From an uncultured Lachnospiraceae bacterium (GTDB taxonomy: Bacteria; Bacillota; Clostridia; Lachnospirales; Lachnospiraceae), in contig CANQNN010000007.1 of NCBI GenBank assembly GCA_947625205.1, positions 1 through 64,000 of the forward strand: DNA of 64,000 nt, read 5' to 3'. Positions 1 to 64,000 of the stretch are shown in pieces. The notes under the pieces are model-generated. The model did not search any database and was not told the DNA's origin. It was given only the letters and a program-made list of their open reading frames with translations. Made by a program: the position numbers and the translations under genes. The stretch's first letter is position 1, and each line of letters begins with the position of its first letter.

Positions 1-81
1 GCCATTCACGATAAAAAAGACGGAAACCCTCACGCTCATATCCTGCTCACCATGCGTCCGATCGAGCAGGACGGAATATGA
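1..81 (+). pseudogene. MobA/MobL-type relaxase fragment
   Basis: The first reading frame, open from the window edge, encodes about 26 residues containing NPHAHILLTMRP. This resembles the third relaxase motif (the metal-binding HxH strand) of MobA/MobL mobilization relaxases, which nick oriT. The frame ends in TGA at 79-81, directly after IEQDG, where an intact protein should continue for hundreds of residues. The DNA from about 77 onward belongs to another gene in another frame. I infer that a deletion fused the relaxase to a helicase tail. How much relaxase lies upstream of the window cannot be seen. Confidence 0.7.
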
Positions 82-652
82 GGAACGCATCGTCAGCTAT
101 GAAAGTGACGCTGCCCTTGCCGAGCAGCACAAGCCGCAGGGCGAGGATAAATTCTGCCCCATGACCTTAAAGGGCGTGACCTATACCGAGAAAGCGGACG
201 CAGGCGAGATGCTCCTTGCCGTCTGCAAGGAAAATCCTCTGTCAAATCCCGTGGAAATCGGCAGCTACCGAGGTTTCAAGATGGAGGTTTATTACGACAG
301 CTTCAATACCCATTACTGCCTTAACCTCTGCGGAAAGGCAAAGCACAAGGTTGATTTAGGCTCTGATGCTCTGGGAAATATGACCCGTATTGAAAACGAG
401 ATTGGGAAAATCCCTGCCAGACTGGAAGCCGCAAAGACCCGAAAGGCGGAAACTATGGAGCAGCTTGCCAATGCAAAGACCGAGGTATTAAAGCCCTTTG
501 CCTATGAAGATGAGCTGAAAGAAAAGACCGACAGGCTGAATGCCCTCAATATTGAGCTGAATTTAGACGAGAAAGACACCCCTGTTATGGATACCGAGCC
601 AGAGCAGGAAAACGAACAGCCCGAAAAGAAAACACAGAACAGGGAGCGTTAA
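77..652 (+). pseudogene. C-terminal tail of an element-encoded SNF2-type helicase/methylase
   Basis: An open frame runs through about 190 residues to a TAA at 650-652. The text (SYRGFKMEVYYDSFN, LCGKAKHKVDLGSDALGN, a Lys/Glu-rich coiled-coil end) matches in style the C-terminal end of the very large helicase/DNA-methylase proteins of clostridial conjugative elements. No helicase motifs I-VI are present, so only the tail survives. An internal ATG at 161 could start a 163-residue protein, but no good ribosome site precedes it. I read it as a remnant joined to the relaxase fragment upstream. Confidence 0.65.
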
Positions 653-657
653 ATCCC

Positions 658-696
658 ATTTGCACATTTGTATTGCTGAAATCTGGGCAGTATAAT
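658..696 (+). promoter_or_regulatory. Promoter with TTTGCACATT element
   Basis: A TATAAT box at 691-696 is preceded by TTGTAT at 668-673 with a 17-base spacer, a good vegetative promoter for the small gene at 731. The -35 region overlaps ATTTGCACATT at 658-668. The same element lies at the same distance from a TATAAT box at 1975-1980, so a shared operator is likely. Confidence 0.6.
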
Positions 697-730
697 AGGT
701 GTAGATTAGAAAATGTCGGAGGTGATAACG

Positions 731-1036
731 GTGTCTGATGCGTTCAGATTTGAAACTTTTGTAGATGTTCATGGCAATATCTTCAATGAATATCTAAGCT
801 CTGTCGTTGCCAGACTGTCGAAAGAGGACGAGGAATACAAAGCCCTGCAAGAAAAGATTGAGGGCATTTATGAGGAATATCCCAAGGTTTTAGCGGTATT
901 TGACAGCGAAACCGAAAGCGAGCTGACCGAGAAAGAATGTGCGGCTCTCATTGAGGTAATGGAGTTAAAGAATAAACTCACAGACATGGAGATGCAGGCG
1001 GTGTACTTCCGTGGCTGCTATGCTTCGGTGAGCTGA
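731..1036 (+). CDS. Small conserved mobile-element protein of unknown function
   Basis: Encodes about 101 acidic residues with no recognised domain, no membrane segment and no signal peptide. Predicted helices with a Glu/Lys pattern (about residues 25-60) suggest a small soluble helical protein. I chose the GTG at 731 because GGAGGTG at 718-724 sits at the right distance. The upstream ATG at 713 lies before that site and would place it inside the gene. It has its own promoter at 668-696 and sits between helicase debris and the sigma-like chimera, so it is probably cargo or a regulator of the old element. Confidence 0.6.
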   Translation: MSDAFRFETFVDVHGNIFNEYLSSVVARLSKEDEEYKALQEKIEGIYEEYPKVLAVFDSETESELTEKECAALIEVMELKNKLTDMEMQAVYFRGCYASVS

Positions 1037-1238
1037 TTTGTTATGCTCTGAACACTCTCCGACTTCGCTTTTTGAAGTTTGGAGGGATTTTTATTGCCTG
1101 CAAGCAGCAGCTTCTACTTACATATATCATTCCGAGGATGGGCGGATAATCTGTTAAAAAAATCCTCGCTACCGCATGGGGGCTTTGCACCTCAAAAGTA
1201 GAAGCCAAATCTCTACATAATAGAAATAAACTCTCCTT

Positions 1239-1272
1239 AAACCGTAAAGGTATGACAACCTTTGCGGTTTTT
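1239..1272 (+). terminator. Rho-independent terminator
   Basis: Arms 1239-1251 and 1258-1270 pair over 13 bases with one G-U pair, leaving a six-base loop and ending in a T-rich run (TTTTTCTTTT). It lies in the 346-base gap between the genes at 731 and 1383. The rest of that gap shows no convincing gene. Confidence 0.75.
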
Positions 1273-1339
1273 CTTTTGTCGCTTTTTGCAGGAATATGGC
1301 ACAAGCCTGTTTCTGGCGTTGGATGCCGTTCTCCGCCTG

Positions 1340-1371
1340 CCAATCTGGATTTTTCAAAAAATTCAGATTGG
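1340..1371 (+). promoter_or_regulatory. Long hairpin overlapping the ribosome site of the next gene
   Basis: CCAATCTGGATTTTT (1340-1354) pairs with AAAAATTCAGATTGG (1357-1371) over 15 bases with one G-U pair and a two-base loop. The right arm ends in the first bases of GGAGG (1370-1374), the ribosome site for the ATG at 1383. If it folds in RNA it could hide part of that site. No ligand class is recognised. Confidence 0.5.
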
Positions 1372-1382
1372 AGGAAACAGAA

Positions 1383-1928
1383 ATGTCATTCAATTATGGC
1401 AGAGAAGAAAAGAAATGGCGGCTCTGGAAAGAAGCCGAGGAAAAGCAGTTACGGAGCTTGGGTGTCAGTGAGGATACCATTGAAAAACTCCATACCCACG
1501 ATTGGGCGGTCTTTAACTCTGACAGACGGTATTACCGCAGATTGCAGGACGCAGGTACATACCTTGAGGAATTTGCCGAGGAAACAGCACAGCCCGAAGT
1601 GAAAACAGTTGAGGATTTTTTAGACAGCATTGAAAATCAGCGGCTCTATCAAATCCTAATCATGGTGGACAGGCTTACGGTAATTGTGGCGGCTATTACG
1701 AGTCGAGTACACACAAAGGCAAAGTTACCTACACATACGGCAGTAAATGATTTTGAGGGACTTGATAAAGACTCCATTATCCTGCTTGAACAGATACGGA
1801 CGATTGATAAACAACGGTTAAAACAGCATATGGGAATGATGCCCGAAAACATAATGGCAAGAGTAGATAAAGCTCTTGCCATTAGTATTTCACTTAATAA
1901 CAGACCCAACGGAAAATGTGCAAATTAG
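1383..1928 (+). pseudogene. Chimera: sigma-70-like N-terminus joined in frame to a MazF toxin tail
   Basis: The ATG at 1383 follows GGAGG at 1370-1374. Residues 1-98 (start MSFNYGREEKKWRLWKEAEE) look like the N-terminal part of the short sigma-70-like proteins of clostridial conjugative elements, which normally end in a helix-turn-helix that is missing here. From about residue 99 the text changes to IVAAITSRVHTKAKLPTH and ISISL, which matches the second half of PemK/MazF-family endoribonuclease toxins. The join lies near 1670-1682 and keeps one open frame of 181 residues. I infer an in-frame deletion product. Neither half should be functional, because the toxin lacks its N-terminal strands and the sigma part lacks its DNA-binding end. 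Confidence 0.65.
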
Positions 1929-1980
1929 AGGAAACGGAGAAATTTGCACATTGGTCAGACTGCGGTTGTATCTCTATAAT
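1915..1980 (+). promoter_or_regulatory. Promoter with perfect 12-bp inverted repeat (operator candidate)
   Basis: AATGTGCAAATT (1915-1926) and AATTTGCACATT (1941-1952) are a perfect inverted repeat. The right arm sits just upstream of a -35-like TTGGTC (1951-1956) and a TATAAT at 1975-1980. The arm-to-TATAAT distance (22 bases) equals that of the copy at 658-696. This promoter would drive the small ORF at 2020 and the recombinase at 2224. Confidence 0.6.
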
Positions 1981-2019
1981 TTAGGGCATACAGCCGCTTT
2001 GTTTTGCGGAGGTAGCCAG

Positions 2020-2172
2020 ATGGAAAATGTTAAAGCGTCCACAAATGCAGAACAGCAGCACGAAAGTAAGGTTGATGAAGAGGAAAATTTCGATACTTTT
2101 ATCAAAGCTATGGTGCAGATTGTTGAAAAATACGGAAGATTTGTTTTGCAGGAATTGGATAGTGTTGCGTAG
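2020..2172 (+). CDS. Small acidic protein preceding the serine recombinase
   Basis: Encodes 50 residues (start MENVKASTNAEQQ, end ELDSVA), starting at an ATG behind GCGGAGG at 2006-2012. It is acidic in its first half, helical in its second half, and has no known domain. It lies in the transcript of the 1975 promoter, 51 bases ahead of the recombinase, the position often taken by tiny accessory proteins in serine-recombinase elements. A role in regulating or assisting excision is a guess from position. Confidence 0.55.
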   Translation: MENVKASTNAEQQHESKVDEEENFDTFIKAMVQIVEKYGRFVLQELDSVA

Positions 2173-2223
2173 GCTTACGCAACCGTACATATCACATTTT
2201 CCTAAATTATCGGAGGTGGTAGA

Positions 2224-3972
2224 ATGAACAGAGAAGGAAAGAAATGTGTCTTGTATCCCAGAGTAAGTACTGAGATGCAGGTTGACGGATACAGCCTTGA
2301 GGGGCAGAAAAACAGCTTGAAGCGTTTTGCAGACCATGAGGAAATGGAGATTGTCGGCATCTATGAGGACGCAGGAAAGTCAGGTAAATCAATCGAGGGG
2401 CGACCTGCATTTAAGAAAATGCTTTCCGACATAAAAAACGGATTGGAGATAGAATATATTCTTGTTTATAAACTTTCCCGTTTTGGAAGAAACGCAGCCG
2501 ACATCCTAAATTCTCTGGAGTTTGTGCAGTCCTATGGAATAAACCTTATCTGTATTGAGGAAGGAATAGACTCATCCCAGACAAGCGGCAAGCTCTTAAT
2601 ATCCGTTCTCTCTGCTGTTGCGGAGATTGAGAGGGAAAACATTATCGAGCAGACCATGAACGGACGCAGGGAAAAAGCAAGACAGGGTGGTTGGAACGGT
2701 GGCTTTGCCCCGTATGGCTATTATCTAAAAGACAATCAACTTTTAATAGAAGAAACCGAAGCTGAAGCAATCCGAATTATATTTGACAAGTTCGGAAATT
2801 CAGATATAGGACTTGGCGGAGTTGCGAAATACCTTAACTTGCAAGGAATAAAGAAAATTCCCCGTCAGAACGGAAAGTTAGAAACATGGAGCAGCCATTT
2901 AATACGGCAGATATTAGACAATCCTGTTTACTGCGGAAAAATTGCTTACGGCAGGAGGACACGGGAAAAGGTCAAGGGAACAAAAAACGAATATAAGCAG
3001 GTTCATACCGATGATTATATTTTAGAGGACGGACAGCATGAGGGAATTGTCAGCGAGGAACTCTGGCAGAAAGTTCATGCAAAGCGGAAAGCAACAGGAA
3101 TTAAGCAGCCGTCAAAGGTTGGCAAAGATAGGTCACATCTTCTGACTGGCGTATTGAAATGCCCTATTTGCGGCAGTTCGATGTACACGAATAAACACGC
3201 ATGGACAAATAAAGACGGCACATATAAGGAAGTTTACTATTATATATGCGGCAGAAATAAGCAGGAGCGAGGTCATCACTGCGACTACAAAGCATCCCTG
3301 CGTAAAATTGACATTGAACCGCTTGTAGTTGAAGCCGTAAAAGAACTGGTAAGCGATGCCTATTTTGCCAAAGAGATTGAAAAGCGAATTGGAGTGCAGA
3401 CAGATACAAGCACGGTGGATAAAGAACTTGCCAATTATGAAAACAAGCTGAAAGAAGTGGACTTGAATAAGGCTCGTCTGGAAAATGAGATTGATAATCT
3501 TCCTGCGGATGCCCGATTTCGTGAGAGAAAAATCCATGATATGACATTAAGGCTTGATGCTTTGTATGATACAATGGTAGAGTTGGAGGAACGCATTGAG
3601 GATGCAAAATTGAGGAAAAGCTCTATTGAGATGGAAGCAATCACTCTTGATAATGTTTACAAAATCATGCAGAATTTTGGAAAACTGTATGCTATAATGA
3701 ATGATGAAGAGAAGAAAAGCCTTATCACTTACCTCATTAAAGAAATCCAGATATACCCGAATGGAGAATCGGAAATGCCTTTGAAGTCGATAGAGTTTAA
3801 CTTTCCGATTTATATTGACGGCAAGGAAGTAAGGAAAGTTTTGTGGGAAAGGGGTAATACCGTTGAGGTGGCGTGCCTCTTGAGCAACCGAAAACCGGAT
3901 ACGGAAGTCAGGATCGATGTGGATCTGAAAGATTATTATCGTATTAAAGATTCAGAGAAAACTTCAGAATAA
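2224..3972 (+). CDS. Large serine recombinase (site-specific integrase)
   Basis: 582 residues, the usual size for large serine recombinases that integrate and excise clostridial elements. The start ATG follows GGAGGTGG. Residues 8-150 form the resolvase-type catalytic domain, with YPRVST placing the nucleophile at Ser15 and a conserved KLSRFGRN stretch. Residues about 165-290 form the recombinase domain, where GFAPYGY is typical. A zinc ribbon (CPIC...CGRN...HHC) covers about 315-355. A long coiled coil follows at about 395-470, then the C-terminal tail. It looks intact although its element is decayed. No attachment sites can be located without the partner end. Confidence 0.93.
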   Translation: MNREGKKCVLYPRVSTEMQVDGYSLEGQKNSLKRFADHEEMEIVGIYEDAGKSGKSIEGRPAFKKMLSDIKNGLEIEYILVYKLSRFGRNAADILNSLEFVQSYGINLICIEEGIDSSQTSGKLLISVLSAVAEIERENIIEQTMNGRREKARQGGWNGGFAPYGYYLKDNQLLIEETEAEAIRIIFDKFGNSDIGLGGVAKYLNLQGIKKIPRQNGKLETWSSHLIRQILDNPVYCGKIAYGRRTREKVKGTKNEYKQVHTDDYILEDGQHEGIVSEELWQKVHAKRKATGIKQPSKVGKDRSHLLTGVLKCPICGSSMYTNKHAWTNKDGTYKEVYYYICGRNKQERGHHCDYKASLRKIDIEPLVVEAVKELVSDAYFAKEIEKRIGVQTDTSTVDKELANYENKLKEVDLNKARLENEIDNLPADARFRERKIHDMTLRLDALYDTMVELEERIEDAKLRKSSIEMEAITLDNVYKIMQNFGKLYAIMNDEEKKSLITYLIKEIQIYPNGESEMPLKSIEFNFPIYIDGKEVRKVLWERGNTVEVACLLSNRKPDTEVRIDVDLKDYYRIKDSEKTSE

Positions 3973-3998
3973 AATAAAACACCGAACTTAAAGCGATT

Positions 3999-4033
3999 AG
4001 CTGCTGATGCATAAATGCATTGGCAGCTTTTTT
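3999..4033 (+). terminator. Terminator of the recombinase gene
   Basis: AGCTGCTGATGCA (3999-4011) pairs with TGCATTGGCAGCT (4016-4028), including two G-U pairs, around a four-base loop and is followed by T6. It begins 27 bases after the recombinase stop codon. It probably marks the right edge of the element's transcription unit. Confidence 0.85.
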
Positions 4034-4133
4034 CATTCTTAAATCGCTGAAGGGAGGTGAGGCCTATGATCTGACTCATGTGATCTTCGATGGCAACAGA
4101 CAACCGATGAAAATCAAACAGGAGGAAATCATA

Positions 4134-4433
4134 ATGGCAAAGAAAAGAAGTATTAAGGTTTGTGGACAGAGCGGTTATAAATATCAGGAAACGCCCACAA
4201 TTATGCTGAAAGGAATGTGGCTGAAGGAATTAGGTTTTGACATTGGTGATTATGTCGCCGTAACTTGCGAAGACGGAAAGTTGATTATTACGCCGGATTC
4301 TGAAAGGGCGGTTATAAAAGCGGCAGAAGAAGAATTTATGGCAAGGGAGATGAAAGCACTGCAGAAACGCTTTGAAGCTGAAAAAGTTAAAATTCGGAAT
4401 CAAATGGTAGCGGAGCAGGAAGCGAGGTGGTAA
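4134..4433 (+). CDS. SymE-family toxin-like protein
   Basis: 99 residues. The ATG at 4134 follows AGGAGGAAATC; the longer reading upstream has no such support. The core (RSIKVCGQSGYKY...PTIMLKGMWLKELGFDIGDYVAVTCEDGKLIIT) fits the SymE family: a small beta-rich AbrB-like fold, known in E. coli as an SOS-induced toxin that cleaves RNA or binds nucleic acid. The C-terminal 40 residues form a charged helix. I see no antisense RNA promoter or LexA box, so type I toxin-antitoxin behaviour is unproven. Its end overlaps the ribosome site of the gene at 4436. Confidence 0.65.
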   Translation: MAKKRSIKVCGQSGYKYQETPTIMLKGMWLKELGFDIGDYVAVTCEDGKLIITPDSERAVIKAAEEEFMAREMKALQKRFEAEKVKIRNQMVAEQEARW

Positions 4434-4435
4434 AA

Positions 4436-4720
4436 ATGTTTACCACGGAAGAGCTACAGTCAATCGACAGAAAATATTTTACGGTGATTGTAGCAGATGC
4501 CTATGATGTGACTTTAATCAGCAACAACACCCGGCATGTCTGGTATATCCACAATGTGGAGTTGAAAGATCGGGATTTTTGTCTGATTTATCATAAGCAT
4601 CATACCAATCATCCTTATCATAGGCATTCACGATGTAGGACACTTCGGAGGGCAATCAGGGATATCAAGTCCCATGATGAATTTCAACTAAACGGCAGGA
4701 AGCCAGTCTATAAGCATTAA
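4436..4720 (+). CDS. Hypothetical protein co-transcribed with the SymE-like gene
   Basis: Encodes 94 residues, rich in His and Arg in its C-terminal half (YHKHHTNHPYHRHSRCRTLRR), with no recognised domain. The ATG at 4436 lies three bases past the symE-like stop, and GAGGTGG within the previous gene serves as ribosome site, so the two are translationally linked. The His cluster could bind metal, but no clear zinc motif is formed. A terminator follows at 4725. Confidence 0.55.
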   Translation: MFTTEELQSIDRKYFTVIVADAYDVTLISNNTRHVWYIHNVELKDRDFCLIYHKHHTNHPYHRHSRCRTLRRAIRDIKSHDEFQLNGRKPVYKH

Positions 4721-4724
4721 AAGC

Positions 4725-4760
4725 AGAGCGGTAGCACCCGATGATGTTACCGCTCTTTCT
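4725..4760. terminator. Hairpin terminator between convergent genes
   Basis: AGAGCGGTA (4725-4733) and TACCGCTCT (4748-4756) are a perfect 9-bp inverted repeat with a 14-base loop, followed by TTCT. It lies between the plus-strand gene ending at 4720 and the minus-strand gene ending at 4784, so it may serve both. Confidence 0.65.
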
Positions 4761-4783
4761 CTGTTCTGGATTATGTTGTTGTC

Positions 4784-5503
4784 TTATTTGCGATTCTTCT
4801 TACAGTGACGGAGCCTTAAGTATTCACAGACAGCATCGTGAGTATTATTGATCTCCTGACGCCCGCGGCTGGACTTCAGATTGATCTCGATGCAAATGCC
4901 ATCAATGGACATCCCCTGAAGACTCAGACGAATAATCTTGGCATAGCGGGGATTTTCTTTATCGAAGTGGGACAGAAGCTTAATCTTCAATTCCTCTTCG
5001 GTAGGTTCCGGGCAGAGCTTGTCCAGAACCTGATCCTCTACGGACGGCTGAGATTTATCGTCGATGTCAAAGGTTTCGCCGTCATACTCAAAATCGAGTG
5101 ACAGGATCTCCACACGCTTCGGACTGTACCGCTCCAGAAAGCCCTTGTTCGGGCATCCCTTACAGCGTCTGGTGTAAGGGCAGAGCTTATCGGTTCCATC
5201 AGGGTTCTTGCCAATGATGCAACGACCTTCACGGCGCATTTCTAATTCAGCATTGATCTCAGCCCAGAAATCTTTCATGTAGGAAGCGTACTGAGCCTCA
5301 TCGATCGCCATGAATCCGACCTCAAAAGGGCTCTCCCCGAGATGCATAGTGGTGAAGTTGTCCTGGATGTAGTCACCTTTCTGCAAGCCGAACTTCTCTT
5401 TGAGGAAGGGAACTAAGACCTTGCCCTCCGGGACGGGATTTCCGTCAAAGGATTTGCGGTTGCTGTACTTCTGTGTGTTACTGTAATCTGCTTTACGTGC
5501 CAT
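4784..5503 (-). CDS. Conserved mobile-element protein with Cys cluster and possible HTH
   Basis: 239 residues from the ATG at 5503, preceded by GGAGGAAATC, the same leader as the SymE-like gene. A longer reading to 5548 would put the ribosome site inside the gene. Residues about 110-135 hold a four-Cys group (LCPYTRRCKGCPNKG), possibly a metal site. The C-terminal 70 residues (RYAKIIRLSLQGMSIDGICIEIN...) look like a sigma region 4 or helix-turn-helix. Such proteins are common in clostridial mobile elements. I would call it a possible DNA-binding regulator without a precise family. Confidence 0.55.
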   Translation of the reverse strand: MARKADYSNTQKYSNRKSFDGNPVPEGKVLVPFLKEKFGLQKGDYIQDNFTTMHLGESPFEVGFMAIDEAQYASYMKDFWAEINAELEMRREGRCIIGKNPDGTDKLCPYTRRCKGCPNKGFLERYSPKRVEILSLDFEYDGETFDIDDKSQPSVEDQVLDKLCPEPTEEELKIKLLSHFDKENPRYAKIIRLSLQGMSIDGICIEINLKSSRGRQEINNTHDAVCEYLRLRHCKKNRK

Positions 5504-5570
5504 GTTGATTTCCTCCTCGGGTTGGCGCGGAGGAAATCCGCATGGCATTTGTTCAGTTGTGTTTTCAATC

Positions 5571-5610
5571 GGCCATTCATAGGAGATCCTCCTAGTTTTC
5601 GTGAATGGCC
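5571..5610. repeat. Nested inverted repeat
   Basis: GGCCATTCA (5571-5579) pairs with TGAATGGCC (5602-5610). Inside it TAGGAG (5580-5585) pairs with CTCCTA (5589-5594). It sits upstream of the minus-strand gene at 5503. It lacks a T tract, so it is more likely an operator or element end than a terminator. Confidence 0.5.
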
Positions 5611-5970
5611 AGTTGCCCTATAGACTGGACCGAGTTATGTGTTGCTTCCATCAGTTGGCTTTCGGGCGCTGACTTGATCAGGGTCAGCTCACTTTCTGAT
5701 GGGATGGTTGAACAGAATTGTACATGATCTCCTGAATAACTCTTGTGAAAATGAACAGTTTGATGTATACTCAAATATGAATAGCTATGATTTAGCCGAA
5801 TTGGCTGTTATTCAGGGCGAGTTGCAATGCGTTCAACCTTTATGGTTTTAGTATAAACTGGATGAGGTTTTTTCTCGCCGACGCTAAAACAGACATTTTG
5901 CGGACAGGTATGGACATCACTCGGACAGACACGGACAAGCCTATTATTTTTTCGAATCGAGGAAGATATT
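5611..5970. other. 360-base stretch without a supported gene; helically phased GGACA repeats
   Basis: A 50-codon ORF (5699-5851) has no ribosome site and I do not support it. At 5902-5906, 5912-5916, 5923-5927 and 5933-5937 the sequence GGACA recurs four times at 10, 11 and 10 base steps, just upstream of the NACHT gene at 5971. This is the spacing expected of a protein binding one DNA face. The ATG at 5971 has only a weak GAGGAAG-type ribosome site. Confidence 0.4.
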
Positions 5971-7095
5971 TTGGAATTTAGTGAGTTTTTACAGAAGTTC
6001 TACCTGCCAGATGACGGCGGCGGGATTTCGAATTATAAAGCGAAGAAGAAGGTGCCTATGTTCTTCTTTGATAATACGCTTGAAGAAGGCTACGATGAGA
6101 ATATCATCTGCCCGTCTGACAGTACTTATGAGAAGTGGCTGACTGGTACTCGTAAACCGGACAGTTCGGTATGGGCAGAACTGAATGATAATTTTAATGA
6201 TGTAAAATTACAGAAGGCCCTGCTCGAATCGCTTTCGGATAAAAATCTGAGAAAGGTGATGGAGAGCTTTGGCATTACTTTTGAAGTTGGCGAAAATCCG
6301 GATAAAATGATGTTTGCTAAAGCTGTGGTAGCACAGTTCCGGGCGATTGCAACCGGAGGCGGGTTCGCAGACAACATTGTTCTAGGTGAATATAAAAAAC
6401 CTCTGGAACTGAAAGGCTTCGGGGGTTATCTGCGTGAGGCAAAGAGAAAATTTGGAGCAATGAAACTGCCTGGAGAGGGAGAAAGTCAGCTCGAAGAATA
6501 TTTCGTTTGCAATCATATAGGAACATCATCGGCGGCGTTTCCAAACCGGGTGAGAGGAAATTATATAGAGAATGCCACATTGTCGGCCTTGAGAAACTTT
6601 GATAGACGTGGGGAAACTCGCAATATCATTCTGATTGGCGCATGTGGTTACGGAAAGACTTTAATGCTTCAACACTTATTCCTTGAAGCTGCGGATCACA
6701 TCGGAAATACTGGATTGCTGCCATTGTTTGCAGAACTAAGAAACTATCTGTCAGAGAAGGGAGATCTTGTGTCATTCCTTGTGGAAACGGCGCAAGAATT
6801 TGACCGGTCATTCACCAGAGAAAAGATGGAGGACCTGCTTGAACGAGGACAGGCGGAAATTCTGTTGGATGGGCTTGATGAGATGGATCCAAAGGAAACT
6901 AATGTCTTCCAGCGTAAATTGGGAGAACTGATTCACCAGCATCCGAACAACCAAGTGGTTATTTCATCAAGGCAATGCTCTGCAATAAGTGGCGTAAGAG
7001 GCTTTACAAAGCTGTATATCCAGCCCCTTGATGATGATCAGGTCTTAAAGCTTATCGATAAACTACTTAAGGATGTCCGGAGAAACACTGTTTAA
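5971..7095 (+). pseudogene. Truncated NACHT-type STAND NTPase
   Basis: 374 residues. After an N-terminal region of unknown fold (1-195) a NACHT domain begins: Walker A GACGYGKT near residue 224, Walker B ILLDGLDEM near 300, and a sensor-type VVISSRQ near 330. NACHT proteins are P-loop NTPases of the STAND class, and many bacterial ones are anti-phage sensors of 800 or more residues with a C-terminal sensor. Here the frame stops right after the NTPase core (LIDKLLKDVRRNTV), and unrelated coding sequence starts in another frame at about 7070. The winged-helix and sensor parts are gone, so I infer a deletion-truncated defence gene. Confidence 0.7.
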
Positions 7096-7441
7096 TATGG
7101 AACGAGCCTATAAACTTAAGTGCAGTGAAGCTGTTGATGAGATAGAGGGCTTGAGAATTATTTCTGATCCAGAGATGTTCCGCAGTACCGCTACATCCGG
7201 ACAGAACCCAAGGCGTTTTGCGGCATTCAGTAAGTCGAAGTTACAATTTTTGACAAAAAAGAGGAACCGAGAGAAAGCAGCAAAATATTTTAAAATACCT
7301 TTGACGGAAGATAAACAGTTTGATACATCAAAGAAGGTAGATGCAGAAAATCTTGTTAAGGTTCTTTGCGGGAAAGCTATGTGGGATGTCTTGGAAGAGG
7401 TGCCGGTTGAAGTTGATGGATCAAAAGATTGGGTAAGCTGA
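7070..7441 (+). pseudogene. C-terminal fragment, possibly DUF4868/KwaB-like
   Basis: An open frame of about 120 residues, read one frame away from the NACHT gene, with no ribosome site at the ATG at 7073. The text (NPRRFAAFSKSKL, a D-x-F-D strand, LVKVLCGKAMWD, VEVDGSKDW) looks like the end of a larger soluble protein. It reminds me of the C-terminus of DUF4868 proteins such as KwaB of the Kiwa anti-phage system. That is a weak impression and needs a profile search. The next ORF, a small membrane protein 13 bases on, fits a Kiwa-like pair. Confidence 0.35.
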
Positions 7442-7453
7442 AGGAGATAGGAA

Positions 7454-7696
7454 ATGTCTATTTTTGTTTCTTTTAGCATGTACTTCCTGTCGTTTGTGCC
7501 TTTGTGGATTACAGTTTTGTTCATTGATATTAAGAGCCTAGTCAACGGTGGTAGTGACAAATGGACGGAGATAATCGGTATCACAGGAATCCTTTTGTGC
7601 CTGTTGATCTCAGCGATTATACTCTTCGCAAAATTTTTTGTAACAGATGATGAGAAGTACACGTTTACAATACAAGAGGTAAAGGAAAGCAAATGA
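7454..7696 (+). pseudogene. N-terminal fragment of a small membrane protein, possibly KwaA-like
   Basis: 80 residues behind AAGGAGATAG, so it was once a genuine start. There are two hydrophobic segments (about residues 5-27 and 40-63) and then a short hydrophilic end. The frame stops at 7694-7696, exactly where the unrelated ATPase frame begins (open from 7683), so the protein has probably lost its C-terminal half. Small four-helix membrane proteins paired with DUF4868 partners are known from Kiwa. The order here (soluble gene first) and the short length leave this tentative. Confidence 0.35.
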
Positions 7697-8540
7697 AAAG
7701 TATAGATATATTGCTGAGCAGCAGACGCTATTCCCGGAAGAGGTACAGCAATATGATGTCGATCTTGTTAAAGAGATTATCAACAACTGCATAGCTCATT
7801 CAGATTACAGGCGGCATGGAAAGATTAACGTTGAAGAATTTGAGGATCATCTTGTTTTCATAAATGAAGGTTCTTTCATTCCGGAGACTATTGAGAAAGC
7901 ACTGGAGCCGGGCTATAAGCCGCCGTATTATCGGAATGCTTTTCTCTGTAACGCTATGGTCAACATGTATATGATTGATACGAATTCCATGGGTATCCCA
8001 ATGATTTATAATATCCAAAAAGCGAGATGTTTTCCCCTGCCGTCATATGATTTGGATGTTGTGAATCGGGTGAGTGTTACCGTTTTTGGAAAGGTCCTTG
8101 ATAAGAACTATACACGTTTACTACATTCTAATGGAAATTTGGATTTGAAGACTGTATTTTTGCTTGATCAGGTTCAGAAGAGGAAGACCATATCTAAGGA
8201 TGATTATAAAGCGCTCAGGAAAAGCGGATTGGTTGAAGGCCGATATCCGGCATTATATGTCTCCTATAAGATAGCTGAAGCTGTCGGTGATAAGGCTGGA
8301 TATGTGAGAAATAAGGGCTTGGATGAAAAAATATTAAAAGAACTAATCATATCCGCATTGAAAAATGGATCCTTAAAGAAGGCTGATATTTATGAAGCGG
8401 TGCAGCACGCATTTCCGGATGTTCTCACTGAAGAGAAGCAATATAAGAAACTTTCAAATCTCCTTCAAAAAATGAAAAAAGAAGGAATAGTGGATGTTCG
8501 TGGCAGTGCAGTTCATGCAGAATGGTTCCTTATCCAATAG
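7683..8540 (+). pseudogene. C-terminal part of an AlbA_2/RecG-like ATP-binding protein
   Basis: A frame opens right after a TAA at 7680-7682 and runs about 285 residues. The beginning (VKEIINNCIAHSDYRRHGKI, HLVFINEGSFIPE, YYRNAFLCNAMV, GIPMIY) is the GHKL-type ATPase part of the RecG-like C-terminal domain that follows AlbA_2 DNA-binding domains in bacterial and phage-defence proteins. The last 90 residues form a winged-helix-like tail. The AlbA_2 N-terminus and a start codon with ribosome site are absent. An internal ATG at 7956 lies inside the conserved domain and is not a credible start. I read it as a deletion remnant. Confidence 0.65.
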
Positions 8541-8541
8541 A

Positions 8542-8647
8542 TTTAGTCAAGGAAGTCGGTTTTTAGTCAAGGAATTAGTCAAAGAAACATGGTTATGAAG
8601 TCAAGAAGGATCCCGGAAAGCTTGTATTTCTTGGATCCTTCTTGACT
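8542..8647. repeat. Iterated AGTCAAGGA repeats and a perfect 15-bp inverted repeat
   Basis: TTTAGTCAAGGA occurs at 8542-8553 and 8562-8573, with a variant ATTAGTCAAAGA at 8574-8585. Then AGTCAAGAAGGATCC (8599-8613) pairs perfectly with GGATCCTTCTTGACT (8633-8647) around a 19-base loop. The direct repeats and the arm share AGTCAAG, so one protein or process may act on all of them. There is no immediate T run, so a classical terminator is doubtful. Confidence 0.6.
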
Positions 8648-8683
8648 AAATTATGATATGGGGTTTTTGTTTTTAGCTAAAGC

Positions 8684-8808
8684 TTAGCCCTTGCAATACC
8701 AGTCCGTCTTATACCCGTCGGCGCGGAATAAGATGTCTGGCATCCAGTCCGGAGATTTGCCCATCTGCTTGCTCGGACCGTAGGATTCGATGCGTTCCCA
8801 TTTCTCCT
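8684..8808 (-). pseudogene. Short C-terminal gene fragment
   Basis: On the minus strand an open frame of about 41 residues (contains GPSKQMGKSPDWMPDILFRA and ends WYCKG) finishes at a TAA. It has no start codon with a ribosome site and a stop lies just upstream. The even, protein-like composition suggests the tail of a lost gene, family not recognised. The rest of the gap to 8899 contains a TATAAT at 8840-8845 that may serve the macrodomain gene. Confidence 0.35.
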
Positions 8809-8899
8809 ATATGGCAGCGATACCTGTGAAATGATGTGTTATAATTAGTTACAGCATAAGATTTCAGCGCGTAAATGTTTTCAAGGGGGATAGCAGTCT

Positions 8900-9679
8900 A
8901 TGACACAGGAAGAACGAAGGATATGTTTGATCAAGGAATTGCTGAAAGAACAGCCGCGGTACAGCGGTATGCGCGTTCCGCATCATGAGGATGAACAGCG
9001 GAGGATGCTGCGTTCTCTTATGAACGTTCGGCCGCCGCATCCCGCCGGGGACGGTTTTATACGTGTGCAGGATGAGTATCTTCGGGAGGAGACGGCGCGT
9101 AAGGGCGTTACCGACTATCAGGACCTGACGCCGGTCAGGGAAGGCATTTATCTCTGGCGGGGCGATATTACAACGCTTCGGTGCGATGCCATCGTAAACG
9201 CCGCCAACAGCGGTATGACAGGCTGTTATGTACCGTGCCATGCCTGTATCGATAATTGTATCCATACTTACGCCGGTATACAGCTTAGGAACGCATGCGC
9301 GGAGCTGATCAGGGAACAGGGACATGAGGAAGAGACCGGCGGAGCGAAGATCACGCCGGCATACAACCTGCCGTGCCGGTACGTGATACACACTGTCGGA
9401 CCGATCGTTATGACTGTGCCGACACAACAGGAGGAGGCGCAGCTTGCATCCTGCTACCGTTCCTGTATGGAATGCGCGGAGCAAAACGGTGTAAGGAGTA
9501 TTGCGTTCTGCTGTATCTCCACGGGAGAATTTCATTTTCCAAACGACATGGCGGCGCGGATCGCGGTGCGGACTGTCAGGGAATACCGGGAGCAGACCGG
9601 CAGCGGCATGGAGGTGATTTTTAATGTCTTTAAAGAAACCGATTACAGGATCTACGAGGAGCTGCTTGGAAGAGACTGA
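8900..9679 (+). CDS. Zinc-dependent macrodomain protein-ADP-ribosyl hydrolase
   Basis: 259 residues. The macrodomain occupies about residues 85-255: DAIVNAANSGMTGCYVPCHAC holds the ribose-binding Asn and the Cys/His zinc ligands, and CIDNCIHTYAG completes the zinc loop special to the Zn-macro class. GAKITPAYNLP and the HTVGP strand are conserved macrodomain features. The family removes ADP-ribose from proteins and is genetically tied to class M sirtuins. The N-terminal 80 residues form the helical extension seen in these enzymes. The ribosome site AGGGGG at 8883-8888 is slightly far from the ATG. The next gene starts inside its last codons. Confidence 0.88.
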   Translation: MTQEERRICLIKELLKEQPRYSGMRVPHHEDEQRRMLRSLMNVRPPHPAGDGFIRVQDEYLREETARKGVTDYQDLTPVREGIYLWRGDITTLRCDAIVNAANSGMTGCYVPCHACIDNCIHTYAGIQLRNACAELIREQGHEEETGGAKITPAYNLPCRYVIHTVGPIVMTVPTQQEEAQLASCYRSCMECAEQNGVRSIAFCCISTGEFHFPNDMAARIAVRTVREYREQTGSGMEVIFNVFKETDYRIYEELLGRD

Positions 9680-10541
9680 ATGTCTTAAAAAGGCGCTGGC
9701 TCATGCTGATTGTATCGTGATCGGCGCTGGCGCGGGACTGTCCACGGCGGCGGGTTATACTTATACGGGAGAGCGTTTCAACAGATATTTTGGTGATTTT
9801 GCAGACAAATACGGATTTCGGGATATGTATTCGGGCGGCTTCTATCCTTACGATACGCCGGAAGAGCATTGGGCGTACTGGAGCCGTTATATTTATATTA
9901 ACCGTTACATGAATGCGCCGGGGAGGGTGTATGAAGATCTGTTTGCTATAGTGAAGGATAAGGATTATTTTGTCATTACCACGAATGTGGACCACTGTTT
10001 TCAGAAGGCGGGCTTCGACAAAAAGAGACTGTTTTATACCCAGGGGGATTACGGGCTGTTTCAGTGCAGCGCGCCCTGCCATCAGGAAACGTACGATAAT
10101 GAAGACACTGTCCGTAGTATGGTGGAAGAACAGGGGTATGCTGTCAGTGAAAGCGACGGGCTGATCCTGCCGGGCGGTGTGGCACCTAAGATGTATGTCC
10201 CGTCCGCGCTTGTGCCCCATTGCCCGAAGTGCGGCAGACCGATGACTATGAATCTGCGCGCCGACAATACTTTTGTGGAAAACGAGGGGTGGCATCTGGC
10301 GGCGGAGCGATATGAGGATTTCCTGCGTGCGAGGCAGGGAGAGCGGATTTTATTTCTGGAGCTTGGGGTAGGTTACAACACTCCCGGCATCATCAAATAT
10401 CCATTCTGGCGGATGACGGCGGACGATCCACAGGCGGTATATGCGTGCGTGAATTACGGGGAGGCGGTCTGCCCGGAGGAGATTGCAGACAGAAGCATCG
10501 TGGTTAATGCGGAAATTGATTTCTCTCACTTCCTATGCTAA
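9624..10541 (+). CDS. Class M sirtuin (SirTM), putative protein ADP-ribosyltransferase
   Basis: 305 residues, starting at an ATG with a perfect GGAGGTG (9610-9616), so it overlaps the macrodomain gene by 56 bases. The NAD-binding strand IGAGAGLSTAAG, TTNVD, and QGDYG in place of the usual catalytic HG are the signature of SirTM, which ADP-ribosylates rather than deacetylates. Zinc ligands are CSAPC and CPKCG. In other Firmicutes and fungi SirTM and Zn-macro act in opposition on a lipoylated GcvH-like carrier, with a lipoate ligase in the operon. Neither of those genes is in this window. The pair is presumably part of a redox or oxidative-stress response, inferred from the family. Confidence 0.88.
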   Translation: MSLKKPITGSTRSCLEETECLKKALAHADCIVIGAGAGLSTAAGYTYTGERFNRYFGDFADKYGFRDMYSGGFYPYDTPEEHWAYWSRYIYINRYMNAPGRVYEDLFAIVKDKDYFVITTNVDHCFQKAGFDKKRLFYTQGDYGLFQCSAPCHQETYDNEDTVRSMVEEQGYAVSESDGLILPGGVAPKMYVPSALVPHCPKCGRPMTMNLRADNTFVENEGWHLAAERYEDFLRARQGERILFLELGVGYNTPGIIKYPFWRMTADDPQAVYACVNYGEAVCPEEIADRSIVVNAEIDFSHFLC

Positions 10542-10605
10542 AATAACATCGGTAAATCATTTGTATGTGATAATTTTGATGTTACTAAGGAGTAAGAAAT
10601 CGGAC

Positions 10606-13578
10606 ATGAAAAAGTGGCTGGGGAGAATACTGCCGGGATTTCTGACGTGTTTAATCGGAATCGTTGCCTTGATGATAGGAATCTTTTATTTCAGTTTTAT
10701 TTCCCGAAGAATATATGAGGACAGTACGGATCATCTGGAGGAGATCTACAGCCAGGTGAACCGTTCTTTTGGCGCGTTTGTCGATAGGAACTGGGGACTG
10801 CTGGAGAGCTGGGGAGACAGCTTTGTTCTAAATGATGAGGCCCGGGACGGCGGATTCGGCGAATTTATAGAAAGCCAGCGGCAATATTGGGGCTTTTCAG
10901 ATTTTTATTTCCTGTCCGGTGATAAGAAGGGCATGTCTGTCGATGGCAGCGAGGAGATCATGGAGCTGGGAGAAGCATGGGACATGCTTATGCAGCAGAA
11001 ACAACCTGTGATGATCGGAGCGACATTGTCCGGAAGTCAGGATGTCACCGTGTTTGCGATTCCCGTACAGCATGGAAGCTACGGCGGATTTGATTATGAC
11101 GCTATTGCTGTCTGCTATACCAATATGGACCTGGCGGCGTCTCTGAATGTAGACGCTTTCTCCGGGCAGGGCAGATGTTTTGTGATCCACAACGACGGAA
11201 GGGTGCTGCTTTCCACACAGGCGGGCGGCAATGTGTTTGAGAATTATCTGGTATATCTGAAGGCGGTGTCCGATCTGAAGGAAGAAGAACTGACGCAGAT
11301 GCAGAACGACTGGCAGAATGGGACCGCCGGACTTTTGCAGTGTGACATAGGCGGTGTCGGTCATTGTATTCTGTATCAGCCTGTGGGTTATCAGGACTAT
11401 TTCCTGTTAAGCGTGGTGCCGCAGAATGCGGTCAGCGCCGGTTTCCTTTCGGTTCAGAAGGCAACGATGGACGTCCTGTTTGTGATTTTTTTGCTTCTGA
11501 CGGCGGCAATGATACTTATGTTTATCGTGCGCAGCCACAACCAGTCTCGGAAGAGCAGGATGGAGCTTCAGTACAGGGAGCGTATGTTTGATGTACTATC
11601 CAACAACGTGGATGATATCTTTATCATGCTGAACGCCGAAAATTATCAGGTGGACTATATCAGTCCTAATATAGAGCGGCTGCTGGGTCTTCCGGTCAGC
11701 GAGGTCAGGGAAAATATAAAGGCGCTGGAGAAATGCGCACTTGGACGGGACATTGTAATACCCAAAGAAGAGCTGGAAGCAATCTCCGTCAACGATAAGA
11801 AAAACTGGGAATACGAATATATGCACCAGACTACGGGCGAGCGGCGCTTCTATAGGATGACTGCATACTGTATGAGTATTCAGGATGTCAGGAAGTATAT
11901 TGTCATGCTGTCCGACCGTACGCAGGAGAAGCAGATGAATCAGCAGCTGCAGGAGGCATTGACGGCGGCCAGAAGCGCCAATGAGGCGAAGAGTAATTTC
12001 CTGTCAAATATGTCCCACGATATCCGCACGCCGATGAATGCTATCGTAGGTTTTGCAATGCTGCTGGAGAAGGATGCGGACAACGCCGACAAGGTGCGTG
12101 AGTATATCGGCAAGATAACAGCATCAAGCCATCATCTTCTCAGCCTGATCAATGATGTGCTGGATATGAGTAAGATCGAAAGCGGCAAGACGTCCCTGAA
12201 TGTAGACCGCTTCAGCCTGCCGGAGCTTCTGGAAGAGCTGAGCATCATACTGATGCCGCAGGCAAAGGCGAAAGGGCAGAGCTTCAGGACCTACGTACAG
12301 GGTGCGCCGCCGGAGCAGATAGTCGGGGACAGGCTTCGTTTGAATCAGATCCTGCTCAATCTGTTATCCAATGCGATCAAATATACGCAGGACGGAGGCA
12401 AAATAGAATTTACTGTATGCGAGCTGCCCACGGCGGCGCCGCAGTATGTCAAATTACAGTTTGTCGTAAGGGACAACGGTATCGGGATGAGCGAGGAATT
12501 CCAGAAGCATATCTTTGCGCCGTTCAGCAGAGAGATCAGTTCCGTTACCAACAAGGTGCAGGGTACCGGTCTCGGCATGGCGATCACGAAAAATCTGGTG
12601 GATCTGATGGGCGGCATCATTCGGGTGGAGAGCGCGCCGGGCGAGGGCAGTACGTTCACCGTGGAATTGTCCTTCGTACTCCCCGAGCAGGAGGAAGAGG
12701 AGGCGTGGTACAGCCAGAAAGTTACCAGAGTTCTTGTGGCGGATGACGAGGAAGACGTGTGCCTGGATGTAAAAGAAATGATGCGGGATACCGGTGTGGA
12801 GGTATCCTGTGTGACAGATGGCGAAGCGGCTGTAGAGATGGCGGTTGGGGCGCATGAGCGCGGAGAGGATTACAATGTGATCCTGTTAGACTGGAAGATG
12901 CCGGGGATGAACGGCGTTGAGACGGCGCGCCGGATTCGTGACCGGGTGGGAGAGGAAGTACCGATCCTGGTATTGACGTCCTATGACTGGAGTGAGATAG
13001 AGACGGAGGCACGCCAGGCGGGTATCAACGCGTTTATGCCGAAGCCGTTCTTCGTGTCTACCTTCTGGCAGACTATCAAGCCGTTGTTCATCGACTATGC
13101 AGAGACCAGGGAGATCGAAGTCGAAACGCCAAAGAGTGTGATGAACGGGCGGCGTTTTCTCGTGGCTGAGGATAATGAACTTAATGCAGAGATTTTGACG
13201 GAAATGCTGAACATAGAGGGCGCAGACAGCGAGTTGGCGGTGAACGGTAAAGAAGCTGTGGAGATGTTTGAGAAGTCCGAACCGGGATATTACGATATGA
13301 TCCTGATGGACGTGCAGATGCCCGTGATGAACGGTTACGAGGCCACAAGACAGATAAGGGCCGGGTCGCATCCAGGCGCTAAGACAATTCCTATAGCGGC
13401 AATGACGGCGAACACTTTTGCCGAAGATGTGAGGGACGCAATGGACGCCGGAATGGACGGTCATCTGGCGAAGCCGATCGATATGGACGCTGTGCGCGAG
13501 CTGGTAGGGCGGCTCTTAAGCCAGGCGGACCGGAATAAGGCGGAAGTGATTGCTGCGGAAGGAGGAAATGGCGGATGA
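10606..13578 (+). CDS. Hybrid sensor histidine kinase with two receiver domains
   Basis: About 990 residues from the ATG at 10606 (AAGGAG upstream, spacing a little long); a longer reading to 10483 runs into the sirtuin gene. Order: membrane segment about 6-28, extracellular Cache-like sensor about 35-280, second membrane segment about 286-308, PAS 330-430, HisKA with His471 in SHDIRTPMNA, HATPase with G-boxes about 580-695, REC1 (DDEE, phospho-Asp762 in LLDWKMPG) and REC2 (EDN, phospho-Asp902 in LMDVQMP). No HPt domain and no separate response regulator with DNA-binding output is adjacent. The solute-binding lipoprotein starts in its last codons, so its ligand may feed the sensor. Confidence 0.9.
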   Translation: MKKWLGRILPGFLTCLIGIVALMIGIFYFSFISRRIYEDSTDHLEEIYSQVNRSFGAFVDRNWGLLESWGDSFVLNDEARDGGFGEFIESQRQYWGFSDFYFLSGDKKGMSVDGSEEIMELGEAWDMLMQQKQPVMIGATLSGSQDVTVFAIPVQHGSYGGFDYDAIAVCYTNMDLAASLNVDAFSGQGRCFVIHNDGRVLLSTQAGGNVFENYLVYLKAVSDLKEEELTQMQNDWQNGTAGLLQCDIGGVGHCILYQPVGYQDYFLLSVVPQNAVSAGFLSVQKATMDVLFVIFLLLTAAMILMFIVRSHNQSRKSRMELQYRERMFDVLSNNVDDIFIMLNAENYQVDYISPNIERLLGLPVSEVRENIKALEKCALGRDIVIPKEELEAISVNDKKNWEYEYMHQTTGERRFYRMTAYCMSIQDVRKYIVMLSDRTQEKQMNQQLQEALTAARSANEAKSNFLSNMSHDIRTPMNAIVGFAMLLEKDADNADKVREYIGKITASSHHLLSLINDVLDMSKIESGKTSLNVDRFSLPELLEELSIILMPQAKAKGQSFRTYVQGAPPEQIVGDRLRLNQILLNLLSNAIKYTQDGGKIEFTVCELPTAAPQYVKLQFVVRDNGIGMSEEFQKHIFAPFSREISSVTNKVQGTGLGMAITKNLVDLMGGIIRVESAPGEGSTFTVELSFVLPEQEEEEAWYSQKVTRVLVADDEEDVCLDVKEMMRDTGVEVSCVTDGEAAVEMAVGAHERGEDYNVILLDWKMPGMNGVETARRIRDRVGEEVPILVLTSYDWSEIETEARQAGINAFMPKPFFVSTFWQTIKPLFIDYAETREIEVETPKSVMNGRRFLVAEDNELNAEILTEMLNIEGADSELAVNGKEAVEMFEKSEPGYYDMILMDVQMPVMNGYEATRQIRAGSHPGAKTIPIAAMTANTFAEDVRDAMDAGMDGHLAKPIDMDAVRELVGRLLSQADRNKAEVIAAEGGNGG

Positions 13579-14852
13579 TAAAGAGATGTATCTCGATATT
13601 ACTGGCTGTGGTAACAGTGTTATCCATGACGTCCTGCAGCATCGGAAAAGGCGGTGGCGAGGAGCAGATCACCCTCACGATCATGGGGAAGAAAACCGAT
13701 CTTGCCAAAAGCTATATGACGGATATCTTTGAACGGTATGAGAAGGAGACGGGCAATAAGCTTGATATTGTCGCCTATGAGGATGCCGACTATGAGGCTG
13801 AAGCCGCCGCCAGATTCGCTAAAGGCGATGTGCCCGACGTTTTCTTACATTTTCATAATGCGGATCTTAACGATTTCGATGTTGCCAATAATTTTTATTA
13901 TCTGAATAATGAGACGTGGGTTTCCGATCTGACGGACAGTGCGCGCGAATACTGTGAGGACGGGGACGGAAATCTGCTGGGCCTTCCGTTCTGGGAAAGC
14001 TCTGTGTCCGGCTGCTACTATAATAAAACGATACTGGACAGTCTGGGTTTAAAACCCGCCACGAAGCAGGCTGAGTTTGATGTTCTGTGCCAGGCGCTTG
14101 CAGATGCGGGTTACACGCCGATCTGCTGGCCCGGGAACGGCTGTTCCTGGATGATACAGTTCGGATTAGATCCTGTCTTTGCGGATGATCCGCAGATACT
14201 TGAGAAGATCAATAAGAACGAGATCGCCTACGCCGATATTCCCGAGGTGACGGATATGGTGCAGTGGGTGTCGGATGCCGCTGCAAAAGGGTGGTTCGGC
14301 GATGATTATATGAACACCGGATGGTCCGAGATCAGCCCGGTCTTAAGTTCGGGCGAGGCAGTTATGACGTTTATCTGGGACACCTGGTTTTATACGGATT
14401 TTGAGGCGGGAAATCAATATACAGTTGACGATTTTGCATTGATGCCTGTGTTTATGAATACGGTTGACGGCGGTACATACGAGGGTGGCAACCTGAACAT
14501 GATGATGGTCAACAAAAACGGCGCGCAGGTGGAAGCGGCGCTGGATTTCCTGTCGTTTTGTGCGACTCCGGAGAATTATAATGCTGCGTTTGACGGTATA
14601 TCCACGGTAAGCTGCTTTAAAGGTCAGACGACCAATATTCAGTCGCCGATGGTGACGGATGCAGGCGACTCCATTGCGGCAAACTGCCGTGTGTCCACTG
14701 CGGCGTCCAGGGTGATCGGTTACAGCGCGGATGAGGTCGCGGCAGTATTTACAGATATGTTCCTTGGCAGGATCGATGTAGCCGGCTGCGTGAAGCGCAT
14801 GGATGAAAAGCGTATTGCGACAGCCAGAAGCGAGGGCGCGGATGGATTCTGA
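13575..14852 (+). CDS. Extracellular solute-binding lipoprotein (sugar ABC type)
   Basis: 425 residues. The signal peptide ends in lipobox MTSC (Cys21). The body has the family 1 solute-binding look: an ITLTIMGKK first strand, RFAKGDVPDVF, GLPFWESSVSGCYYNK, and GEAVMTFIWDTW. The start overlaps the kinase stop by ATGA, so translation is coupled. No permease or ATPase gene lies nearby. I infer that it captures a ligand for the kinase rather than for transport, as in other kinase/binding-protein pairs, but it could also serve a distant permease. Confidence 0.85.
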   Translation: MIKRCISILLAVVTVLSMTSCSIGKGGGEEQITLTIMGKKTDLAKSYMTDIFERYEKETGNKLDIVAYEDADYEAEAAARFAKGDVPDVFLHFHNADLNDFDVANNFYYLNNETWVSDLTDSAREYCEDGDGNLLGLPFWESSVSGCYYNKTILDSLGLKPATKQAEFDVLCQALADAGYTPICWPGNGCSWMIQFGLDPVFADDPQILEKINKNEIAYADIPEVTDMVQWVSDAAAKGWFGDDYMNTGWSEISPVLSSGEAVMTFIWDTWFYTDFEAGNQYTVDDFALMPVFMNTVDGGTYEGGNLNMMMVNKNGAQVEAALDFLSFCATPENYNAAFDGISTVSCFKGQTTNIQSPMVTDAGDSIAANCRVSTAASRVIGYSADEVAAVFTDMFLGRIDVAGCVKRMDEKRIATARSEGADGF

Positions 14853-15414
14853 TAAAAAACCGTATTGGAAACTGTTTACTTCAACGTTTAAATTAAGCGC
14901 CTGTACATTTGGCGGCGGATTCGTGATCATACCGCTGATGCGCAGGAAGTTCGTGGAAGAGCTTCATTGGATAGAAGAACAGGAGATGCTGGACTTAACT
15001 GCTATCGCGCAGTCGTCACCCGGAGCAATAGCGGTCAACGCCTCCGTTCTTGTGGGGTATCGTGTGGCGGGACTGCCCGGTGCTTTGATAACAGTGCTTG
15101 GAACGGTGCTTCCGCCTCTGATCATATTGTCTGCTGTCTCGTTTTTCTATACTCTGGTCAGGGATAATGCGGTCATCAGCATGATCATGAAGGGCATGCT
15201 TGCCGGTGTGGCGGCGGTTATCTTCGATGTGGTCATCACATTGGGCGGGGATATCGTGCGGGGAAAAAGGCGGCTGCCCATAGCGGTGCTTCTGGCATCT
15301 TTTGTGGCTGTCCGTTTTCTGCATATCAATATTATTGTGATCATTCTGGTCTGCGGTGCAGTCGGGGCGGCCGATACTTATATCCATAGGAAGAAGGAGG
15401 ACGCCGGACAATGA
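14842..15414 (+). CDS. chrA: CHR-family transporter, first short subunit
   Basis: 190 residues from the ATG at 14842, which overlaps the lipoprotein stop by 11 bases; the longer reading to 14803 is unlikely. It has the CHR fold: FKLSACTFGGGFVIIPLM, then AIAQSSPGAIAVN, and about six membrane segments. Short CHR proteins work as pairs forming one transporter, in which chromate is the studied substrate. In anaerobes the natural substrate is unknown. The partner starts in its stop codon. Confidence 0.87.
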   Translation: MDSDKKPYWKLFTSTFKLSACTFGGGFVIIPLMRRKFVEELHWIEEQEMLDLTAIAQSSPGAIAVNASVLVGYRVAGLPGALITVLGTVLPPLIILSAVSFFYTLVRDNAVISMIMKGMLAGVAAVIFDVVITLGGDIVRGKRRLPIAVLLASFVAVRFLHINIIVIILVCGAVGAADTYIHRKKEDAGQ

Positions 15415-15974
15415 TTTATCTGGAATTGCTGTGGAGCTTTATACAGATCGGGTTGTTCAGCATCGGCGGCGGCTACGCGGCTGTTCCTCTGATCCAGCAT
15501 CAGGTGGTCGATACGCATGGGTGGCTTACCATGACACAGTTTGCGGACATCGTGACGATAGCGGAAATGACGCCCGGGCCAATCGCCATCAACTCGGCAA
15601 CCTTTGTAGGAATACAGGTAGCGGGCATTGCCGGGGCGGTTGTCGCTACGGCCGGATGTGTGCTGCCCTCTTTTGTCATTGTTATGCTGCTTGCCTGTGT
15701 ATACTACCGTTTCCGCGGGCTTACGATGGTGCAGGGGATCCTGCAGGGACTTCGCCCGGCAGTGGTTGCCATGATCGCATCGGCGGGAATCTCGCTTCTG
15801 CTTCTTTCATTATATGGGCAGCAGACGCTTCCCGATGAGCCGGGCGGTATTGACCGGATCGCTGTGTGCCTGTTTGCGGCGGGGCTTTTTGTTCTGCGGC
15901 GGTGGAAGGTAAATCCGGTCTGCGTGATGGTGTGCGCGGGCGCTGCGGGGCTCGTACTGTATTCCGTGTTCTGA
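15411..15974 (+). CDS. chrA: CHR-family transporter, second short subunit
   Basis: 187 residues, starting at ATGA overlap with the first subunit. It is homologous to it: FIQIGLFSIGGGYAAVPLIQ and AEMTPGPIAINSATFVG correspond to the two halves of the conserved CHR motif, followed by membrane segments and an open C-terminus. With the partner it should give one inner-membrane anion transporter. It is the last of four overlapping genes that start with the histidine kinase, so transport may be under that kinase's control or simply co-expressed. Confidence 0.87.
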   Translation: MIYLELLWSFIQIGLFSIGGGYAAVPLIQHQVVDTHGWLTMTQFADIVTIAEMTPGPIAINSATFVGIQVAGIAGAVVATAGCVLPSFVIVMLLACVYYRFRGLTMVQGILQGLRPAVVAMIASAGISLLLLSLYGQQTLPDEPGGIDRIAVCLFAAGLFVLRRWKVNPVCVMVCAGAAGLVLYSVF

Positions 15975-16040
15975 CAGTTCAAACGCGGCGCAATATAACA
16001 AACCGGCTATGGAAAAAGATATCTGCGGAGGAGACAGGTA

Positions 16041-16883
16041 ATGATGAAAGCGGCGCTTACAGCCTGTTCGGATTCCATGCTGCTGTACCGGCATGAAGAG
16101 ATCGAACGGTTAAAATTGCTTATGGAAAGGGAAGGACTTGCGGTTACGGTCAGTCCCTGTCTGTTCGAGCCTTTTCACGGTCCCTCGGGAAAAGAGAAGG
16201 CGGGAGATCTGATGCGTTATTTTTGCGATGACGACATGGATTTTATCTTCGATGTCTCAGGCGGCGATATTGCCAATTCCGTACTGGAATGGCTGGATTA
16301 CGACAGGATCCGTGACAGCCGGGCGCTCTTTTGCGGATACAGCGACCTTTCAACGGTCCTTAATGCGATCTATACACGCGCCGGGCGGGAGACGGTGAAC
16401 TATCAGGTGCGGAACCTTCTCTATGACAATGCGGGGGCGGCGGGCAGTTATTTCCGGGGGAAAATATTGCCTAAGCAGGTGGGCGCGGAGGATCTTGCCT
16501 ATGAGTTTCTGCGCGGCGATGCCATGCGGGGCAGAGTGCTCGGCGGCAATATCCGCTGTTTTCTAAAGCTGGCGGGTACGCCCTTTTTCCCGGATCTTGA
16601 CGGTGCGATCCTGCTTCTGGAGGCCTTCAGCGGAAGCGTCATGAAAATGACGGCATATCTGCACCAGCTTAAGCAGCTCGGAGCGTTTGAGAAGATCAAC
16701 GGGATACTGTTAGGCACATTTACCGAGATGGAAGAAAAGAAACTGACGCCGACGATGGCGCAGCTTGTCCGGGAGATCGTTCCGCCGTCTGTTCCCATAG
16801 CGGCGACTCCTTATATCGGGCATGGAACTGACGCAAGAGCGATTGTGATCGGGAGAGAATACAGTTTTAACAGCGTAAGATAA
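16041..16883 (+). CDS. S66-family LD-carboxypeptidase-like protein
   Basis: 280 residues, GGAGGA upstream. The S66 signature is visible: GYSDLS gives the nucleophile Ser101, LLLEAFSGS supplies the acidic residue near 198, and GHGTDAR the His near 266. The family includes muramoyl-tetrapeptide LD-carboxypeptidase LdcA in peptidoglycan recycling and the microcin C immunity protein MccF. It is slightly shorter than LdcA and its N-terminus lacks the usual GD-x-I-GI-x-APSS strand. No signal peptide, so cytoplasmic. Substrate cannot be assigned. Confidence 0.8.
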   Translation: MMKAALTACSDSMLLYRHEEIERLKLLMEREGLAVTVSPCLFEPFHGPSGKEKAGDLMRYFCDDDMDFIFDVSGGDIANSVLEWLDYDRIRDSRALFCGYSDLSTVLNAIYTRAGRETVNYQVRNLLYDNAGAAGSYFRGKILPKQVGAEDLAYEFLRGDAMRGRVLGGNIRCFLKLAGTPFFPDLDGAILLLEAFSGSVMKMTAYLHQLKQLGAFEKINGILLGTFTEMEEKKLTPTMAQLVREIVPPSVPIAATPYIGHGTDARAIVIGREYSFNSVR

Positions 16884-16897
16884 GGGGGTGGGTCAGA

Positions 16898-17467
16898 GTG
16901 AGTCACAGCACTGTATGGACAGCGGATGAAGCAATGCGGAAGCTGCAGGAGGGCAATGCAGAATATATGACTGCGGAGAAGAACAGCGGCGATATCTCCA
17001 GAGCGCTTCGCCTCAAAACCTGCGCGGAGGGGCAGACGCCTTATGCCATTATCGTTGGATGCTCAGATTCCAGGGTAATCCCCGAGAGCATATTCAGCGC
17101 CGGGATCGGAGAGCTCTTCGTGATACGCGTGGCGGGCAATGTGATAGACAGTCATCAGCTCGGCAGTATCGAGTATGCGGCGGAGCATCTGGGCTGCCGG
17201 CTGATCGTGGTGCTGGGGCATGACCGCTGCGGCGCGGTGGATGCGGCCATCAACCATGAGACCAACAATTACATAAAATTTATTACGGATGAGATCAGGA
17301 CAGCCATAGGCGGTGAGAAGGACGATTACAAAGCCTGCTGCCTGAATGTACGCCACAGTGTCAAAATGATAGAGGAAAGCCTGGAGATCCGGCAGGAGGA
17401 GGAGCACGGGCTTCGGGTGTGCGGGGCGCTTTATCATCTGCAGGACGGCTCTGTGGAGTTTTTATGA
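16898..17467 (+). CDS. Beta-class carbonic anhydrase
   Basis: 189 residues from a GTG behind AGGGGGTGGG. The zinc site is complete: Cys55, Asp57 and Arg59 in CSDSR, then His108 and Cys111 in GHDRCGA. It interconverts CO2 and bicarbonate in the cytoplasm. An orphan carB, whose product uses bicarbonate, lies 2 kb downstream on the other strand, a possible but unproven metabolic link. Close spacing to the genes on both sides suggests one operon from 16041 to 19227. Confidence 0.93.
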   Translation: MSHSTVWTADEAMRKLQEGNAEYMTAEKNSGDISRALRLKTCAEGQTPYAIIVGCSDSRVIPESIFSAGIGELFVIRVAGNVIDSHQLGSIEYAAEHLGCRLIVVLGHDRCGAVDAAINHETNNYIKFITDEIRTAIGGEKDDYKACCLNVRHSVKMIEESLEIRQEEEHGLRVCGALYHLQDGSVEFL

Positions 17468-17484
17468 CACAGGAGGATAGTAAA

Positions 17485-18066
17485 ATGGTCATTGACATAT
17501 CGCAGGAGGTGTTTTCCTGCAAGGTGTTTCCGGGCGATCCAAAACCAGAGGGGAAGCGTGTGCTGTGCATAGAACAGGGAGATATATGCAATTTGAGCAC
17601 CTTCTCCATGTGCGCGCACAACGGTACGCATGTGGATGCGCCTTTTCACTTTCTGCCCGATGGGAATACGCTGGAAAAAGTGGCGCTCGATAAGTTTGTG
17701 GGCGATTGCTATGTGGCGCGTTATACGGGGGATCTGTCCGCGGCGGAAGCGGAAGATATTCTGAAGAGATCCCGTGAAGCCGGTGCGTCTGAGAGGCTGC
17801 TGATCGCAGGCAAAGCTACGGTAACGGCGGAAGCGGCGCGTGTGTTTGCGCGGTCCGGTGTCAAGCTGGTCGGAAATGAGAGTCAGACTGTAGGACCGGA
17901 AGAGGGACCTGCGGATGTGCATAAGATACTGCTGGGCGCGGAGGTTGTGCTGCTTGAGGGCATTGTCCTGACGGATGTTGCGGAAGGAAGATATTTTTTG
18001 TGCGCAGCGCCGTTAAATTTGGCGGGGTATGACGGCGCACCGTGCCGGGCAGTTCTGATAAAGTAA
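17485..18066 (+). CDS. Cyclase-family metal hydrolase (kynurenine formamidase-like)
   Basis: 193 residues. The ATG at 17485 follows AGGAGG at 17471-17476; the upstream ATG at 17464 would cover that site. The family motif HxGTHxDxPxH is present as His45, His49, Asp51 and His55, with a conserved HFLPDG after it. Members include bacterial kynurenine formamidase, isatin hydrolase and others that open or form amide rings with Mn or Zn. No tryptophan-degradation genes are nearby, so the substrate is open. Confidence 0.85.
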   Translation: MVIDISQEVFSCKVFPGDPKPEGKRVLCIEQGDICNLSTFSMCAHNGTHVDAPFHFLPDGNTLEKVALDKFVGDCYVARYTGDLSAAEAEDILKRSREAGASERLLIAGKATVTAEAARVFARSGVKLVGNESQTVGPEEGPADVHKILLGAEVVLLEGIVLTDVAEGRYFLCAAPLNLAGYDGAPCRAVLIK

Positions 18067-18087
18067 AATATAAAGGAGGAACATATT

Positions 18088-19227
18088 ATGATCTATACGG
18101 AATTTCAGGGAAAGAAGTTGTCTGCACTCGGCATGGGCAATATGCGTCTGCCGGTGATAGACGGGGACGACGCCAGGATCAATGTCAGGGCGGTCGAAGA
18201 AATGTTTGACTACGCTATGAAGGCGGGGATAAATTACTACGATACGGCATACGGATATCATGGCGGTAATTCGGAAACGGTCGTTGGCGAAATGCTGCAG
18301 AAATATCCGAGGGACAGTTATTACCTGGCTTCAAAATTCCCGGGTTACGATCTGACCAATATGCCGAAGGTGAAAGAGATCTTTGAAGAACAGCTGAAGA
18401 AATGCCGGGTGGAATATTTTGATTTCTATCTGTTCCATAATGTCTGCGAGATGAACATAGACGCATATCTTGATCCCGGGTACGGGATATATGAATACCT
18501 TATGGAGCAGAAGAAAAACGGCCGTATTAAGCATCTTGGATTCTCCGCGCACGGCGATATCGACTGCATGAAGAGATTCCTCAACGCATACGGAAAAGAC
18601 ATGGAGTTTTGTCAGATCGAGCTGAATTATTTCGATTATAAATTCCAGAATGCCAAGGGTAAGGTAGAGCTTCTGAATGAGTGGAATATCCCGATCTGGG
18701 TCATGGAGCCGGTTCGCGGCGGACAGCTTGCAACACTTTCCGATGAATTTGCAGCAAAGCTTAAAGAGGCAAGACCTGATGAAAAAGTACCGGCGTGGGC
18801 GTTTCGTTTCATACAGTCGATCCCGAATGTGGTCATGACCCTGTCCGGTATGTCGGATATGCAGCAGCTCAAAGATAACATTGCCACTTATGAAGAGAAC
18901 AAACCGTTGAATGAAAAGGAAATGGAGCTGATCTTGAGTGTGGCGGACGATATGATCGCCAAAACCACCGTTCCCTGTACGGGCTGTCACTACTGTGTAA
19001 GCCACTGTCCAAAGAAGCTGGACATTCCGTTCCTGTTAAAACTGTACAATGAGGCTGTAGTCGCAGGATCCGGTGATTTTATCGCACCGATGGGACTTTC
19101 CTCCGTAGAGGCGGACAAACAGCCCGAATGCTGTATCGGCTGCCACAGCTGCACAAAAGTGTGCCCGCAGACGATACAGATTCCGGAAGCATTGCATCAT
19201 TTTGCTGAGAGGATGGGAAGGGCGTAA
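18088..19227 (+). CDS. Aldo/keto reductase with C-terminal 4Fe-4S ferredoxin domain
   Basis: 379 residues, GGAGGAACAT upstream. Residues 1-285 form an aldo/keto reductase barrel: NYYDTAYGYHGGNSE holds the Asp/Tyr pair, ASKFPG the Lys, LFHNV the His. After it come two Cys clusters, CTGCHYCVSHC and CCIGCHSCTKVC, as in ferredoxin-type 4Fe-4S domains. This fused class is common in anaerobes and its physiological substrate is mostly unknown. It is the last gene of the plus-strand run and ends at the hairpin at 19231. Confidence 0.92.
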   Translation: MIYTEFQGKKLSALGMGNMRLPVIDGDDARINVRAVEEMFDYAMKAGINYYDTAYGYHGGNSETVVGEMLQKYPRDSYYLASKFPGYDLTNMPKVKEIFEEQLKKCRVEYFDFYLFHNVCEMNIDAYLDPGYGIYEYLMEQKKNGRIKHLGFSAHGDIDCMKRFLNAYGKDMEFCQIELNYFDYKFQNAKGKVELLNEWNIPIWVMEPVRGGQLATLSDEFAAKLKEARPDEKVPAWAFRFIQSIPNVVMTLSGMSDMQQLKDNIATYEENKPLNEKEMELILSVADDMIAKTTVPCTGCHYCVSHCPKKLDIPFLLKLYNEAVVAGSGDFIAPMGLSSVEADKQPECCIGCHSCTKVCPQTIQIPEALHHFAERMGRA

Positions 19228-19230
19228 GAA

Positions 19231-19264
19231 AAAAGGGGTTGTCGTATGAAGCGACAGCCCCTTT
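19231..19264 (-). terminator. Terminator for carB
   Basis: AAAGGGGTTGTCG (19232-19244) pairs with CGACAGCCCCTTT (19252-19264), with one G-U pair. Read on the minus strand the hairpin is followed by a T run, so it ends carB transcripts. On the plus strand it may also slow readthrough from the aldo/keto reductase gene. Confidence 0.8.
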
Positions 19265-19295
19265 GCGGTTTCTGTTCTGTCTGCTATCAAAAGGC

Positions 19296-22200
19296 TCATG
19301 CCTTGTCTTTGATCTCCGCGTGCAGCGCCTGCAGTGATTTCACATCGCTGTCACCGTGCGTTTTGATATACTGGATACCGCTTGCGCTGGCTCTCGCCGC
19401 CGCGATCGTCGTCATGTACGGGATCTTGGCTTTAATGGCGGCTTTGCGCAGGTAACTGTCATCATGGATGCTGTCTTTTCCCACAGGCGAGTTGATGATC
19501 AGATCGATCTTGCCGTTTGTGATCAGGTCAAGAACATTCGGACGGCCCTCGTACAGCTTGTTTACTTTTTCGGCCGGTATGCCGGCGGCAGTGATCTGCT
19601 CGTAGGTGGTGCCTGTAGCAATAATGTGGAATCCGCAGTCGGCAAACTGCTGCGCCACTTCTACGACTTCTTCTTTATCTTTGCGGTTCACGGAGATCAA
19701 TACCGTTCCTTCAAGTGGCAGCCTGGACTGTGTTGCTTCCTGCGCTTTATAGAATGCCTCTCCGTAAGAACGGGACAGACCGAGCACTTCGCCGGTGGAT
19801 CGCATCTCAGGACCCAGTACCGGGTCTACCTCCGGGAACATATTGAACGGAAAGACGGACTCTTTCACGCCGTAATTGGGGATATCCTGCTCTTTTAAGG
19901 ACGGCACGGGCGAAGGTCTGCCTGTCAGCTCGCCCGTGATGATCTCTGTCGCCAGGGGCACCATACGGATATTGCAGACCTTGGACACCAACGGAACAGT
20001 GCGGGATGCACGCGGATTTGCCTCCAGTACATATACCTTGCCCTTTTCGATAGCGTACTGCATATTCATAAGACCCTTTACATGCATTTCCTCCGCGATC
20101 TTGCGGGTGTACTCCTTAATGGTCGCCACATTCTCAGCGGATATATGAACGGACGGAATGATACAGGCCGAGTCGCCGGAGTGGATCCCCGCAAGCTCAA
20201 TATGTTCCATAACTGCGGGAACAAAAGCGTGCGTTCCGTCACTGATGGCGTCCGCTTCGCATTCGAGAGCATGATTCAGGAAACGGTCGATCAGAATAGG
20301 GCGGTCGGGCGTTACGCCGACAGCAGCGTTCATGTATTCTGTCATGCTTTCATCATCGTATACCACTTCCATGCCGCGGCCGCCCAGTACATAAGAAGGA
20401 CGGACCATGACCGGATAACCGATCTGGGACGCGATCGCAAGCGCCTCCTTTACGGTAGTGGCCATACCGGATTCAGGCATGGGAATATTTAATTTGTTCA
20501 TCATAGCGCGGAACTGGTCGCGGTCCTCCGCCAGATCGATGACGGAAGGGGATGTTCCGAGGATCTTCACGCCGTTTTTCTCAAGATCGGCGGCAAGATT
20601 AAGAGGCGTCTGTCCGCCAAACTGCGCAATTACGCCCAGGGGCTGCTCCTTTTTATAAATACTTAACACATCCTCCAGGGTCAGAGGCTCGAAGTACAGC
20701 TTGTCGGATGTATCGTAATCGGTGGAGACGGTCTCGGGATTGCAGTTGACAATGATCGTCTCAAAACCTAATTTCTTCAATGCCATAGAAGCATGTACGC
20801 AGCAGTAGTCAAACTCGATACCCTGTCCGATCCGGTTCGGTCCACCGCCCAGGATCATGATCTTGGGTCTGTCGTTTTTCACAGGATTCTTGTCAGGCGC
20901 ATTGTAGGTGGAAAAATAGTATGCGCTGTCCTGCGTGCCGCTTACATGAACGCCCTCCCAGGCTTCCTCTATGCCCAGCTCGATACGGTGACTGCGGATA
21001 TCGTCTTCCGGAATCATAAGAAGCTGGCTCAAATATTTATCGGAGAAGCCGTCTTTTTTGGCGGCGATCAGGAGATCGTCGGCAGGCAGGGAACCTTTGG
21101 ATTCAAGCAGTGTTTCTTCTTCGTCCACCAGTTCCTTCATCTGCTCAATAAACCATTTTTTGACATGGGTGATCTCATGTATTTCTTCAACGGACGCGCC
21201 TTTTCGAAGCGCCTCATACATTATGAAATGACGCTCACTCGACGGTGTGACTAACAGCTTAAGCAGTTCTTCTTTGGACAGGGTATCAAAATTCCTGGCA
21301 TGTCCCAGTCCGTATCGGCCGGTTTCCAGAGAACGGATCGCTTTCTGAAAGGCCTCTTTATAGGTTTTACCGATGCTCATAACTTCGCCGACCGCCCGCA
21401 TCTGTGTGCCCAGCCTGTCCTCAACGCCTTTAAACTTCTCAAAAGCCCAGCGGGCAAATTTGATCACCACATAGTCGCCGTCCGGCACATACTTATCCAG
21501 TGTGCCGTATTTTCCGCAGGGAATGTCTCTAAGGCTAAGGCCGGCGGCGAGCATGGCGGAAACAAGTGCGATCGGGAAACCGGTTGCCTTGGAAGCCAGC
21601 GCGGAAGAACGCGAGGTGCGGGGATTGATCTCAATGACGACGATGCGGCCGCTGGCGGGGTCGTGGGCGAACTGCACGTTGGTGCCGCCGATCACCTGCA
21701 CCGATTCCACGATCCTGTACGCCTGTTCCTGCAGTCTTTTCTGTGTCTCTTCGGAAATGGTGAGCATGGGGGCGGCGCAGAAGGAATCGCCGGTGTGCAC
21801 GCCCATCGGATCAATATTTTCGATGAAGCAGACCGTGATCATATTGCCGTCTGCATCACGGACTACCTCAAGCTCCAGCTCCTCCCAGCCGAGCACGGAT
21901 TCTTCAACCAGCACCTGCCCTACAAGGCTTGCCTGCAAACCTCTGGCACAGACGGTCTTCAACTCTTCCCGGTTATATACCAGGCCGCCTCCGGCGCCGC
22001 CCATCGTATAGGCGGGGCGAAGCACCACCGGATAGCCGAGCTTATCGGCGATCGCAAGCGCTTCCTCCACGCTGTAGGCAACTTCGCTGCGCGCCATTTC
22101 AATGCCGAGTGCGTTCATGGCGTTCTTAAATTCAATACGGTCTTCGCCGCGCTCGATCGCATCAACCTGAACGCCGATCACCTTTACATGATATTTATCC

Positions 22201-22523
22201 AGAATGCCTTCCTTGTTCAATTCTGCACACAGATTCAGGCCGGACTGTCCGCCGAGATTAGGCAGGAGCGCATCGGGACGTTCTTTGGCTATGATCTGTT
22301 CCAGCCGGTGTACGTTTAACGGTTCTATGTAGGTCACATCCGCTATCTCCGGGTCAGTCATGATCGTGGCAGGATTGGAATTGACTAATACGATCTCGTA
22401 TCCCAGCCTGCGCAGCGCCTTGCACGCCTGTGTGCCGGAATAGTCAAACTCGCACGCCTGTCCTATGATGATCGGACCGGAACCGATGATGAGTACCTTG
22501 TGAATATCTTCTCTTTTTGGCAT
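19296..22523 (-). CDS. carB: Carbamoyl-phosphate synthase large chain
   Basis: 1075 residues, full length. It makes carbamoyl phosphate from bicarbonate, ammonia and two ATP for pyrimidine and arginine synthesis. Start MPKREDIHKVLIIGSGPIIIGQ with AGGAGGATATACG upstream. Two homologous ATP-grasp halves are visible; the second begins near KIMILGGGPNRIGQG, and the C-terminal MGS-like regulatory domain holds VNKLYEGRPNVLDLITN. The glutaminase partner carA, usually adjacent, is not here: the neighbours are an aldo/keto reductase and a chemotaxis receptor. Confidence 0.97.
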   Translation of the reverse strand: MPKREDIHKVLIIGSGPIIIGQACEFDYSGTQACKALRRLGYEIVLVNSNPATIMTDPEIADVTYIEPLNVHRLEQIIAKERPDALLPNLGGQSGLNLCAELNKEGILDKYHVKVIGVQVDAIERGEDRIEFKNAMNALGIEMARSEVAYSVEEALAIADKLGYPVVLRPAYTMGGAGGGLVYNREELKTVCARGLQASLVGQVLVEESVLGWEELELEVVRDADGNMITVCFIENIDPMGVHTGDSFCAAPMLTISEETQKRLQEQAYRIVESVQVIGGTNVQFAHDPASGRIVVIEINPRTSRSSALASKATGFPIALVSAMLAAGLSLRDIPCGKYGTLDKYVPDGDYVVIKFARWAFEKFKGVEDRLGTQMRAVGEVMSIGKTYKEAFQKAIRSLETGRYGLGHARNFDTLSKEELLKLLVTPSSERHFIMYEALRKGASVEEIHEITHVKKWFIEQMKELVDEEETLLESKGSLPADDLLIAAKKDGFSDKYLSQLLMIPEDDIRSHRIELGIEEAWEGVHVSGTQDSAYYFSTYNAPDKNPVKNDRPKIMILGGGPNRIGQGIEFDYCCVHASMALKKLGFETIIVNCNPETVSTDYDTSDKLYFEPLTLEDVLSIYKKEQPLGVIAQFGGQTPLNLAADLEKNGVKILGTSPSVIDLAEDRDQFRAMMNKLNIPMPESGMATTVKEALAIASQIGYPVMVRPSYVLGGRGMEVVYDDESMTEYMNAAVGVTPDRPILIDRFLNHALECEADAISDGTHAFVPAVMEHIELAGIHSGDSACIIPSVHISAENVATIKEYTRKIAEEMHVKGLMNMQYAIEKGKVYVLEANPRASRTVPLVSKVCNIRMVPLATEIITGELTGRPSPVPSLKEQDIPNYGVKESVFPFNMFPEVDPVLGPEMRSTGEVLGLSRSYGEAFYKAQEATQSRLPLEGTVLISVNRKDKEEVVEVAQQFADCGFHIIATGTTYEQITAAGIPAEKVNKLYEGRPNVLDLITNGKIDLIINSPVGKDSIHDDSYLRKAAIKAKIPYMTTIAAARASASGIQYIKTHGDSDVKSLQALHAEIKDKA

Positions 22524-22598
22524 TCGTATATCCTCCTGAATTTAAGATTGGCATAGAAACTGGCAGAAAGGCAGAAAAAGCCGTTCACTCTTCTTATA

Positions 22599-22626
22599 AT
22601 TATATAGGAAATAGTAAAAATCACAA
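22599..22626 (-). promoter_or_regulatory. Probable carB promoter
   Basis: Read on the minus strand, TTGTGA (22626-22621) and TATAAT (22604-22599) are separated by 16 bases, about 75 bases before the carB start. No pyrimidine attenuator or PyrR-binding hairpin was recognised in the leader. On the plus strand a TTGACA at 22645-22650 has no matching -10. Confidence 0.5.
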
Positions 22627-22776
22627 GTATAATGTATTCAAAATTTGACAATATGTTCTCCTGGATATTGCTTTTTTCGTGATAAAGTAATAAAATATAC
22701 ATACTTGTAGGTCAGAAAAACGCGGTTTATGATGAAGCCGTTATTCCGACAAATAACGAGAGAGAGGTGCTGGCGT

Positions 22777-24780
22777 GTGACGAGAACAATCAAGGGAAAA
22801 CTGACGATCAGCGTGGTACTGATCGTTGTGGTGAGCATTTTGATCACGGCGGTCGGCTTTATCGTTGTGGCAGGCAGGCGCATGATTCAGGACCAGACGC
22901 AGGTGCTGCAGCTGAACGCCGAGAAATATGCGGAGGAGATCAACGCATGGATCGAGGACGAGAGGATGCTGGCTGCCGGAACGGCCAACAGTATTATGGC
23001 GGTGGGCGACATGAGCGATGAGATGCTGCAGTCCGTTGTGGACGCCCATGCGGCGGACAGAGACGAACTTCTGAATCTGTATTGCGGCACGAAGGATCAT
23101 AAGTTCATTCAGTCCAACAGGGAAGCCGGCATACCGGAGGGATATGATCCCGTGGAGCGCGGTTGGTATCAGCAGGCGGCGGAAGCGGGAGACACGATCG
23201 TGACGGACCCTTATCTGGACGCGATCACGGGACAGATGTGTGCAACAATTGCAACGCCCGTATATGTAGACGGTGAACTGGCAGGTGTGATCGGTCTGGA
23301 CGTGACCACGGATACGGTCATGGATCTGACCGAGAGCATCAGTTATGCATCAGGCGTATACGGTTTTCTGGTGGACAGCAGCGGTAACTATGTGTCGCAC
23401 AAGAACGAAGCGTACAAACCGACGGCGGATTCGGCCGTGGCGGTCGCGGATGTGATGCCGGCGCTCGGCGACCTGATAAACGGGGCGGGCGGAACCGTAT
23501 TGAAGACCAGAGATTATGACGGCGTCAACAGCTATTTTGCCGTAGAGCCGGTGGAAGGCTGCAACTGGAAGATGGGCGTTGTGATCCCGGCAGCCAACAT
23601 GACGCGTTCCCTTAGGGCCATGCTTGTGGCCGTGATCGTTATGGCAGTGATCATCATCGCTTTGGTGACGGTGTTCATGACAACGCTGATCGGCAGGATG
23701 CTTGCGCCGGTACAGATGTTAAAGCAGTTTGCCACGGGTGATTTCTCCGAGAATACCGCAGCGATGGAAAAGACCATTCCCAAAGAATATAAGAGCGAGA
23801 CGGAGCAGATCACAACGGCTACCAAGGAAGTAAAGCAGCAAATCAGAAGCATCATTTTAAATACGAAGGACAAGGCAAACAGCATCAATACCATTGCGGA
23901 GGACACATCCGCTCAGATGTCGGTGTTAAACGAGGATATCTCCGGCATAGCGGATTCTGCGGATAAGGTTATGAAGCAGACTTCCGAGGCGAGAGGGCTG
24001 GCTGAGAATATCAAACGGACGGGCGAAGAGCTGGGAGCGGCCATTGAAAATGTAGCGCAGAAAGCCAGTGAGGCGGCTCTGCAGTCCAGCGATATCATGG
24101 ACCGCGCAGGTAAACAATACGAGTCCTCCGAGAAGTCGGCAAAAGAAGCCTTCGAGCTGTACGAAGATACAAGAGGCGATCTGGAGCGGGCGATCGTGGA
24201 CAGCCAGAAGGTCAAAGAGATCGATACGCTGACCGAAGAGATCCTTTCCATCAGTTCACAGACCAACCTGCTGGCGTTGAACGCATCCATAGAGGCGGCA
24301 AGAGCCGGTGAGGCCGGCAAGGGCTTTGCGGTGGTTGCGGATGAGATCCGTCAGCTGGCGGACAATTCCAGAGAAGCGGTCGATAAGATCCGCCGTGTTG
24401 TGGAGGATGTAACGAAGAATGTATCGTTCCTTTCCGAGAGCTCCTCTAAGCTGCTTGAATTTATGAACGGTAAAGTTATGGAAGATTATAAAGGAATGAC
24501 GGAGCTTGCGAAGATGTACGAGCAGGACGCCGCATTCTACAGCGGTATTTCCAGTGAGCTGGGAGCCTCCTCCGAGGAGATGAACGCCAGCATGACCGGG
24601 ATCAGCGATTCTATTCTGTCGATCGCTTCGCTGATCGCAGATATTGCGGAGCTTATGGAGAACATGGAGCAGGCTGTGGAGGATTCCAACAATAATTCTG
24701 CGGCGGTGCACGGGCAGATGGAAGAACTGTTCCGCCTGAGCGAACTGCTCAATCAGACCGTGGCATCTTTCAGGGTATAA
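22777..24780 (+). CDS. Methyl-accepting chemotaxis protein with Cache sensor
   Basis: About 667 residues. The GTG at 22777 follows GAGAGGTG; an upstream ATG at 22729 has no ribosome site. Order: membrane segment about 10-32, extracellular dCache domain about 40-275 ([29 protein letters not shown] are typical), second membrane segment about 288-312, linker, then a long coiled-coil signalling domain whose hairpin tip reads [18 protein letters not shown]. It signals to CheA/CheW. Small-molecule ligand unknown. Its presence indicates a motile organism and it lies 0.8 kb ahead of the glycan cluster. Confidence 0.93.
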
Positions 24781-24830
24781 GAATATACTATCATAGAGCC
24801 GATCCAGCTTGTGATAGGAGATGCCGGATA

Positions 24831-25367
24831 ATGAATGAAAAAGAACATATTTTACAGAACAGCTGCAGCTTCGGCGGTGTCGCGCCGCTGAATCTGCCGC
24901 TGCCTTATCCTGAGATCAGGGTTAAGGAGCAGAATCAATTCTATGCCGATCTTCTCACTCTAAATTATTGCGGTTCAGTGTCAGAACTGACCGCCGCACT
25001 TCAATATATTCACGGAGAAAGCTGTCTGTGCTGTCACAATTGTTCCACAGCGAAAACGATACTTGGTATGGCGGTAGCAGAGATGACGCATCTGCAGAAG
25101 CTGGGCGAGATGATCCTTCTGCTGGGCGGAAACATTGATTTTTCATACAGAACTCGTATGGGAACGCAGATGTGGACGCCGGCGTATACTAATCTGGCTG
25201 TCGGTGAGGCGCAGATCATAGCCGCCAATCTGGAATCCGAGAGGGCGGCGATCGACCAGTATCAGGATCATATGGCCAGAATAGAGGATGAGTACGTCAA
25301 CGCCTTGCTGGCAAGGATCGTACAGGATGAAGAGTATCATATCATGCTGCTGGAGATGATAGGGTGA
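24831..25367 (+). CDS. Ferritin-like di-iron/manganese protein
   Basis: 178 residues, GGAG upstream. Helices carry metal-ligand pairs of the ferritin-like fold: HGES, AEMTHLQKLGE, LESERAAIDQYQ and QDEEYHIMLLE. Lengths and motifs fit the rubrerythrin/bacterioferritin or Mn-catalase-like superfamily without a rubredoxin domain; the N-terminal Cys-x-Cys-Cys-x-x-Cys group (CLCCHNC) is unusual and might bind an extra metal. It could protect against oxygen or peroxide. A 50-base gap separates it from the chemotaxis gene, so co-transcription is likely. Confidence 0.75.
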   Translation: MNEKEHILQNSCSFGGVAPLNLPLPYPEIRVKEQNQFYADLLTLNYCGSVSELTAALQYIHGESCLCCHNCSTAKTILGMAVAEMTHLQKLGEMILLLGGNIDFSYRTRMGTQMWTPAYTNLAVGEAQIIAANLESERAAIDQYQDHMARIEDEYVNALLARIVQDEEYHIMLLEMIG

Positions 25368-25402
25368 AGGAAACGGTTACAATGGATATGTATTAAATGA
25401 AT

Positions 25403-25430
25403 TAATGAAAACTTGCATTTTGGCCGATAT
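25403..25430 (+). promoter_or_regulatory. Sigma-D/sigma-28-like promoter candidate before the glycan cluster
   Basis: GCCGATAT at 25423-25430 equals the -10 consensus of flagellar sigma factor SigD of Firmicutes. TAAT at 25403-25406, 16 bases upstream, is one base off the -35 TAAA. It lies about 150 bases before the first cluster gene. With a single imperfect -35 this is a candidate only. Confidence 0.4.
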
Positions 25431-25505
25431 ATATTTAAAATAATGATTATAACGGTATGGAGCACCGCTGATACTGCATGGAGGCAGAGATCGAATAGGA
25501 AACAG

Positions 25506-25539
25506 CTGTCACTGCACTATGCACAGTGGCAGTTTTTTT
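25506..25539 (+). terminator. Terminator or leader attenuator ahead of the glycan cluster
   Basis: CTGTCACTG (25506-25514) pairs with CAGTGGCAG (25524-25532), with one G-U pair, followed by T7. It lies between the sigma-D-like motif and the first cluster gene at 25578. It may simply end the ferritin-like transcript. If the promoter upstream of it drives the cluster, it would act as an attenuator that needs antitermination. Confidence 0.7.
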
Positions 25540-25577
25540 CGTTTGTAACACGGCTGGCGGCAAGGGGTATTTTTTAT

Positions 25578-28142
25578 ATGCGCAAATTTCAGAAACAGCA
25601 GATTCTGGATGTTTTTCAAAGTATACATACATTACATGGGCAGATCAGGGACAAGCTGGCCGCTCAAGGTTATGAAACAGCGCAGACTGTACTTGCGGAA
25701 TGCCAGGATGCCGCGATTCAGGTCGGTGAAGCAATAGAGAGGATCGAAGGCGATGGAACGGATGCCGTGGCGTGTCTGGAGCATTACTGCGAGCAGATCT
25801 ACCAGGTCAGCATACAACTGCAGGAGATCCCCACGCAGAAAGCATATAAGCTGCTGGAAAGCGGTCTGATCAAAGCGGAGAATGCTGTCAGGCATATGCC
25901 GGAAAGACGGGAAGCCGTGTTCCTGCCTTATAAGGTAAGTATGTGGGACTCGCTGGAAAGCGTTTGGATGGCGGCAAATGACGACCCTGACTGTGACGCT
26001 TATGTGATACCGATCCCGTATTACGATAAGAATAAAGACGGCAGCTTCGGGACAATGCATTATGAAGGAGATCGATACCCCGATCATGTACCTGTTACGA
26101 ACTATGAAGAGTATGATTTTGAAAACCGGCATCCGGATATGATCTTTTTTCATAATCCATATGACCAATTCAACAACGTGACAAGCGTGCATCCGTTTTT
26201 TTACTCCAAGAACCTGAGGCAGTTCACGGACTGCCTGGTATATATCCCTTACTATTGTACGTCCGGCGGAATGATGGAAGCGCAGGGCTATGCGTTGGCA
26301 TATTATTATGCCGATTATATCGTGGTACAGGCGGAATCGTTTCTTCGTTATTTTGATTCGAACCTGCCCAGGGAGAAATTCCTGCCGCTTGGCTCTCCGA
26401 AGTTCGATAAAGTGGTCCGGCTGTGCAATGATCCGCCGGAAGTACCGGATGCGTGGAAGGATAAGATGTATTGCGCGGACGGTACAAAACGGAAAGTGTA
26501 TTTTTACAATACCAGCATTAACGGTATGCTAGCCAATACGGAGCAGTTTCTGAAAAAGATGGCATATGTCTTTCAGTGCTTTGCCGAGCATCCCGATGCG
26601 TGCCTGTTATGGCGGCCACATCCTTTGCTGGAGTCCACGTTTGATTCCACGCGCGCTTCGTACAGGCCGGTGTATGAGAAGCTGAAGCAGTATTTCTTTG
26701 AGAGCCACATCGGCATCTATGACGATACGCCGGAGATCGAGACGACCATTGCGCTGTGCGATGCGTATATCGGGGACTCCGGGTCTTCTGTAACATCGCT
26801 GTTCGGGGTGGCGGGCAAGCCGGTGTTCATCCTGAATAACCGGATCGACAGCAAGCCGGAGGAGGGTGACTGGAGAGGGGAGATCATCAAAGGGTTTCCA
26901 CCGTACAGTGATCATCGCTGGATGGTCACACAAGGAAATAAATTGTATCATTCTACTGTCAATGATTTCCGGTACAGGTATTACTGCGATCTATCGGATT
27001 ATGCATATGGAAATTTGTATGACTCTGTTCTGCAAATAGGCGGAAAGAATTATGTCTGTCCGAAAGGTGCAGAAAATATCTTGATCGTTGAGGACGGCAA
27101 GATACAGAAAACCATAGAATTACAAAAATATACAGGATGCAAACAGACTTTTTGCGGTGCGCTGGCTTATGGCCGATATTTGTTCCTGATCCCTGACCGG
27201 TATCCCGCCATTGTCAGATATGATACGGAAAGCGGACAGACAGAGTATTTGACGGAACATCTGGACGTCTATAGCTGTGACGGGGAACAAGAACATAAGG
27301 TAGGCGGGTTTTGTTTATTTGACGGTTTTTTGTATCTGGCTTCTCCGGTGGACGGACGCATATTGGTCATTCAGGCGGAGACAGGCATGGCGCAGGTCAG
27401 GGAGATCTCGCTCAGTCATAATTGCGGCTGCCGCGTGCTTGCCTGTGACAAAGAAGACTTATGGCTGCTGCCCTACGAAGGGTACACTGTAAGCAGGTGG
27501 AATCCAGCTACCGATGAAGTGAGGGAATATACGGTTCGGATAGACGGTCTGGAGTGTACGCATTTTGGACATGGCAATCAATGCAATACATTTCCGTTCT
27601 ACTATCCGGCGTTTTATGGCGACGATGTGTATCTGCCGCCCGGGTGGGGCAATAAATATGTCCGGTTAAATAAAGTTACCGGAGAAGCGGCAGAGTGGAA
27701 GCCCCCGCTTGTGCAGACTGAAAAGCCATGCAACGGGTATTATGCGGTATGGGCAAAAGCCAGATTCTATAATAAAGAAAATGAATTTGGAATAGCCGAT
27801 GCGTATTATCTGATGTCGTTTTTGGACAAAAAATTATACTATATTGATTTTGCCCAGGACAGTTGTACAGAGGTTGAGATCGAATTTGACCGGGAAGAGC
27901 TGCAGCGTCAGGAATACGGATTTACAAGCATTTCCGTTTCATTGCAATATGGGTGTAAAGAAGGCGCGTTTATCTCGCTATCTGATTTTCTGGAAGGAAC
28001 TGCGGCGGGTCATAAGTTCGATAAAACACAGGCAGCGGATGCATACAGGAAAATTGCGGCAAATGGCGATGGCACCAGCGGTGAAAAGATATATGGGTTT
28101 ATAAAAGAAAACTGTAAGACAGATCAAGGGAGTTGCCTATGA
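25578..28142 (+). CDS. CDP-glycerol-transferase-like protein with C-terminal beta-propeller
   Basis: About 854 residues from the ATG at 25578, with AAGGGG upstream; a longer reading crosses the terminator. Residues 1-110 are helical. Residues about 115-470 resemble the GT-B-type CDP-glycerol:glycerophosphotransferase family (IFFHNPYDQ, LLWRPHPLLEST, CDAYIGDSGSSVTSLFGVAGKPVF is the conserved end motif). From about 490 to 830 come repeated four-strand blades (ILIVEDGKI, YLASPVDGRILVIQ, DLWLLPYEGYTVSRWNP), a kelch-like propeller. No membrane segment. First gene of the cluster; its stop overlaps the start of the next gene. Likely transfers a phospho-polyol or uses the propeller to bind a glycan, which is inference. 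Confidence 0.75.
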   Translation: MRKFQKQQILDVFQSIHTLHGQIRDKLAAQGYETAQTVLAECQDAAIQVGEAIERIEGDGTDAVACLEHYCEQIYQVSIQLQEIPTQKAYKLLESGLIKAENAVRHMPERREAVFLPYKVSMWDSLESVWMAANDDPDCDAYVIPIPYYDKNKDGSFGTMHYEGDRYPDHVPVTNYEEYDFENRHPDMIFFHNPYDQFNNVTSVHPFFYSKNLRQFTDCLVYIPYYCTSGGMMEAQGYALAYYYADYIVVQAESFLRYFDSNLPREKFLPLGSPKFDKVVRLCNDPPEVPDAWKDKMYCADGTKRKVYFYNTSINGMLANTEQFLKKMAYVFQCFAEHPDACLLWRPHPLLESTFDSTRASYRPVYEKLKQYFFESHIGIYDDTPEIETTIALCDAYIGDSGSSVTSLFGVAGKPVFILNNRIDSKPEEGDWRGEIIKGFPPYSDHRWMVTQGNKLYHSTVNDFRYRYYCDLSDYAYGNLYDSVLQIGGKNYVCPKGAENILIVEDGKIQKTIELQKYTGCKQTFCGALAYGRYLFLIPDRYPAIVRYDTESGQTEYLTEHLDVYSCDGEQEHKVGGFCLFDGFLYLASPVDGRILVIQAETGMAQVREISLSHNCGCRVLACDKEDLWLLPYEGYTVSRWNPATDEVREYTVRIDGLECTHFGHGNQCNTFPFYYPAFYGDDVYLPPGWGNKYVRLNKVTGEAAEWKPPLVQTEKPCNGYYAVWAKARFYNKENEFGIADAYYLMSFLDKKLYYIDFAQDSCTEVEIEFDREELQRQEYGFTSISVSLQYGCKEGAFISLSDFLEGTAAGHKFDKTQAADAYRKIAANGDGTSGEKIYGFIKENCKTDQGSCL

Positions 28143-29509
28143 CCAGAGTCATTACATACGGAACATTCGACCTGTTCCATGAAGGACACTATCGTTTATT
28201 GCAGAGAGCCAAGGCATTAGGAGATTATCTGATTGTGGGCGTGACCACGGAAGGATATGACCAGACCAGAGGAAAGCTCAATGTGGTCGATTCGCTGATG
28301 ACTCGGATCGAAAATGTCAGAAAGACAGGATTTGCCGATGAGATTATTATTGAAGAATCGCCCGGACAGAAATTTCGGGATATCAAGAAGTATCAGATAG
28401 ATATTTTTACCGTGGGTTCTGACTGGGTAGGACATTTCGACTATCTGAAAGATTACTGCAAGGTGATCTATCTGGACAGGACAAAAAATATATCCAGCAC
28501 GATGCTGCGCACACAGAATAAACAGATCCAGAGGATCGGAATCATCGGGACCGGACGGATCGCGCAACGGTTCGTGCCGGAGGCGAAGCTGGTCAGCGGT
28601 ATCAATACACAGGCGGTTTATAATCCCCATACGGGAAGCGCCGCCCGCTTTGCTGAAAAGTGGGGCATTGATTATTATGAAGATATAGAGGACTTCTATC
28701 GGTCCGTAGATGCGGTCTATATTGCATCTCCACATGAGACACATTATGAGTATATCAAGTCGGCATTGGAGCATGGAAAGCATGTGTTGTGTGAAAAGCC
28801 TATGGTTTTACAGAAGGTGCAGGCCGAAGACTTATTTCGCTATGCAAAAGAACATGATCTGATCTTATTCGAGGGGATCAAGACCGCGTATTGCCCCGGA
28901 TTTAACCAACTTCTTGGAATAGCGTGCAGCGGGATGATCGGAAGCGTTCGAAATATTGAAACGTGTTTTACCAAGCTGGAGCAGCCTGAAAGCAGAGAAC
29001 TGACGGATATTAAATATGGCGGAAGTTTTACGGAGCTTGGTAGTTATTGTATGCTGCCGATCATGAAGATATTCGGAGAGGATTATGTAGATGTCCGGTT
29101 TGACACGATCAAGGGAGACAGCGGGCTAGATCTCTTCACGAAGGTTTCTTTTGTCTACGCGGGCGGGATCGCGACGGCGACCTGCGGATTAGGAGTCAAA
29201 TCCGAAGGAAGGCTTTTGATCGCAGGAACTAAGGGGTATATCATTGTGGAAGCCCCTTGGTGGAAGACTACCTATTTTGAGGTGCACCATGAGGATCCCG
29301 GTGATGTGGAAAAATATTCCGATAGATTTTTGGGAGACGGTCTGCGGTATGAGATCAGCGATTTCCTGTCTATGATCAACGGCAGCAGTAAGAGCGAGTT
29401 CAAACTGACGCGCAGTGAATCGATTGCTTTTGCGGATGTGATGGAACGGTTTTTAAAGGAAAACAGAGGCTTGTCTGATAATGCAGGTCAGGAATTTACA
29501 GATCGATGA
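28139..29509 (+). CDS. Fusion of TagD-like cytidylyltransferase and Gfo/Idh/MocA oxidoreductase
   Basis: 456 residues, starting at ATGA overlap with the gene before. Residues 1-128 are a glycerol-3-phosphate cytidylyltransferase-type domain: GTFDLFHEGH with His14 and His17, and the C-terminal ISSTMLR signature. Residues 135-455 are an NAD-dependent Gfo/Idh/MocA oxidoreductase: IGIIGTGRIAQ binds the dinucleotide and CEKPM holds the catalytic Lys. The fusion suggests that one protein oxidises or reduces a polyol or sugar and activates a phosphate with CTP. Substrate not determinable; a CDP-polyol donor for the transferases next door is my inference. Confidence 0.85.
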   Translation: MTRVITYGTFDLFHEGHYRLLQRAKALGDYLIVGVTTEGYDQTRGKLNVVDSLMTRIENVRKTGFADEIIIEESPGQKFRDIKKYQIDIFTVGSDWVGHFDYLKDYCKVIYLDRTKNISSTMLRTQNKQIQRIGIIGTGRIAQRFVPEAKLVSGINTQAVYNPHTGSAARFAEKWGIDYYEDIEDFYRSVDAVYIASPHETHYEYIKSALEHGKHVLCEKPMVLQKVQAEDLFRYAKEHDLILFEGIKTAYCPGFNQLLGIACSGMIGSVRNIETCFTKLEQPESRELTDIKYGGSFTELGSYCMLPIMKIFGEDYVDVRFDTIKGDSGLDLFTKVSFVYAGGIATATCGLGVKSEGRLLIAGTKGYIIVEAPWWKTTYFEVHHEDPGDVEKYSDRFLGDGLRYEISDFLSMINGSSKSEFKLTRSESIAFADVMERFLKENRGLSDNAGQEFTDR

Positions 29510-29537
29510 AGAATAAAAAAGAAAGGATCTGTCCATT

Positions 29538-30264
29538 ATGAAAATTTGGGCACACAGGGGATGCAGCCAGAGATATCCGGAAAATACGCTGCTTGCTTTT
29601 GAGAAAGCTGCAAAAATAGACGGCCTTACCGGGATCGAACTGGATATCCAGATGACTAAAGATGATCATATGGTGGTCATTCATGATGAGCGTGTGGATA
29701 GAACTACGGAAGGTTTTGGATATGTTAAAGATCATACGTTGGCAGAATTAAAAAAGCTGCATATCTACGCAGATGAAAACCCGGCCCAACAGATCCCGAC
29801 TATTGAAGAGGTTTTGGATCTTTTGGAAGATCGTATGAAAATCGGTATGAAACTGAATATTGAACTGAAAAATAGCGTATATCCGTATGAAGGGATGGAA
29901 GAACAGATCGTAAATTTGGTTCATGCAAGAGGGCTGCAGGAGCAAGTGGTCTATTCTTCTTTCAGCGCACTATCTTTGGAAAAATTGAGAAAATTGGATG
30001 CGGAAACAGAGTTAGGGATATTAGATTATAAAGTTTCTGATTGTTTATATAAATTGCGGGGCGGCTGCGGCGCAAATGCCCTACATCCATATGGGGGGGG
30101 GTATAGACATATCGCATAGTCAAATTGAAAATTATGCGGTAAGGGCATATTTTTCGGGTCATTTATATCCAGAGAAACCCAACGGTTCCCGACTCGATTT
30201 AAACCGATTGGCAAGCAAGGGTGTTACGGATGTATTTTTAAATGAGCCGGAAGTATATGTTTAA
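29538..30264 (+). pseudogene. Glycerophosphodiester phosphodiesterase, frameshifted in a G9 tract (phase-variable candidate)
   Basis: The frame starts at 29538 behind GAAAGGA and shows a GDPD: HRGCSQRYPENT, IELDIQMTKDDHMVVIHDERVDRTT contain the catalytic His-Arg, Glu-x-Asp and His. After PYGGG it leaves the family and stops at 30119 (193 residues). The expected end (AVRAYFSGHLYPEKPN...GVTDVFLNEPE) continues in another frame to 30264. The switch lies in nine G at 30093-30101. With eight G the reading frame is continuous and gives 241 residues, normal for the family. So the gene is off as sequenced, by slippage or by a sequencing error. It would cleave glycerophospho-diesters, perhaps the glycan's own phospho-linkages. 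Confidence 0.85.
30093..30101 (+). repeat. G9 homopolymer tract in the GDPD gene
   Basis: Nine consecutive G inside the coding region. With G9 the downstream frame is lost, with G8 it is restored. Confidence 0.95.
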
Positions 30265-30273
30265 GAAAATGAT

Positions 30274-31509
30274 ATGGAAAAATCGGTGATTAAACAGAAA
30301 GTTATTAGAGTTATTTTTTGGGGGATCAATGAAACAATATTAAAGTTCATCAAAAATGAAATTGATCCTCGCAAGGCGAAAATCGTGGCTTTTGTAGATT
30401 CGAATAAAAATCGTCAAGGCGAAGTGTACATGGGAATTACAGTACGATCACCGGAAATTGTTGACATAGACAGCGCTGAATGTATTATTGTTGGCGCATT
30501 GTCCGCATATCAGGGAATTAAGCAGACGCTTACTGAAGTAGGTTGTCCGGAAGCAAAAATTCATCCGTTTATCACGCCGCATTTGCCGCAATATTGTTTG
30601 GGAGATATTACGGATATAAATGAGAGACTGGTCGAGAAAATTTATTTTGAATCGGCTATGTTGCGACAGGTGATCGCAAAATATAAATTGTTGTATCAAG
30701 AATATCACAGCATAGCGCCGCTTGTAGAAGATAAGCATGCATGGTATCAGAAAAGTGATTTGATCGCTCATGCTTGCGGTGGCATAGTGAATGGAAGGCA
30801 CTTTATGTATACAAATTCTAAGGAGGCATTAGAGCATTCGCTGGCACAGCATTTTGAACTGATTGAATGTGACGTGTGCGGCATAATGACGGGTGAACCG
30901 GTATTGGCACATTCTTATATGAATATCTATGAGGCGGAAGAAGCCGGATACACACTTTTAAATTTATCAGATGTGCTGTTACGCATCAAGGAGTATCCGA
31001 AAGTAAGCTTGTTGTTGGATATCAAATGGACAGATTATCATGATTATGAAAGTTATGTTGTCTTCACAGATCAAGAGATCGCAAGAATAGCTGAAAGTCC
31101 GGTGCAAGCACAGCAGATGCGCGATCAGATCGTGTTGGAAGTTTATGATGAATCAACAATTCAAATCGCAAATAAATATGGGTATAAAATGGCGCTCACA
31201 TCTTATCGAAATCCTGATGGGCATATTTTTATGAATACAGCGATACTATGTCATCGGTATCATATTAACGTGGCACTTGTTCCAAATGATTTTTTTGCAA
31301 TAGACAGTGGGGGAATGAAAAGCCACGGAGCAAAATTTTTACCTATTTTGACAGATAAAAATATAAAAGTTTTTTGTTTTAGCACAGACTCCATGAAAGA
31401 TTACGAACATCTAAAAGAGATTGGCGTAAAGGGTATTTTTACAAATTATTTGACGCGAGTTAATATAGGTGAAATAAAGAATGGAGCATTGGCAGGCGGC
31501 GATGAGTAA
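30274..31509 (+). CDS. Rossmann-module protein with GDPD/PI-PLC-like phosphodiesterase domain
   Basis: 411 residues, weak ribosome site. Residues 10-115 form a Rossmann-like module: RVIFWGINET then IVAFVDSN and a gap of about 70 to GALSAYQG. Residues about 160-400 form a TIM-barrel phosphodiesterase: AHACGGI, LIECDVCG and LAHSYM correspond to the His, Glu-x-Asp and His of GDPDs. It starts ten bases after the phase-variable GDPD, so the cluster carries two such enzymes. Cytoplasmic. Base use becomes clearly AT-rich from here on. Role: trimming or recycling of phosphodiesters, inferred. Confidence 0.75.
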   Translation: MEKSVIKQKVIRVIFWGINETILKFIKNEIDPRKAKIVAFVDSNKNRQGEVYMGITVRSPEIVDIDSAECIIVGALSAYQGIKQTLTEVGCPEAKIHPFITPHLPQYCLGDITDINERLVEKIYFESAMLRQVIAKYKLLYQEYHSIAPLVEDKHAWYQKSDLIAHACGGIVNGRHFMYTNSKEALEHSLAQHFELIECDVCGIMTGEPVLAHSYMNIYEAEEAGYTLLNLSDVLLRIKEYPKVSLLLDIKWTDYHDYESYVVFTDQEIARIAESPVQAQQMRDQIVLEVYDESTIQIANKYGYKMALTSYRNPDGHIFMNTAILCHRYHINVALVPNDFFAIDSGGMKSHGAKFLPILTDKNIKVFCFSTDSMKDYEHLKEIGVKGIFTNYLTRVNIGEIKNGALAGGDE

Positions 31510-31582
31510 GAAGTCATAGCGATATATTTAAATGGCGCATAATTAGTCAAAGTATGTATGTTTTATAATACGGAGGATATGC

Positions 31583-32392
31583 ATGATAATTCTAACAGAC
31601 GAACAACTTCACAAACTGCAGCAGATAGAGTTGGAATTATTGCAGGAAGTTCATCGTATATGTAAAAAATGTGATATTCATTATACCATAATTGCCGGGA
31701 CCATGTTAGGAGCAGTGCGGCATGCCGGCTTTATTCCTTGGGATGACGATGCGGATGTAGCGTTGCTTAGACCTGAGTATGAGAAGTTCCGAAGAGCGTG
31801 CAAAACGGAGTTGGATACAAATCGATTTGTTTTTCAGGATCATAGAAATACTAAAGGATATCGCTGGGGATATGGAAAATTGCGAAGAAAGAATACATTA
31901 TTTTTACGGGAGTATCAGGAGAATATGCCATATATGCAAGGCGTTTTTATTGATATATTTCCGCTTGACAGTGTACCGGATAATTATTTTTTGAGAAGCC
32001 TAAATAATTTTGAGTGTTTTTGTATTAGGAAACTGTTATGGGCAAAAGTAGGAAAAGTATCTGAAAAAAGTTGGTGGAAACAGCAAATATATATGTTGCT
32101 TGATCTTGTACCGGAAAAAATAGTTTTTGAATATTATCGCGGCATGGTGATGCGGGCAGCACATATGAAAACGAGAATGGTAAGAATACTGACGTTCCCG
32201 ACACCAAATAGTGAATACGGATATTATCGATGTTGGTATGAAAATAGTACAGACATACTATTTGAAGGCATCATGCTTCAAGGAATTAAAGATTACGATA
32301 GTTATCTAAGCTTTAAATTTGGAAATTATATGAAGTTACCGCCTGTACAAGAAAGAAAAACCCACCCCATATCAGATATCAAATTGTTATAA
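31583..32392 (+). CDS. LicD-family phosphotransferase
   Basis: 269 residues, GGAGG upstream. The LicD/FKTN signature is clear: AGTMLGAVRHAGFIPWDDDADV supplies the metal-binding Asp residues, and GVFIDIFPLD follows. LicD proteins transfer phosphocholine or polyol phosphates from CDP donors to sugars of teichoic acids or glycans. Cytidylyltransferases in the cluster could make the donor; no choline kinase LicA or transporter is visible, so the group transferred need not be choline. No membrane segments. Confidence 0.87.
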   Translation: MIILTDEQLHKLQQIELELLQEVHRICKKCDIHYTIIAGTMLGAVRHAGFIPWDDDADVALLRPEYEKFRRACKTELDTNRFVFQDHRNTKGYRWGYGKLRRKNTLFLREYQENMPYMQGVFIDIFPLDSVPDNYFLRSLNNFECFCIRKLLWAKVGKVSEKSWWKQQIYMLLDLVPEKIVFEYYRGMVMRAAHMKTRMVRILTFPTPNSEYGYYRCWYENSTDILFEGIMLQGIKDYDSYLSFKFGNYMKLPPVQERKTHPISDIKLL

Positions 32393-32442
32393 TACACTAA
32401 TTATTTTAGTTGTTATTAAGGTAATTATGGAGGTAACTTATT

Positions 32443-33561
32443 ATGCGGCAAATAAGAGTTTTGCAGTTTACTTTGGCAGCCGGTAAAGGTGGACCGACGC
32501 AGTACATTTTAAATAATTGGAAGTATATTGATAGGGCAAGGTTTCAGTTTGATTTTATTACTTTTGCGAGAGAACTTGACTATGAGAGACCGTTGCAGCA
32601 AGAGGGCTGCCGAATATATCATATATCCTGCTATCCGGAAAAAGACAAAAAACAGTTTGTTAAGGAATTAGACAACATATTAGATCATGGGTATGATGTC
32701 ATGCATATTCATACCACTGCATGGAAAGACACGATCGTAGAAGAAAGAGCTAAGGCAAAAGGAGTCAGAAAAATTATAATCCATGCGCATACAACCGGAT
32801 GCGTCAATATAGTACAAGAAGAACAACGGCAAGAGGAAGAGTATATTCATTATAGTATTCGGAACAAAATCTCAAAAGAAATGGCTACTGATTATTGGGC
32901 ATGTTCTGGGGCAGCGGCTGAATGGTTGTATGGAGACAGGATCGATTGCAAATATATTAAAATAATGAATAATGCAATCGATTTGAATAGATTTGCTTAT
33001 AATGAAACTGTTAGGCAGGAAGTACGGCATGCGGTCGGGCTGGATTCAAAATTTGTGATAGGTCATGTAGGACGGTTGGAATATATTAAAAATCATATTT
33101 TCTTATTGCAAATATTATCCCATATTAGTTGCCGGATCCCCGAAGCAGTGCTGTTATTAGTAGGGGATGGCAGATTACATGAAGATATTAAAAGAAAAGC
33201 GGATAAACTTGGTTTGTCAGATAGAGTAATCATGTTGGGCAGACGCGATGATACAGAGCGCTGGTATCAGGCAATGGATGTATTTGCTTTGCCGTCATTA
33301 AGTGAAGCTGCGCCTCTTGTTTTATTGGAAGCGCAGACTTCGGGATTAGCATGTATATGTAGTGAAAATGTGTCTAATGAATTCTTTTATACAGGGAATG
33401 TGCAAAAAATATGTTTATCTGCGCCAGAAGACTGGGCGACTGCATTAATACGTTTAAGTAACGGGTATGAGAGAAGGGATCAAAGTGCCATCATGCGAAA
33501 AGCTGGATTCGATATTAAACAACAAGTGAAAGAATTGGAAAAAGAGTATGAAGAAATATGA
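32443..33561 (+). CDS. Family 4 glycosyltransferase
   Basis: 372 residues, GGAGG upstream. A GT-B fold: N-terminal half with VLQFTLAAGKGGPTQYI (glycine loop) and DVMHIHTT, C-terminal half with IGHVGRLEYIKNH, LLLVGDGRLHED and the donor-binding E-x7-E region SLSEAAPLVLLEAQTSG. Probably retaining and nucleotide-sugar dependent. Its last 14 bases overlap the start of the next gene. Sugar donor unknown. Confidence 0.9.
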   Translation: MRQIRVLQFTLAAGKGGPTQYILNNWKYIDRARFQFDFITFARELDYERPLQQEGCRIYHISCYPEKDKKQFVKELDNILDHGYDVMHIHTTAWKDTIVEERAKAKGVRKIIIHAHTTGCVNIVQEEQRQEEEYIHYSIRNKISKEMATDYWACSGAAAEWLYGDRIDCKYIKIMNNAIDLNRFAYNETVRQEVRHAVGLDSKFVIGHVGRLEYIKNHIFLLQILSHISCRIPEAVLLLVGDGRLHEDIKRKADKLGLSDRVIMLGRRDDTERWYQAMDVFALPSLSEAAPLVLLEAQTSGLACICSENVSNEFFYTGNVQKICLSAPEDWATALIRLSNGYERRDQSAIMRKAGFDIKQQVKELEKEYEEI

Positions 33562-34417
33562 ACATTGGCAGATCGCATATCGGCTAAAGGGCGAAAAAAA
33601 ATTTAAATTGATTTCAAACCCGTCTTACGCATGGGCGGCAGACCCTTTTTTGGTAGAATACCAAGGGCATGTGTTTTTATTTGCAGAGTTGTATTTATAT
33701 AGATCCGAACGGAATGGGGTGATCGGATACTGCGAATATCGTGAAGGGGAGTTCGGCGAGTGGACTGTTACTATGGATAAGCATTGGCATCTTTCGTATC
33801 CAAATGTGTTTGTCTATGAAAATAAATTATATATGTGCCCGGAGTCCTATCAAAGAGAAGAAATTGGTATTTATGAATTGGAATCTTTTCCGGATAAATG
33901 GAGAAAGGTGCAGACATGGAATAGCAACCAGGCATGCGTAGATACGACTTTTATCATATATAATGGCGTTCCGTACATGTTTACATTCGAACTTGGCGAA
34001 AAAAAGTGCAGTGGTCGATTACTTGCATATCAGTTGCGAGACAAATGTTTATCAGAGCCAGTGCTCATTACAGAAGATATAAGTTTGGCAAGACCGGGTG
34101 GAAATTTTATTATGGAAGATGGGAAGCTGTTTCGTGTTGGACAGGATTGTTCTGCGACATATGGGGCGGGGTTAACATTCTGTGAAGTAGAGCGTATTTG
34201 GCCCGCATATAAGGAGTCTGTGGTCAGAAGATTATATCCTAAGGATATAGAGATCGGGTTCGCAGATAAACGATATAAAAGAAAATACACTGGACTCCAT
34301 ACATATAATCGACTGAATGGATTGGAAGTAATTGACCTAAAATATGAAACATATTCCAGAGAAGAAAAACAGGCGCAAAAAAGAGTTCGGAAAGTTTTCC
34401 TTAATAAGTATGAGTAG
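33548..34417 (+). CDS. GINT1-like five-bladed propeller protein
   Basis: 289 residues, starting inside the end of the GT4 gene. The blade pattern (YAWAADPFLV, HVFLFAELYLY, HLSYPNVFVYENKLYMCPES, YELESFPDKW, GNFIMEDGKLFRVGQ) matches the N-terminal propeller domain of glucosamine inositolphosphorylceramide transferase-like proteins, which also occurs alone in bacterial glycan clusters. It resembles GH43/GH68 folds but catalytic acids are not certain. Coupling to the GT4 gene suggests the two act on the same sugar. Confidence 0.65.
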   Translation: MKKYEHWQIAYRLKGEKKFKLISNPSYAWAADPFLVEYQGHVFLFAELYLYRSERNGVIGYCEYREGEFGEWTVTMDKHWHLSYPNVFVYENKLYMCPESYQREEIGIYELESFPDKWRKVQTWNSNQACVDTTFIIYNGVPYMFTFELGEKKCSGRLLAYQLRDKCLSEPVLITEDISLARPGGNFIMEDGKLFRVGQDCSATYGAGLTFCEVERIWPAYKESVVRRLYPKDIEIGFADKRYKRKYTGLHTYNRLNGLEVIDLKYETYSREEKQAQKRVRKVFLNKYE

Positions 34418-34433
34418 CAGCGGATGGAAGAAC

Positions 34434-35510
34434 ATGGAAGAAATTATTGTTTTTGGGACGGGAAGATATTATCAAAACAAAAAGCCTGAGTTAGAGAAAA
34501 ATTATAGAGTAATAGGGTTTCTGGACAATGCAGTAAAACCAGGCAGTCAAAGAGAAAAAGATGGAAAATCGGTATATCATCCGGAAGATCATGCTATGTT
34601 TCCGAACACCCCGATCATATTGATGTCTGCTAAATTTTATGAGATGGCGTTTCAACTATTAGCATTGCATGTGGATCAGAAACGGATTCGTTTTGGCTTG
34701 GAACTATTTCCATATTATGATGAAGCAGAGCGCATTTTTGCTGAGCTGCAGGTTTCCTGGGGAATTGAGAATAATAAGCTGACACTGCAGTATGAAAATC
34801 ATAGATATTGTTTTAGTACTGAACAAGAGTATAAACAAGTTTTACGGGCGTTATATATGAAACATCACCCGTATATTTCGCTTTTGGCCAATATGCCAAT
34901 TAATCCGGTCAGCAGAAGATTTGGAAATGAAATTGGGACGCCCATAGACAGGTATTATATAGAAAAATTCATAGAAGAGCATAAATCAGATATTCATGGA
35001 GATGTTGTAGAGATAGCAGACGATGAATACACTCGAAAATTTGGAACAGACATTTCCCATTCTTATATTTTGCATGTAAATGGCTGGGGGGGGGAGAATG
35101 TGATCCGGGGGAATCTGTCAACTGGAGAGGGCATTGTAGAAAATATGGCGGATTGTCTGATCTGTACACAGACAATTCAGATGATTTATGATATAAATGC
35201 TGTTGCTGCCAATATTTATAAATTATTAAAACCCAATGGGGCAGCTCTAATTACGGCACATGGTATTTCACAGTTATCAATGTATGATTATCATAATTGG
35301 GGAGAATATTGGCGGTTTACTAAGATGAGTGCCCAACAGTTATTTGAACGGTATTTTGATAAGAAAAAGATACAGAGTTTTTCTTATGGGAATATGAAAA
35401 TGGCTGTCTGTTTCATGTATGGACTTTCCCAGGAGTGTTTAAATATGTCCGAGATGGAATGTGTTGACGAGCAGTATCCATTAATTATTGGAATAGCAGT
35501 AAAAAAGTAA
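34434..35510 (+). CDS. Rossmann-module methyltransferase-like protein with in-frame G9 tract
   Basis: 358 residues from the ATG at 34434; an in-frame ATG at 34410 is possible but overlaps the previous stop and lacks a ribosome site. Residues 1-105: EIIVFGTGRYY, VIGFLDNA, the module shared by many cluster proteins. Residues about 185-358 resemble a class I SAM-dependent methyltransferase (DVVEIADDEYT, NMADCLICTQTIQMIYD, LLKPNGAALITAHG). Nine G at 35086-35094 encode Trp-Gly-Gly near residue 219; the frame is intact as sequenced, while one G more or less would cut the catalytic domain. What it methylates is unknown. Confidence 0.75.
   Translation: MEEIIVFGTGRYYQNKKPELEKNYRVIGFLDNAVKPGSQREKDGKSVYHPEDHAMFPNTPIILMSAKFYEMAFQLLALHVDQKRIRFGLELFPYYDEAERIFAELQVSWGIENNKLTLQYENHRYCFSTEQEYKQVLRALYMKHHPYISLLANMPINPVSRRFGNEIGTPIDRYYIEKFIEEHKSDIHGDVVEIADDEYTRKFGTDISHSYILHVNGWGGENVIRGNLSTGEGIVENMADCLICTQTIQMIYDINAVAANIYKLLKPNGAALITAHGISQLSMYDYHNWGEYWRFTKMSAQQLFERYFDKKKIQSFSYGNMKMAVCFMYGLSQECLNMSEMECVDEQYPLIIGIAVKK
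35086..35094 (+). repeat. G9 homopolymer tract in the methyltransferase-like gene
   Basis: Nine consecutive G in the coding strand. In frame as given, so the gene is on. A change by one base would truncate the protein near residue 220. Confidence 0.95.
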
Positions 35511-35545
35511 ATCGATTTGAGATCGAAAGGGAAAATAGAGGATCT

Positions 35546-36934
35546 ATGAAAAGCCAAGCGGAAAAGTATAAGGTATCTGTTATAATGCCAGTATATAATT
35601 CTCAAAGATATTTGCGGGAATGTATAGCTAGTGTTCTTGATCAAACATTAAAGGAAATCCAGATCATATGCGTGGATGATGGGTCTACAGATGATTCGCT
35701 TGCTATTCTGGAAGAATACAGTATGGTATATTCCAATCTTCAGATATTGCATACGGAACATATTGGAGCGGCAAATGCCCGTAATACAGGATTAAAATAT
35801 GCTAAGGCAGATTATGTTATTTTTTTGGATAGTGATGACTTGTTTGAAAACGATATGCTTGAAGAGATGTTTAATAGTGCCGTGGCATATGATGCCGATG
35901 TCGTAGTTTGCCAGTATGATCGTAATATTTCAACCCCCTCGACAGGGTACTTAGATTATGTTTTATCAAGTTATATGAGGAGATATGGGCAACAGACTTT
36001 TACGCTAAGAGAATTGCCACTAGAAGGATTACTATTATTGGACAATAGTCCATGGGACAGGTTGTGCAAGAAGTCCCTCTTGATCGATAACGGGATCTTA
36101 TTCCAGGATTTGAAAGGGGCTAATGATGTATACTATGCACATATGGCAGTAATTTGCGCGAATCGTATTATACATACACATAGTTTTAAACCAATGATCC
36201 ATTATAGAAGAATCAATAATGAATCTCAGATATCCAATAGGCGCAAGGTGAGTGATATATATGAGGCATATAAAGCTGTATATTTGAAACTTGTTGAAAT
36301 TGGGCGGATTGAAGAATTATATGAAAAATATTTTATGGTAGCTTTTGGCATGATTGTACAAGGACTGTCAGGTGCCCAAGGAAATGATGCGGAAAATAAG
36401 AAATTTTATGATTTTTTTGTTAAATCAGGAATGAAAAATATAGGATTAGAGCAAGGGATAGAACATGAAGGCTTGGGTGTATATCGACAATACCCATATT
36501 ATTTTAAGAGTTATTCGTATGAAAGTAAATGGTATACAAAAAAAATTCTTATAGGACTCCAATTAGAACAAAAAGGAATGTCTGAAATGGAATTTTTGTG
36601 TAAACAAAATCAAGTAGTGATTTGGGGTGCCGGAACACAGGGAATAGTGATAGTTGAAGTCTTACAAGAGCATGGTATTCGTTTGGCAGGAATAGTTGAT
36701 AATTCATTGGCTAAACAGGGAATGTTTGTTTGTGGGTATGAAGTGAAAGCATTTCAACAAGTATGTGAAGAAATGGATATTGCTGTAATATCAAGCAAGG
36801 TCTATTTTGAGTCGATTTGTGAAAGTATACGTCGATGCGGTATGGAAAAGGTAAAAATTTTGCCTTTATTTGCGTATGTTGAATCCGAACTAGCTTTAGA
36901 AGATTGTATTTTTACTATAGATGAGATGCGATAA
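35546..36934 (+). CDS. GT2 glycosyltransferase with C-terminal Rossmann module
   Basis: 462 residues, AGAGGA upstream. Residues 8-235 are a GT-A domain: VSVIMPVYNSQRYL, CVDDGSTDDS, and FLDSDD as the metal-binding DxD. Residues about 355-455 are the recurrent Rossmann-like module: VVIWGAGTQG, LAGIVDNSLAKQG, then AVISSKVYFESI. The donor sugar is unknown. The fused module may bind a nucleotide or sugar-nucleotide, or hold the cluster enzymes together; both are inference. Confidence 0.88.
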   Translation: MKSQAEKYKVSVIMPVYNSQRYLRECIASVLDQTLKEIQIICVDDGSTDDSLAILEEYSMVYSNLQILHTEHIGAANARNTGLKYAKADYVIFLDSDDLFENDMLEEMFNSAVAYDADVVVCQYDRNISTPSTGYLDYVLSSYMRRYGQQTFTLRELPLEGLLLLDNSPWDRLCKKSLLIDNGILFQDLKGANDVYYAHMAVICANRIIHTHSFKPMIHYRRINNESQISNRRKVSDIYEAYKAVYLKLVEIGRIEELYEKYFMVAFGMIVQGLSGAQGNDAENKKFYDFFVKSGMKNIGLEQGIEHEGLGVYRQYPYYFKSYSYESKWYTKKILIGLQLEQKGMSEMEFLCKQNQVVIWGAGTQGIVIVEVLQEHGIRLAGIVDNSLAKQGMFVCGYEVKAFQQVCEEMDIAVISSKVYFESICESIRRCGMEKVKILPLFAYVESELALEDCIFTIDEMR

Positions 36935-36991
36935 AGTATATTTACTCGGATCATGGCGAAAAGAAATTAAAAATATCAAGGTGGTGCGGCA

Positions 36992-37489
36992 TTGAAAAAG
37001 AAATATCGTAGAAGGTCAAAAAAGGTAATTGCACTTTTGTTGTACGTTGCGGGCATTGGATTTAGTGCATTTGAATTTGGATTGATCGTGAGTAAAAACA
37101 AAGATGATGTTATAAAGAAGTATAAGTCATATTTTTATTTAATGTTAGAATGGATGACAATATTGGAGAATGGAAAATTAATAAGTGACTATTTAGATGA
37201 AAAAGGGTATACCCGGATAGCAGTATATGGTGGTAGAGATATGGGTGAACATCTTGTAAAGCAGATCGTGGAAAGGGATATTTCGGTTGCATATATTATT
37301 GACAGGTCATTATCTCGATTTAAATATGATATACCGATCTATACTTTAGAAGATCAGTTGCCAATGGTAGATGCTATTATTGTAACGCCAATATGGGATT
37401 ATGGTAATATTAAAACAAAATTGTCAGCGAAGGTAAGCTGTCCTATAATTCCGATGGATAATTTGATTGTGAGAGATGCAGATGAGTAA
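36992..37489 (+). CDS. Stand-alone Rossmann-module protein with N-terminal hydrophobic segment
   Basis: 165 residues from a TTG behind AAGGTGGTG. A basic start (KKKYRRRSKK) and one hydrophobic stretch at about 11-32 suggest a membrane anchor, the only one I see in the cluster. Residues about 65-160 are the same module as in its neighbours: IAVYGGRDMGEHLV, VAYIIDRSLSR, and AIIVTPIWDYGNI. No catalytic domain is attached. It could hold partner enzymes at the membrane. The next gene starts in its last codons. Confidence 0.65.
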   Translation: MKKKYRRRSKKVIALLLYVAGIGFSAFEFGLIVSKNKDDVIKKYKSYFYLMLEWMTILENGKLISDYLDEKGYTRIAVYGGRDMGEHLVKQIVERDISVAYIIDRSLSRFKYDIPIYTLEDQLPMVDAIIVTPIWDYGNIKTKLSAKVSCPIIPMDNLIVRDADE

Positions 37490-38297
37490 CATTGCGATTG
37501 TAATTTTAAATTATTTAAATTATGAGGATACCGTTGAATGTGTGGAAAGTATATTGCATATGCACTATTCAATTTGCGGAATTGTAGTAGTGGATAATGG
37601 TTCACCCAATCGATCGTATATAAACTTGAGGGAACGGTATAAAAATAATGATGCTGTCACAATTTTGCGGTCAAATAAAAATATAGGATATGCGAAAGGA
37701 AATAATATTGGAATCGAATATGCAAGAAAACAGTATAAAGCAGATTTTGTTCTGATAGCAAATAATGATACGGTATTTATAGACGAGCATTATATTGATG
37801 GATTGTTAAATAGATATCAAAAAGGAATTGGTGTGCTGGGAGGGAAAATTATTTTACAGGATGGCGAGCAGGGACCTTTGATATGTTATGGAGGCATTAA
37901 GGCAATTTTATTTCGTTTTTTAAATGTGATCTCGGCTCAATGCGGAAGTTGTTTTGATTTTGTGATCGATAAAAGTATTCCAATAAAAGTACTTCATGGA
38001 TGCTCTTTAATGTTTACTCCGGATTTTTTTAAACGGTATAATGGATTTTATCCAAAAACCTTTTTGTATAATGAGGAAGAGATCATTTATTATATGTGTA
38101 AATGTAAGAAATTACGCCAACAGTATGTTTCGGATGTTCGAATTTTTCATAAAGAAGACAGGTCTTCTTTGATGAGTTTTCAAAATGATGAACAAGTCAT
38201 AAACAAATATGATCTTCAAAGCGTAAAATATGCGATTTGGTGGGCATTCAAATATTATATTTTTCAACATATGGTTCGATCAATTGATCGTTTGTAG
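37482..38297 (+). CDS. GT2 glycosyltransferase (rhamnosyltransferase-like)
   Basis: 271 residues from the ATG at 37482, overlapping the previous stop; ATG 37476 is an alternative. GT-A fold: NIAIVILNYLNYEDTV, VVVDNGSPNRS, NIGYAKGNNIGI and ANNDT as the DxD-like metal site, then LHGCSLMFTPDFF and NEEEIIYYM. The G-N-N-x-G and late E-E/D-x-D patterns fit the branch of GT2 that includes rhamnosyltransferases. No Rossmann module is fused. Confidence 0.88.
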   Translation: MSNIAIVILNYLNYEDTVECVESILHMHYSICGIVVVDNGSPNRSYINLRERYKNNDAVTILRSNKNIGYAKGNNIGIEYARKQYKADFVLIANNDTVFIDEHYIDGLLNRYQKGIGVLGGKIILQDGEQGPLICYGGIKAILFRFLNVISAQCGSCFDFVIDKSIPIKVLHGCSLMFTPDFFKRYNGFYPKTFLYNEEEIIYYMCKCKKLRQQYVSDVRIFHKEDRSSLMSFQNDEQVINKYDLQSVKYAIWWAFKYYIFQHMVRSIDRL

Positions 38298-38308
38298 GAT
38301 GACGTAAT

Positions 38309-39325
38309 ATGAATAAAATAATTTTTTTTGGTGCAGGTACATATGCAGAAGATTGTTGGAAACAGATAGAAAAAAATAGCGACTGCTATGATGACGATTA
38401 TCTGGTATTTTGTGATAACGATGCAAAACTATGGGGCAACTGCTTTTGCGGTAAAAAAATTATTTCTCCACAAGATATCAATAAGTATAATGCGGATCTT
38501 ATTGTAATAACCAGTGTTTATCATAAACAAATATTTAAGCAGTTAGTAGAGAAATATTACATTGCGGCATCAGGAATATGCACCTTTGAGGAATATAAAG
38601 GAAGGCAGTTTGCAAAATGGGCATATAAAAAACAGTATGGAAACCAAGATGTTCAAATAAATGAGAGAAATAAAACTTCTAAATTAGTTGTTTATACTGC
38701 AGTAACAAAAAATTATGATATTTTGAGAGAACCGGCATTCATACATGACAATATAACCTATGTTTGTTTTACTGATGATCCAACCCTTCGCTCAAAAGTC
38801 TGGAATATTGAGTATGTAAAGAATACTGAAAGAAATAATGTACTGTATGCACGCAATATAAAGATGCAGCCCCACATATATTTCCCTGATTTTGAAATTA
38901 GTGTCTGGGTAGATGGGAAATTTAGCATAAATAATGATTTGAGGGAGTATGTAGACTTGTATCAGAAGAATTCTGTAATGCTGTGTTTTCCTCATTATGA
39001 GCGACAGTGTATTTATGACGAAATGGCAGCATGTTTATATTTTCAAAAGGGCAGCAAGGAAAATATAATGCGGCAAATTATGCATTATTATCAAATGAAA
39101 TATCCCATAAATAACGGATTATATGAGACAGGATGTCTGGTCAGAAAGCATAATGATGATGAGTGCAAAATAATAATGCATAAGTGGCTACAAGAGATTT
39201 ATAAGTATACTGTAAGAGACCAGATCAGTTTGCCATATGTATGTTGGAAAAATAACTTTAAACCGGATATATGTAACTTGTATATTTGTAACAATAAATG
39301 GTTAACGTTGTTCCGGCATAACTAA
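38309..39325 (+). CDS. Rossmann-module protein with DUF616 (TOD1/MUCI70-like) glycosyltransferase domain
   Basis: 338 residues. Residues 1-105: IIFFGAGTYAEDC, FCDNDAKLWGN, ISPQDI, VITSVYHK, the recurrent module. Residues about 125-330: LVVYTAVTKNYD, YVCFTDD, SVWVDGKFSI, and RDQISLPYVCWK near the end match the DUF616 type of glycosyltransferase-like domain known from plant TOD1/MUCI70. WVDG may be the metal-binding motif. The acceptor and donor are unknown. Confidence 0.75.
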   Translation: MNKIIFFGAGTYAEDCWKQIEKNSDCYDDDYLVFCDNDAKLWGNCFCGKKIISPQDINKYNADLIVITSVYHKQIFKQLVEKYYIAASGICTFEEYKGRQFAKWAYKKQYGNQDVQINERNKTSKLVVYTAVTKNYDILREPAFIHDNITYVCFTDDPTLRSKVWNIEYVKNTERNNVLYARNIKMQPHIYFPDFEISVWVDGKFSINNDLREYVDLYQKNSVMLCFPHYERQCIYDEMAACLYFQKGSKENIMRQIMHYYQMKYPINNGLYETGCLVRKHNDDECKIIMHKWLQEIYKYTVRDQISLPYVCWKNNFKPDICNLYICNNKWLTLFRHN

Positions 39326-39341
39326 CATTGAGGAAATATGT

Positions 39342-40529
39342 ATGAATAACGGGCTTTTGTCAGAAAAAGAGAGAAATATGCCTCGGATAATTATATCTTT
39401 TACTTCTTATCCCAAAAGAATAAAGATGGTACACAGAGTTATCAAAAGTATATTTGACCAAACTTGGAAAGTTGATAAAATCATATTATATTTGAGTGAA
39501 TTGGAATTCCCTCAAAAAGAACAGGATCTTCCCGAAAACTTAAAAGCACTTATTGGTGCCAATGGGTTTTCTGTTAAATGGGTTTCTGAGAATCTTAAAT
39601 CTCACAAAAAATATTTTTATAGCCTGCGAGAGTATAATGATATTGTTATAACAATTGATGATGATGTTTGTTACGCCAGAACTATGGTTGCCGATCTCAT
39701 GAATTGTTATAAAAAATATCCGCAAGCTGTTTTGGCACGAAAAGTACATATTATTTTGCGCGACCATGAACATTTGGCTAAATATCAGGAATGGGATAGC
39801 CTACCGAAGCAATACGCTAATTCCCCCAGGACAGATCTATGTGCTGTCGGAGTGGGCGGAATTTTATACCCTCCACATTGTGCTCATAGTCATTGGTTTT
39901 GTCAGGACCGCATTGAAGAATTGGCTCTTGATCAGGATGATTTGTGGTTGAAGTTTCAGGAAATTGCAGACAGAATTCCAACGGTCTACGTGCCACCTAT
40001 GGATATGGATGAAGGTATTGAATTTCCACTTGAAGAAAAACTCAGTTATAGCAATGTCATTGGTGGGGGCAATGATAAAGTTGTACTGGAATTACAAAAG
40101 TGGATGAATGATGAATATAGAGATCTTTATTTTTTTTGGAGAAATAGTCTGTCTGATATAGTGACATATACGGCTGAAAAGAAAGAGTACTACAAAAGGA
40201 CCGTTGGTTGCCTGTTAGAAAAGAATAAAAATTTTCCAATATATCTATATGGAGCAGGGAAAAGAGCCGGACAAATATTGCAATTTCTGGAAGAAGCTAA
40301 GTTAAAAGATAAAATAGATGGTATATTGGTATCTGATAGTAGTCAGGATCCACAAAAATTGCAGGGAGTAAAAGTAACAAATATTAAAGCTATTGATCCG
40401 CAAAGATTTTTTTCGGTTATTTATGGTGTCGGGCCCATATATTTCCCGGAAATAGATATGGCATTGGATAAATATAATCATAAGAGGATCGATATAGATT
40501 TTGAAAGTATACAACAGTATTATTTGTAG
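39342..40529 (+). CDS. Glycosyltransferase with C-terminal Rossmann module
   Basis: 395 residues, GAGG upstream. Residues about 13-280: PRIIISFTSYPKRI, VDKIILYLSE, VITIDDDVCYA (DxD), GVGGILYPP, and DDLWLKF. This is the pattern of a GT-A transferase family found beside capsule and glycan genes. Residues about 298-395: PIYLYGAGKRAGQI, DGILVSDSS, VIYGVGPIYF. The module sits at the C-terminus as in the genes at 35546 and 42110. Confidence 0.8.
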   Translation: MNNGLLSEKERNMPRIIISFTSYPKRIKMVHRVIKSIFDQTWKVDKIILYLSELEFPQKEQDLPENLKALIGANGFSVKWVSENLKSHKKYFYSLREYNDIVITIDDDVCYARTMVADLMNCYKKYPQAVLARKVHIILRDHEHLAKYQEWDSLPKQYANSPRTDLCAVGVGGILYPPHCAHSHWFCQDRIEELALDQDDLWLKFQEIADRIPTVYVPPMDMDEGIEFPLEEKLSYSNVIGGGNDKVVLELQKWMNDEYRDLYFFWRNSLSDIVTYTAEKKEYYKRTVGCLLEKNKNFPIYLYGAGKRAGQILQFLEEAKLKDKIDGILVSDSSQDPQKLQGVKVTNIKAIDPQRFFSVIYGVGPIYFPEIDMALDKYNHKRIDIDFESIQQYYL

Positions 40530-40549
40530 AAATTTGAAAGAGGTCATAT

Positions 40550-42106
40550 ATGGATGTTAAAAGACAAACATGGGAGCAATTTCAGTTTGCAGTTAAAAAT
40601 AAGAAACTTTTTCTGTTTGGAGCAGGAATGGCAAGCAATTTGTTTTGGAAGTATTGGAAAAGTCCAATACAATTAGAGGGAATCATAGATAATGATAAAA
40701 ATAAACAAGGATTTTCAGTAGGGGAATTAGTGGCGGAGGCATGGGAGAAAAAGGATCAGGATATATGTATTTCAGATATTTCTATACTTTCCAATTATAA
40801 TACTGAAGATATAGTTGTGCTTATTACAAGCAGCAAATATAGAGACGCAATAGCAGAACAACTTAGACAGATGAAAGTATATAATTATTATTTTTTTGAT
40901 GAAATAGATATGGGAAAAAATAATGTGGACCCAGCGGCACAGGGCTCATCTTGTAGCATGGAATTACAGTATAAGGAAGATCATGCGAGGGCATGCTGCA
41001 AATGGAAAGTGCAAAAAAATAAAATCATTGTTTATATTGGCAACTACGGTGGACATGGAAGATATATTACCAACGCATTAACTTGCATGAAAACATCATT
41101 GGATATTGTCTGGGTCGTAAAAGATTTATCGTTAGAAAGCCCGTCAGGGGTTCGTAAGGTTTATGAGCCAAACTGGAAAAAATATTTATATGAGCTGGAA
41201 ACGGCGCATATCTGGATATATGATGTTACAGTGCCAACGTATGTGGTGAAGCGTACAGAACAAATATATATACAGACAAAACACTGGGCGGGCATTACAT
41301 TAAAAAAATTTTTTTTAGATGATAATTCTACCATTCATACGGAAAGAGAACGGAATGCTATTCGGTACAATGGGTCTATTATGGACTATATTTTTACAAG
41401 TAGCGAGTTTGATGAAAAAACATGTAGGAGCGGATTTGCGTTTAATGGCAAATGTATACGCATAGGATCGCCCAGATCGGATGCGTTATTCCATGTGGAT
41501 AACAAAGAAAAAGTGTATAAAGAAAACCATATAGATATGGCAGTGCATAGTGTATTATATGCGCCTACTTTTCGCACGGATCTTTCTGTGAATAAAAAGA
41601 AATTAGGAATAGTTTTAGATTGTATAAGTGTCAGAAAAGCTTTGGAAAGATGTTTTGGGGGTATATGGTGCATTATGCTGAGAACACATCCTTCGTTGCC
41701 AAAAGAGAGTATGGATATATATGATTTATCGCAAGTAATTGACGTTAGCAGTTATCCAGATAGTCAGGAATTAGTAGTGGCAGCGGATATAATGATTTCT
41801 GATTATTCCAGCTTGATGTTTGAAGCGGCATTTGTTGGGAAACCGGTTTTCCTGTATGCACCAGATAAAGACCAGTATGTGAATAGGGAGAGAGATCTGT
41901 TGATCGATTATGATACGTTGCCATTTCCTATTGCGCAGTCAAGCGAAGAACTGGTTAAAGAGATTGAAAGATTTGATAGGACGAAATATAAAAATAATGT
42001 ATGTACTTTTTTGCAAAAATATAATATTCATGAAGATGGGCATGCCAGTCAACGGGCTGCAAAATTTATAATAGATCTATTGCAAGAAAAAGAAAATGGA
42101 GTATGA
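40550..42106 (+). CDS. Rossmann module fused to CDP-glycerol:glycerophosphotransferase (TagF/TagB-like)
   Basis: 518 residues, AGAGG upstream. Residues 15-115 are the recurrent module (KLFLFGAGMASNL, LEGIIDNDKNKQG, VVLITSSKYRDA). Residues about 165-510 are a TagB/TagF-type transferase: YIGNYGGHGRYI, HIWIYDVTVPTY, VLYAPTFRTD, MLRTHPSLPKE and ADIMISDYSSLMFEAAFVGKPVFLYAPD. Such enzymes add glycerol phosphate from CDP-glycerol. Here the donor may be another CDP-alcohol made by the cluster. No membrane segments. Confidence 0.88.
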   Translation: MDVKRQTWEQFQFAVKNKKLFLFGAGMASNLFWKYWKSPIQLEGIIDNDKNKQGFSVGELVAEAWEKKDQDICISDISILSNYNTEDIVVLITSSKYRDAIAEQLRQMKVYNYYFFDEIDMGKNNVDPAAQGSSCSMELQYKEDHARACCKWKVQKNKIIVYIGNYGGHGRYITNALTCMKTSLDIVWVVKDLSLESPSGVRKVYEPNWKKYLYELETAHIWIYDVTVPTYVVKRTEQIYIQTKHWAGITLKKFFLDDNSTIHTERERNAIRYNGSIMDYIFTSSEFDEKTCRSGFAFNGKCIRIGSPRSDALFHVDNKEKVYKENHIDMAVHSVLYAPTFRTDLSVNKKKLGIVLDCISVRKALERCFGGIWCIMLRTHPSLPKESMDIYDLSQVIDVSSYPDSQELVVAADIMISDYSSLMFEAAFVGKPVFLYAPDKDQYVNRERDLLIDYDTLPFPIAQSSEELVKEIERFDRTKYKNNVCTFLQKYNIHEDGHASQRAAKFIIDLLQEKENGV

Positions 42107-42109
42107 GAA

Positions 42110-43456
42110 ATGCCAAAAGTCACAGTGCTTATGCCGACACTTAATGTAGTTAAGTATATAGATGCATGCATGAAAAGTGTGCTTTCCCAGACGATGCAGG
42201 ATATTGAAGTTATTGTTATTGATGCAGGATCTAATGATGGCACAATGGAAATTTTAAAAAGTTACGCCAGTATGGACGAGCGCATAAAGTTAGTACATTC
42301 TGACATAAAAAGTTATGGATATCAGATAAATATGGGGCTTATTCTTGCACAAGGAGAATATATAAGTATTGTTGAGACGGATGACATAATTGTTTCAGAT
42401 ATGTATGAAGTATTATATGAAACAGCTGTTAGGACAAAGGCGCAATATGTTAAAGGAACGTTTCAGAAGTTTATAGAGATTAGTCCGGAGATCTATTGGT
42501 ATGATAATATGGGAATTATCATAAATGATGCCAAGCTGTTTGGAAAAGTTATTGAACCAAGATATATGCCGGAGTTGCTTGTCAGTGATATTTATTTATG
42601 GACAGGAATTTATAGAAGAGATTTTTTACATAACGTGAGATTGAATGAAACTGTAGGAGCCGCTTTTCAAGATCAGGGTTTTTTGTTTCAGACTATAAGT
42701 TCTGCAACAAGAGCAGTATATCTGAACAAAGTGGTTTATTGGTATCGACAGGACAATAGTAATTCTTCTGTTATCAATAGAAAAGGGTTTCGATATATTA
42801 AAGAAGAATATGCTTACATAGGAAAATTTTTACCGGCACGAGGTGTAAAATGGGTCAATGCCTATTATGTAAGAATGTTGAATCAGTGCATAGGCCGTTT
42901 TGAAATGATGGCATTGTCCGGAGCATTTTGGTATGAAGCAGTGCCTGATATGGAGATCCTTAGGCAAAAATTATTGGACGCTGTGCGGACCGGATCACTA
43001 TTGACCTCACAAATACCAGATTTGAAAAGGCATTTATTGCAGATGTATTTAAATGGAGCTGAAACGATTTATTCGTACATTGCATCTGAGTTTAATAGCA
43101 AAATTGCTTCCATTCATAAATTATTTCAGAACGTAGAGGCTCAGCAAACGCTTATTTTTGGCGGTGGGAAGTGTGGAAGATTTGTTCATGCTATGTTGGA
43201 AAGGAAATATCCCGGATCGGTATTGGCGTATTGTGATAACAATGCAAAATTATGGAATACTCAAATTCAAGGATTATCTGTGTTGTCTCCGCAGGCAGCA
43301 ATAGAAAAATATTCTGCGGCTTTATATGTAATTGCAAATTTAAATTATACTGATACTATTCAAAATCAGCTTATAAATATGGGCGTTTCTCCATATAAAA
43401 TATATATATATTCAGGTGCAATCGATGCTCGGTTATTTCGAATTATAGAGGAATGA
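42110..43456 (+). CDS. GT2 glycosyltransferase with C-terminal Rossmann module
   Basis: 448 residues, GGAG upstream, three bases after the previous stop. Residues 1-230: VTVLMPTLNVVKYIDACMKS, VIDAGSNDGT, IVETDD as DxD. Residues about 345-440: QTLIFGGGKCGRFV, VLAYCDNNAKLWN, LSVLSPQAAI, YVIANLNYTDT. The module is closest by eye to the one at 38309 (both have DN.AKLW), so the copies seem to have spread by duplication inside this cluster. Confidence 0.87.
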   Translation: MPKVTVLMPTLNVVKYIDACMKSVLSQTMQDIEVIVIDAGSNDGTMEILKSYASMDERIKLVHSDIKSYGYQINMGLILAQGEYISIVETDDIIVSDMYEVLYETAVRTKAQYVKGTFQKFIEISPEIYWYDNMGIIINDAKLFGKVIEPRYMPELLVSDIYLWTGIYRRDFLHNVRLNETVGAAFQDQGFLFQTISSATRAVYLNKVVYWYRQDNSNSSVINRKGFRYIKEEYAYIGKFLPARGVKWVNAYYVRMLNQCIGRFEMMALSGAFWYEAVPDMEILRQKLLDAVRTGSLLTSQIPDLKRHLLQMYLNGAETIYSYIASEFNSKIASIHKLFQNVEAQQTLIFGGGKCGRFVHAMLERKYPGSVLAYCDNNAKLWNTQIQGLSVLSPQAAIEKYSAALYVIANLNYTDTIQNQLINMGVSPYKIYIYSGAIDARLFRIIEE

Positions 43457-43475
43457 TAAAAAGAAGGATAGGCTT

Positions 43476-45719
43476 ATGAATATTACAGATAATTTAAATC
43501 AGATTATTATAAAGTATCATATAGATCGGTATTATCCGGGATTTCAGATGAAGCTTCAGGCGGATAAATTATTAAAGAAAACTATTACGGAGAAAAGCGC
43601 TAAGGATAAGAAAATCGTTTTTGTTAGTACTAATAACGATGCGATCGATTATATTAAGGCGTTGATTGGAGAAGGAGAATACGAAGAGATCGAAGGTTAT
43701 GTAATATCTGAAAAAACGCCAGATAAATTTGTATGGGATCATATAACAGATTCCCATATAGTTTATTTGGTATCCTATCATCACATGGAAATGGCGAGCA
43801 AAATATTAGAAGAGCATGGCATCATTTATGAAAGTATATATGATATTTTAGCACGTCACGGATTGATGTTCGAAGATGAGTATTATTATGTAATACCTAA
43901 TAAATATGATGATATTAAGATACCGGGAAGATATTCATTGTCACTAAAGAGAATGGGTAATTGTCAAATTGAATATTTCTTTTTAAAAAGCAGCTATAAA
44001 CAGTCTCGTGAAGTTGTCTTAAGAAGTACTCATCTGGAAAAGATGTTATTTCTTTCTTTATATATGAAAAATTTTGTAGAAGCCACACAGTGTATTAAGG
44101 AAATGCGGGATAATAATAGCATAAGCGACAACATTGAGAATGCATGGGCGGAAATTACTTCAATGTTAGATAAAATTAGAGAAGTGATTCAGAAAAGGAC
44201 ATGCAAGGACGTGATTTGGTTTTGGATGGATGCAGTTAGTTATGAGGCATATAAGGAAATGACATATCTAAAGTGTATAAAAACTCAAAGCATTTCTTTC
44301 AGCAACGCATTTACCAACATGCCATACACAAATGCCACTTTAAGAGCAGCCTTTTGTCAAAAGACTTGTGTTGAAGATCGATCATATATAATTAGAACCA
44401 TCGATAACGATTCCAGTGAAATGTTAAATTGGTTAACTGCCGAAGGGTACTTAGTCAGAACGTTTAGTAAAGTTTTTGTAAAAAGTATTAAGGTGGATAA
44501 CATAAGGGGAGGTGAGGAGAAGGGTGAAGAGAATTTTTATGAAGCAGCATCTTTGAACTTTTGGAATATGTTGCAAAGTCTTATGGATCGTGAAAATAAA
44601 TATTTTATTCTTGCCCATGCGATCATGGAAACGCATGCACCATGCTTATCTTTCAAAATGGAAGGTTTAGGGCGATGTAGTGAAAAGGAGCTGGCATATT
44701 ATGGCAAGAAAGAGTTGGATGAACAATTACAATTTTACAATTCTTTTTTAGGGAAGGATTCTATAAGAATTTTCATGAGTGATCATGGAAGGAATGCGGC
44801 CGATTTTTTGGAGAGACATCACATACATTTGGATATTTATCATACAGGATACACTCCCCAAAAAATCGATGGAATGTTTTCCATTCTTGATTTTTATCCT
44901 CTGGTAAGAGATGTGATATGGGATAGAAAATTTAATTGGGAAGCGTTGCTAAGAAATTATGTGCCAATTGAAAATTTGGATCGGTATAATAGAGAAGATA
45001 TACAAGATTTGTTTGTAAATAAAAAAATATGTCCGATTTGGTACTTTGGATATAAAGGTGTGATCACAAATAGTAATATATATGTGCGATTTAATATAGG
45101 AAATGAATATCTATTTGACAGAAATCATAGATTAATTCCGCTTTTATGCATTAAGAATATCATTGAAACTGGTGAAAATATATGTAGTTTTAGACAACGG
45201 GCAGGAAGTTATCCGTTAGAAATCTTGGGAGAAGATAAATTTAAATACTCGAGGTATATGCATAAATTGTATGAAATATATCAGGTTAGAAGTCATACGT
45301 TGATTCAATATTTAAATGAAAAAATGAAAGGACTTCTATTTGAGGAAAAAGAAAATAGCGTTGCAATTAGAACTGGCGGAGTACATTCATATTACGTATA
45401 TGCAATATTGTCGAAAGAATTGAAACAAAAAGTGGGAAGCTTTATTGACTTTCATAGAGATTGTATGTGTTCTTTATATGGAAAAGAGATCGTTGAAAAT
45501 ATGGAAAGGTGTAATGAAAAAATACAAACTGTTATTCTGTCTTCATATCGCTATAGAGAACAATTGCGAGAAGAAGCAAAAAATTATCCATCGCATATTC
45601 ATGTAATTGATATATATGATGTATTTGACCAAATGGGATATCGCTTTAAACAGGATTTTTATCTTACAATGGGATTACAGGAAGAAGATTACGATACAAT
45701 TGTTAAATTTGATGTTTAA
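43476..45719 (+). CDS. Three-part protein with soluble alkaline-phosphatase-superfamily domain (paralogue 1)
   Basis: 747 residues, ribosome site AAGGATAG. N-terminal part (1-180) carries a degenerate nucleotide-binding-like strand (KIVFVSTNNDAID). Middle part (about 245-480): IWFWMDAVSYEAY, FTNMPYTNATLRAAF, AHAIMETHAPC, and IRIFMSDHG look like the metal and nucleophile motifs of sulfatase/phosphoethanolamine-transferase-type enzymes. C-terminal part (about 630-740) is a second Rossmann-like stretch (NSVAIRTGGVHSYYVYA, TVILSSYRYREQL). Unlike EptA or LtaS it has no membrane helices, so it should act in the cytoplasm. Its paralogue is at 48496. Family not recognised as a whole. Confidence 0.65.
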   Translation: MNITDNLNQIIIKYHIDRYYPGFQMKLQADKLLKKTITEKSAKDKKIVFVSTNNDAIDYIKALIGEGEYEEIEGYVISEKTPDKFVWDHITDSHIVYLVSYHHMEMASKILEEHGIIYESIYDILARHGLMFEDEYYYVIPNKYDDIKIPGRYSLSLKRMGNCQIEYFFLKSSYKQSREVVLRSTHLEKMLFLSLYMKNFVEATQCIKEMRDNNSISDNIENAWAEITSMLDKIREVIQKRTCKDVIWFWMDAVSYEAYKEMTYLKCIKTQSISFSNAFTNMPYTNATLRAAFCQKTCVEDRSYIIRTIDNDSSEMLNWLTAEGYLVRTFSKVFVKSIKVDNIRGGEEKGEENFYEAASLNFWNMLQSLMDRENKYFILAHAIMETHAPCLSFKMEGLGRCSEKELAYYGKKELDEQLQFYNSFLGKDSIRIFMSDHGRNAADFLERHHIHLDIYHTGYTPQKIDGMFSILDFYPLVRDVIWDRKFNWEALLRNYVPIENLDRYNREDIQDLFVNKKICPIWYFGYKGVITNSNIYVRFNIGNEYLFDRNHRLIPLLCIKNIIETGENICSFRQRAGSYPLEILGEDKFKYSRYMHKLYEIYQVRSHTLIQYLNEKMKGLLFEEKENSVAIRTGGVHSYYVYAILSKELKQKVGSFIDFHRDCMCSLYGKEIVENMERCNEKIQTVILSSYRYREQLREEAKNYPSHIHVIDIYDVFDQMGYRFKQDFYLTMGLQEEDYDTIVKFDV

Positions 45720-45768
45720 AGTATTGACCATAAAATATGTTTCAAGTTGCAAAGGGATGATATAAATA

Positions 45769-48129
45769 ATGAAAACGGAAGAACTGATTCGGGAATTACC
45801 TAAAGGATTGTTGGCGTGGTATGATTTTCATAGTGCCAGCAAAGCGTTATGTATAACTGCCAAACCAGAAACAGACAGTGTATTTCAGGAGATGTTACAG
45901 GATAAGGATATTAAAACAGATGTAATAGATATCCACTCTTTTGAGAACAACGTTGGCCGGTTTTCACAAGATTTAGCTTTTATGTGTGATTATCATTATA
46001 TTGTTATGGTGGGTGCTTTAGAATGTAGCAAAAATCCAGAATGCATTTTGAGCGCAGTGAGAAAGATGCTGCATCCTGAAGGGAAGTTACTGATAGGCGC
46101 TGATAACCGCCTGGGTATTCGCTATTTTTGTGGAGATAGAGATGCTTACACCGAACGAAATTTTGACGGCATTGAAAATTATGCGCATATCAATCCAAAA
46201 GACCGAGATCAGATGAGCGGACGAGCATATGCCAAGGCAGAACTTGTACAGATGTTGCATAATGCGGGATTTATGAACTACAGATTTTATTCGATTTTTC
46301 CGGTGTTGGAAAGACCGCAAGTGATATATGCGGAAGATCATCTGCCCGAGGAAGAATTGGAAGTGCGTCTTTTCCCTCAATATCATTATCCGGACACTGT
46401 CTTTTTGGAAGAAGAACGGTTGTATACAACACTGATCCAAAATGGATTATTTCATGCTATGGCAAACGGTTATCTGATTGAGTGTACCCCAAGTAATGGA
46501 CTGGCAAATGTAAAGCAAGTGACGGTATCCATGGAACGAGGTAGAGAGAATGCGATGTTCACAATTATTCGGAGGGATGATAAAGTTGAGAAAAAACCAG
46601 TATACAGACAAGGACTTGTAAAATTAGATCGTCTTATACAAAATACATGGGATTTACAGCAACATGGAATAAAAATGGTAGATCTGCAGAAGGAACGGAA
46701 TGCAGTTATTATGCCTTATGTTAAGGGAGAGCCGGTTACAGATTATTTTAGGAAATTACTTCGTAGAGACAGAGAAGCTTTTTTAAGTGAGTTAGACCGT
46801 TTTTGGAATTTAATTGTAAATTCGTCAGAATCTGTGCCCTATGAGGAGATGGATTGGGAGCGGTTCGAACCAGACTGGGAAAAACGCAAAGCAGATGATC
46901 CTAACTGGGATAAATGGAAAAAGATTGCTTTTGGCACTGAAGAAGACAGAAAAAAACTTGGTGTTATTTTGAGGCGAGGCTATATTGATTTGGTTTCCTT
47001 AAACTGTTTTTATGTGGATGGAGAGTTTGTCTTTTATGATCAAGAGCTATATATTGAGAATCTTCCAGCCAAAGCGATCCTAGAAAGAACAATAAGATTT
47101 ATATATCATGGCAACAGTGAATATGAGGCGTTACTGCCACAAAAGCAGTTAGAAGAAAGATATCAATTAAGTGAATATATGGATCTATGGAATAAATTCA
47201 TAAGCTTTTTTTTGAATAAATTACGCAATGATCTGGATCTTGCAGCTTATAACAAAATGTACAGAAAAGATCCCATGGTCATTAATTCAAATAGACAGAG
47301 GATGAATTATTCGACCGAAGAGTATGACAGGCTGTTTGGCAATATTTTTGATGGGATCGAAACCAGGAAACTATATTTGTTTGGCTCTGGAAATTTTACA
47401 AAATTGTTTATGTCAAGATTCGGTAAGGAGTATGAAATAGAAGGGATCGTTGATAATGATTCAAGTAAATGGGGACAACAATTGTTTAATATTCCTATTT
47501 ACGAGCCAAACTATTTGCAAACACTTTCGATGGGCTCTTATAAAGTAATCGTTTGTATCAAAAATTATGTGCCAGTTATGAAACAATTAATACAATTGGG
47601 TATCAGAGATTTCGGTATTTTTGACAGTAATAAGAATTATTCCAGGAAGGTGGAACAAATTATAAAAAGGCAAAAAAAAGAAGATGTTATATCGAAGAAA
47701 TATCATATTGGTTATATAGCAGGAGTTTTCGACTTGTTTCATATAGGACATCTGAATCTTTTACGTAGAGCGAAAGAGCAATGTGACTATTTGATCGTTG
47801 GGGTTGTTAATGATGAAAGTGTCGTTAATAATAAGAGAACGATGCCGTATATTCCGTTTGCAGAGAGGATCGAAATTGTTCGTTCTTGCCGATATGTGGA
47901 TGAGGCGGTGGAGATCCCGACAGACTATAATAATACAGATGAGGCATACAGACGATATCATTTTGATGTACAATTTTCGGGTAGCGATTATGAAAATGAT
48001 CCCATATGGCTTAGTAAGAAGACATGGCTGCAAAAGCAAGGGGCGGATCTGGTGTTTTTCCCTTATACGCAGTCAACCAGTTCAACTAAGATCAAGGATG
48101 CGATTCGGACAAAAAATCCGGTTATGTAG
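45769..48129 (+). CDS. Four-domain protein: methyltransferase, kinase-like, Rossmann module, cytidylyltransferase
   Basis: 786 residues. About 20-180: SAM-dependent methyltransferase-like (YIVMVGALECSKNPECIL, LHPEGKLLIGADN). About 240-500: a stretch reminiscent of small-molecule or protein kinase-like folds (LVKLDRLIQNT, VIMPYVKGEPVTDYF, DLVSLNCFYVDGEFVFYDQE). About 533-635: the recurrent module (KLYLFGSGNFTKLF, IEGIVDNDSSKWG, VIVCIKNYVPV). About 645-786: a TagD-type cytidylyltransferase (GVFDLFHIGHLNLLRRAK, FSGSDYEND, SSTKIK). Such a protein could phosphorylate, methylate and CDP-activate one small molecule in sequence, which is inference. Substrate unknown. Confidence 0.75.
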   Translation: MKTEELIRELPKGLLAWYDFHSASKALCITAKPETDSVFQEMLQDKDIKTDVIDIHSFENNVGRFSQDLAFMCDYHYIVMVGALECSKNPECILSAVRKMLHPEGKLLIGADNRLGIRYFCGDRDAYTERNFDGIENYAHINPKDRDQMSGRAYAKAELVQMLHNAGFMNYRFYSIFPVLERPQVIYAEDHLPEEELEVRLFPQYHYPDTVFLEEERLYTTLIQNGLFHAMANGYLIECTPSNGLANVKQVTVSMERGRENAMFTIIRRDDKVEKKPVYRQGLVKLDRLIQNTWDLQQHGIKMVDLQKERNAVIMPYVKGEPVTDYFRKLLRRDREAFLSELDRFWNLIVNSSESVPYEEMDWERFEPDWEKRKADDPNWDKWKKIAFGTEEDRKKLGVILRRGYIDLVSLNCFYVDGEFVFYDQELYIENLPAKAILERTIRFIYHGNSEYEALLPQKQLEERYQLSEYMDLWNKFISFFLNKLRNDLDLAAYNKMYRKDPMVINSNRQRMNYSTEEYDRLFGNIFDGIETRKLYLFGSGNFTKLFMSRFGKEYEIEGIVDNDSSKWGQQLFNIPIYEPNYLQTLSMGSYKVIVCIKNYVPVMKQLIQLGIRDFGIFDSNKNYSRKVEQIIKRQKKEDVISKKYHIGYIAGVFDLFHIGHLNLLRRAKEQCDYLIVGVVNDESVVNNKRTMPYIPFAERIEIVRSCRYVDEAVEIPTDYNNTDEAYRRYHFDVQFSGSDYENDPIWLSKKTWLQKQGADLVFFPYTQSTSSTKIKDAIRTKNPVM

Positions 48130-48147
48130 GAGAGAAGAGCTATTAAT

Positions 48148-48489
48148 ATGATGGATATTGAACTTGAACTGGAGAATATCATCATACAAGGCAGCTACTT
48201 TCGATCATGACGCAGGAAAGTATAGAAAAAATCGACGGTATTATTGATAAAGCTCTGGAATGCTTATGCGCCGGTCTCGAATCCCCGATTTGAAAGCCCG
48301 ATCATATCTTGCTGGATGAGGCAAAGATCCCTTTGCATTCCAGCAGACGATATTTACGCAAACTGCAAACAGAAGCTAGGGATATCTATCTCAAATGAAG
48401 CTTTTGGATATATACGGGATGTGGCGGGAAAAGGATCGGATTTTCCGAGAGAATTTTGGTACGGCACCAAGGACGATTGGAGAGAATAG
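48148..48489 (+). pseudogene. Decayed coding stretch between cluster genes
   Basis: The gap between the genes at 45769 and 48496 holds broken frames: a 19-codon start (48151), then MTQESIEKIDGIIDKALECL ending in TGA after ESPI, then HILLDEAKIPLHSSRRYLRK in the same frame ending in TGA. Other frames are open only in pieces (48244-48489). This looks like a small gene lost to several mutations. Its family is not recognised. Confidence 0.4.
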
Positions 48490-48495
48490 GATACA

Positions 48496-50706
48496 ATGAA
48501 TATCACAAAGGAACTGGATCAGATCATTGTGAAGTATCAGTTGGACAGGTATTATCCCCGATACCGCCTGAAGCTGCGGGCTGAGGAGTTGATCGAAAAA
48601 TTGATATTACATACAGCCGAAACCGCAAGGATCGTATTGGTCGGTGCACATGGAGATGACACTAACTACACGGAGGAATTGGTGAACAGATACCGGGAAG
48701 TGAAATGCTATGTCCTGACGGATCCGGATATAGCGCAAGCTGCCTTGCACGATTTGCAGAGTGCGGATCTCGTATATCTCGTTTCTTTCCGTAATGCATG
48801 GAAGACAAAGGCAGTTTTGGATGAATATCATATTCGATATGAGGATCTGTATGATCTTTTCTTATGTGAAGGGCTTGTTTTTGAAGACGAGTACTATTTA
48901 GTATCTGTAGATATTTATCAGGATCATAAGCTGCAGGTAAAATTCGGAAAGGAACTCAGAGATAGAGGAGCGCTGCAGATAGAGTATTACTTCCTTACGA
49001 AACAATACGAACAGACAGAGAATGCTGCGCTAAGAGAGATAATATCAAAAAAGAAATTGTTTCTTGCGCTGTACATGAAGAATTTTGTAGAAGCCGAGAA
49101 ATGTGTTAAGACAATGCGGCAGGATGGAACAGACATTCATATCGAAGAAGCATGGAAAGAGATCACGGGGCTGCTGGACAGTATTAAGACGATGATGTCA
49201 CAAAGGCGGGCGGAAGATATTCTCTGGTACTGGTTGGATTCCGTCAGCTACGATGATGCGGAAAACATGCTGTATTTGCAGGAAATGAAAGACAGATCGG
49301 TCTCCTTTACAAACGCGTTCACCAATATGCCATATACACATGCAACGTTAAAAGCAGCCTTTTGTCAAAAAAGAAGCGTTGCGGATCGTTCATACAGGAT
49401 CGAGGTCATCAGCGAGAAAAATAGTGATCTGTATTTCTGGCTAAAAGCAAATGGATATCAAATCAAGGTCCTGAGTAAGGGATTTAAAAAAATTTTTAAC
49501 AAAGAATGTGAGGCGCAATATTATCTTGCAGCATCAAGTTGTTTATGGAAAGCGTTGGAATATCTGACGGGAGATGACAGAAAATATTTTATGTTGATTC
49601 AGGCGTTAGAGGAGTCGCATTCGCCGTATTTTTCTTTTCAGATGCCGACATTGGCTAATCCCGCTGAAATGCTGTATTTCGGGAAAAAGGAATTAGATGA
49701 GCAGTTGGCGTTTTACGGCAGTCTTCTGGGGGGGGGTATACTGCAGATATTCATGAGCGATCATGGATGGCAGGGTGGCGATTTTTTGGCAAGTCATCAT
49801 ATTCATATGGATTTTTTTCACCCGGATATCAGACCGCAGAAAATAGACAGGATATTTTCGATCCTTGATTTTTATCCTGTGCTCAGACAGTTGATAGAAG
49901 ATAGACATATCCACGACGATATGCCGGCAAGAGAATATGCGCCGATCGAGAATTTAGACAGATATTCCACGGCGGATATCAAAGAAATTTTCCGTAGGAA
50001 AAATGTGGATCTGATCCATGCGTTCGGGTATGTGGGCGTGATCTCGCAGGATGAAATATATGTCCGCTTTTCTGTAGGTAACGAGTATCAGCACAGTCGT
50101 AAAAACCCCCATTGGCGCCCAAAACTGTTTGTGGAGAGCGATATCGAAAAACCGGAAAATGCGGCAAAACTGCGGGACGCAGCAGGAATATACCCGCTAG
50201 AACTCTTGCGGGAAGATAAGTTTGCGTATACCAGATATTTGCATAAACTGTTTGAAATATATCGAATCAGAGAAAAAGAACTGATCAACGCCTTCAATGA
50301 GAAAATAGCTGCGCTTTTATCCGAATGCGGAGATAGCAGTGTTGCCATTCGGACTGGCGGAGAACATTCGTATTATTTATATGCTATATTAGAGGAGACA
50401 ATAAAAAGAAAAATAGGATTATTTATCGATTATACTGAGAACTGCCTGTGCGCTTCCTATGGGAAGAAAGTCGTTGACAGTATAGAGAATGTCGGCAAGG
50501 AGATCAAAGTTGTCCTTTTATCGTCTTTTCTTTACAGACAACAGTTGCGGGACGAGGCAGTCACATATCCTGCGGATATAATGGTGATCGATGCCTATAC
50601 AGTGTTTGAACAGATGGGCTATTGTTTTAAACAGGAATTTTATGGTACTATGGGATTACGGGAAAGTGATTTTGATCATGTTTATAAGAATGAGGACGAT
50701 GTGTGA
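48496..50706 (+). CDS. Three-part protein with soluble alkaline-phosphatase-superfamily domain (paralogue 2, G9 tract)
   Basis: 736 residues. It aligns along its whole length with the protein at 43476: same start (NITKELDQIIVKYQLDRYYP), same LWYWLDSVSYDDAE, FTNMPYTHATLKAAF, ALEESHSPY, LQIFMSDHG and C-terminal SVAIRTGGEHSYYLYA. It is visibly less AT-rich than paralogue 1, so the copies have different histories. Nine G at 49728-49736 encode Leu-Gly-Gly-Gly just before the SDHG metal motif (near residue 411), where paralogue 1 has LGKDS without a G run. In frame as given; a one-base slip would remove SDHG and the C-terminal part. Likely phospho-group transfer or hydrolysis, not proven. Confidence 0.65.
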   Translation: MNITKELDQIIVKYQLDRYYPRYRLKLRAEELIEKLILHTAETARIVLVGAHGDDTNYTEELVNRYREVKCYVLTDPDIAQAALHDLQSADLVYLVSFRNAWKTKAVLDEYHIRYEDLYDLFLCEGLVFEDEYYLVSVDIYQDHKLQVKFGKELRDRGALQIEYYFLTKQYEQTENAALREIISKKKLFLALYMKNFVEAEKCVKTMRQDGTDIHIEEAWKEITGLLDSIKTMMSQRRAEDILWYWLDSVSYDDAENMLYLQEMKDRSVSFTNAFTNMPYTHATLKAAFCQKRSVADRSYRIEVISEKNSDLYFWLKANGYQIKVLSKGFKKIFNKECEAQYYLAASSCLWKALEYLTGDDRKYFMLIQALEESHSPYFSFQMPTLANPAEMLYFGKKELDEQLAFYGSLLGGGILQIFMSDHGWQGGDFLASHHIHMDFFHPDIRPQKIDRIFSILDFYPVLRQLIEDRHIHDDMPAREYAPIENLDRYSTADIKEIFRRKNVDLIHAFGYVGVISQDEIYVRFSVGNEYQHSRKNPHWRPKLFVESDIEKPENAAKLRDAAGIYPLELLREDKFAYTRYLHKLFEIYRIREKELINAFNEKIAALLSECGDSSVAIRTGGEHSYYLYAILEETIKRKIGLFIDYTENCLCASYGKKVVDSIENVGKEIKVVLLSSFLYRQQLRDEAVTYPADIMVIDAYTVFEQMGYCFKQEFYGTMGLRESDFDHVYKNEDDV
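49728..49736 (+). repeat. G9 homopolymer tract in the second phosphatase-superfamily paralogue
   Basis: Nine consecutive G in the coding strand, in frame as given. The homologous position in paralogue 1 has no such run, so the tract is not forced by the protein sequence. Confidence 0.95.
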
Positions 50707-50840
50707 TCTGCGTTGAGAAAATATAAGATCTGGCAGCGGAAGCAGGTTAAGTAAATTTCATTGAAGCCGGATCTATTCGGGGTATTAAAATATGGATAAG
50801 GATAAGTAGTGTGTCTATCCAAACAGGAGGTCGCAATACA

Positions 50841-52859
50841 ATGAAAGCGCTTATTTTAAATTCTGGAAAAGGTTCCCGTATGGGAGAACTGACATCCGAA
50901 CATCCGAAATGTATGACGGAAATTTCCGCAAGTGAGACCATATTGAGCAGACAGCTTGCACAACTGTGGGCTTATGGTATTCAAGAGGTGATCATTACAA
51001 CAGGTCTGTTTGACAGTGTACTGGTGGATCATTGTCGTGGCTTGCATATACCTCTGCATTATACCTTTATAAAAAATCCAAAATATGAGAGTACCAATTA
51101 TATATATTCTATATATTGCGCAAAAAAGTATCTGTTGGATGATGATGTCTTGCTTATACACGGCGATATGGTCTTTGAAAATTTTGTACTGGAGCGTTTG
51201 CTTGACAGTGAGAAAAGCTGTATGGCAGTCAATACGGATATGCCTCTTCCCACCAAAGATTTTAAAGCGGTATTGCAAGACGGCCGGATCAAAAAAATAG
51301 GGATCGAATATTTTGACAGTGCAGTTGCGGCGATGCCTTTGTATAAGCTGAAAAAAAGGGAATGGAAGATATGGCTCGATCAAATTACGATATACTGCGA
51401 AAGAAATGAAAGTGATAGAAACTGCTATGCGGAAAAAGCTTTTAATGAAGTGTCGGATAAGTGCGCTTTGTATCCGTTGGATGTGAGAAATATGCTGTGC
51501 GCTGAGATCGATACTCCGGAAGATCTGCGGGAAGTAAGAAATAGAGTGATAGAAGCGGATGATCGGACAGTCTATATGAGTTTTTCTGCCGATATCATAC
51601 ACAGCGGGCATATCTCTATTATCAGAAAAGCAGCCAGACTTGGTAAACTGACGATCGGCGTGCTTACAGACGAAGTGGTTGCAGGTTATAAGCGGTTCCC
51701 CTTATTGCCGTATGAGGAGCGCAAGATAATGTTTGAAAATATTATAGGAGTATGTCGGGTCGTAGAACAGGATACGTTGAGTTATAAAGCCAATTTAGAA
51801 AAATATCGACCGGATTATGTCGTACACGGTGACGATTGGGTGACGGGATTTTTAAAACCGGTCAGAGACGAGGTGGTTGCCGTGCTGGATACGTATGGCG
51901 GAACACTGGTAGAATATCCCTATCGTAGTGAACAAAAATATAAGGAGTTGGAAAAGAGGGCAAGAGCGGAGTTGTCTATGCCGGATGCCAGACGTAAGCG
52001 GTTGAGGCGTTCTATTGAAATGAAAGGTATGGTCACGGCGATGGAGGCACACAGTGGACTGACCGGCCTTTTGGTAGAGAATACGGTGGTGTATCAGGAT
52101 GGTGGCAGTAGACAGTTTGATGCGATGTGGGTAAGTTCTCTGTGTGATTCTACCGCGAAAGGAAAACCGGATATAGAATTGGTGGATATGACTTCCCGTT
52201 TGCGGACGATCGATGAGATCATGGATGTTACCACAAAGCCGATCATCTTTGACGGGGACACAGGCGGTTTGACGGAGCATTTTGTATATACGGTCAGAAC
52301 GCTGGAACGCATGGGCGTTTCTATGATTATTATTGAGGACAAGACTGGTCTGAAAAAGAATTCTTTGTTTGGCACCGAGGTAGCGCAAACGCAGGATGAC
52401 ATTGAGAATTTTTGTGAAAAAATAGCTGCGGGTAAACGAGCTCAGAAGACAGATGATTTTATGATTTGTGCGCGTATTGAGAGCTTGATATTAGAGAAGG
52501 GAATGGAAGATGCCTTAACGCGAGCGGCGGCTTATGTACAGGCCGGGGCGGATGCAATCATGATACATAGCCGTAAAAAGGATCCCGCTGAGATCTTTGA
52601 ATTTTTGAGGAAATTTCGTGCCGTCAATGCAACTGTGCCGATAGTGGTAGTGCCTACATCGTATAGTACGGTTACGGAAGAGGAATTGAAGGCGCACGGT
52701 GTTAATGTGGTTATTTATGCCAATCAAATGACAAGAGCTGGTGTTCCGGCGATGCAGAACGCTGCGAAAATTATTTTAGAAAACCATAGAGCGGCAGAAT
52801 GCGATGATATCTGTATGCCGTTTCGGGATATTATTCATTTAATTCCGGAGGAAGTCTAA
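50841..52859 (+). CDS. Trifunctional NTP-transferase / cytidylyltransferase / phosphoenolpyruvate mutase
   Basis: About 672 residues from the ATG at 50841 behind AGGAGG. Residues 1-225: MobA/LicC-like nucleotidyltransferase (LILNSGKGSRMG, HPKCM, LIHGDMVFE). About 238-375: TagD-type cytidylyltransferase with HSGH and YVVHGDDW. About 385-672: PEP mutase (SGLTGLLVEN, FDGDTGG, the signature EDKTGLKKNS). PEP mutase makes phosphonopyruvate, the entry step to phosphonates, and PntC-like nucleotidyltransferases activate phosphonates as CMP esters. A fusion of PEP mutase with one such domain is known; two in one chain is unusual. Next genes continue the pathway. Confidence 0.88.
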   Translation: MKALILNSGKGSRMGELTSEHPKCMTEISASETILSRQLAQLWAYGIQEVIITTGLFDSVLVDHCRGLHIPLHYTFIKNPKYESTNYIYSIYCAKKYLLDDDVLLIHGDMVFENFVLERLLDSEKSCMAVNTDMPLPTKDFKAVLQDGRIKKIGIEYFDSAVAAMPLYKLKKREWKIWLDQITIYCERNESDRNCYAEKAFNEVSDKCALYPLDVRNMLCAEIDTPEDLREVRNRVIEADDRTVYMSFSADIIHSGHISIIRKAARLGKLTIGVLTDEVVAGYKRFPLLPYEERKIMFENIIGVCRVVEQDTLSYKANLEKYRPDYVVHGDDWVTGFLKPVRDEVVAVLDTYGGTLVEYPYRSEQKYKELEKRARAELSMPDARRKRLRRSIEMKGMVTAMEAHSGLTGLLVENTVVYQDGGSRQFDAMWVSSLCDSTAKGKPDIELVDMTSRLRTIDEIMDVTTKPIIFDGDTGGLTEHFVYTVRTLERMGVSMIIIEDKTGLKKNSLFGTEVAQTQDDIENFCEKIAAGKRAQKTDDFMICARIESLILEKGMEDALTRAAAYVQAGADAIMIHSRKKDPAEIFEFLRKFRAVNATVPIVVVPTSYSTVTEEELKAHGVNVVIYANQMTRAGVPAMQNAAKIILENHRAAECDDICMPFRDIIHLIPEEV

Positions 52860-52861
52860 AG

Positions 52862-53377
52862 ATGCAAAAAGGAAGATTATTTTGGATCACGGGGTTGTCT
52901 GGAGCAGGAAAGACTACGATCGGTACTATGTTATATAATTATCTGAAAGAAAAAGAAAGCAATGTCGTTTTCTTAGACGGAGATATTGTCAGAGATATCT
53001 ATCAAAATAATAAAGATTATACGGTCGAGGGCCGTAATAAGGTCGCATATACGAATATGCGCCTGTGCAAAATGCTTACAGAACAGGGCATCGATGTGGT
53101 TGGGGCCTTTATAGCAATGCGTGATGAATATCGTGACTGGAACAGGGAACATATTGAGAAATATTATGAGATATATCTTCAAGTTCCGGTAGAAGAATTG
53201 ATCAGGCGGGATAGCAAGGGCCTCTATAGACGCGCATTAAATCATGAGATATCGGATGTTTATGGCATTGATATGGCATATGAAGAACCCAAGGATCCGG
53301 ATATTACGATAGTAAATGATTTTTCTTATACCCCACAGGAAGTGCTTGACATTTTGAAGAAAAGATTCAGGCTATAG
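52862..53377 (+). CDS. APS-kinase-like (CysC-family) kinase
   Basis: 171 residues, GGAGG upstream, two bases after the mutase stop. Walker A GLSGAGKT (10-17), the conserved FLDGDIVR strand and YTNMRLCKMLTEQG are typical for adenylylsulfate kinases. No sulfate activation genes (ATP sulfurylase, sulfotransferase) are near, and the setting between PEP mutase and phosphonopyruvate decarboxylase suggests that it may phosphorylate a phosphonate or CDP-linked intermediate instead. That is inference from position. Confidence 0.8.
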   Translation: MQKGRLFWITGLSGAGKTTIGTMLYNYLKEKESNVVFLDGDIVRDIYQNNKDYTVEGRNKVAYTNMRLCKMLTEQGIDVVGAFIAMRDEYRDWNREHIEKYYEIYLQVPVEELIRRDSKGLYRRALNHEISDVYGIDMAYEEPKDPDITIVNDFSYTPQEVLDILKKRFRL

Positions 53378-53379
53378 AT

Positions 53380-54471
53380 ATGAGCAGGATGACTGAAATG
53401 AATCAGGAAATAAAACTGGATAAACTTTCCTATTTTTTGGCGAGGAAAAAAACTTTTTTAGTCTGCGGCAGATCATTTGATCAATTATGCATAAAAGAAG
53501 ACGTGGAACGTGCCTGCGGAGAGATATTCCGTTTTTCGGATTTTTCTCCTAATCCCCAATATGAAGATATTTGCAAAGGGGTAGATCTATTCCGCAGTGA
53601 AAATTGTGATGCGATTCTTGCAGTGGGAGGCGGCAGTGCGATCGACGTCGCAAAAAGCATCAAGTTATTTTCAACGATGGATCCGGGAGATATTTATCTT
53701 GATTAGACACCCGTTGCATCAGACATACTTTTTATTGCCATTCCGACAACTGCCGGCAGCGGAAGTGAGTCGACCCGTCATATCGTGCTGTATTATATGG
53801 GAGAAAAACGATCTATTTCACATAACATGGCACTTCCGGACTACTATGTTTTAGAACCGATGGTATTACAAGGGCTTTCTCAATATCAGAAAAAATGTAC
53901 GATGCTTGATGCGTTATGTCAAGGGATCGAATCTTGGTGGTCAGTTAATTCTACAGAACAAAGTATTGTATTTTCTGAGGATGTGGTTCGGCGGATCGTT
54001 GCTAATTGGGCGGAGTATATAGAAGATAATACAGTTCATGCCGCGCGGCAGATCATGATGGCTTCAAATAGTGCAGGAAAGGCAATTAATATCACATCGA
54101 CGACAGCGGCCCACGCGATGAGTTATAAGCTGACTACTATGTTTGACATTCCACATGGTCATGCCGTAGCCTTGTGTATGCAGCATGTGTGGGAATATCT
54201 GCTTGACCATATACCCCAATGTATTGACATAAGAGGTACAGAGCACTTACAGGTTGTTTTAAACGATATTCAACGGCAGATCAGTTTAGATTATTTCAAA
54301 CAGATGTGCATTAATTTGGAAATGCGATGTCCCGTGTCGCGGGATAAAAGTAATCAATTAGAGGAATTGACAGAATCGGTCAATCTTGTCAGATTAAGAA
54401 ATTATCCTGTTGCAATACAGGAAGACGATATAAAAAGAATATATGCGAGGATACTGCAGGATGAGAGCTGA
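53380..54471 (+). pseudogene. Iron-containing alcohol dehydrogenase (phosphonoacetaldehyde reductase-like) with one in-frame amber codon
   Basis: One frame reads through an iron-type alcohol dehydrogenase of about 363 residues except for TAG at 53704-53706. Before it: TFLVCGRSFDQL, AILAVGGGSAIDVAKSIK (dinucleotide site). After it: IAIPTTAGSGSEST, LDALCQGIESWW, HAMSYKLTTMFDIPHGHAVAL, with His residues that bind the metal. In phosphonate clusters this type reduces phosphonoacetaldehyde to 2-hydroxyethylphosphonate. The rest of the gene is free of stops, so the mutation looks recent, or the codon is suppressed, or it is a sequence error. Confidence 0.85.
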
Positions 54472-55585
54472 AGATTTTGTAAATGTAATAGGAAGTGAGT
54501 TTTTTACTGGTGTACCGGATTCTCAATTAAAAGCGTTGTGCGATTATCTTATGTTTCGTTATGGGATCGATGAGAGACATCACGTTGTCGCGGCAAATGA
54601 GGGAAATTGCGTTGGTATAGCGAGTGGGTATTATTTAGCAACCGGGAAAATACCTGTCGTATATATGCAAAATTCCGGGGAAGGAAATGCGATCAATCCG
54701 ATCGCCTCGCTGTTGAGTGATGAGGTATATGCGATCCCTATGATTTTTGTAATAGGTTGGCGTGGCGAACCTGGCATACATGATGAACCGCAGCATGTTT
54801 ATCAAGGCAAAATAACATTAAAACTGTTAGAAGATATGGATATCACATACTGCGTTGTTGATAGTGATACTTCCAAGGCAGAACTGCAGCATACTATGGA
54901 AGGATTTCAGACTATTCTCGCAAAAGGGAAAAGTGTAGCGTTGGTGGTACGCAAAAATGCTCTTATTAATGAGAAGGACATAAAGTACAGTAATCCCTAT
55001 TCTTTATGTCGTGAAACTGTGATCAACAAAATTCTGGATCATACGGGGAATGATTTTATTATTTCAACGACCGGTAAGATAAGCAGGGAACTTTATGAAC
55101 TTAGACAGGCAAGAGGCGAAGGGCACCAGAATGATTTCCTTACAGTAGGCTCCATGGGACATAGTTCATCCATTGCATTGGGAGTCGCTGTTAATAGGCC
55201 TGAAAAGAAGATCTGGTGTATCGACGGTGATGGTGCTATGCTGATGCATATGGGGGCAGTAGCGGTAATTGGCAGTTTACACCCTCATAATCTGATACAT
55301 ATTGTTCTTAATAATGGTTCTCATGAGACAGTAGGCGGTATGCCAACTGTGGCTTCCAACAGAAATTTGGCAGATATTGCAAAAGCATGTGGATATGAGT
55401 ATGCAGTCAGCGTAGAAAATGAAGCAGATTTGAATCGGATATTGCGGGAAGTTCAGCAAAGAAAGGAATTGACCTTTGTTGAGATCAAATGCGCTATAGG
55501 GTCTCGTAAGGATTTGGGCAGACCGGCAGAAAAACCAAAGGAAAGTAAGGAAGATTTTATGGGGGCGCTGAATATGTCCTGCTGA
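54461..55585 (+). CDS. Phosphonopyruvate decarboxylase
   Basis: 374 residues, starting at the ATG at 54461 inside the dehydrogenase end. ThDP enzyme with the N-terminal PYR half (FFTGVPDSQLKALCDYL, AANEGNCVGIASGYYLATG) and the C-terminal PP half (TVGSMGHSSSIALGVA, GDGAMLMHMGAVAVIG, LNNGSHE). It turns phosphonopyruvate into phosphonoacetaldehyde and so pulls the unfavourable PEP mutase equilibrium. No 2-aminoethylphosphonate transaminase is near, so the path would continue to 2-hydroxyethylphosphonate through the dehydrogenase if that gene is active. Confidence 0.92.
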   Translation: MRAEDFVNVIGSEFFTGVPDSQLKALCDYLMFRYGIDERHHVVAANEGNCVGIASGYYLATGKIPVVYMQNSGEGNAINPIASLLSDEVYAIPMIFVIGWRGEPGIHDEPQHVYQGKITLKLLEDMDITYCVVDSDTSKAELQHTMEGFQTILAKGKSVALVVRKNALINEKDIKYSNPYSLCRETVINKILDHTGNDFIISTTGKISRELYELRQARGEGHQNDFLTVGSMGHSSSIALGVAVNRPEKKIWCIDGDGAMLMHMGAVAVIGSLHPHNLIHIVLNNGSHETVGGMPTVASNRNLADIAKACGYEYAVSVENEADLNRILREVQQRKELTFVEIKCAIGSRKDLGRPAEKPKESKEDFMGALNMSC

Positions 55586-55635
55586 CCAGCGGTATATTAG
55601 ATTTATCGTATACAGAAAGGATATACAATATCGCT

Positions 55636-56976
55636 ATGCAGATCATCAGTTCCATACATTCTATTATAGATTTAAAACGCCCCCGACAAGGCATCGGGGA
55701 TCTATGGAAGGCAGGATTTGACAATGCGCTGTTGGATTTCTCCGCGCTCTGTACGAGTGAGACGTTAGAGCATTTGGGTGAGATCAGACTGAAGAACAGT
55801 TGCGGCACAATGGTGGCACAAGATCCGGGACTGTTAAAAGAGTATGCACATGCCTGGGCGGATCAATGCAGGAGCCGTGACCTTGTGCTGTCTGTTGCCC
55901 GTGCTCCGTTTCTTGCAGAAGATTCAAAAAGGCATGATCTGCAAAGGACGATTTCTGCACTTGCCATAGAAAGCATTAAGTTTTGTGGGGAGATCTCCTG
56001 TCCATATCTGATCATCCGGTTTCCGTGCATCACAGAAAACAGTCACGATTTCTATCTCAGTCTTGCCAAGACCGCCCGTGAAAATCATGTCACGATCCTT
56101 CTTGAGAATCAATGCCGGGATATAGGCGGACATCTTGTGCGGGGATTCTGCGCGGATGAGCAGGAAGCTGCGGCGCGGGTGGACGGACTGAATCGATCCG
56201 CATCAGAGCGGTACGGTCCCTGGAACGGACAGACGGAGCAGGAAGTTGTCGGTTCGGGACCGCACATGACCGGGCAGCAGGACAATTATTTCGGCTTCTG
56301 CATGGATGTAGGCGCCTGCAATCTTTGCGGACAGAATATGTATGATTTTGCCGTAGCTTTGGGTGACCGGATCAAGGCGGTCGTATTGCGCGACTGCGAT
56401 GGCAGCAGTGATGCGTCGCTGCTTCCCTTTACATGTGTGAAAAAAGGACAAACGCAGACAGACTGGTTGAATCTGATTCGCGGACTTAGGCGGATTCGGT
56501 TTGACGGCTGCCTGATCATGGATTATGCGGACACGGCGGCAGCCTGTTCGCCGATCCTCAAGCCGCATCTGCTTGCTCTGGCAAAAGCACAGGGCGATTA
56601 TTTTGCATGGCAGATCGGAATGGAGCGGATGCTGGAACAATACTCTTCGCGGGTGCTCTTCGGCGCGGGAAATATGTGTAGAAATTATATGAAGAATTAC
56701 GGGGACGCATATCCACCGCTTTTTACTTGTGATAATAATAAATCTTTGTGGGATACAGATTTTTGCGGACTGACTGTCAGATCGCCGGAGGCGCTTAAAA
56801 GTCTGCCGTCTGATTGCGCGATATTTATCTGCAATATTTATTACAGGGAGATAGAAGCGCAGTTGAAGGATATGGGGCTTCCGAATCCGATCGTATATTT
56901 TAATGACGAGTATATGCCGACTTTTTATGTGGACAGGCTGGATTCGATGACGAGAAAGTGCGACGGGCAGTTATGA
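55636..56976 (+). CDS. Degenerate sugar-phosphate isomerase/epimerase barrel with C-terminal Rossmann module
   Basis: 446 residues, AAAGGATAT upstream. Residues 1-320 are a TIM barrel of the xylose isomerase-like family, homologous to the protein at 57073. Against it the metal ligands are partly lost: ENQCRDIGG keeps the Glu, but FDTGHAN is FCMDVGACN, HIHDND is VLRDCDG, and FETAP is MDYAD. Residues about 336-440 are the recurrent module (RVLFGAGNMCRN, FTCDNNKSLWD, VRSPEAL). Probably altered or no catalysis, perhaps a binding or structural role. A visible return to higher GC begins here. Confidence 0.75.
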   Translation: MQIISSIHSIIDLKRPRQGIGDLWKAGFDNALLDFSALCTSETLEHLGEIRLKNSCGTMVAQDPGLLKEYAHAWADQCRSRDLVLSVARAPFLAEDSKRHDLQRTISALAIESIKFCGEISCPYLIIRFPCITENSHDFYLSLAKTARENHVTILLENQCRDIGGHLVRGFCADEQEAAARVDGLNRSASERYGPWNGQTEQEVVGSGPHMTGQQDNYFGFCMDVGACNLCGQNMYDFAVALGDRIKAVVLRDCDGSSDASLLPFTCVKKGQTQTDWLNLIRGLRRIRFDGCLIMDYADTAAACSPILKPHLLALAKAQGDYFAWQIGMERMLEQYSSRVLFGAGNMCRNYMKNYGDAYPPLFTCDNNKSLWDTDFCGLTVRSPEALKSLPSDCAIFICNIYYREIEAQLKDMGLPNPIVYFNDEYMPTFYVDRLDSMTRKCDGQL

Positions 56977-57072
56977 TACCTGATATCGATTGAAGGATGC
57001 GTATTTCTGTCCGAATTCGGAGCGGGCGGTGTGCGCCAAATGGGGAAAACATGGGAAAAGAGGACATGGCGG

Positions 57073-58005
57073 ATGGCAGGGATCGGTGTACAGACGAAAA
57101 ATGTGATAAGCGATAAAGACCCGTCAGAGGGTTTCCGGCTGTTAAAGGAGACCGGATTTTCGGATGCGGATTTCAGTCTGAACGGGTATCTTTTGAATAC
57201 GGATCTGTACCGTAATACGGTGAACAAATTTTTTGACCGGAGTATTACGGAACTGGAGGATTTTTTTACGCCGCACAAGGAGGCTGCTAAGAAGGCGGGC
57301 ATCGCCATCAGTCAGATGCATATGCCGTACCCGGTTTATATACCTACAGGCAAAAAGGAAGTCAATGATTACTTGTGGAATGAGGCCGCACCAAAGAGTA
57401 TGCAGATCTGTCATTTCTTAGAGTGCCCGTATATTGTGGTTCATGGCTTTAAGCTGGCAAAATATCTTGGATCTGAGGATGCTGAATGGGAGCGGACAAA
57501 ACAGTTTCTTGATTATCTGGCGCCTATGGCTAAAGAGATGGGGATCGTAGTCTGTATCGAAAATTTATATGACAACATTGGCGGGCATTTGGTGGAAGGA
57601 CCGTGTTGCAATGTACATAAGGCTGTAGCCCGCATTGATGAATTTAATGACCGGTACGGTGCGGAGGTGCTGGGGTTTTGTTTTGACACGGGGCATGCTA
57701 ATCTGGTGGGTATTGATTTTGAGAGTTTTCTTGTTGGGCTTGGCGCACGGTTGAAGGTGTTGCATATTCATGATAATGATGGGATCTCCGATCTGCATCA
57801 GATTCCGTTCACCTTTACAAAAACCAGGGAGAACAGGTCTTCCACAGACTGGGAGGGGTTCTTTAGAGGGATCAGGAAGTCTGGCTACCAAGGGACGTTC
57901 AGTTTTGAGACAGCTCCTGTACTGTCTGCATTTCCAAGTGAGATGAAGGAGGATGTCCTTCGGTTCCTCGTAAGGATCGGGCGGTATTTTGAAGAACAGA
58001 TATAG
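57073..58005 (+). CDS. Sugar-phosphate isomerase/epimerase family protein
   Basis: About 310 residues from the ATG at 57073 (AGAGG upstream); starts at 57031 or 57040 are possible. TIM barrel with the complete metal site: VCIENLYDN, CFDTGHANLVG, LHIHDND and FSFETAP supply Glu, Asp/His, His/Asp and Glu. The family epimerizes or isomerizes sugars, sugar acids or inositol compounds. It is the last gene of the cluster, with its degenerate paralogue upstream. Substrate unknown. Confidence 0.83.
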   Translation: MAGIGVQTKNVISDKDPSEGFRLLKETGFSDADFSLNGYLLNTDLYRNTVNKFFDRSITELEDFFTPHKEAAKKAGIAISQMHMPYPVYIPTGKKEVNDYLWNEAAPKSMQICHFLECPYIVVHGFKLAKYLGSEDAEWERTKQFLDYLAPMAKEMGIVVCIENLYDNIGGHLVEGPCCNVHKAVARIDEFNDRYGAEVLGFCFDTGHANLVGIDFESFLVGLGARLKVLHIHDNDGISDLHQIPFTFTKTRENRSSTDWEGFFRGIRKSGYQGTFSFETAPVLSAFPSEMKEDVLRFLVRIGRYFEEQI

Positions 58006-58051
58006 CAATATGGATGCACACAGTAATTGTACATAATTCTGAAAATATGTA

Positions 58052-58080
58052 TTGCAAAATACAGAACATACATTTATAAT
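58052..58080 (+). promoter_or_regulatory. Promoter of the Rpn-family gene
   Basis: TTGCAA (58052-58057) and TATAAT (58075-58080) are separated by 17 bases, about 155 bases before the start at 58236. The leader between has no recognised structure or gene. Confidence 0.65.
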
Positions 58081-58235
58081 ACTATCATACATACAACAAA
58101 CAAGGCAACAAAGCCAGCACAGCGGCGATTCGTTCGGTATTGCCCAAATCTTCTATGACGAAACAGCGTTCCTGATTTCTCTGTTTTCCATCATAGATTA
58201 CCACGATTTACAACAGAGAAAGAGAGGAGCGTAAG

Positions 58236-59219
58236 GTGCAAAAGAAAAAAATTGCATCAGCCGGTGTGAAGTCTGTGAGCGGCACACCTTATGATGATGT
58301 ATTCCGCACACTAATGGTTAAATGCCCGGAATTGATGATACCGCTGATTAATGAGGCGTTTGACATGCATTATGGGAGTGAGGAGCCAGTACTGGTTTAT
58401 CATAATGAATTTTATGCAGGAGGCAGGCAGAAGCGGGTTACGGACGCATATATGGGGATTCGGCACAGGAGATATCATATTGAGTGCCAGAGCACATCTG
58501 ACGGGACGGTCATGGTCCGGATGTTTGAGTATGATGCCCAAATCGCGCTAGAGAGCTTTGAGCAGAAGCGGAACAAAGTGAGATTTACCTTTCCGCATTC
58601 CATGCTCCTGTATCTTAGGAGCAGCGTTAATACTCCTAAGAGGATGAAGGTGACTGTCCGCGTTCCGGGAGACAGGGCAAGATATAAAGTGCCGGTCATG
58701 AAAGTGTCGGAGTATTCGGCACAGGAGCTTTTGGATAAGGATCTTGTTTTTCTGATCCCATTTCATTTATTCAGATATGAGAAAGAGATGAAGCTGTATG
58801 GGCAGGAGAAAGAGTGGCTGGAAAAGCTCAAAGGCAATTATAGGAAGATCGTCAGGTATCTGAGCGAAAAGGTAGCGGATATGTCTTTGACGGCATTGCA
58901 GTGCCGGATGATACAGGAAATGACCAAAAAGATAGCAGAAAGTCTTGCGGCAGACCATGCGGAAGTGAGAGAAGGAGTGATAGAAATCATGGGTGGACAG
59001 GTATTGGAATTAGAATGTGAAAAATTCTGGAAAGAAACGGTAGAGGAAAGCAGGCGCAAAGGTGCAGAGCAAGGCATAGCGCAAGGACTTGCTGCGCTTG
59101 TTAAGACCCTTAAGCCGCTTTTGCATGATGAGGAGAAGATCTATGAAGCGGTGATAGCAAATGAAGCCTATGCGGACGTCACCAGAGAAAAAGTGATGGA
59201 ATATTACATGAATACCTGA
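58236..59219 (+). CDS. Rpn-family PD-(D/E)XK nuclease / putative transposase
   Basis: 327 residues from a GTG behind GAGAGGAG. N-terminal half (15-140): GTPYDDVFRTLM, TDAYMGIRHRRYHIECQST gives the Asp and Glu-x-Gln of the PD-(D/E)XK core; then VPVMKVSEYSAQELL and a long helical C-terminal end with an AEQGIAQG repeat. Such proteins occur in many copies in Lachnospiraceae genomes and are called recombination-promoting nucleases or transposases; some belong to toxin-antitoxin-like defence. I see no terminal inverted repeats here. It marks the right border of the glycan cluster. Confidence 0.8.
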   Translation: MQKKKIASAGVKSVSGTPYDDVFRTLMVKCPELMIPLINEAFDMHYGSEEPVLVYHNEFYAGGRQKRVTDAYMGIRHRRYHIECQSTSDGTVMVRMFEYDAQIALESFEQKRNKVRFTFPHSMLLYLRSSVNTPKRMKVTVRVPGDRARYKVPVMKVSEYSAQELLDKDLVFLIPFHLFRYEKEMKLYGQEKEWLEKLKGNYRKIVRYLSEKVADMSLTALQCRMIQEMTKKIAESLAADHAEVREGVIEIMGGQVLELECEKFWKETVEESRRKGAEQGIAQGLAALVKTLKPLLHDEEKIYEAVIANEAYADVTREKVMEYYMNT

Positions 59220-59231
59220 TATGACCCATTA

Positions 59232-61442
59232 TTAAAATATATCCATCACAAATAAGTACCCCACCATCGCTAACAGTCCGATGCAGAACAACAGCAGCCC
59301 GAAGGACATACTGCGGGTGATCATGGCGGTGTTTTCGCTCCATTCCTCATGAAACAGGGCATATTTGTGGTCATAATCGACATCCTCCGAATGCTTTCTG
59401 CGGAAGATAAGATCGCCGATTCTGCGGAAGCATGCCGCGATGCAGGCGGCCAGGTGTGTCAGCGGCGTTCCCTCAGGTAGTTCCCTGGGAAGTTTGCTGT
59501 CGCGGTAAACTGTCTTGCGCAGAAGAACAACGACTGTGTCCACAAAGCAGTCCAGGACGCGGCATATCACGCCTGACAGGAAAGGCAGTATCTTGAGAAG
59601 AAGCGGCCTGTAGACCGTATTCTCAAGGTCGAGATACCTGTGCCAGCGATTCACATACCGGCCGTCTTTCATAAGCCACAGCCTTACAATGATCAGATAA
59701 ACCAGCGCTCCGATCCCAAGGGATATGGCGGCGCCTTTTATATTTTCCATAGAAAAGTATGCGATCTCTCCGTAAGATCCCTGCGGCCGGGAGATGAAAG
59801 GAACTATACCCGGTGCATCATATGCCATCATGAAAGACTGTCCCATATCGGCGATCCTGTCCATAACGACATGCGGCAGAAAGCCCATCAGGGGAAGGAG
59901 GGCAGCGCTCAGTGTCAATGAAAAAGCGCTGACTTTATTCATATAGGTCCCTTTCAGGGCGTCAAACTTATCCTGTACGGTTTCATCGGAGTTTTTTTCA
60001 ATAAAGATCGCCACATACAATTTGGTCATATAAGCGATCGTAAGTCCGCCGCTTATTAAGAAGATCCACTCCACAGCTTTCATCACGCCGGCGTTAAGGT
60101 ACAGTGCAGGATCAAGATACGGCGCCGTTAATGATGTATTGGCGGCATTTTGCAGCCATTCGGTGTAGCCGGCGATACTCTCATGAATGAGGGTCTTGCT
60201 GATATAGCCGTTCCAGAGAGGGACGCCGCCGATACCGAGCGCGCCCATCAGGAAGATGCAGTTAAGCAACGGTTTCTTACGTCCGAAACCGCGGATGTCA
60301 TTGAGATTCAGTTTGTGTACATTCATGTAGATGACGCCTGCCGCCATGAAGAGTACCAGCTTGATCAGGGAATGATTGACCATATGAAGCAGGCTGCCCC
60401 GTATGGCCGTCAGGCCGTCGGGCGTTCCGGTTTGGCCCGCCACGTTGACGGTAGTCAGAAGTCCTGACATACCGACGCCAACCAGAATAAAACCGATCTG
60501 GGAGACGGAAGAGCATGCGAGGGTTCGTTTCACGTCAACGGAGAACAGCGCCAGCACCGCGCCGGTTACCATCGTGCATACGCCGATAACGAGGATCAGG
60601 GAGCCCCATGCGGCGTCTCCGAGAAAAATGTATGCGGTCAGGATCAATATGCCGTACATTCCCGCTTTGGTCAGAATACCTGACAGCAGCGCGGAAGCGG
60701 GGGCCGGCGCTACGGGATGGGCTTTCGGGAGCCATATATGGAGCGGGAATGCACCGGCTTTGGCGCCGAAGCCAAACAGCAGACACAAGCCCGCAGCCAG
60801 AAGCTGCGTGCCATCATAGGATCGTGAGGACAGCATACCGTAAGTGAGATATGCGCCGGTCAGGTCGTTGAAGAACAAGGTTCCCGTCACATCATAGAGC
60901 AGGAAGATACCCATCAGCATGGCAAGTCCGCCGATCACTGCTACCGCAAGATAAGTGGCCGCCGCGCGTAAGGATTCTTTTCTTTCATCCTGCGCTACCC
61001 ATACATAGGATGTAAAGGACATGATCTCAAAGAAGATAAAAGTCGTATAGAGATCGGCGGAGAGGAATACGCCCTCCGTAGCGCCCAGGGTCAGCAGCAG
61101 AAACAGATAATATCTGTTGCGATTACGGTAGTGGGTAAAATATTCTCTGGAAAAAAGGGTGCTCATAAACCACATAAAGGACGCGACCGTGCCGTACACG
61201 GCGCGGAAACCGTCGATCGTAAAGTGAAGTCCCATACCGCAGACATAGGGTATGGCAACGATTGTTCCCGATGTTTGTGAGGCGCATGTCTGTATAAGCA
61301 GGAGCAGACTTAAGCCCAGGGTGATCCCGGTCACGATATCCGCGAAGATATCCCGCATTTTTTTATTGATCCGTCCTATGGCATAGCAGAGAAGCCCCGC
61401 CGCCATAGGGAAGAATACGAGCGAATATACCAGTATGTTCAT
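59232..61442 (-). CDS. Antiporter-type membrane subunit (NuoL/MrpA/HyfB-like)
   Basis: 736 residues with about 16 membrane segments. The Proton_antipo_M core shows FEIMSF with the TM5 Glu, GFGAKAGAFPLHIWLPKAHP with the TM7 Lys, and SALLSGILTKAG. After about residue 500 a long C-terminal helical tail with few charged loops follows, as in NuoL-like subunits. Such proteins move H+ or Na+ in complex I, Mrp antiporters or group 4 hydrogenases. It is the last gene of the visible minus-strand operon. No hydrogenase or NADH subunit lies in the window, so the complex cannot be named. Confidence 0.85.
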   Translation of the reverse strand: MNILVYSLVFFPMAAGLLCYAIGRINKKMRDIFADIVTGITLGLSLLLLIQTCASQTSGTIVAIPYVCGMGLHFTIDGFRAVYGTVASFMWFMSTLFSREYFTHYRNRNRYYLFLLLTLGATEGVFLSADLYTTFIFFEIMSFTSYVWVAQDERKESLRAAATYLAVAVIGGLAMLMGIFLLYDVTGTLFFNDLTGAYLTYGMLSSRSYDGTQLLAAGLCLLFGFGAKAGAFPLHIWLPKAHPVAPAPASALLSGILTKAGMYGILILTAYIFLGDAAWGSLILVIGVCTMVTGAVLALFSVDVKRTLACSSVSQIGFILVGVGMSGLLTTVNVAGQTGTPDGLTAIRGSLLHMVNHSLIKLVLFMAAGVIYMNVHKLNLNDIRGFGRKKPLLNCIFLMGALGIGGVPLWNGYISKTLIHESIAGYTEWLQNAANTSLTAPYLDPALYLNAGVMKAVEWIFLISGGLTIAYMTKLYVAIFIEKNSDETVQDKFDALKGTYMNKVSAFSLTLSAALLPLMGFLPHVVMDRIADMGQSFMMAYDAPGIVPFISRPQGSYGEIAYFSMENIKGAAISLGIGALVYLIIVRLWLMKDGRYVNRWHRYLDLENTVYRPLLLKILPFLSGVICRVLDCFVDTVVVLLRKTVYRDSKLPRELPEGTPLTHLAACIAACFRRIGDLIFRRKHSEDVDYDHKYALFHEEWSENTAMITRSMSFGLLLFCIGLLAMVGYLFVMDIF

Positions 61443-61481
61443 GAGAGTACAACCTGCCTTTCCGACCGGAAGCTGATCCGG

Positions 61482-62948
61482 CTAAACGGTCATTCCCGCA
61501 GCAACGGTATAGAAGAAATCCGTCAGCGGCCGGGAGTAAACGCCAAACAATATAATAAAGAAAGTAAATACAAACAGCGGTACAAGCATTTTCCAGTTGG
61601 GGTCCTTCACGCCGTCCAGCGTGCCATAATCAAAATCCTTGCCGGGGAAGAAAGCCCGCACAACGATCGTCAGCATATAGATGGCCGTCAGCAGCGCGGA
61701 GATCAGCAGACACGCGATACCGAAGTATGCGACCGGGTTTTGGCTGTCTACGGCCGCCGCGGCAAGATTCCATTTGCTGATGAATCCTGCCAGACCGGGT
61801 ACGCCCATCAGCGCAAAGGCAGATACGGTGAAGATGCCGAATACGCATGGCATCCGATAGCCCATCCCGTCCAGCTCATGCACATAATTCCGGTCCGTCT
61901 GGTGAATAATGGCGCCTGCGCAGAAGAAAGAGGAGATCTTCATCACCGCATGAAAGATCAGATGCGACAATGCGCCCACCAGCCCGAGAGGCGTCATGAT
62001 GGTAACGCCGAACAGGATATAGGACAGGTTGCTTAACGTGGAGTAAGCCAGCCTCCTTTTCAAGTGCGTTTCTTTGACCGCGCGGCTGCATCCGTACACG
62101 ATCGTAAACATTACGATGAGCATTACGACATTCTGCGCCCAGGTCCCTTTAAGAAATTCCGTGCCGAAGCTGTAATAGGTCAGCCGTATAATGGCGAATG
62201 CGCCGGATTTTACAACGGCGACAGCGTGTAGAAGCGCCGTGACGGGCGTGGGCGCCACACTTGCCTGCGGGAGCCATGAATTGAACGGGCACACCGCGGC
62301 TTTGACGCCGAATCCCATGAAAGCAAGCACATAGATGAGCAACAGTATATTGGTTCTGTCACCGATCCTGCCGTAATCCAGAACGCCGCCATAGATAAAG
62401 TCGGTGGTCGATCCGTACACAATGATCATGATCAGACCGATGAAAGCGAATGCTGCGCCGCCAAGGGAATAGTACAGGTACTTGCGGCTGGCGAGGATCG
62501 CTTCTCTTGTCAGCGTGTGCATGACCAGAGGGACCGTAACAAGCGTCAGCAGCTCATAGAAGAAATACATGGTCAGCAGATTGGCGGCAAGCGCAATACC
62601 CAGAGTGACACCATAGGTCACGGTGTAGAACAGGAAAAAAATAGGCTCGCGTTCTTCCTTTGTCATATATTCAAATGCATACAGGGTTGCGAAAGGCCAC
62701 AGCGCCGACACCAGCCCGGCAAAAACCATGCCCAGTCCGTCCACCTTGAAGGCGATAGACAAATCGCCTGTAAAGTGTGCCAGTAAAAATGTGCTGTCAG
62801 AGTGGTGCAGCAGCAGATACCATACTAGAATGCTGTTTAGGATAACGGCGCATTCCAGAAAGATCTGCCGGTGGCTTTTCTTACGAAAAGGAAGCACCGC
62901 GGCAAGTATTCCCGCTATAATAGGAATTAAAATAACTGAGATGATCAT
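61482..62948 (-). CDS. Antiporter-type membrane subunit (NuoM/MrpD-like)
   Basis: 488 residues, about 14 membrane segments, 40 bases upstream of the gene at 59232 in transcription order. Core motifs: FYELLTLVTVPLV with the TM5 Glu, GFGVKAAVCPFNSWLPQASV with the TM7 Lys, and TALLHAVAVVKSG. Homologous to the subunits on either side. A second subunit in a row of three points to a Mrp- or MBH-like complex with more than one pumping channel. Confidence 0.87.
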   Translation of the reverse strand: MIISVILIPIIAGILAAVLPFRKKSHRQIFLECAVILNSILVWYLLLHHSDSTFLLAHFTGDLSIAFKVDGLGMVFAGLVSALWPFATLYAFEYMTKEEREPIFFLFYTVTYGVTLGIALAANLLTMYFFYELLTLVTVPLVMHTLTREAILASRKYLYYSLGGAAFAFIGLIMIIVYGSTTDFIYGGVLDYGRIGDRTNILLLIYVLAFMGFGVKAAVCPFNSWLPQASVAPTPVTALLHAVAVVKSGAFAIIRLTYYSFGTEFLKGTWAQNVVMLIVMFTIVYGCSRAVKETHLKRRLAYSTLSNLSYILFGVTIMTPLGLVGALSHLIFHAVMKISSFFCAGAIIHQTDRNYVHELDGMGYRMPCVFGIFTVSAFALMGVPGLAGFISKWNLAAAAVDSQNPVAYFGIACLLISALLTAIYMLTIVVRAFFPGKDFDYGTLDGVKDPNWKMLVPLFVFTFFIILFGVYSRPLTDFFYTVAAGMTV

Positions 62949-63013
62949 ATCTTTTCCCTCGTTTCAAGGCTGTAGGAACCGATGCACGGGGCGCGGTTCC
63001 CGCAGCCCGCGTG

Positions 63014-64000
63014 TTATGAAAACATTGTATATACCGCGTCTGTCACCCAGTTGATGACCGGGGTGGGAATCAATCCCATTAAAACCGATAATATCGTCAT
63101 AATAAGGATAGGCAGCGTCATGTAAAAAGAAGGTTCCTTCCTGGTAAGCTTCTCATAGTCATAATCCGCACCGGGCAGAAAACCGTTTATCGTAAGCGGC
63201 AGCAGATATCCAGCAGTCAGCAACGCGCTGACAAGCAGTATGACAGGACCGAGCCAGCGGAATATGGGCAGCATATTCGACAGGCTTCCAACTGCCAGAT
63301 ACCATTTGCTGATAAATCCGCCCGTGGGAGGAATGCCGATCAGCCCCAGGGACGCGATCGTGTAGCACCATATGGTAAGAGGCATCTCTTTGCCGATCCC
63401 GCGAAGTTCATCGACCCTGGTCCTGCCGGTGGTATAGATGATCGCCCCGGCGCACAGGAACAGGACCGCCTTGATCAGACCGTGGGCAATCACATGGAGA
63501 AGCGAACCGGTCACGGATTCTGTGCACATGGTCGCTAATCCAAACAAAATATAGGAGATCTGGCTGATCGTGGAGTAAGCCAGCCTTTTCTTTAAAACCG
63601 GCTCTCTGTAGGCAAGCAGAGAACCCATGAAGATCGTAATAAGTGTCAGCACAAGCCATGCGGTCTGTACCCATGTGCCCCTCAGAAAATCAGCGCCGAA
63701 AATATAGAAGACAATGCGGATCAGCGCCAGAACTCCCGCTTTAACGATCACCGCAGACAGAACTGCCGATGCGGGCGCCGGTGCTGCCGGGTGCGCTGCG
63801 GTAAGCCATGCGTGCATGGGAAACATACCCGCCTTCACACCAAAACCGATGATCATGACAAGCGCCACAATGAGCAGAAGTCCCGTGTGGGAAGCTGCGC
63901 TGCCGTTTAAAACGCCCCCGGCGGTAAAATCCGTGGTGTCGCTGTTCTGACAGATAAAGTAGATGCCGAACAGCGCCATGTATGCACCGCAAAGAGAATA
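63014..64000 (-). CDS. Antiporter-type membrane subunit, N-terminus beyond window
   Basis: Only about 328 C-terminal residues are inside the window, and the frame stays open to position 64000, so the apparent ATG at 63979 is not the start. Core motif GFGVKAGMFPMHAWLTAAHP has the TM7 Lys, SAVLSAVIVKAG the following helix. It is the third antiporter-type subunit in a row, upstream of the other two in transcription. The rest of the operon lies outside the window. Confidence 0.85.
   Translation of the reverse strand, partial: YSLCGAYMALFGIYFICQNSDTTDFTAGGVLNGSAASHTGLLLIVALVMIIGFGVKAGMFPMHAWLTAAHPAAPAPASAVLSAVIVKAGVLALIRIVFYIFGADFLRGTWVQTAWLVLTLITIFMGSLLAYREPVLKKRLAYSTISQISYILFGLATMCTESVTGSLLHVIAHGLIKAVLFLCAGAIIYTTGRTRVDELRGIGKEMPLTIWCYTIASLGLIGIPPTGGFISKWYLAVGSLSNMLPIFRWLGPVILLVSALLTAGYLLPLTINGFLPGADYDYEKLTRKEPSFYMTLPILIMTILSVLMGLIPTPVINWVTDAVYTMFS

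Follow-up and report, generated by a model that had tools for sequence, protein, structure and literature searches.

In Neisseria, porA, opc and fetA undergo phase variation through the length of the promoter spacer, and MutS-type repair is known to be absent from C. jejuni. For Campylobacter, one paper gives a poly-G/C tract length of nine in 53% of cases and of ten in 26%, places 77% of the tracts in ORFs, counts 5% as poly-C and finds 5–81 phase-variable genes per strain at a cut-off of seven (PMC6321876). For the gut bacteria Bacteroides and Clostridioides difficile, a 2025 review describes phase variation by invertible promoters, and it treats as a major open question that genomes rich in phase-variable loci seem to be confined to pathogens (PMC11868660). 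In titles and abstract openings of the open-access literature, a scope that subscription papers mostly fall outside, we found no poly-G phase variation in Lachnospiraceae among the matches listed. Reports of poly-G switches in gut commensals of this type are scarce.

We analysed a window of 64,000 nucleotides (the whole stretch of DNA studied) from the genome of an uncultured gut Lachnospiraceae bacterium, in which the initial annotation had pointed out three runs of nine G in the genes of one glycan cluster. The runs lie exactly where it had placed them, on the coding strand and each within an ORF (Table 1). All other G runs in the window have lengths of 1–5, and no C run is longer than five. 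The region had been called AT-rich, which is true only mildly: base counts give 44% G+C for the window and 49% for a random genome sample. Chance is nevertheless a poor explanation, as had been claimed. With the tracts set aside, the number of runs declines about 0.14–0.20-fold per added G in the random genome sample. Starting from the window's 17 runs of five, one would expect about 0.01 runs with a length of at least nine, and no more than 0.03; three were found. Plain Markov estimates, in which the tracts themselves are included, give 0.03 to 0.4. The repeats are therefore longer than base composition predicts.

Table 1. Features of the glycan cluster and its poly-G tracts in the window
Feature	Coordinates	Strand	Remarks
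Glycan cluster round the tracts	28133..53377	+	20 proteins searched with Pfam, those at the cluster edge included
GDPD-family (glycerophosphodiester phosphodiesterase) gene	29538..30264	+	out of frame now, at G9
G9 tract 1 (GDPD gene)	30093..30101	+	
Gene with weak methyltransferase-domain matches	34344..35510	+	no match reaches the Pfam cut-off; in frame at G9
G9 tract 2	35086..35094	+	
Tract-free paralogue of the tract 3 gene	43476..45719	+	48% identical; no G run above five
Gene of sulfatase/alkaline-phosphatase-superfamily-like protein	48496..50706	+	in frame at G9
G9 tract 3	49728..49736	+	

The tracts do belong to one glycan cluster, but they are not special to it, since the 2.9 Mb source genome contains 78 G/C runs of at least eight. 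Twelve of these have a length of eight, 60 of nine and six of ten, and none is longer. In the stretches round the tracts, G/C runs of four, five, six and seven number 1039, 152, 2 and 0. A random sample of 20 pieces of 10 kb has the same two peaks (82 G/C runs of five, one of six, none of seven, one of eight and six of nine), and its A/T runs show a plain decay (532, 166, 50, 17 and 3 for lengths of five to nine). Homopolymers are error-prone on some sequencing platforms, and the G9 calls might misstate the true lengths. A contig end is no more than about 190 bases away from three of the tracts, a number too small to support an argument. An assembly or sequencing error would not be expected to give 60 runs of nine and none of seven, nor to favour glycan genes and some species of one genus, and the A/T runs are ordinary. 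We consider the chance of such an error very small. An ORF of at least 70 amino acids is overlapped by 56 of the 78 tracts, by 46 of them in sense and by ten in antisense only. Taken together, the genome has tens of tracts, dominated by G, with a length peak at nine; those in ORFs are mostly in sense orientation, and many lie in surface genes.

We compared tract length with reading frame for 178 tracts in four genomes, 79 of which are flanked on each side by 50 or more open codons. It turned out that 45 genes with G9 are in frame and 18 out of frame, and that only two genes with G8 or G10 are in frame and 13 out (Fisher test, 5.4e-5). All 13 of the latter would be in frame at nine. The picture was the same at thresholds of 40, 80 and 100 codons, and control positions within the same ORFs were in frame in 193 cases and out of frame in 16. 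This link is indirect evidence, read from assembled sequences, that tract lengths may change by one unit. Counter to it run two of the 15 G8/G10 genes, which are in frame, and 18 of the 63 G9 genes, which are out. Homopolymers can promote slippage, and it is conceivable that the tracts are fixed in the DNA and that slippage occurs in transcription or translation, by RNA polymerase or the ribosome, yielding some full-length protein from out-of-frame genes. Intact mismatch repair and a histidine-kinase tract of equal length in four species (both described below) would fit such programmed slippage. However, lengths of eight, nine and ten differ between genes and track the frame as single-unit changes in DNA would, and for 22 of the 78 tracts there is no overlapping ORF of 70 amino acids; some tracts lie in promoter spacers, where slippage on mRNA would be useless. 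Programmed slippage is therefore highly improbable.

At present the first gene of the cluster is out of frame and the other two are in frame, as had been proposed. The ORF at 29538–30119 has 185 codons before tract 1 and a stop five codons after it; beyond it, a different frame remains open over 53 codons, as far as about 30263. Pfam recognises a GDPD domain in the first part (E 7.9e-35). Orthologues with 80–82% protein identity occur in tract-rich congeners, and the two that were translated run unbroken through the tract site and match the second part, so that the missing C-terminus of the "off" gene is visible in them. The C-terminal rest directly behind the tract is still open and conserved in the source genome. 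Those orthologues that align across the site have an interrupted G-rich stretch, with HPYWRG codons in the two translated ones. The protein with tract 2 gives weak profile matches to solved methyltransferases. In an alignment of 11 homologues, the codons of the tract appear as a short insertion that follows the residues N-G-W. Only one of 17 homologues (L376) aligns across tract 2 in DNA; it is without the tract and 3 nt shorter there. The protein with tract 3 matches Pfam Sulfatase below the cut-off (E 1.2e-4). Its SDHG motif at residues 421–424 is common to all eight aligned proteins, and the tract lies about six residues ahead of it, so that a frameshift would remove the motif. A search of solved structures with the profile of this protein gave no match at E 1, a scan of genome contigs with the protein confirmed no relative, and an AlphaFold2 model from a two-sequence alignment was left unused (mean pLDDT 37.5).

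Besides the GDPD gene, the cluster encodes cytidylyltransferase/GFO-IDH-MocA, LicD, several glycosyltransferases and CDP-glycerol glycerophosphotransferase, as well as further cytidylyltransferases, PEP mutase/nucleotidyltransferase and an adenylylsulphate-kinase-like protein. Genome-wide, 25 of 50 coding-tract proteins and two of 20 random tract-free genes belong to surface-glycan families (Fisher test, 0.002), a category that was drawn after the matches had been seen. Pfam found no surface-glycan family in ten neighbours of intergenic tracts; their addition weakens the enrichment to 25 of 60 against the same controls (Fisher test, 0.013). A few regulators are also among the tract-bearing genes. 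In phage loci round a Dam-type gene, G runs of at least eight occur in 32 of 80, so that finding such a run within a gene does not in itself prove switching. Because runs of at least seven occur in 36 of the 80, the G10 of the phage-type Dam gene was left out of the surface-gene argument.

Some tracts lie between a −35 and a −10 element. Such arrangements were found at 14 of 178 tracts (200 shuffles: mean 3.3, maximum 9) with spacers widened to 14–21 after some sequences had been read by eye, a range thus chosen knowing the data. With spacers of 16–18 bp and up to three mismatches, 5 of 22 intergenic tracts qualify and 1.8 are expected, a weak excess; with four mismatches, the numbers are 8 and 7.9. 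Read by eye, the promoter-type tracts lie upstream of lipoprotein-like and zinc-ribbon proteins. The spacer is 19 bp in 8 of the 14, irrespective of run length (G8, G9 or G10), a pattern closer to a constant layout than to one that varies freely. A change of one unit at the tracts described here would alter the reading frame or the promoter spacing. The runs could also be selectively neutral products of a mutation bias of the clade, without adaptive switching. Tracts do originate in G-rich codons, through substitution or a short expansion, and they turn over between species; the YfhO gene, for example, carries its tract at different sites in the source genome and in its close relative G020. 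The concentration in genes of surface glycans and exported proteins, the promoter-spacer placement and the sense bias point instead to selection, and we regard purely neutral runs as highly improbable.

At least 25 G9 runs were found in 10 of the 77 genomes of the genus, and the maximum outside the genus, among 298 genomes of the family, was 23. The three tract proteins of the window had no match in G020 at E cuts of 1e-15, 1e-8 and 1e-3 for the first, second and third. One intergenic tract differs by a single unit between related species: G019 has G8 and G098 (MAG Lapin-002__bin54, contig CANPZI010000011.1) has G9, with flanks identical over at least 13 positions on each side; the same conserved tract is G9 in three species other than G019. 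The isolate name Lapin suggests the rabbit gut as the origin of G098. The tract of a histidine-kinase gene is G9 in the source genome, G098, L181 and L191, and G11 in L227. Locus L182 is contained letter for letter in L167. Shared tracts are often of equal length across species.

Intact MutS1 and MutL keep slippage lower than in species without them. MutS1 scored over the cut-off in 74 of the 77 genus genomes, the source genome included, and MutL in all 14 genomes searched. Mutator status through loss of these genes was rejected, both being intact. It is possible, though we put it forward only tentatively, that a process of the clade's own makes G tracts and holds them at about nine, so that the random switchboard would result from a lineage-specific mutation bias or a property of repair or polymerase and not from the clade being a general mutator. 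The birth of tracts at new sites, as in YfhO, the near absence of runs of six and seven and the intact mismatch repair all argue for a lineage-specific process. If so, surface glycans, exported proteins and regulators would be switched at random genome-wide.

The three G9 tracts are very probably contingency loci with slippage-driven on/off switching, part of the genome-wide set of 78. Phase variation, which the initial annotation had suggested, explains best the length peak at nine with its gap at 6–7, the link of length with frame, the surface-glycan concentration, the promoter-spacer class and the concentration in some species of one genus; from these we infer switching. Slipped-strand mispairing during replication would add or remove one G and put the downstream part of a gene in or out of frame, and each cell lineage would thereby hold a different on/off set. 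In the present assembly, the GDPD-family phosphodiesterase would be off, and the methyltransferase-like protein and the sulfatase-superfamily-like enzyme on. The promoter-spacer tracts and a few regulators would also belong to the set of switches. We infer that living populations undergo frequent changes of tract length, that the surface changes as a result, and that the switched enzymes most likely trim or decorate a teichoic-acid-like polymer bearing phosphate or phosphonate.

In this group of uncultured gut Lachnospiraceae, tract numbers are comparable with those of the Campylobacter strains that have most; the tracts lie in surface-glycan genes, and mismatch repair is intact. Such a set in a commensal makes the question of restriction to pathogens testable from existing metagenome reads, and it is relevant to the ways in which commensals change their surface in response to phages and host antibodies. 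The best reading is a poly-G phasome of the Campylobacter kind, carried by a Gram-positive lineage of the gut and varying, in this window, a glycan cluster of teichoic type. As in Neisseria, a G/C run between −35 and −10 (here TTGACA-run-TACAAT/TATAAT) would alter the spacer length; in our case these are candidate promoters, recognised from sequence alone, before lipoprotein-like and zinc-ribbon genes. With the invertible promoters, the tracts share stochastic variation in gut bacteria with surface glycans among the targets, but site-specific recombination acts there and homopolymer slippage is proposed here (PMC11868660). With C. jejuni and its relatives, the features in common are G tracts with a peak at nine, mostly on the coding strand in ORFs, in surface genes and in similar number per genome, although our 78 tracts were counted at a cut-off of eight and those of Campylobacter at seven (PMC6321876). 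The host differs, being a Gram-positive gut Lachnospiraceae, the spread of lengths is tighter, with 60 of 78 tracts at exactly nine and none above ten in the source genome, and MutS1 and MutL are present.

The initial annotation had reported three runs of nine G within the glycan cluster of the window, and all three are present, each sense within an open reading frame. A run count over the 64 kb found no other G or C run longer than five. Its reading of the frames was also borne out: the gene with tract 1 is out of frame, with a stop five codons past the tract and the remainder open in another frame, and the genes with tracts 2 and 3 are in frame. Chance, which it had called a poor explanation, would give about 0.01 such runs in 64 kb against the three seen, given that run counts outside the tracts drop 0.14–0.20-fold per extra G; with the tracts kept in, Markov models expect 0.03 to 0.4. 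The gene set of the cluster suggests, from what we take these families to do, a polymer resembling teichoic acid that contains phosphodiester and perhaps also phosphonate groups. Tract 2 lies in the C-terminal methyltransferase-like part of its gene. Tract 3 stands about six residues before an SDHG motif common to all eight aligned proteins, so an out-of-frame allele would lack this motif.

Locations of the tracts, genes and loci discussed in the text (G000, the genome of the window; G019, G020 and G098, congeners; C, contigs of G000; L, fetched loci)
Feature	Location	Remark
Glycan cluster	window 28133-53377	LicD, several glycosyltransferases, CDP-glycerol glycerophosphotransferase, cytidylyltransferases, PEP mutase
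Tract 1	window 30093	GDPD-family gene, ORF 29538-30119
Tract 2	window 35086	methyltransferase-like gene, ORF 34344-35510
Tract 3	window 49728	sulfatase-superfamily-like gene, ORF 48496-50706
Paralogue of tract 3 gene	window 43476-45719	no tract; 48% identity
Intergenic tract of four species	C5:24528 (L024 ~3002-3010)	homologues L117 (G020), L133 (G019), L161 (G098)
Phage-type Dam methylase gene	L047 ~1658	G10
Tracts near contig ends	C33:58; C2:290304; C23:42607	
Promoter-type tracts, 19 bp spacer	L031, L053, L055, L030 (G000); L130 (G019); L149, L155, L159 (G098)	TTGACA (TTGACC in L155) and a -10-like box

The G000 assembly (2.9 Mb, 44 contigs, with the window on contig C7) holds 78 G/C runs of at least eight. 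Over 406 kb, comprising the window and roughly 3 kb of flank to the left and right of every tract, G/C runs of 4 to 10 bases number 1039, 152, 2, 0, 12, 60 and 6. Because these stretches had been picked for tracts, a random sample of 20 x 10 kb was drawn from 17 contigs of known length, leaving out C10, the smaller contigs and the window. There, G/C runs of 5 to 9 bases number 82, 1, 0, 1 and 6, and A/T runs drop smoothly (532, 166, 50, 17 and 3). In this genome the second peak at nine, past the near-empty lengths six and seven, is confined to G/C runs. Three of the 78 have a contig end no more than about 190 bases away, and an assembly that breaks at such sites could hint that the sample held tracts of more than one length.

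The reading frame was taken as a recorder of length change. We fetched 178 tracts from G000 (78 of 78), G098 (49 of 83), G019 (32 of 48) and G020 (19 of 39), and 79 of them were flanked by at least 50 open codons on each side, those ahead of the tract counted from a start codon. It turned out that 45 genes with G9 are in frame and 18 out, compared to 2 in and 13 out for G8 or G10 (Fisher, 5.4e-5); the one gene with G11 is in frame. A length of nine would restore the frame in all 13 out-of-frame G8/G10 genes, a 1 in 8192 outcome were either wrong frame equally likely. The result is alike at thresholds of 40, 80 and 100 open codons, and control sites 90 and 150 bp off in the same ORFs gave 193 in frame and 16 out. 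The simplest account of these sequences would be that nine is the usual tract length and that slippage changes it by one. Programmed slippage on the tracts and assembly error in their lengths are less likely explanations. The intergenic tract common to four species differs in length between them: G019 has G8, and G098, G000 and G020 have G9, with at least 13 identical bases on each side between G019 and G098. In G000 it lies 136 bp before a Mur-ligase-family gene, beside a short inverted repeat, and it may be a regulatory element, not a frame switch.

An ORF of 70 aa is not overlapped by 22 of the 78 G000 tracts. Among the 178 tracts scanned, exact TTGACA within 30 bp stands upstream of 12 and downstream of 2. 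A -35 box with no more than one mismatch, followed by the tract and a -10 box at a spacer of 14–21, occurs at 14 of the 178, all reading in the G direction (mean 3.3, maximum 9 in 200 shuffles); an earlier scan with spacers of 16–18 gave little excess. The spacer is 19 bp in eight of the 14, whether the run is G8, G9 or G10; the usual spacer is 17. Most of these tracts look independent, because the first downstream ORFs compared, some of which may not be true genes, show homology in one pair only. Among the downstream genes are those for a DUF4854 protein and, judged by eye, for lipoprotein-like and zinc-ribbon proteins.

In orthologues the tract sites are G-rich yet interrupted. The tract 1 gene has orthologues in five tract-rich congeners (80–82% protein identity). 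The two translated, from G100 and G012, have tryptophan-arginine-glycine codons at the site and read HPYWRGIDL across it uninterrupted, and their C-terminus matches the 53 codons open past the tract in G000. By this comparison the gene in G000 is an off gene without further decay. At the tract 2 site an orthologue has GGGGAG, three bases fewer. The YfhO gene carries G10 in G000 and is out of frame; in its G020 counterpart, 87% identical across 5.3 kb, the sequence at that site is ordinary and an in-frame G9 stands elsewhere in the gene. Since the sites differ (L022/L074 vs L075), the two species must each have acquired their tract in this gene separately. A histidine-kinase tract (L058) is G9 in G000, G098 (L182), L181 and L191 and absent from the other 20 homologues aligned across the site (42 loci supplied); in L227, outside that comparison, it is G11 at a contig start. 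Thus, tracts have been gained and lost between species, and some kept.

Pfam was run on 50 G000 proteins overlapping or directly adjoining tracts. The matches include acyltransferases (four Acyl_transf_3, one below cut-off, and MBOAT), membrane and other glycosyltransferases and relatives (GT2, GT87, GtrII, YfhO, two DUF6056, DUF2142; we take the DUFs to be glycosyltransferase-like), two formyltransferases, FkbM and other methyltransferases (five), a DegT aminotransferase, two hexapeptide/PglD proteins, a polysaccharide deacetylase, LytR-CpsA-Psr and a glycosyltransferase-pyruvyltransferase. By our count, surface-glycan types make up 25 of the 50; setting aside two generic methyltransferases leaves 23. 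Pfam found no surface-glycan family in another ten proteins, encoded next to tracts that are mostly intergenic (response regulators in three cases, a Mur ligase, a pilin-type signal and others), which makes 25 of 60. Among 20 random control genes of at least 150 aa with no tract within 150 bp, two fell in such families, one below the Pfam cut-off and the other on a tract-rich contig; Fisher's test gives 0.0023 for the 50 and 0.013 for the 60, with a category drawn after the hits were seen. Other tract-linked genes encode the phage-type Dam, a Schlafen-type protein and regulators (AraC type, histidine kinase, GGDEF-EAL); at 1e-4, Pfam matched nothing in 14 of the 50. Of the 80 viral loci fetched with the Dam gene (L261-L340), 36 contain seven or more G or C in a row; these runs perhaps come from glycine-rich codons.

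Runs of exactly nine were counted in all 77 genus genomes covered. At least one occurs in 70 and at least 25 in ten: G005 (81), G098 (69), G014 (63), G000 (60), G010 (60), G100 (53), G012 (45), G019 (39), G031 (31) and G020 (25), followed by G023 (22), G032 (20) and G064 (20). Tract-rich genomes, among them G098 (MAG Lapin-002__bin54, 'uncultured Lachnospiraceae bacterium'), are mostly adjacent in the genus listing and would form a clade if its order, as we infer, is phylogenetic; G099 (8 exact nines yet 28 runs of at least eight) and G008 (7) stand among them. The family-wide count covered 298 genomes of completeness 90 or higher from 280 genera: outside the genus the maximum is 23 (G189), then 20 (G122), possibly independent cases in other genera, and 117 of the 298 have none.

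The tracts do not stem from lost mismatch repair, because MutS1 scores above its threshold in 74 of the 77 genomes of the genus, G000 included, and so does MutL in all 14 searched (split between contigs in G020). The other three genomes, 66–68% complete, gave no MutS1 match (two) or a weak one (one). We consider it very probable that the tracts are slippage-driven contingency loci; the ten glycan-free Pfam scans and the phage G runs lowered our confidence by a hair. Among the literature matches listed, no title or abstract start reports poly-G phase variation in Lachnospiraceae. In a report on Mediterraneibacter gnavus, also of this family, capsule promoter expression is described as not bimodal (2026; PMC13121745). 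The G000 tracts were compared with those of Campylobacter: 60 of the 78 are nine long, 56 overlap an ORF and 46 are sense. As far as anatomy can say, they would work like the Campylobacter poly-G system.
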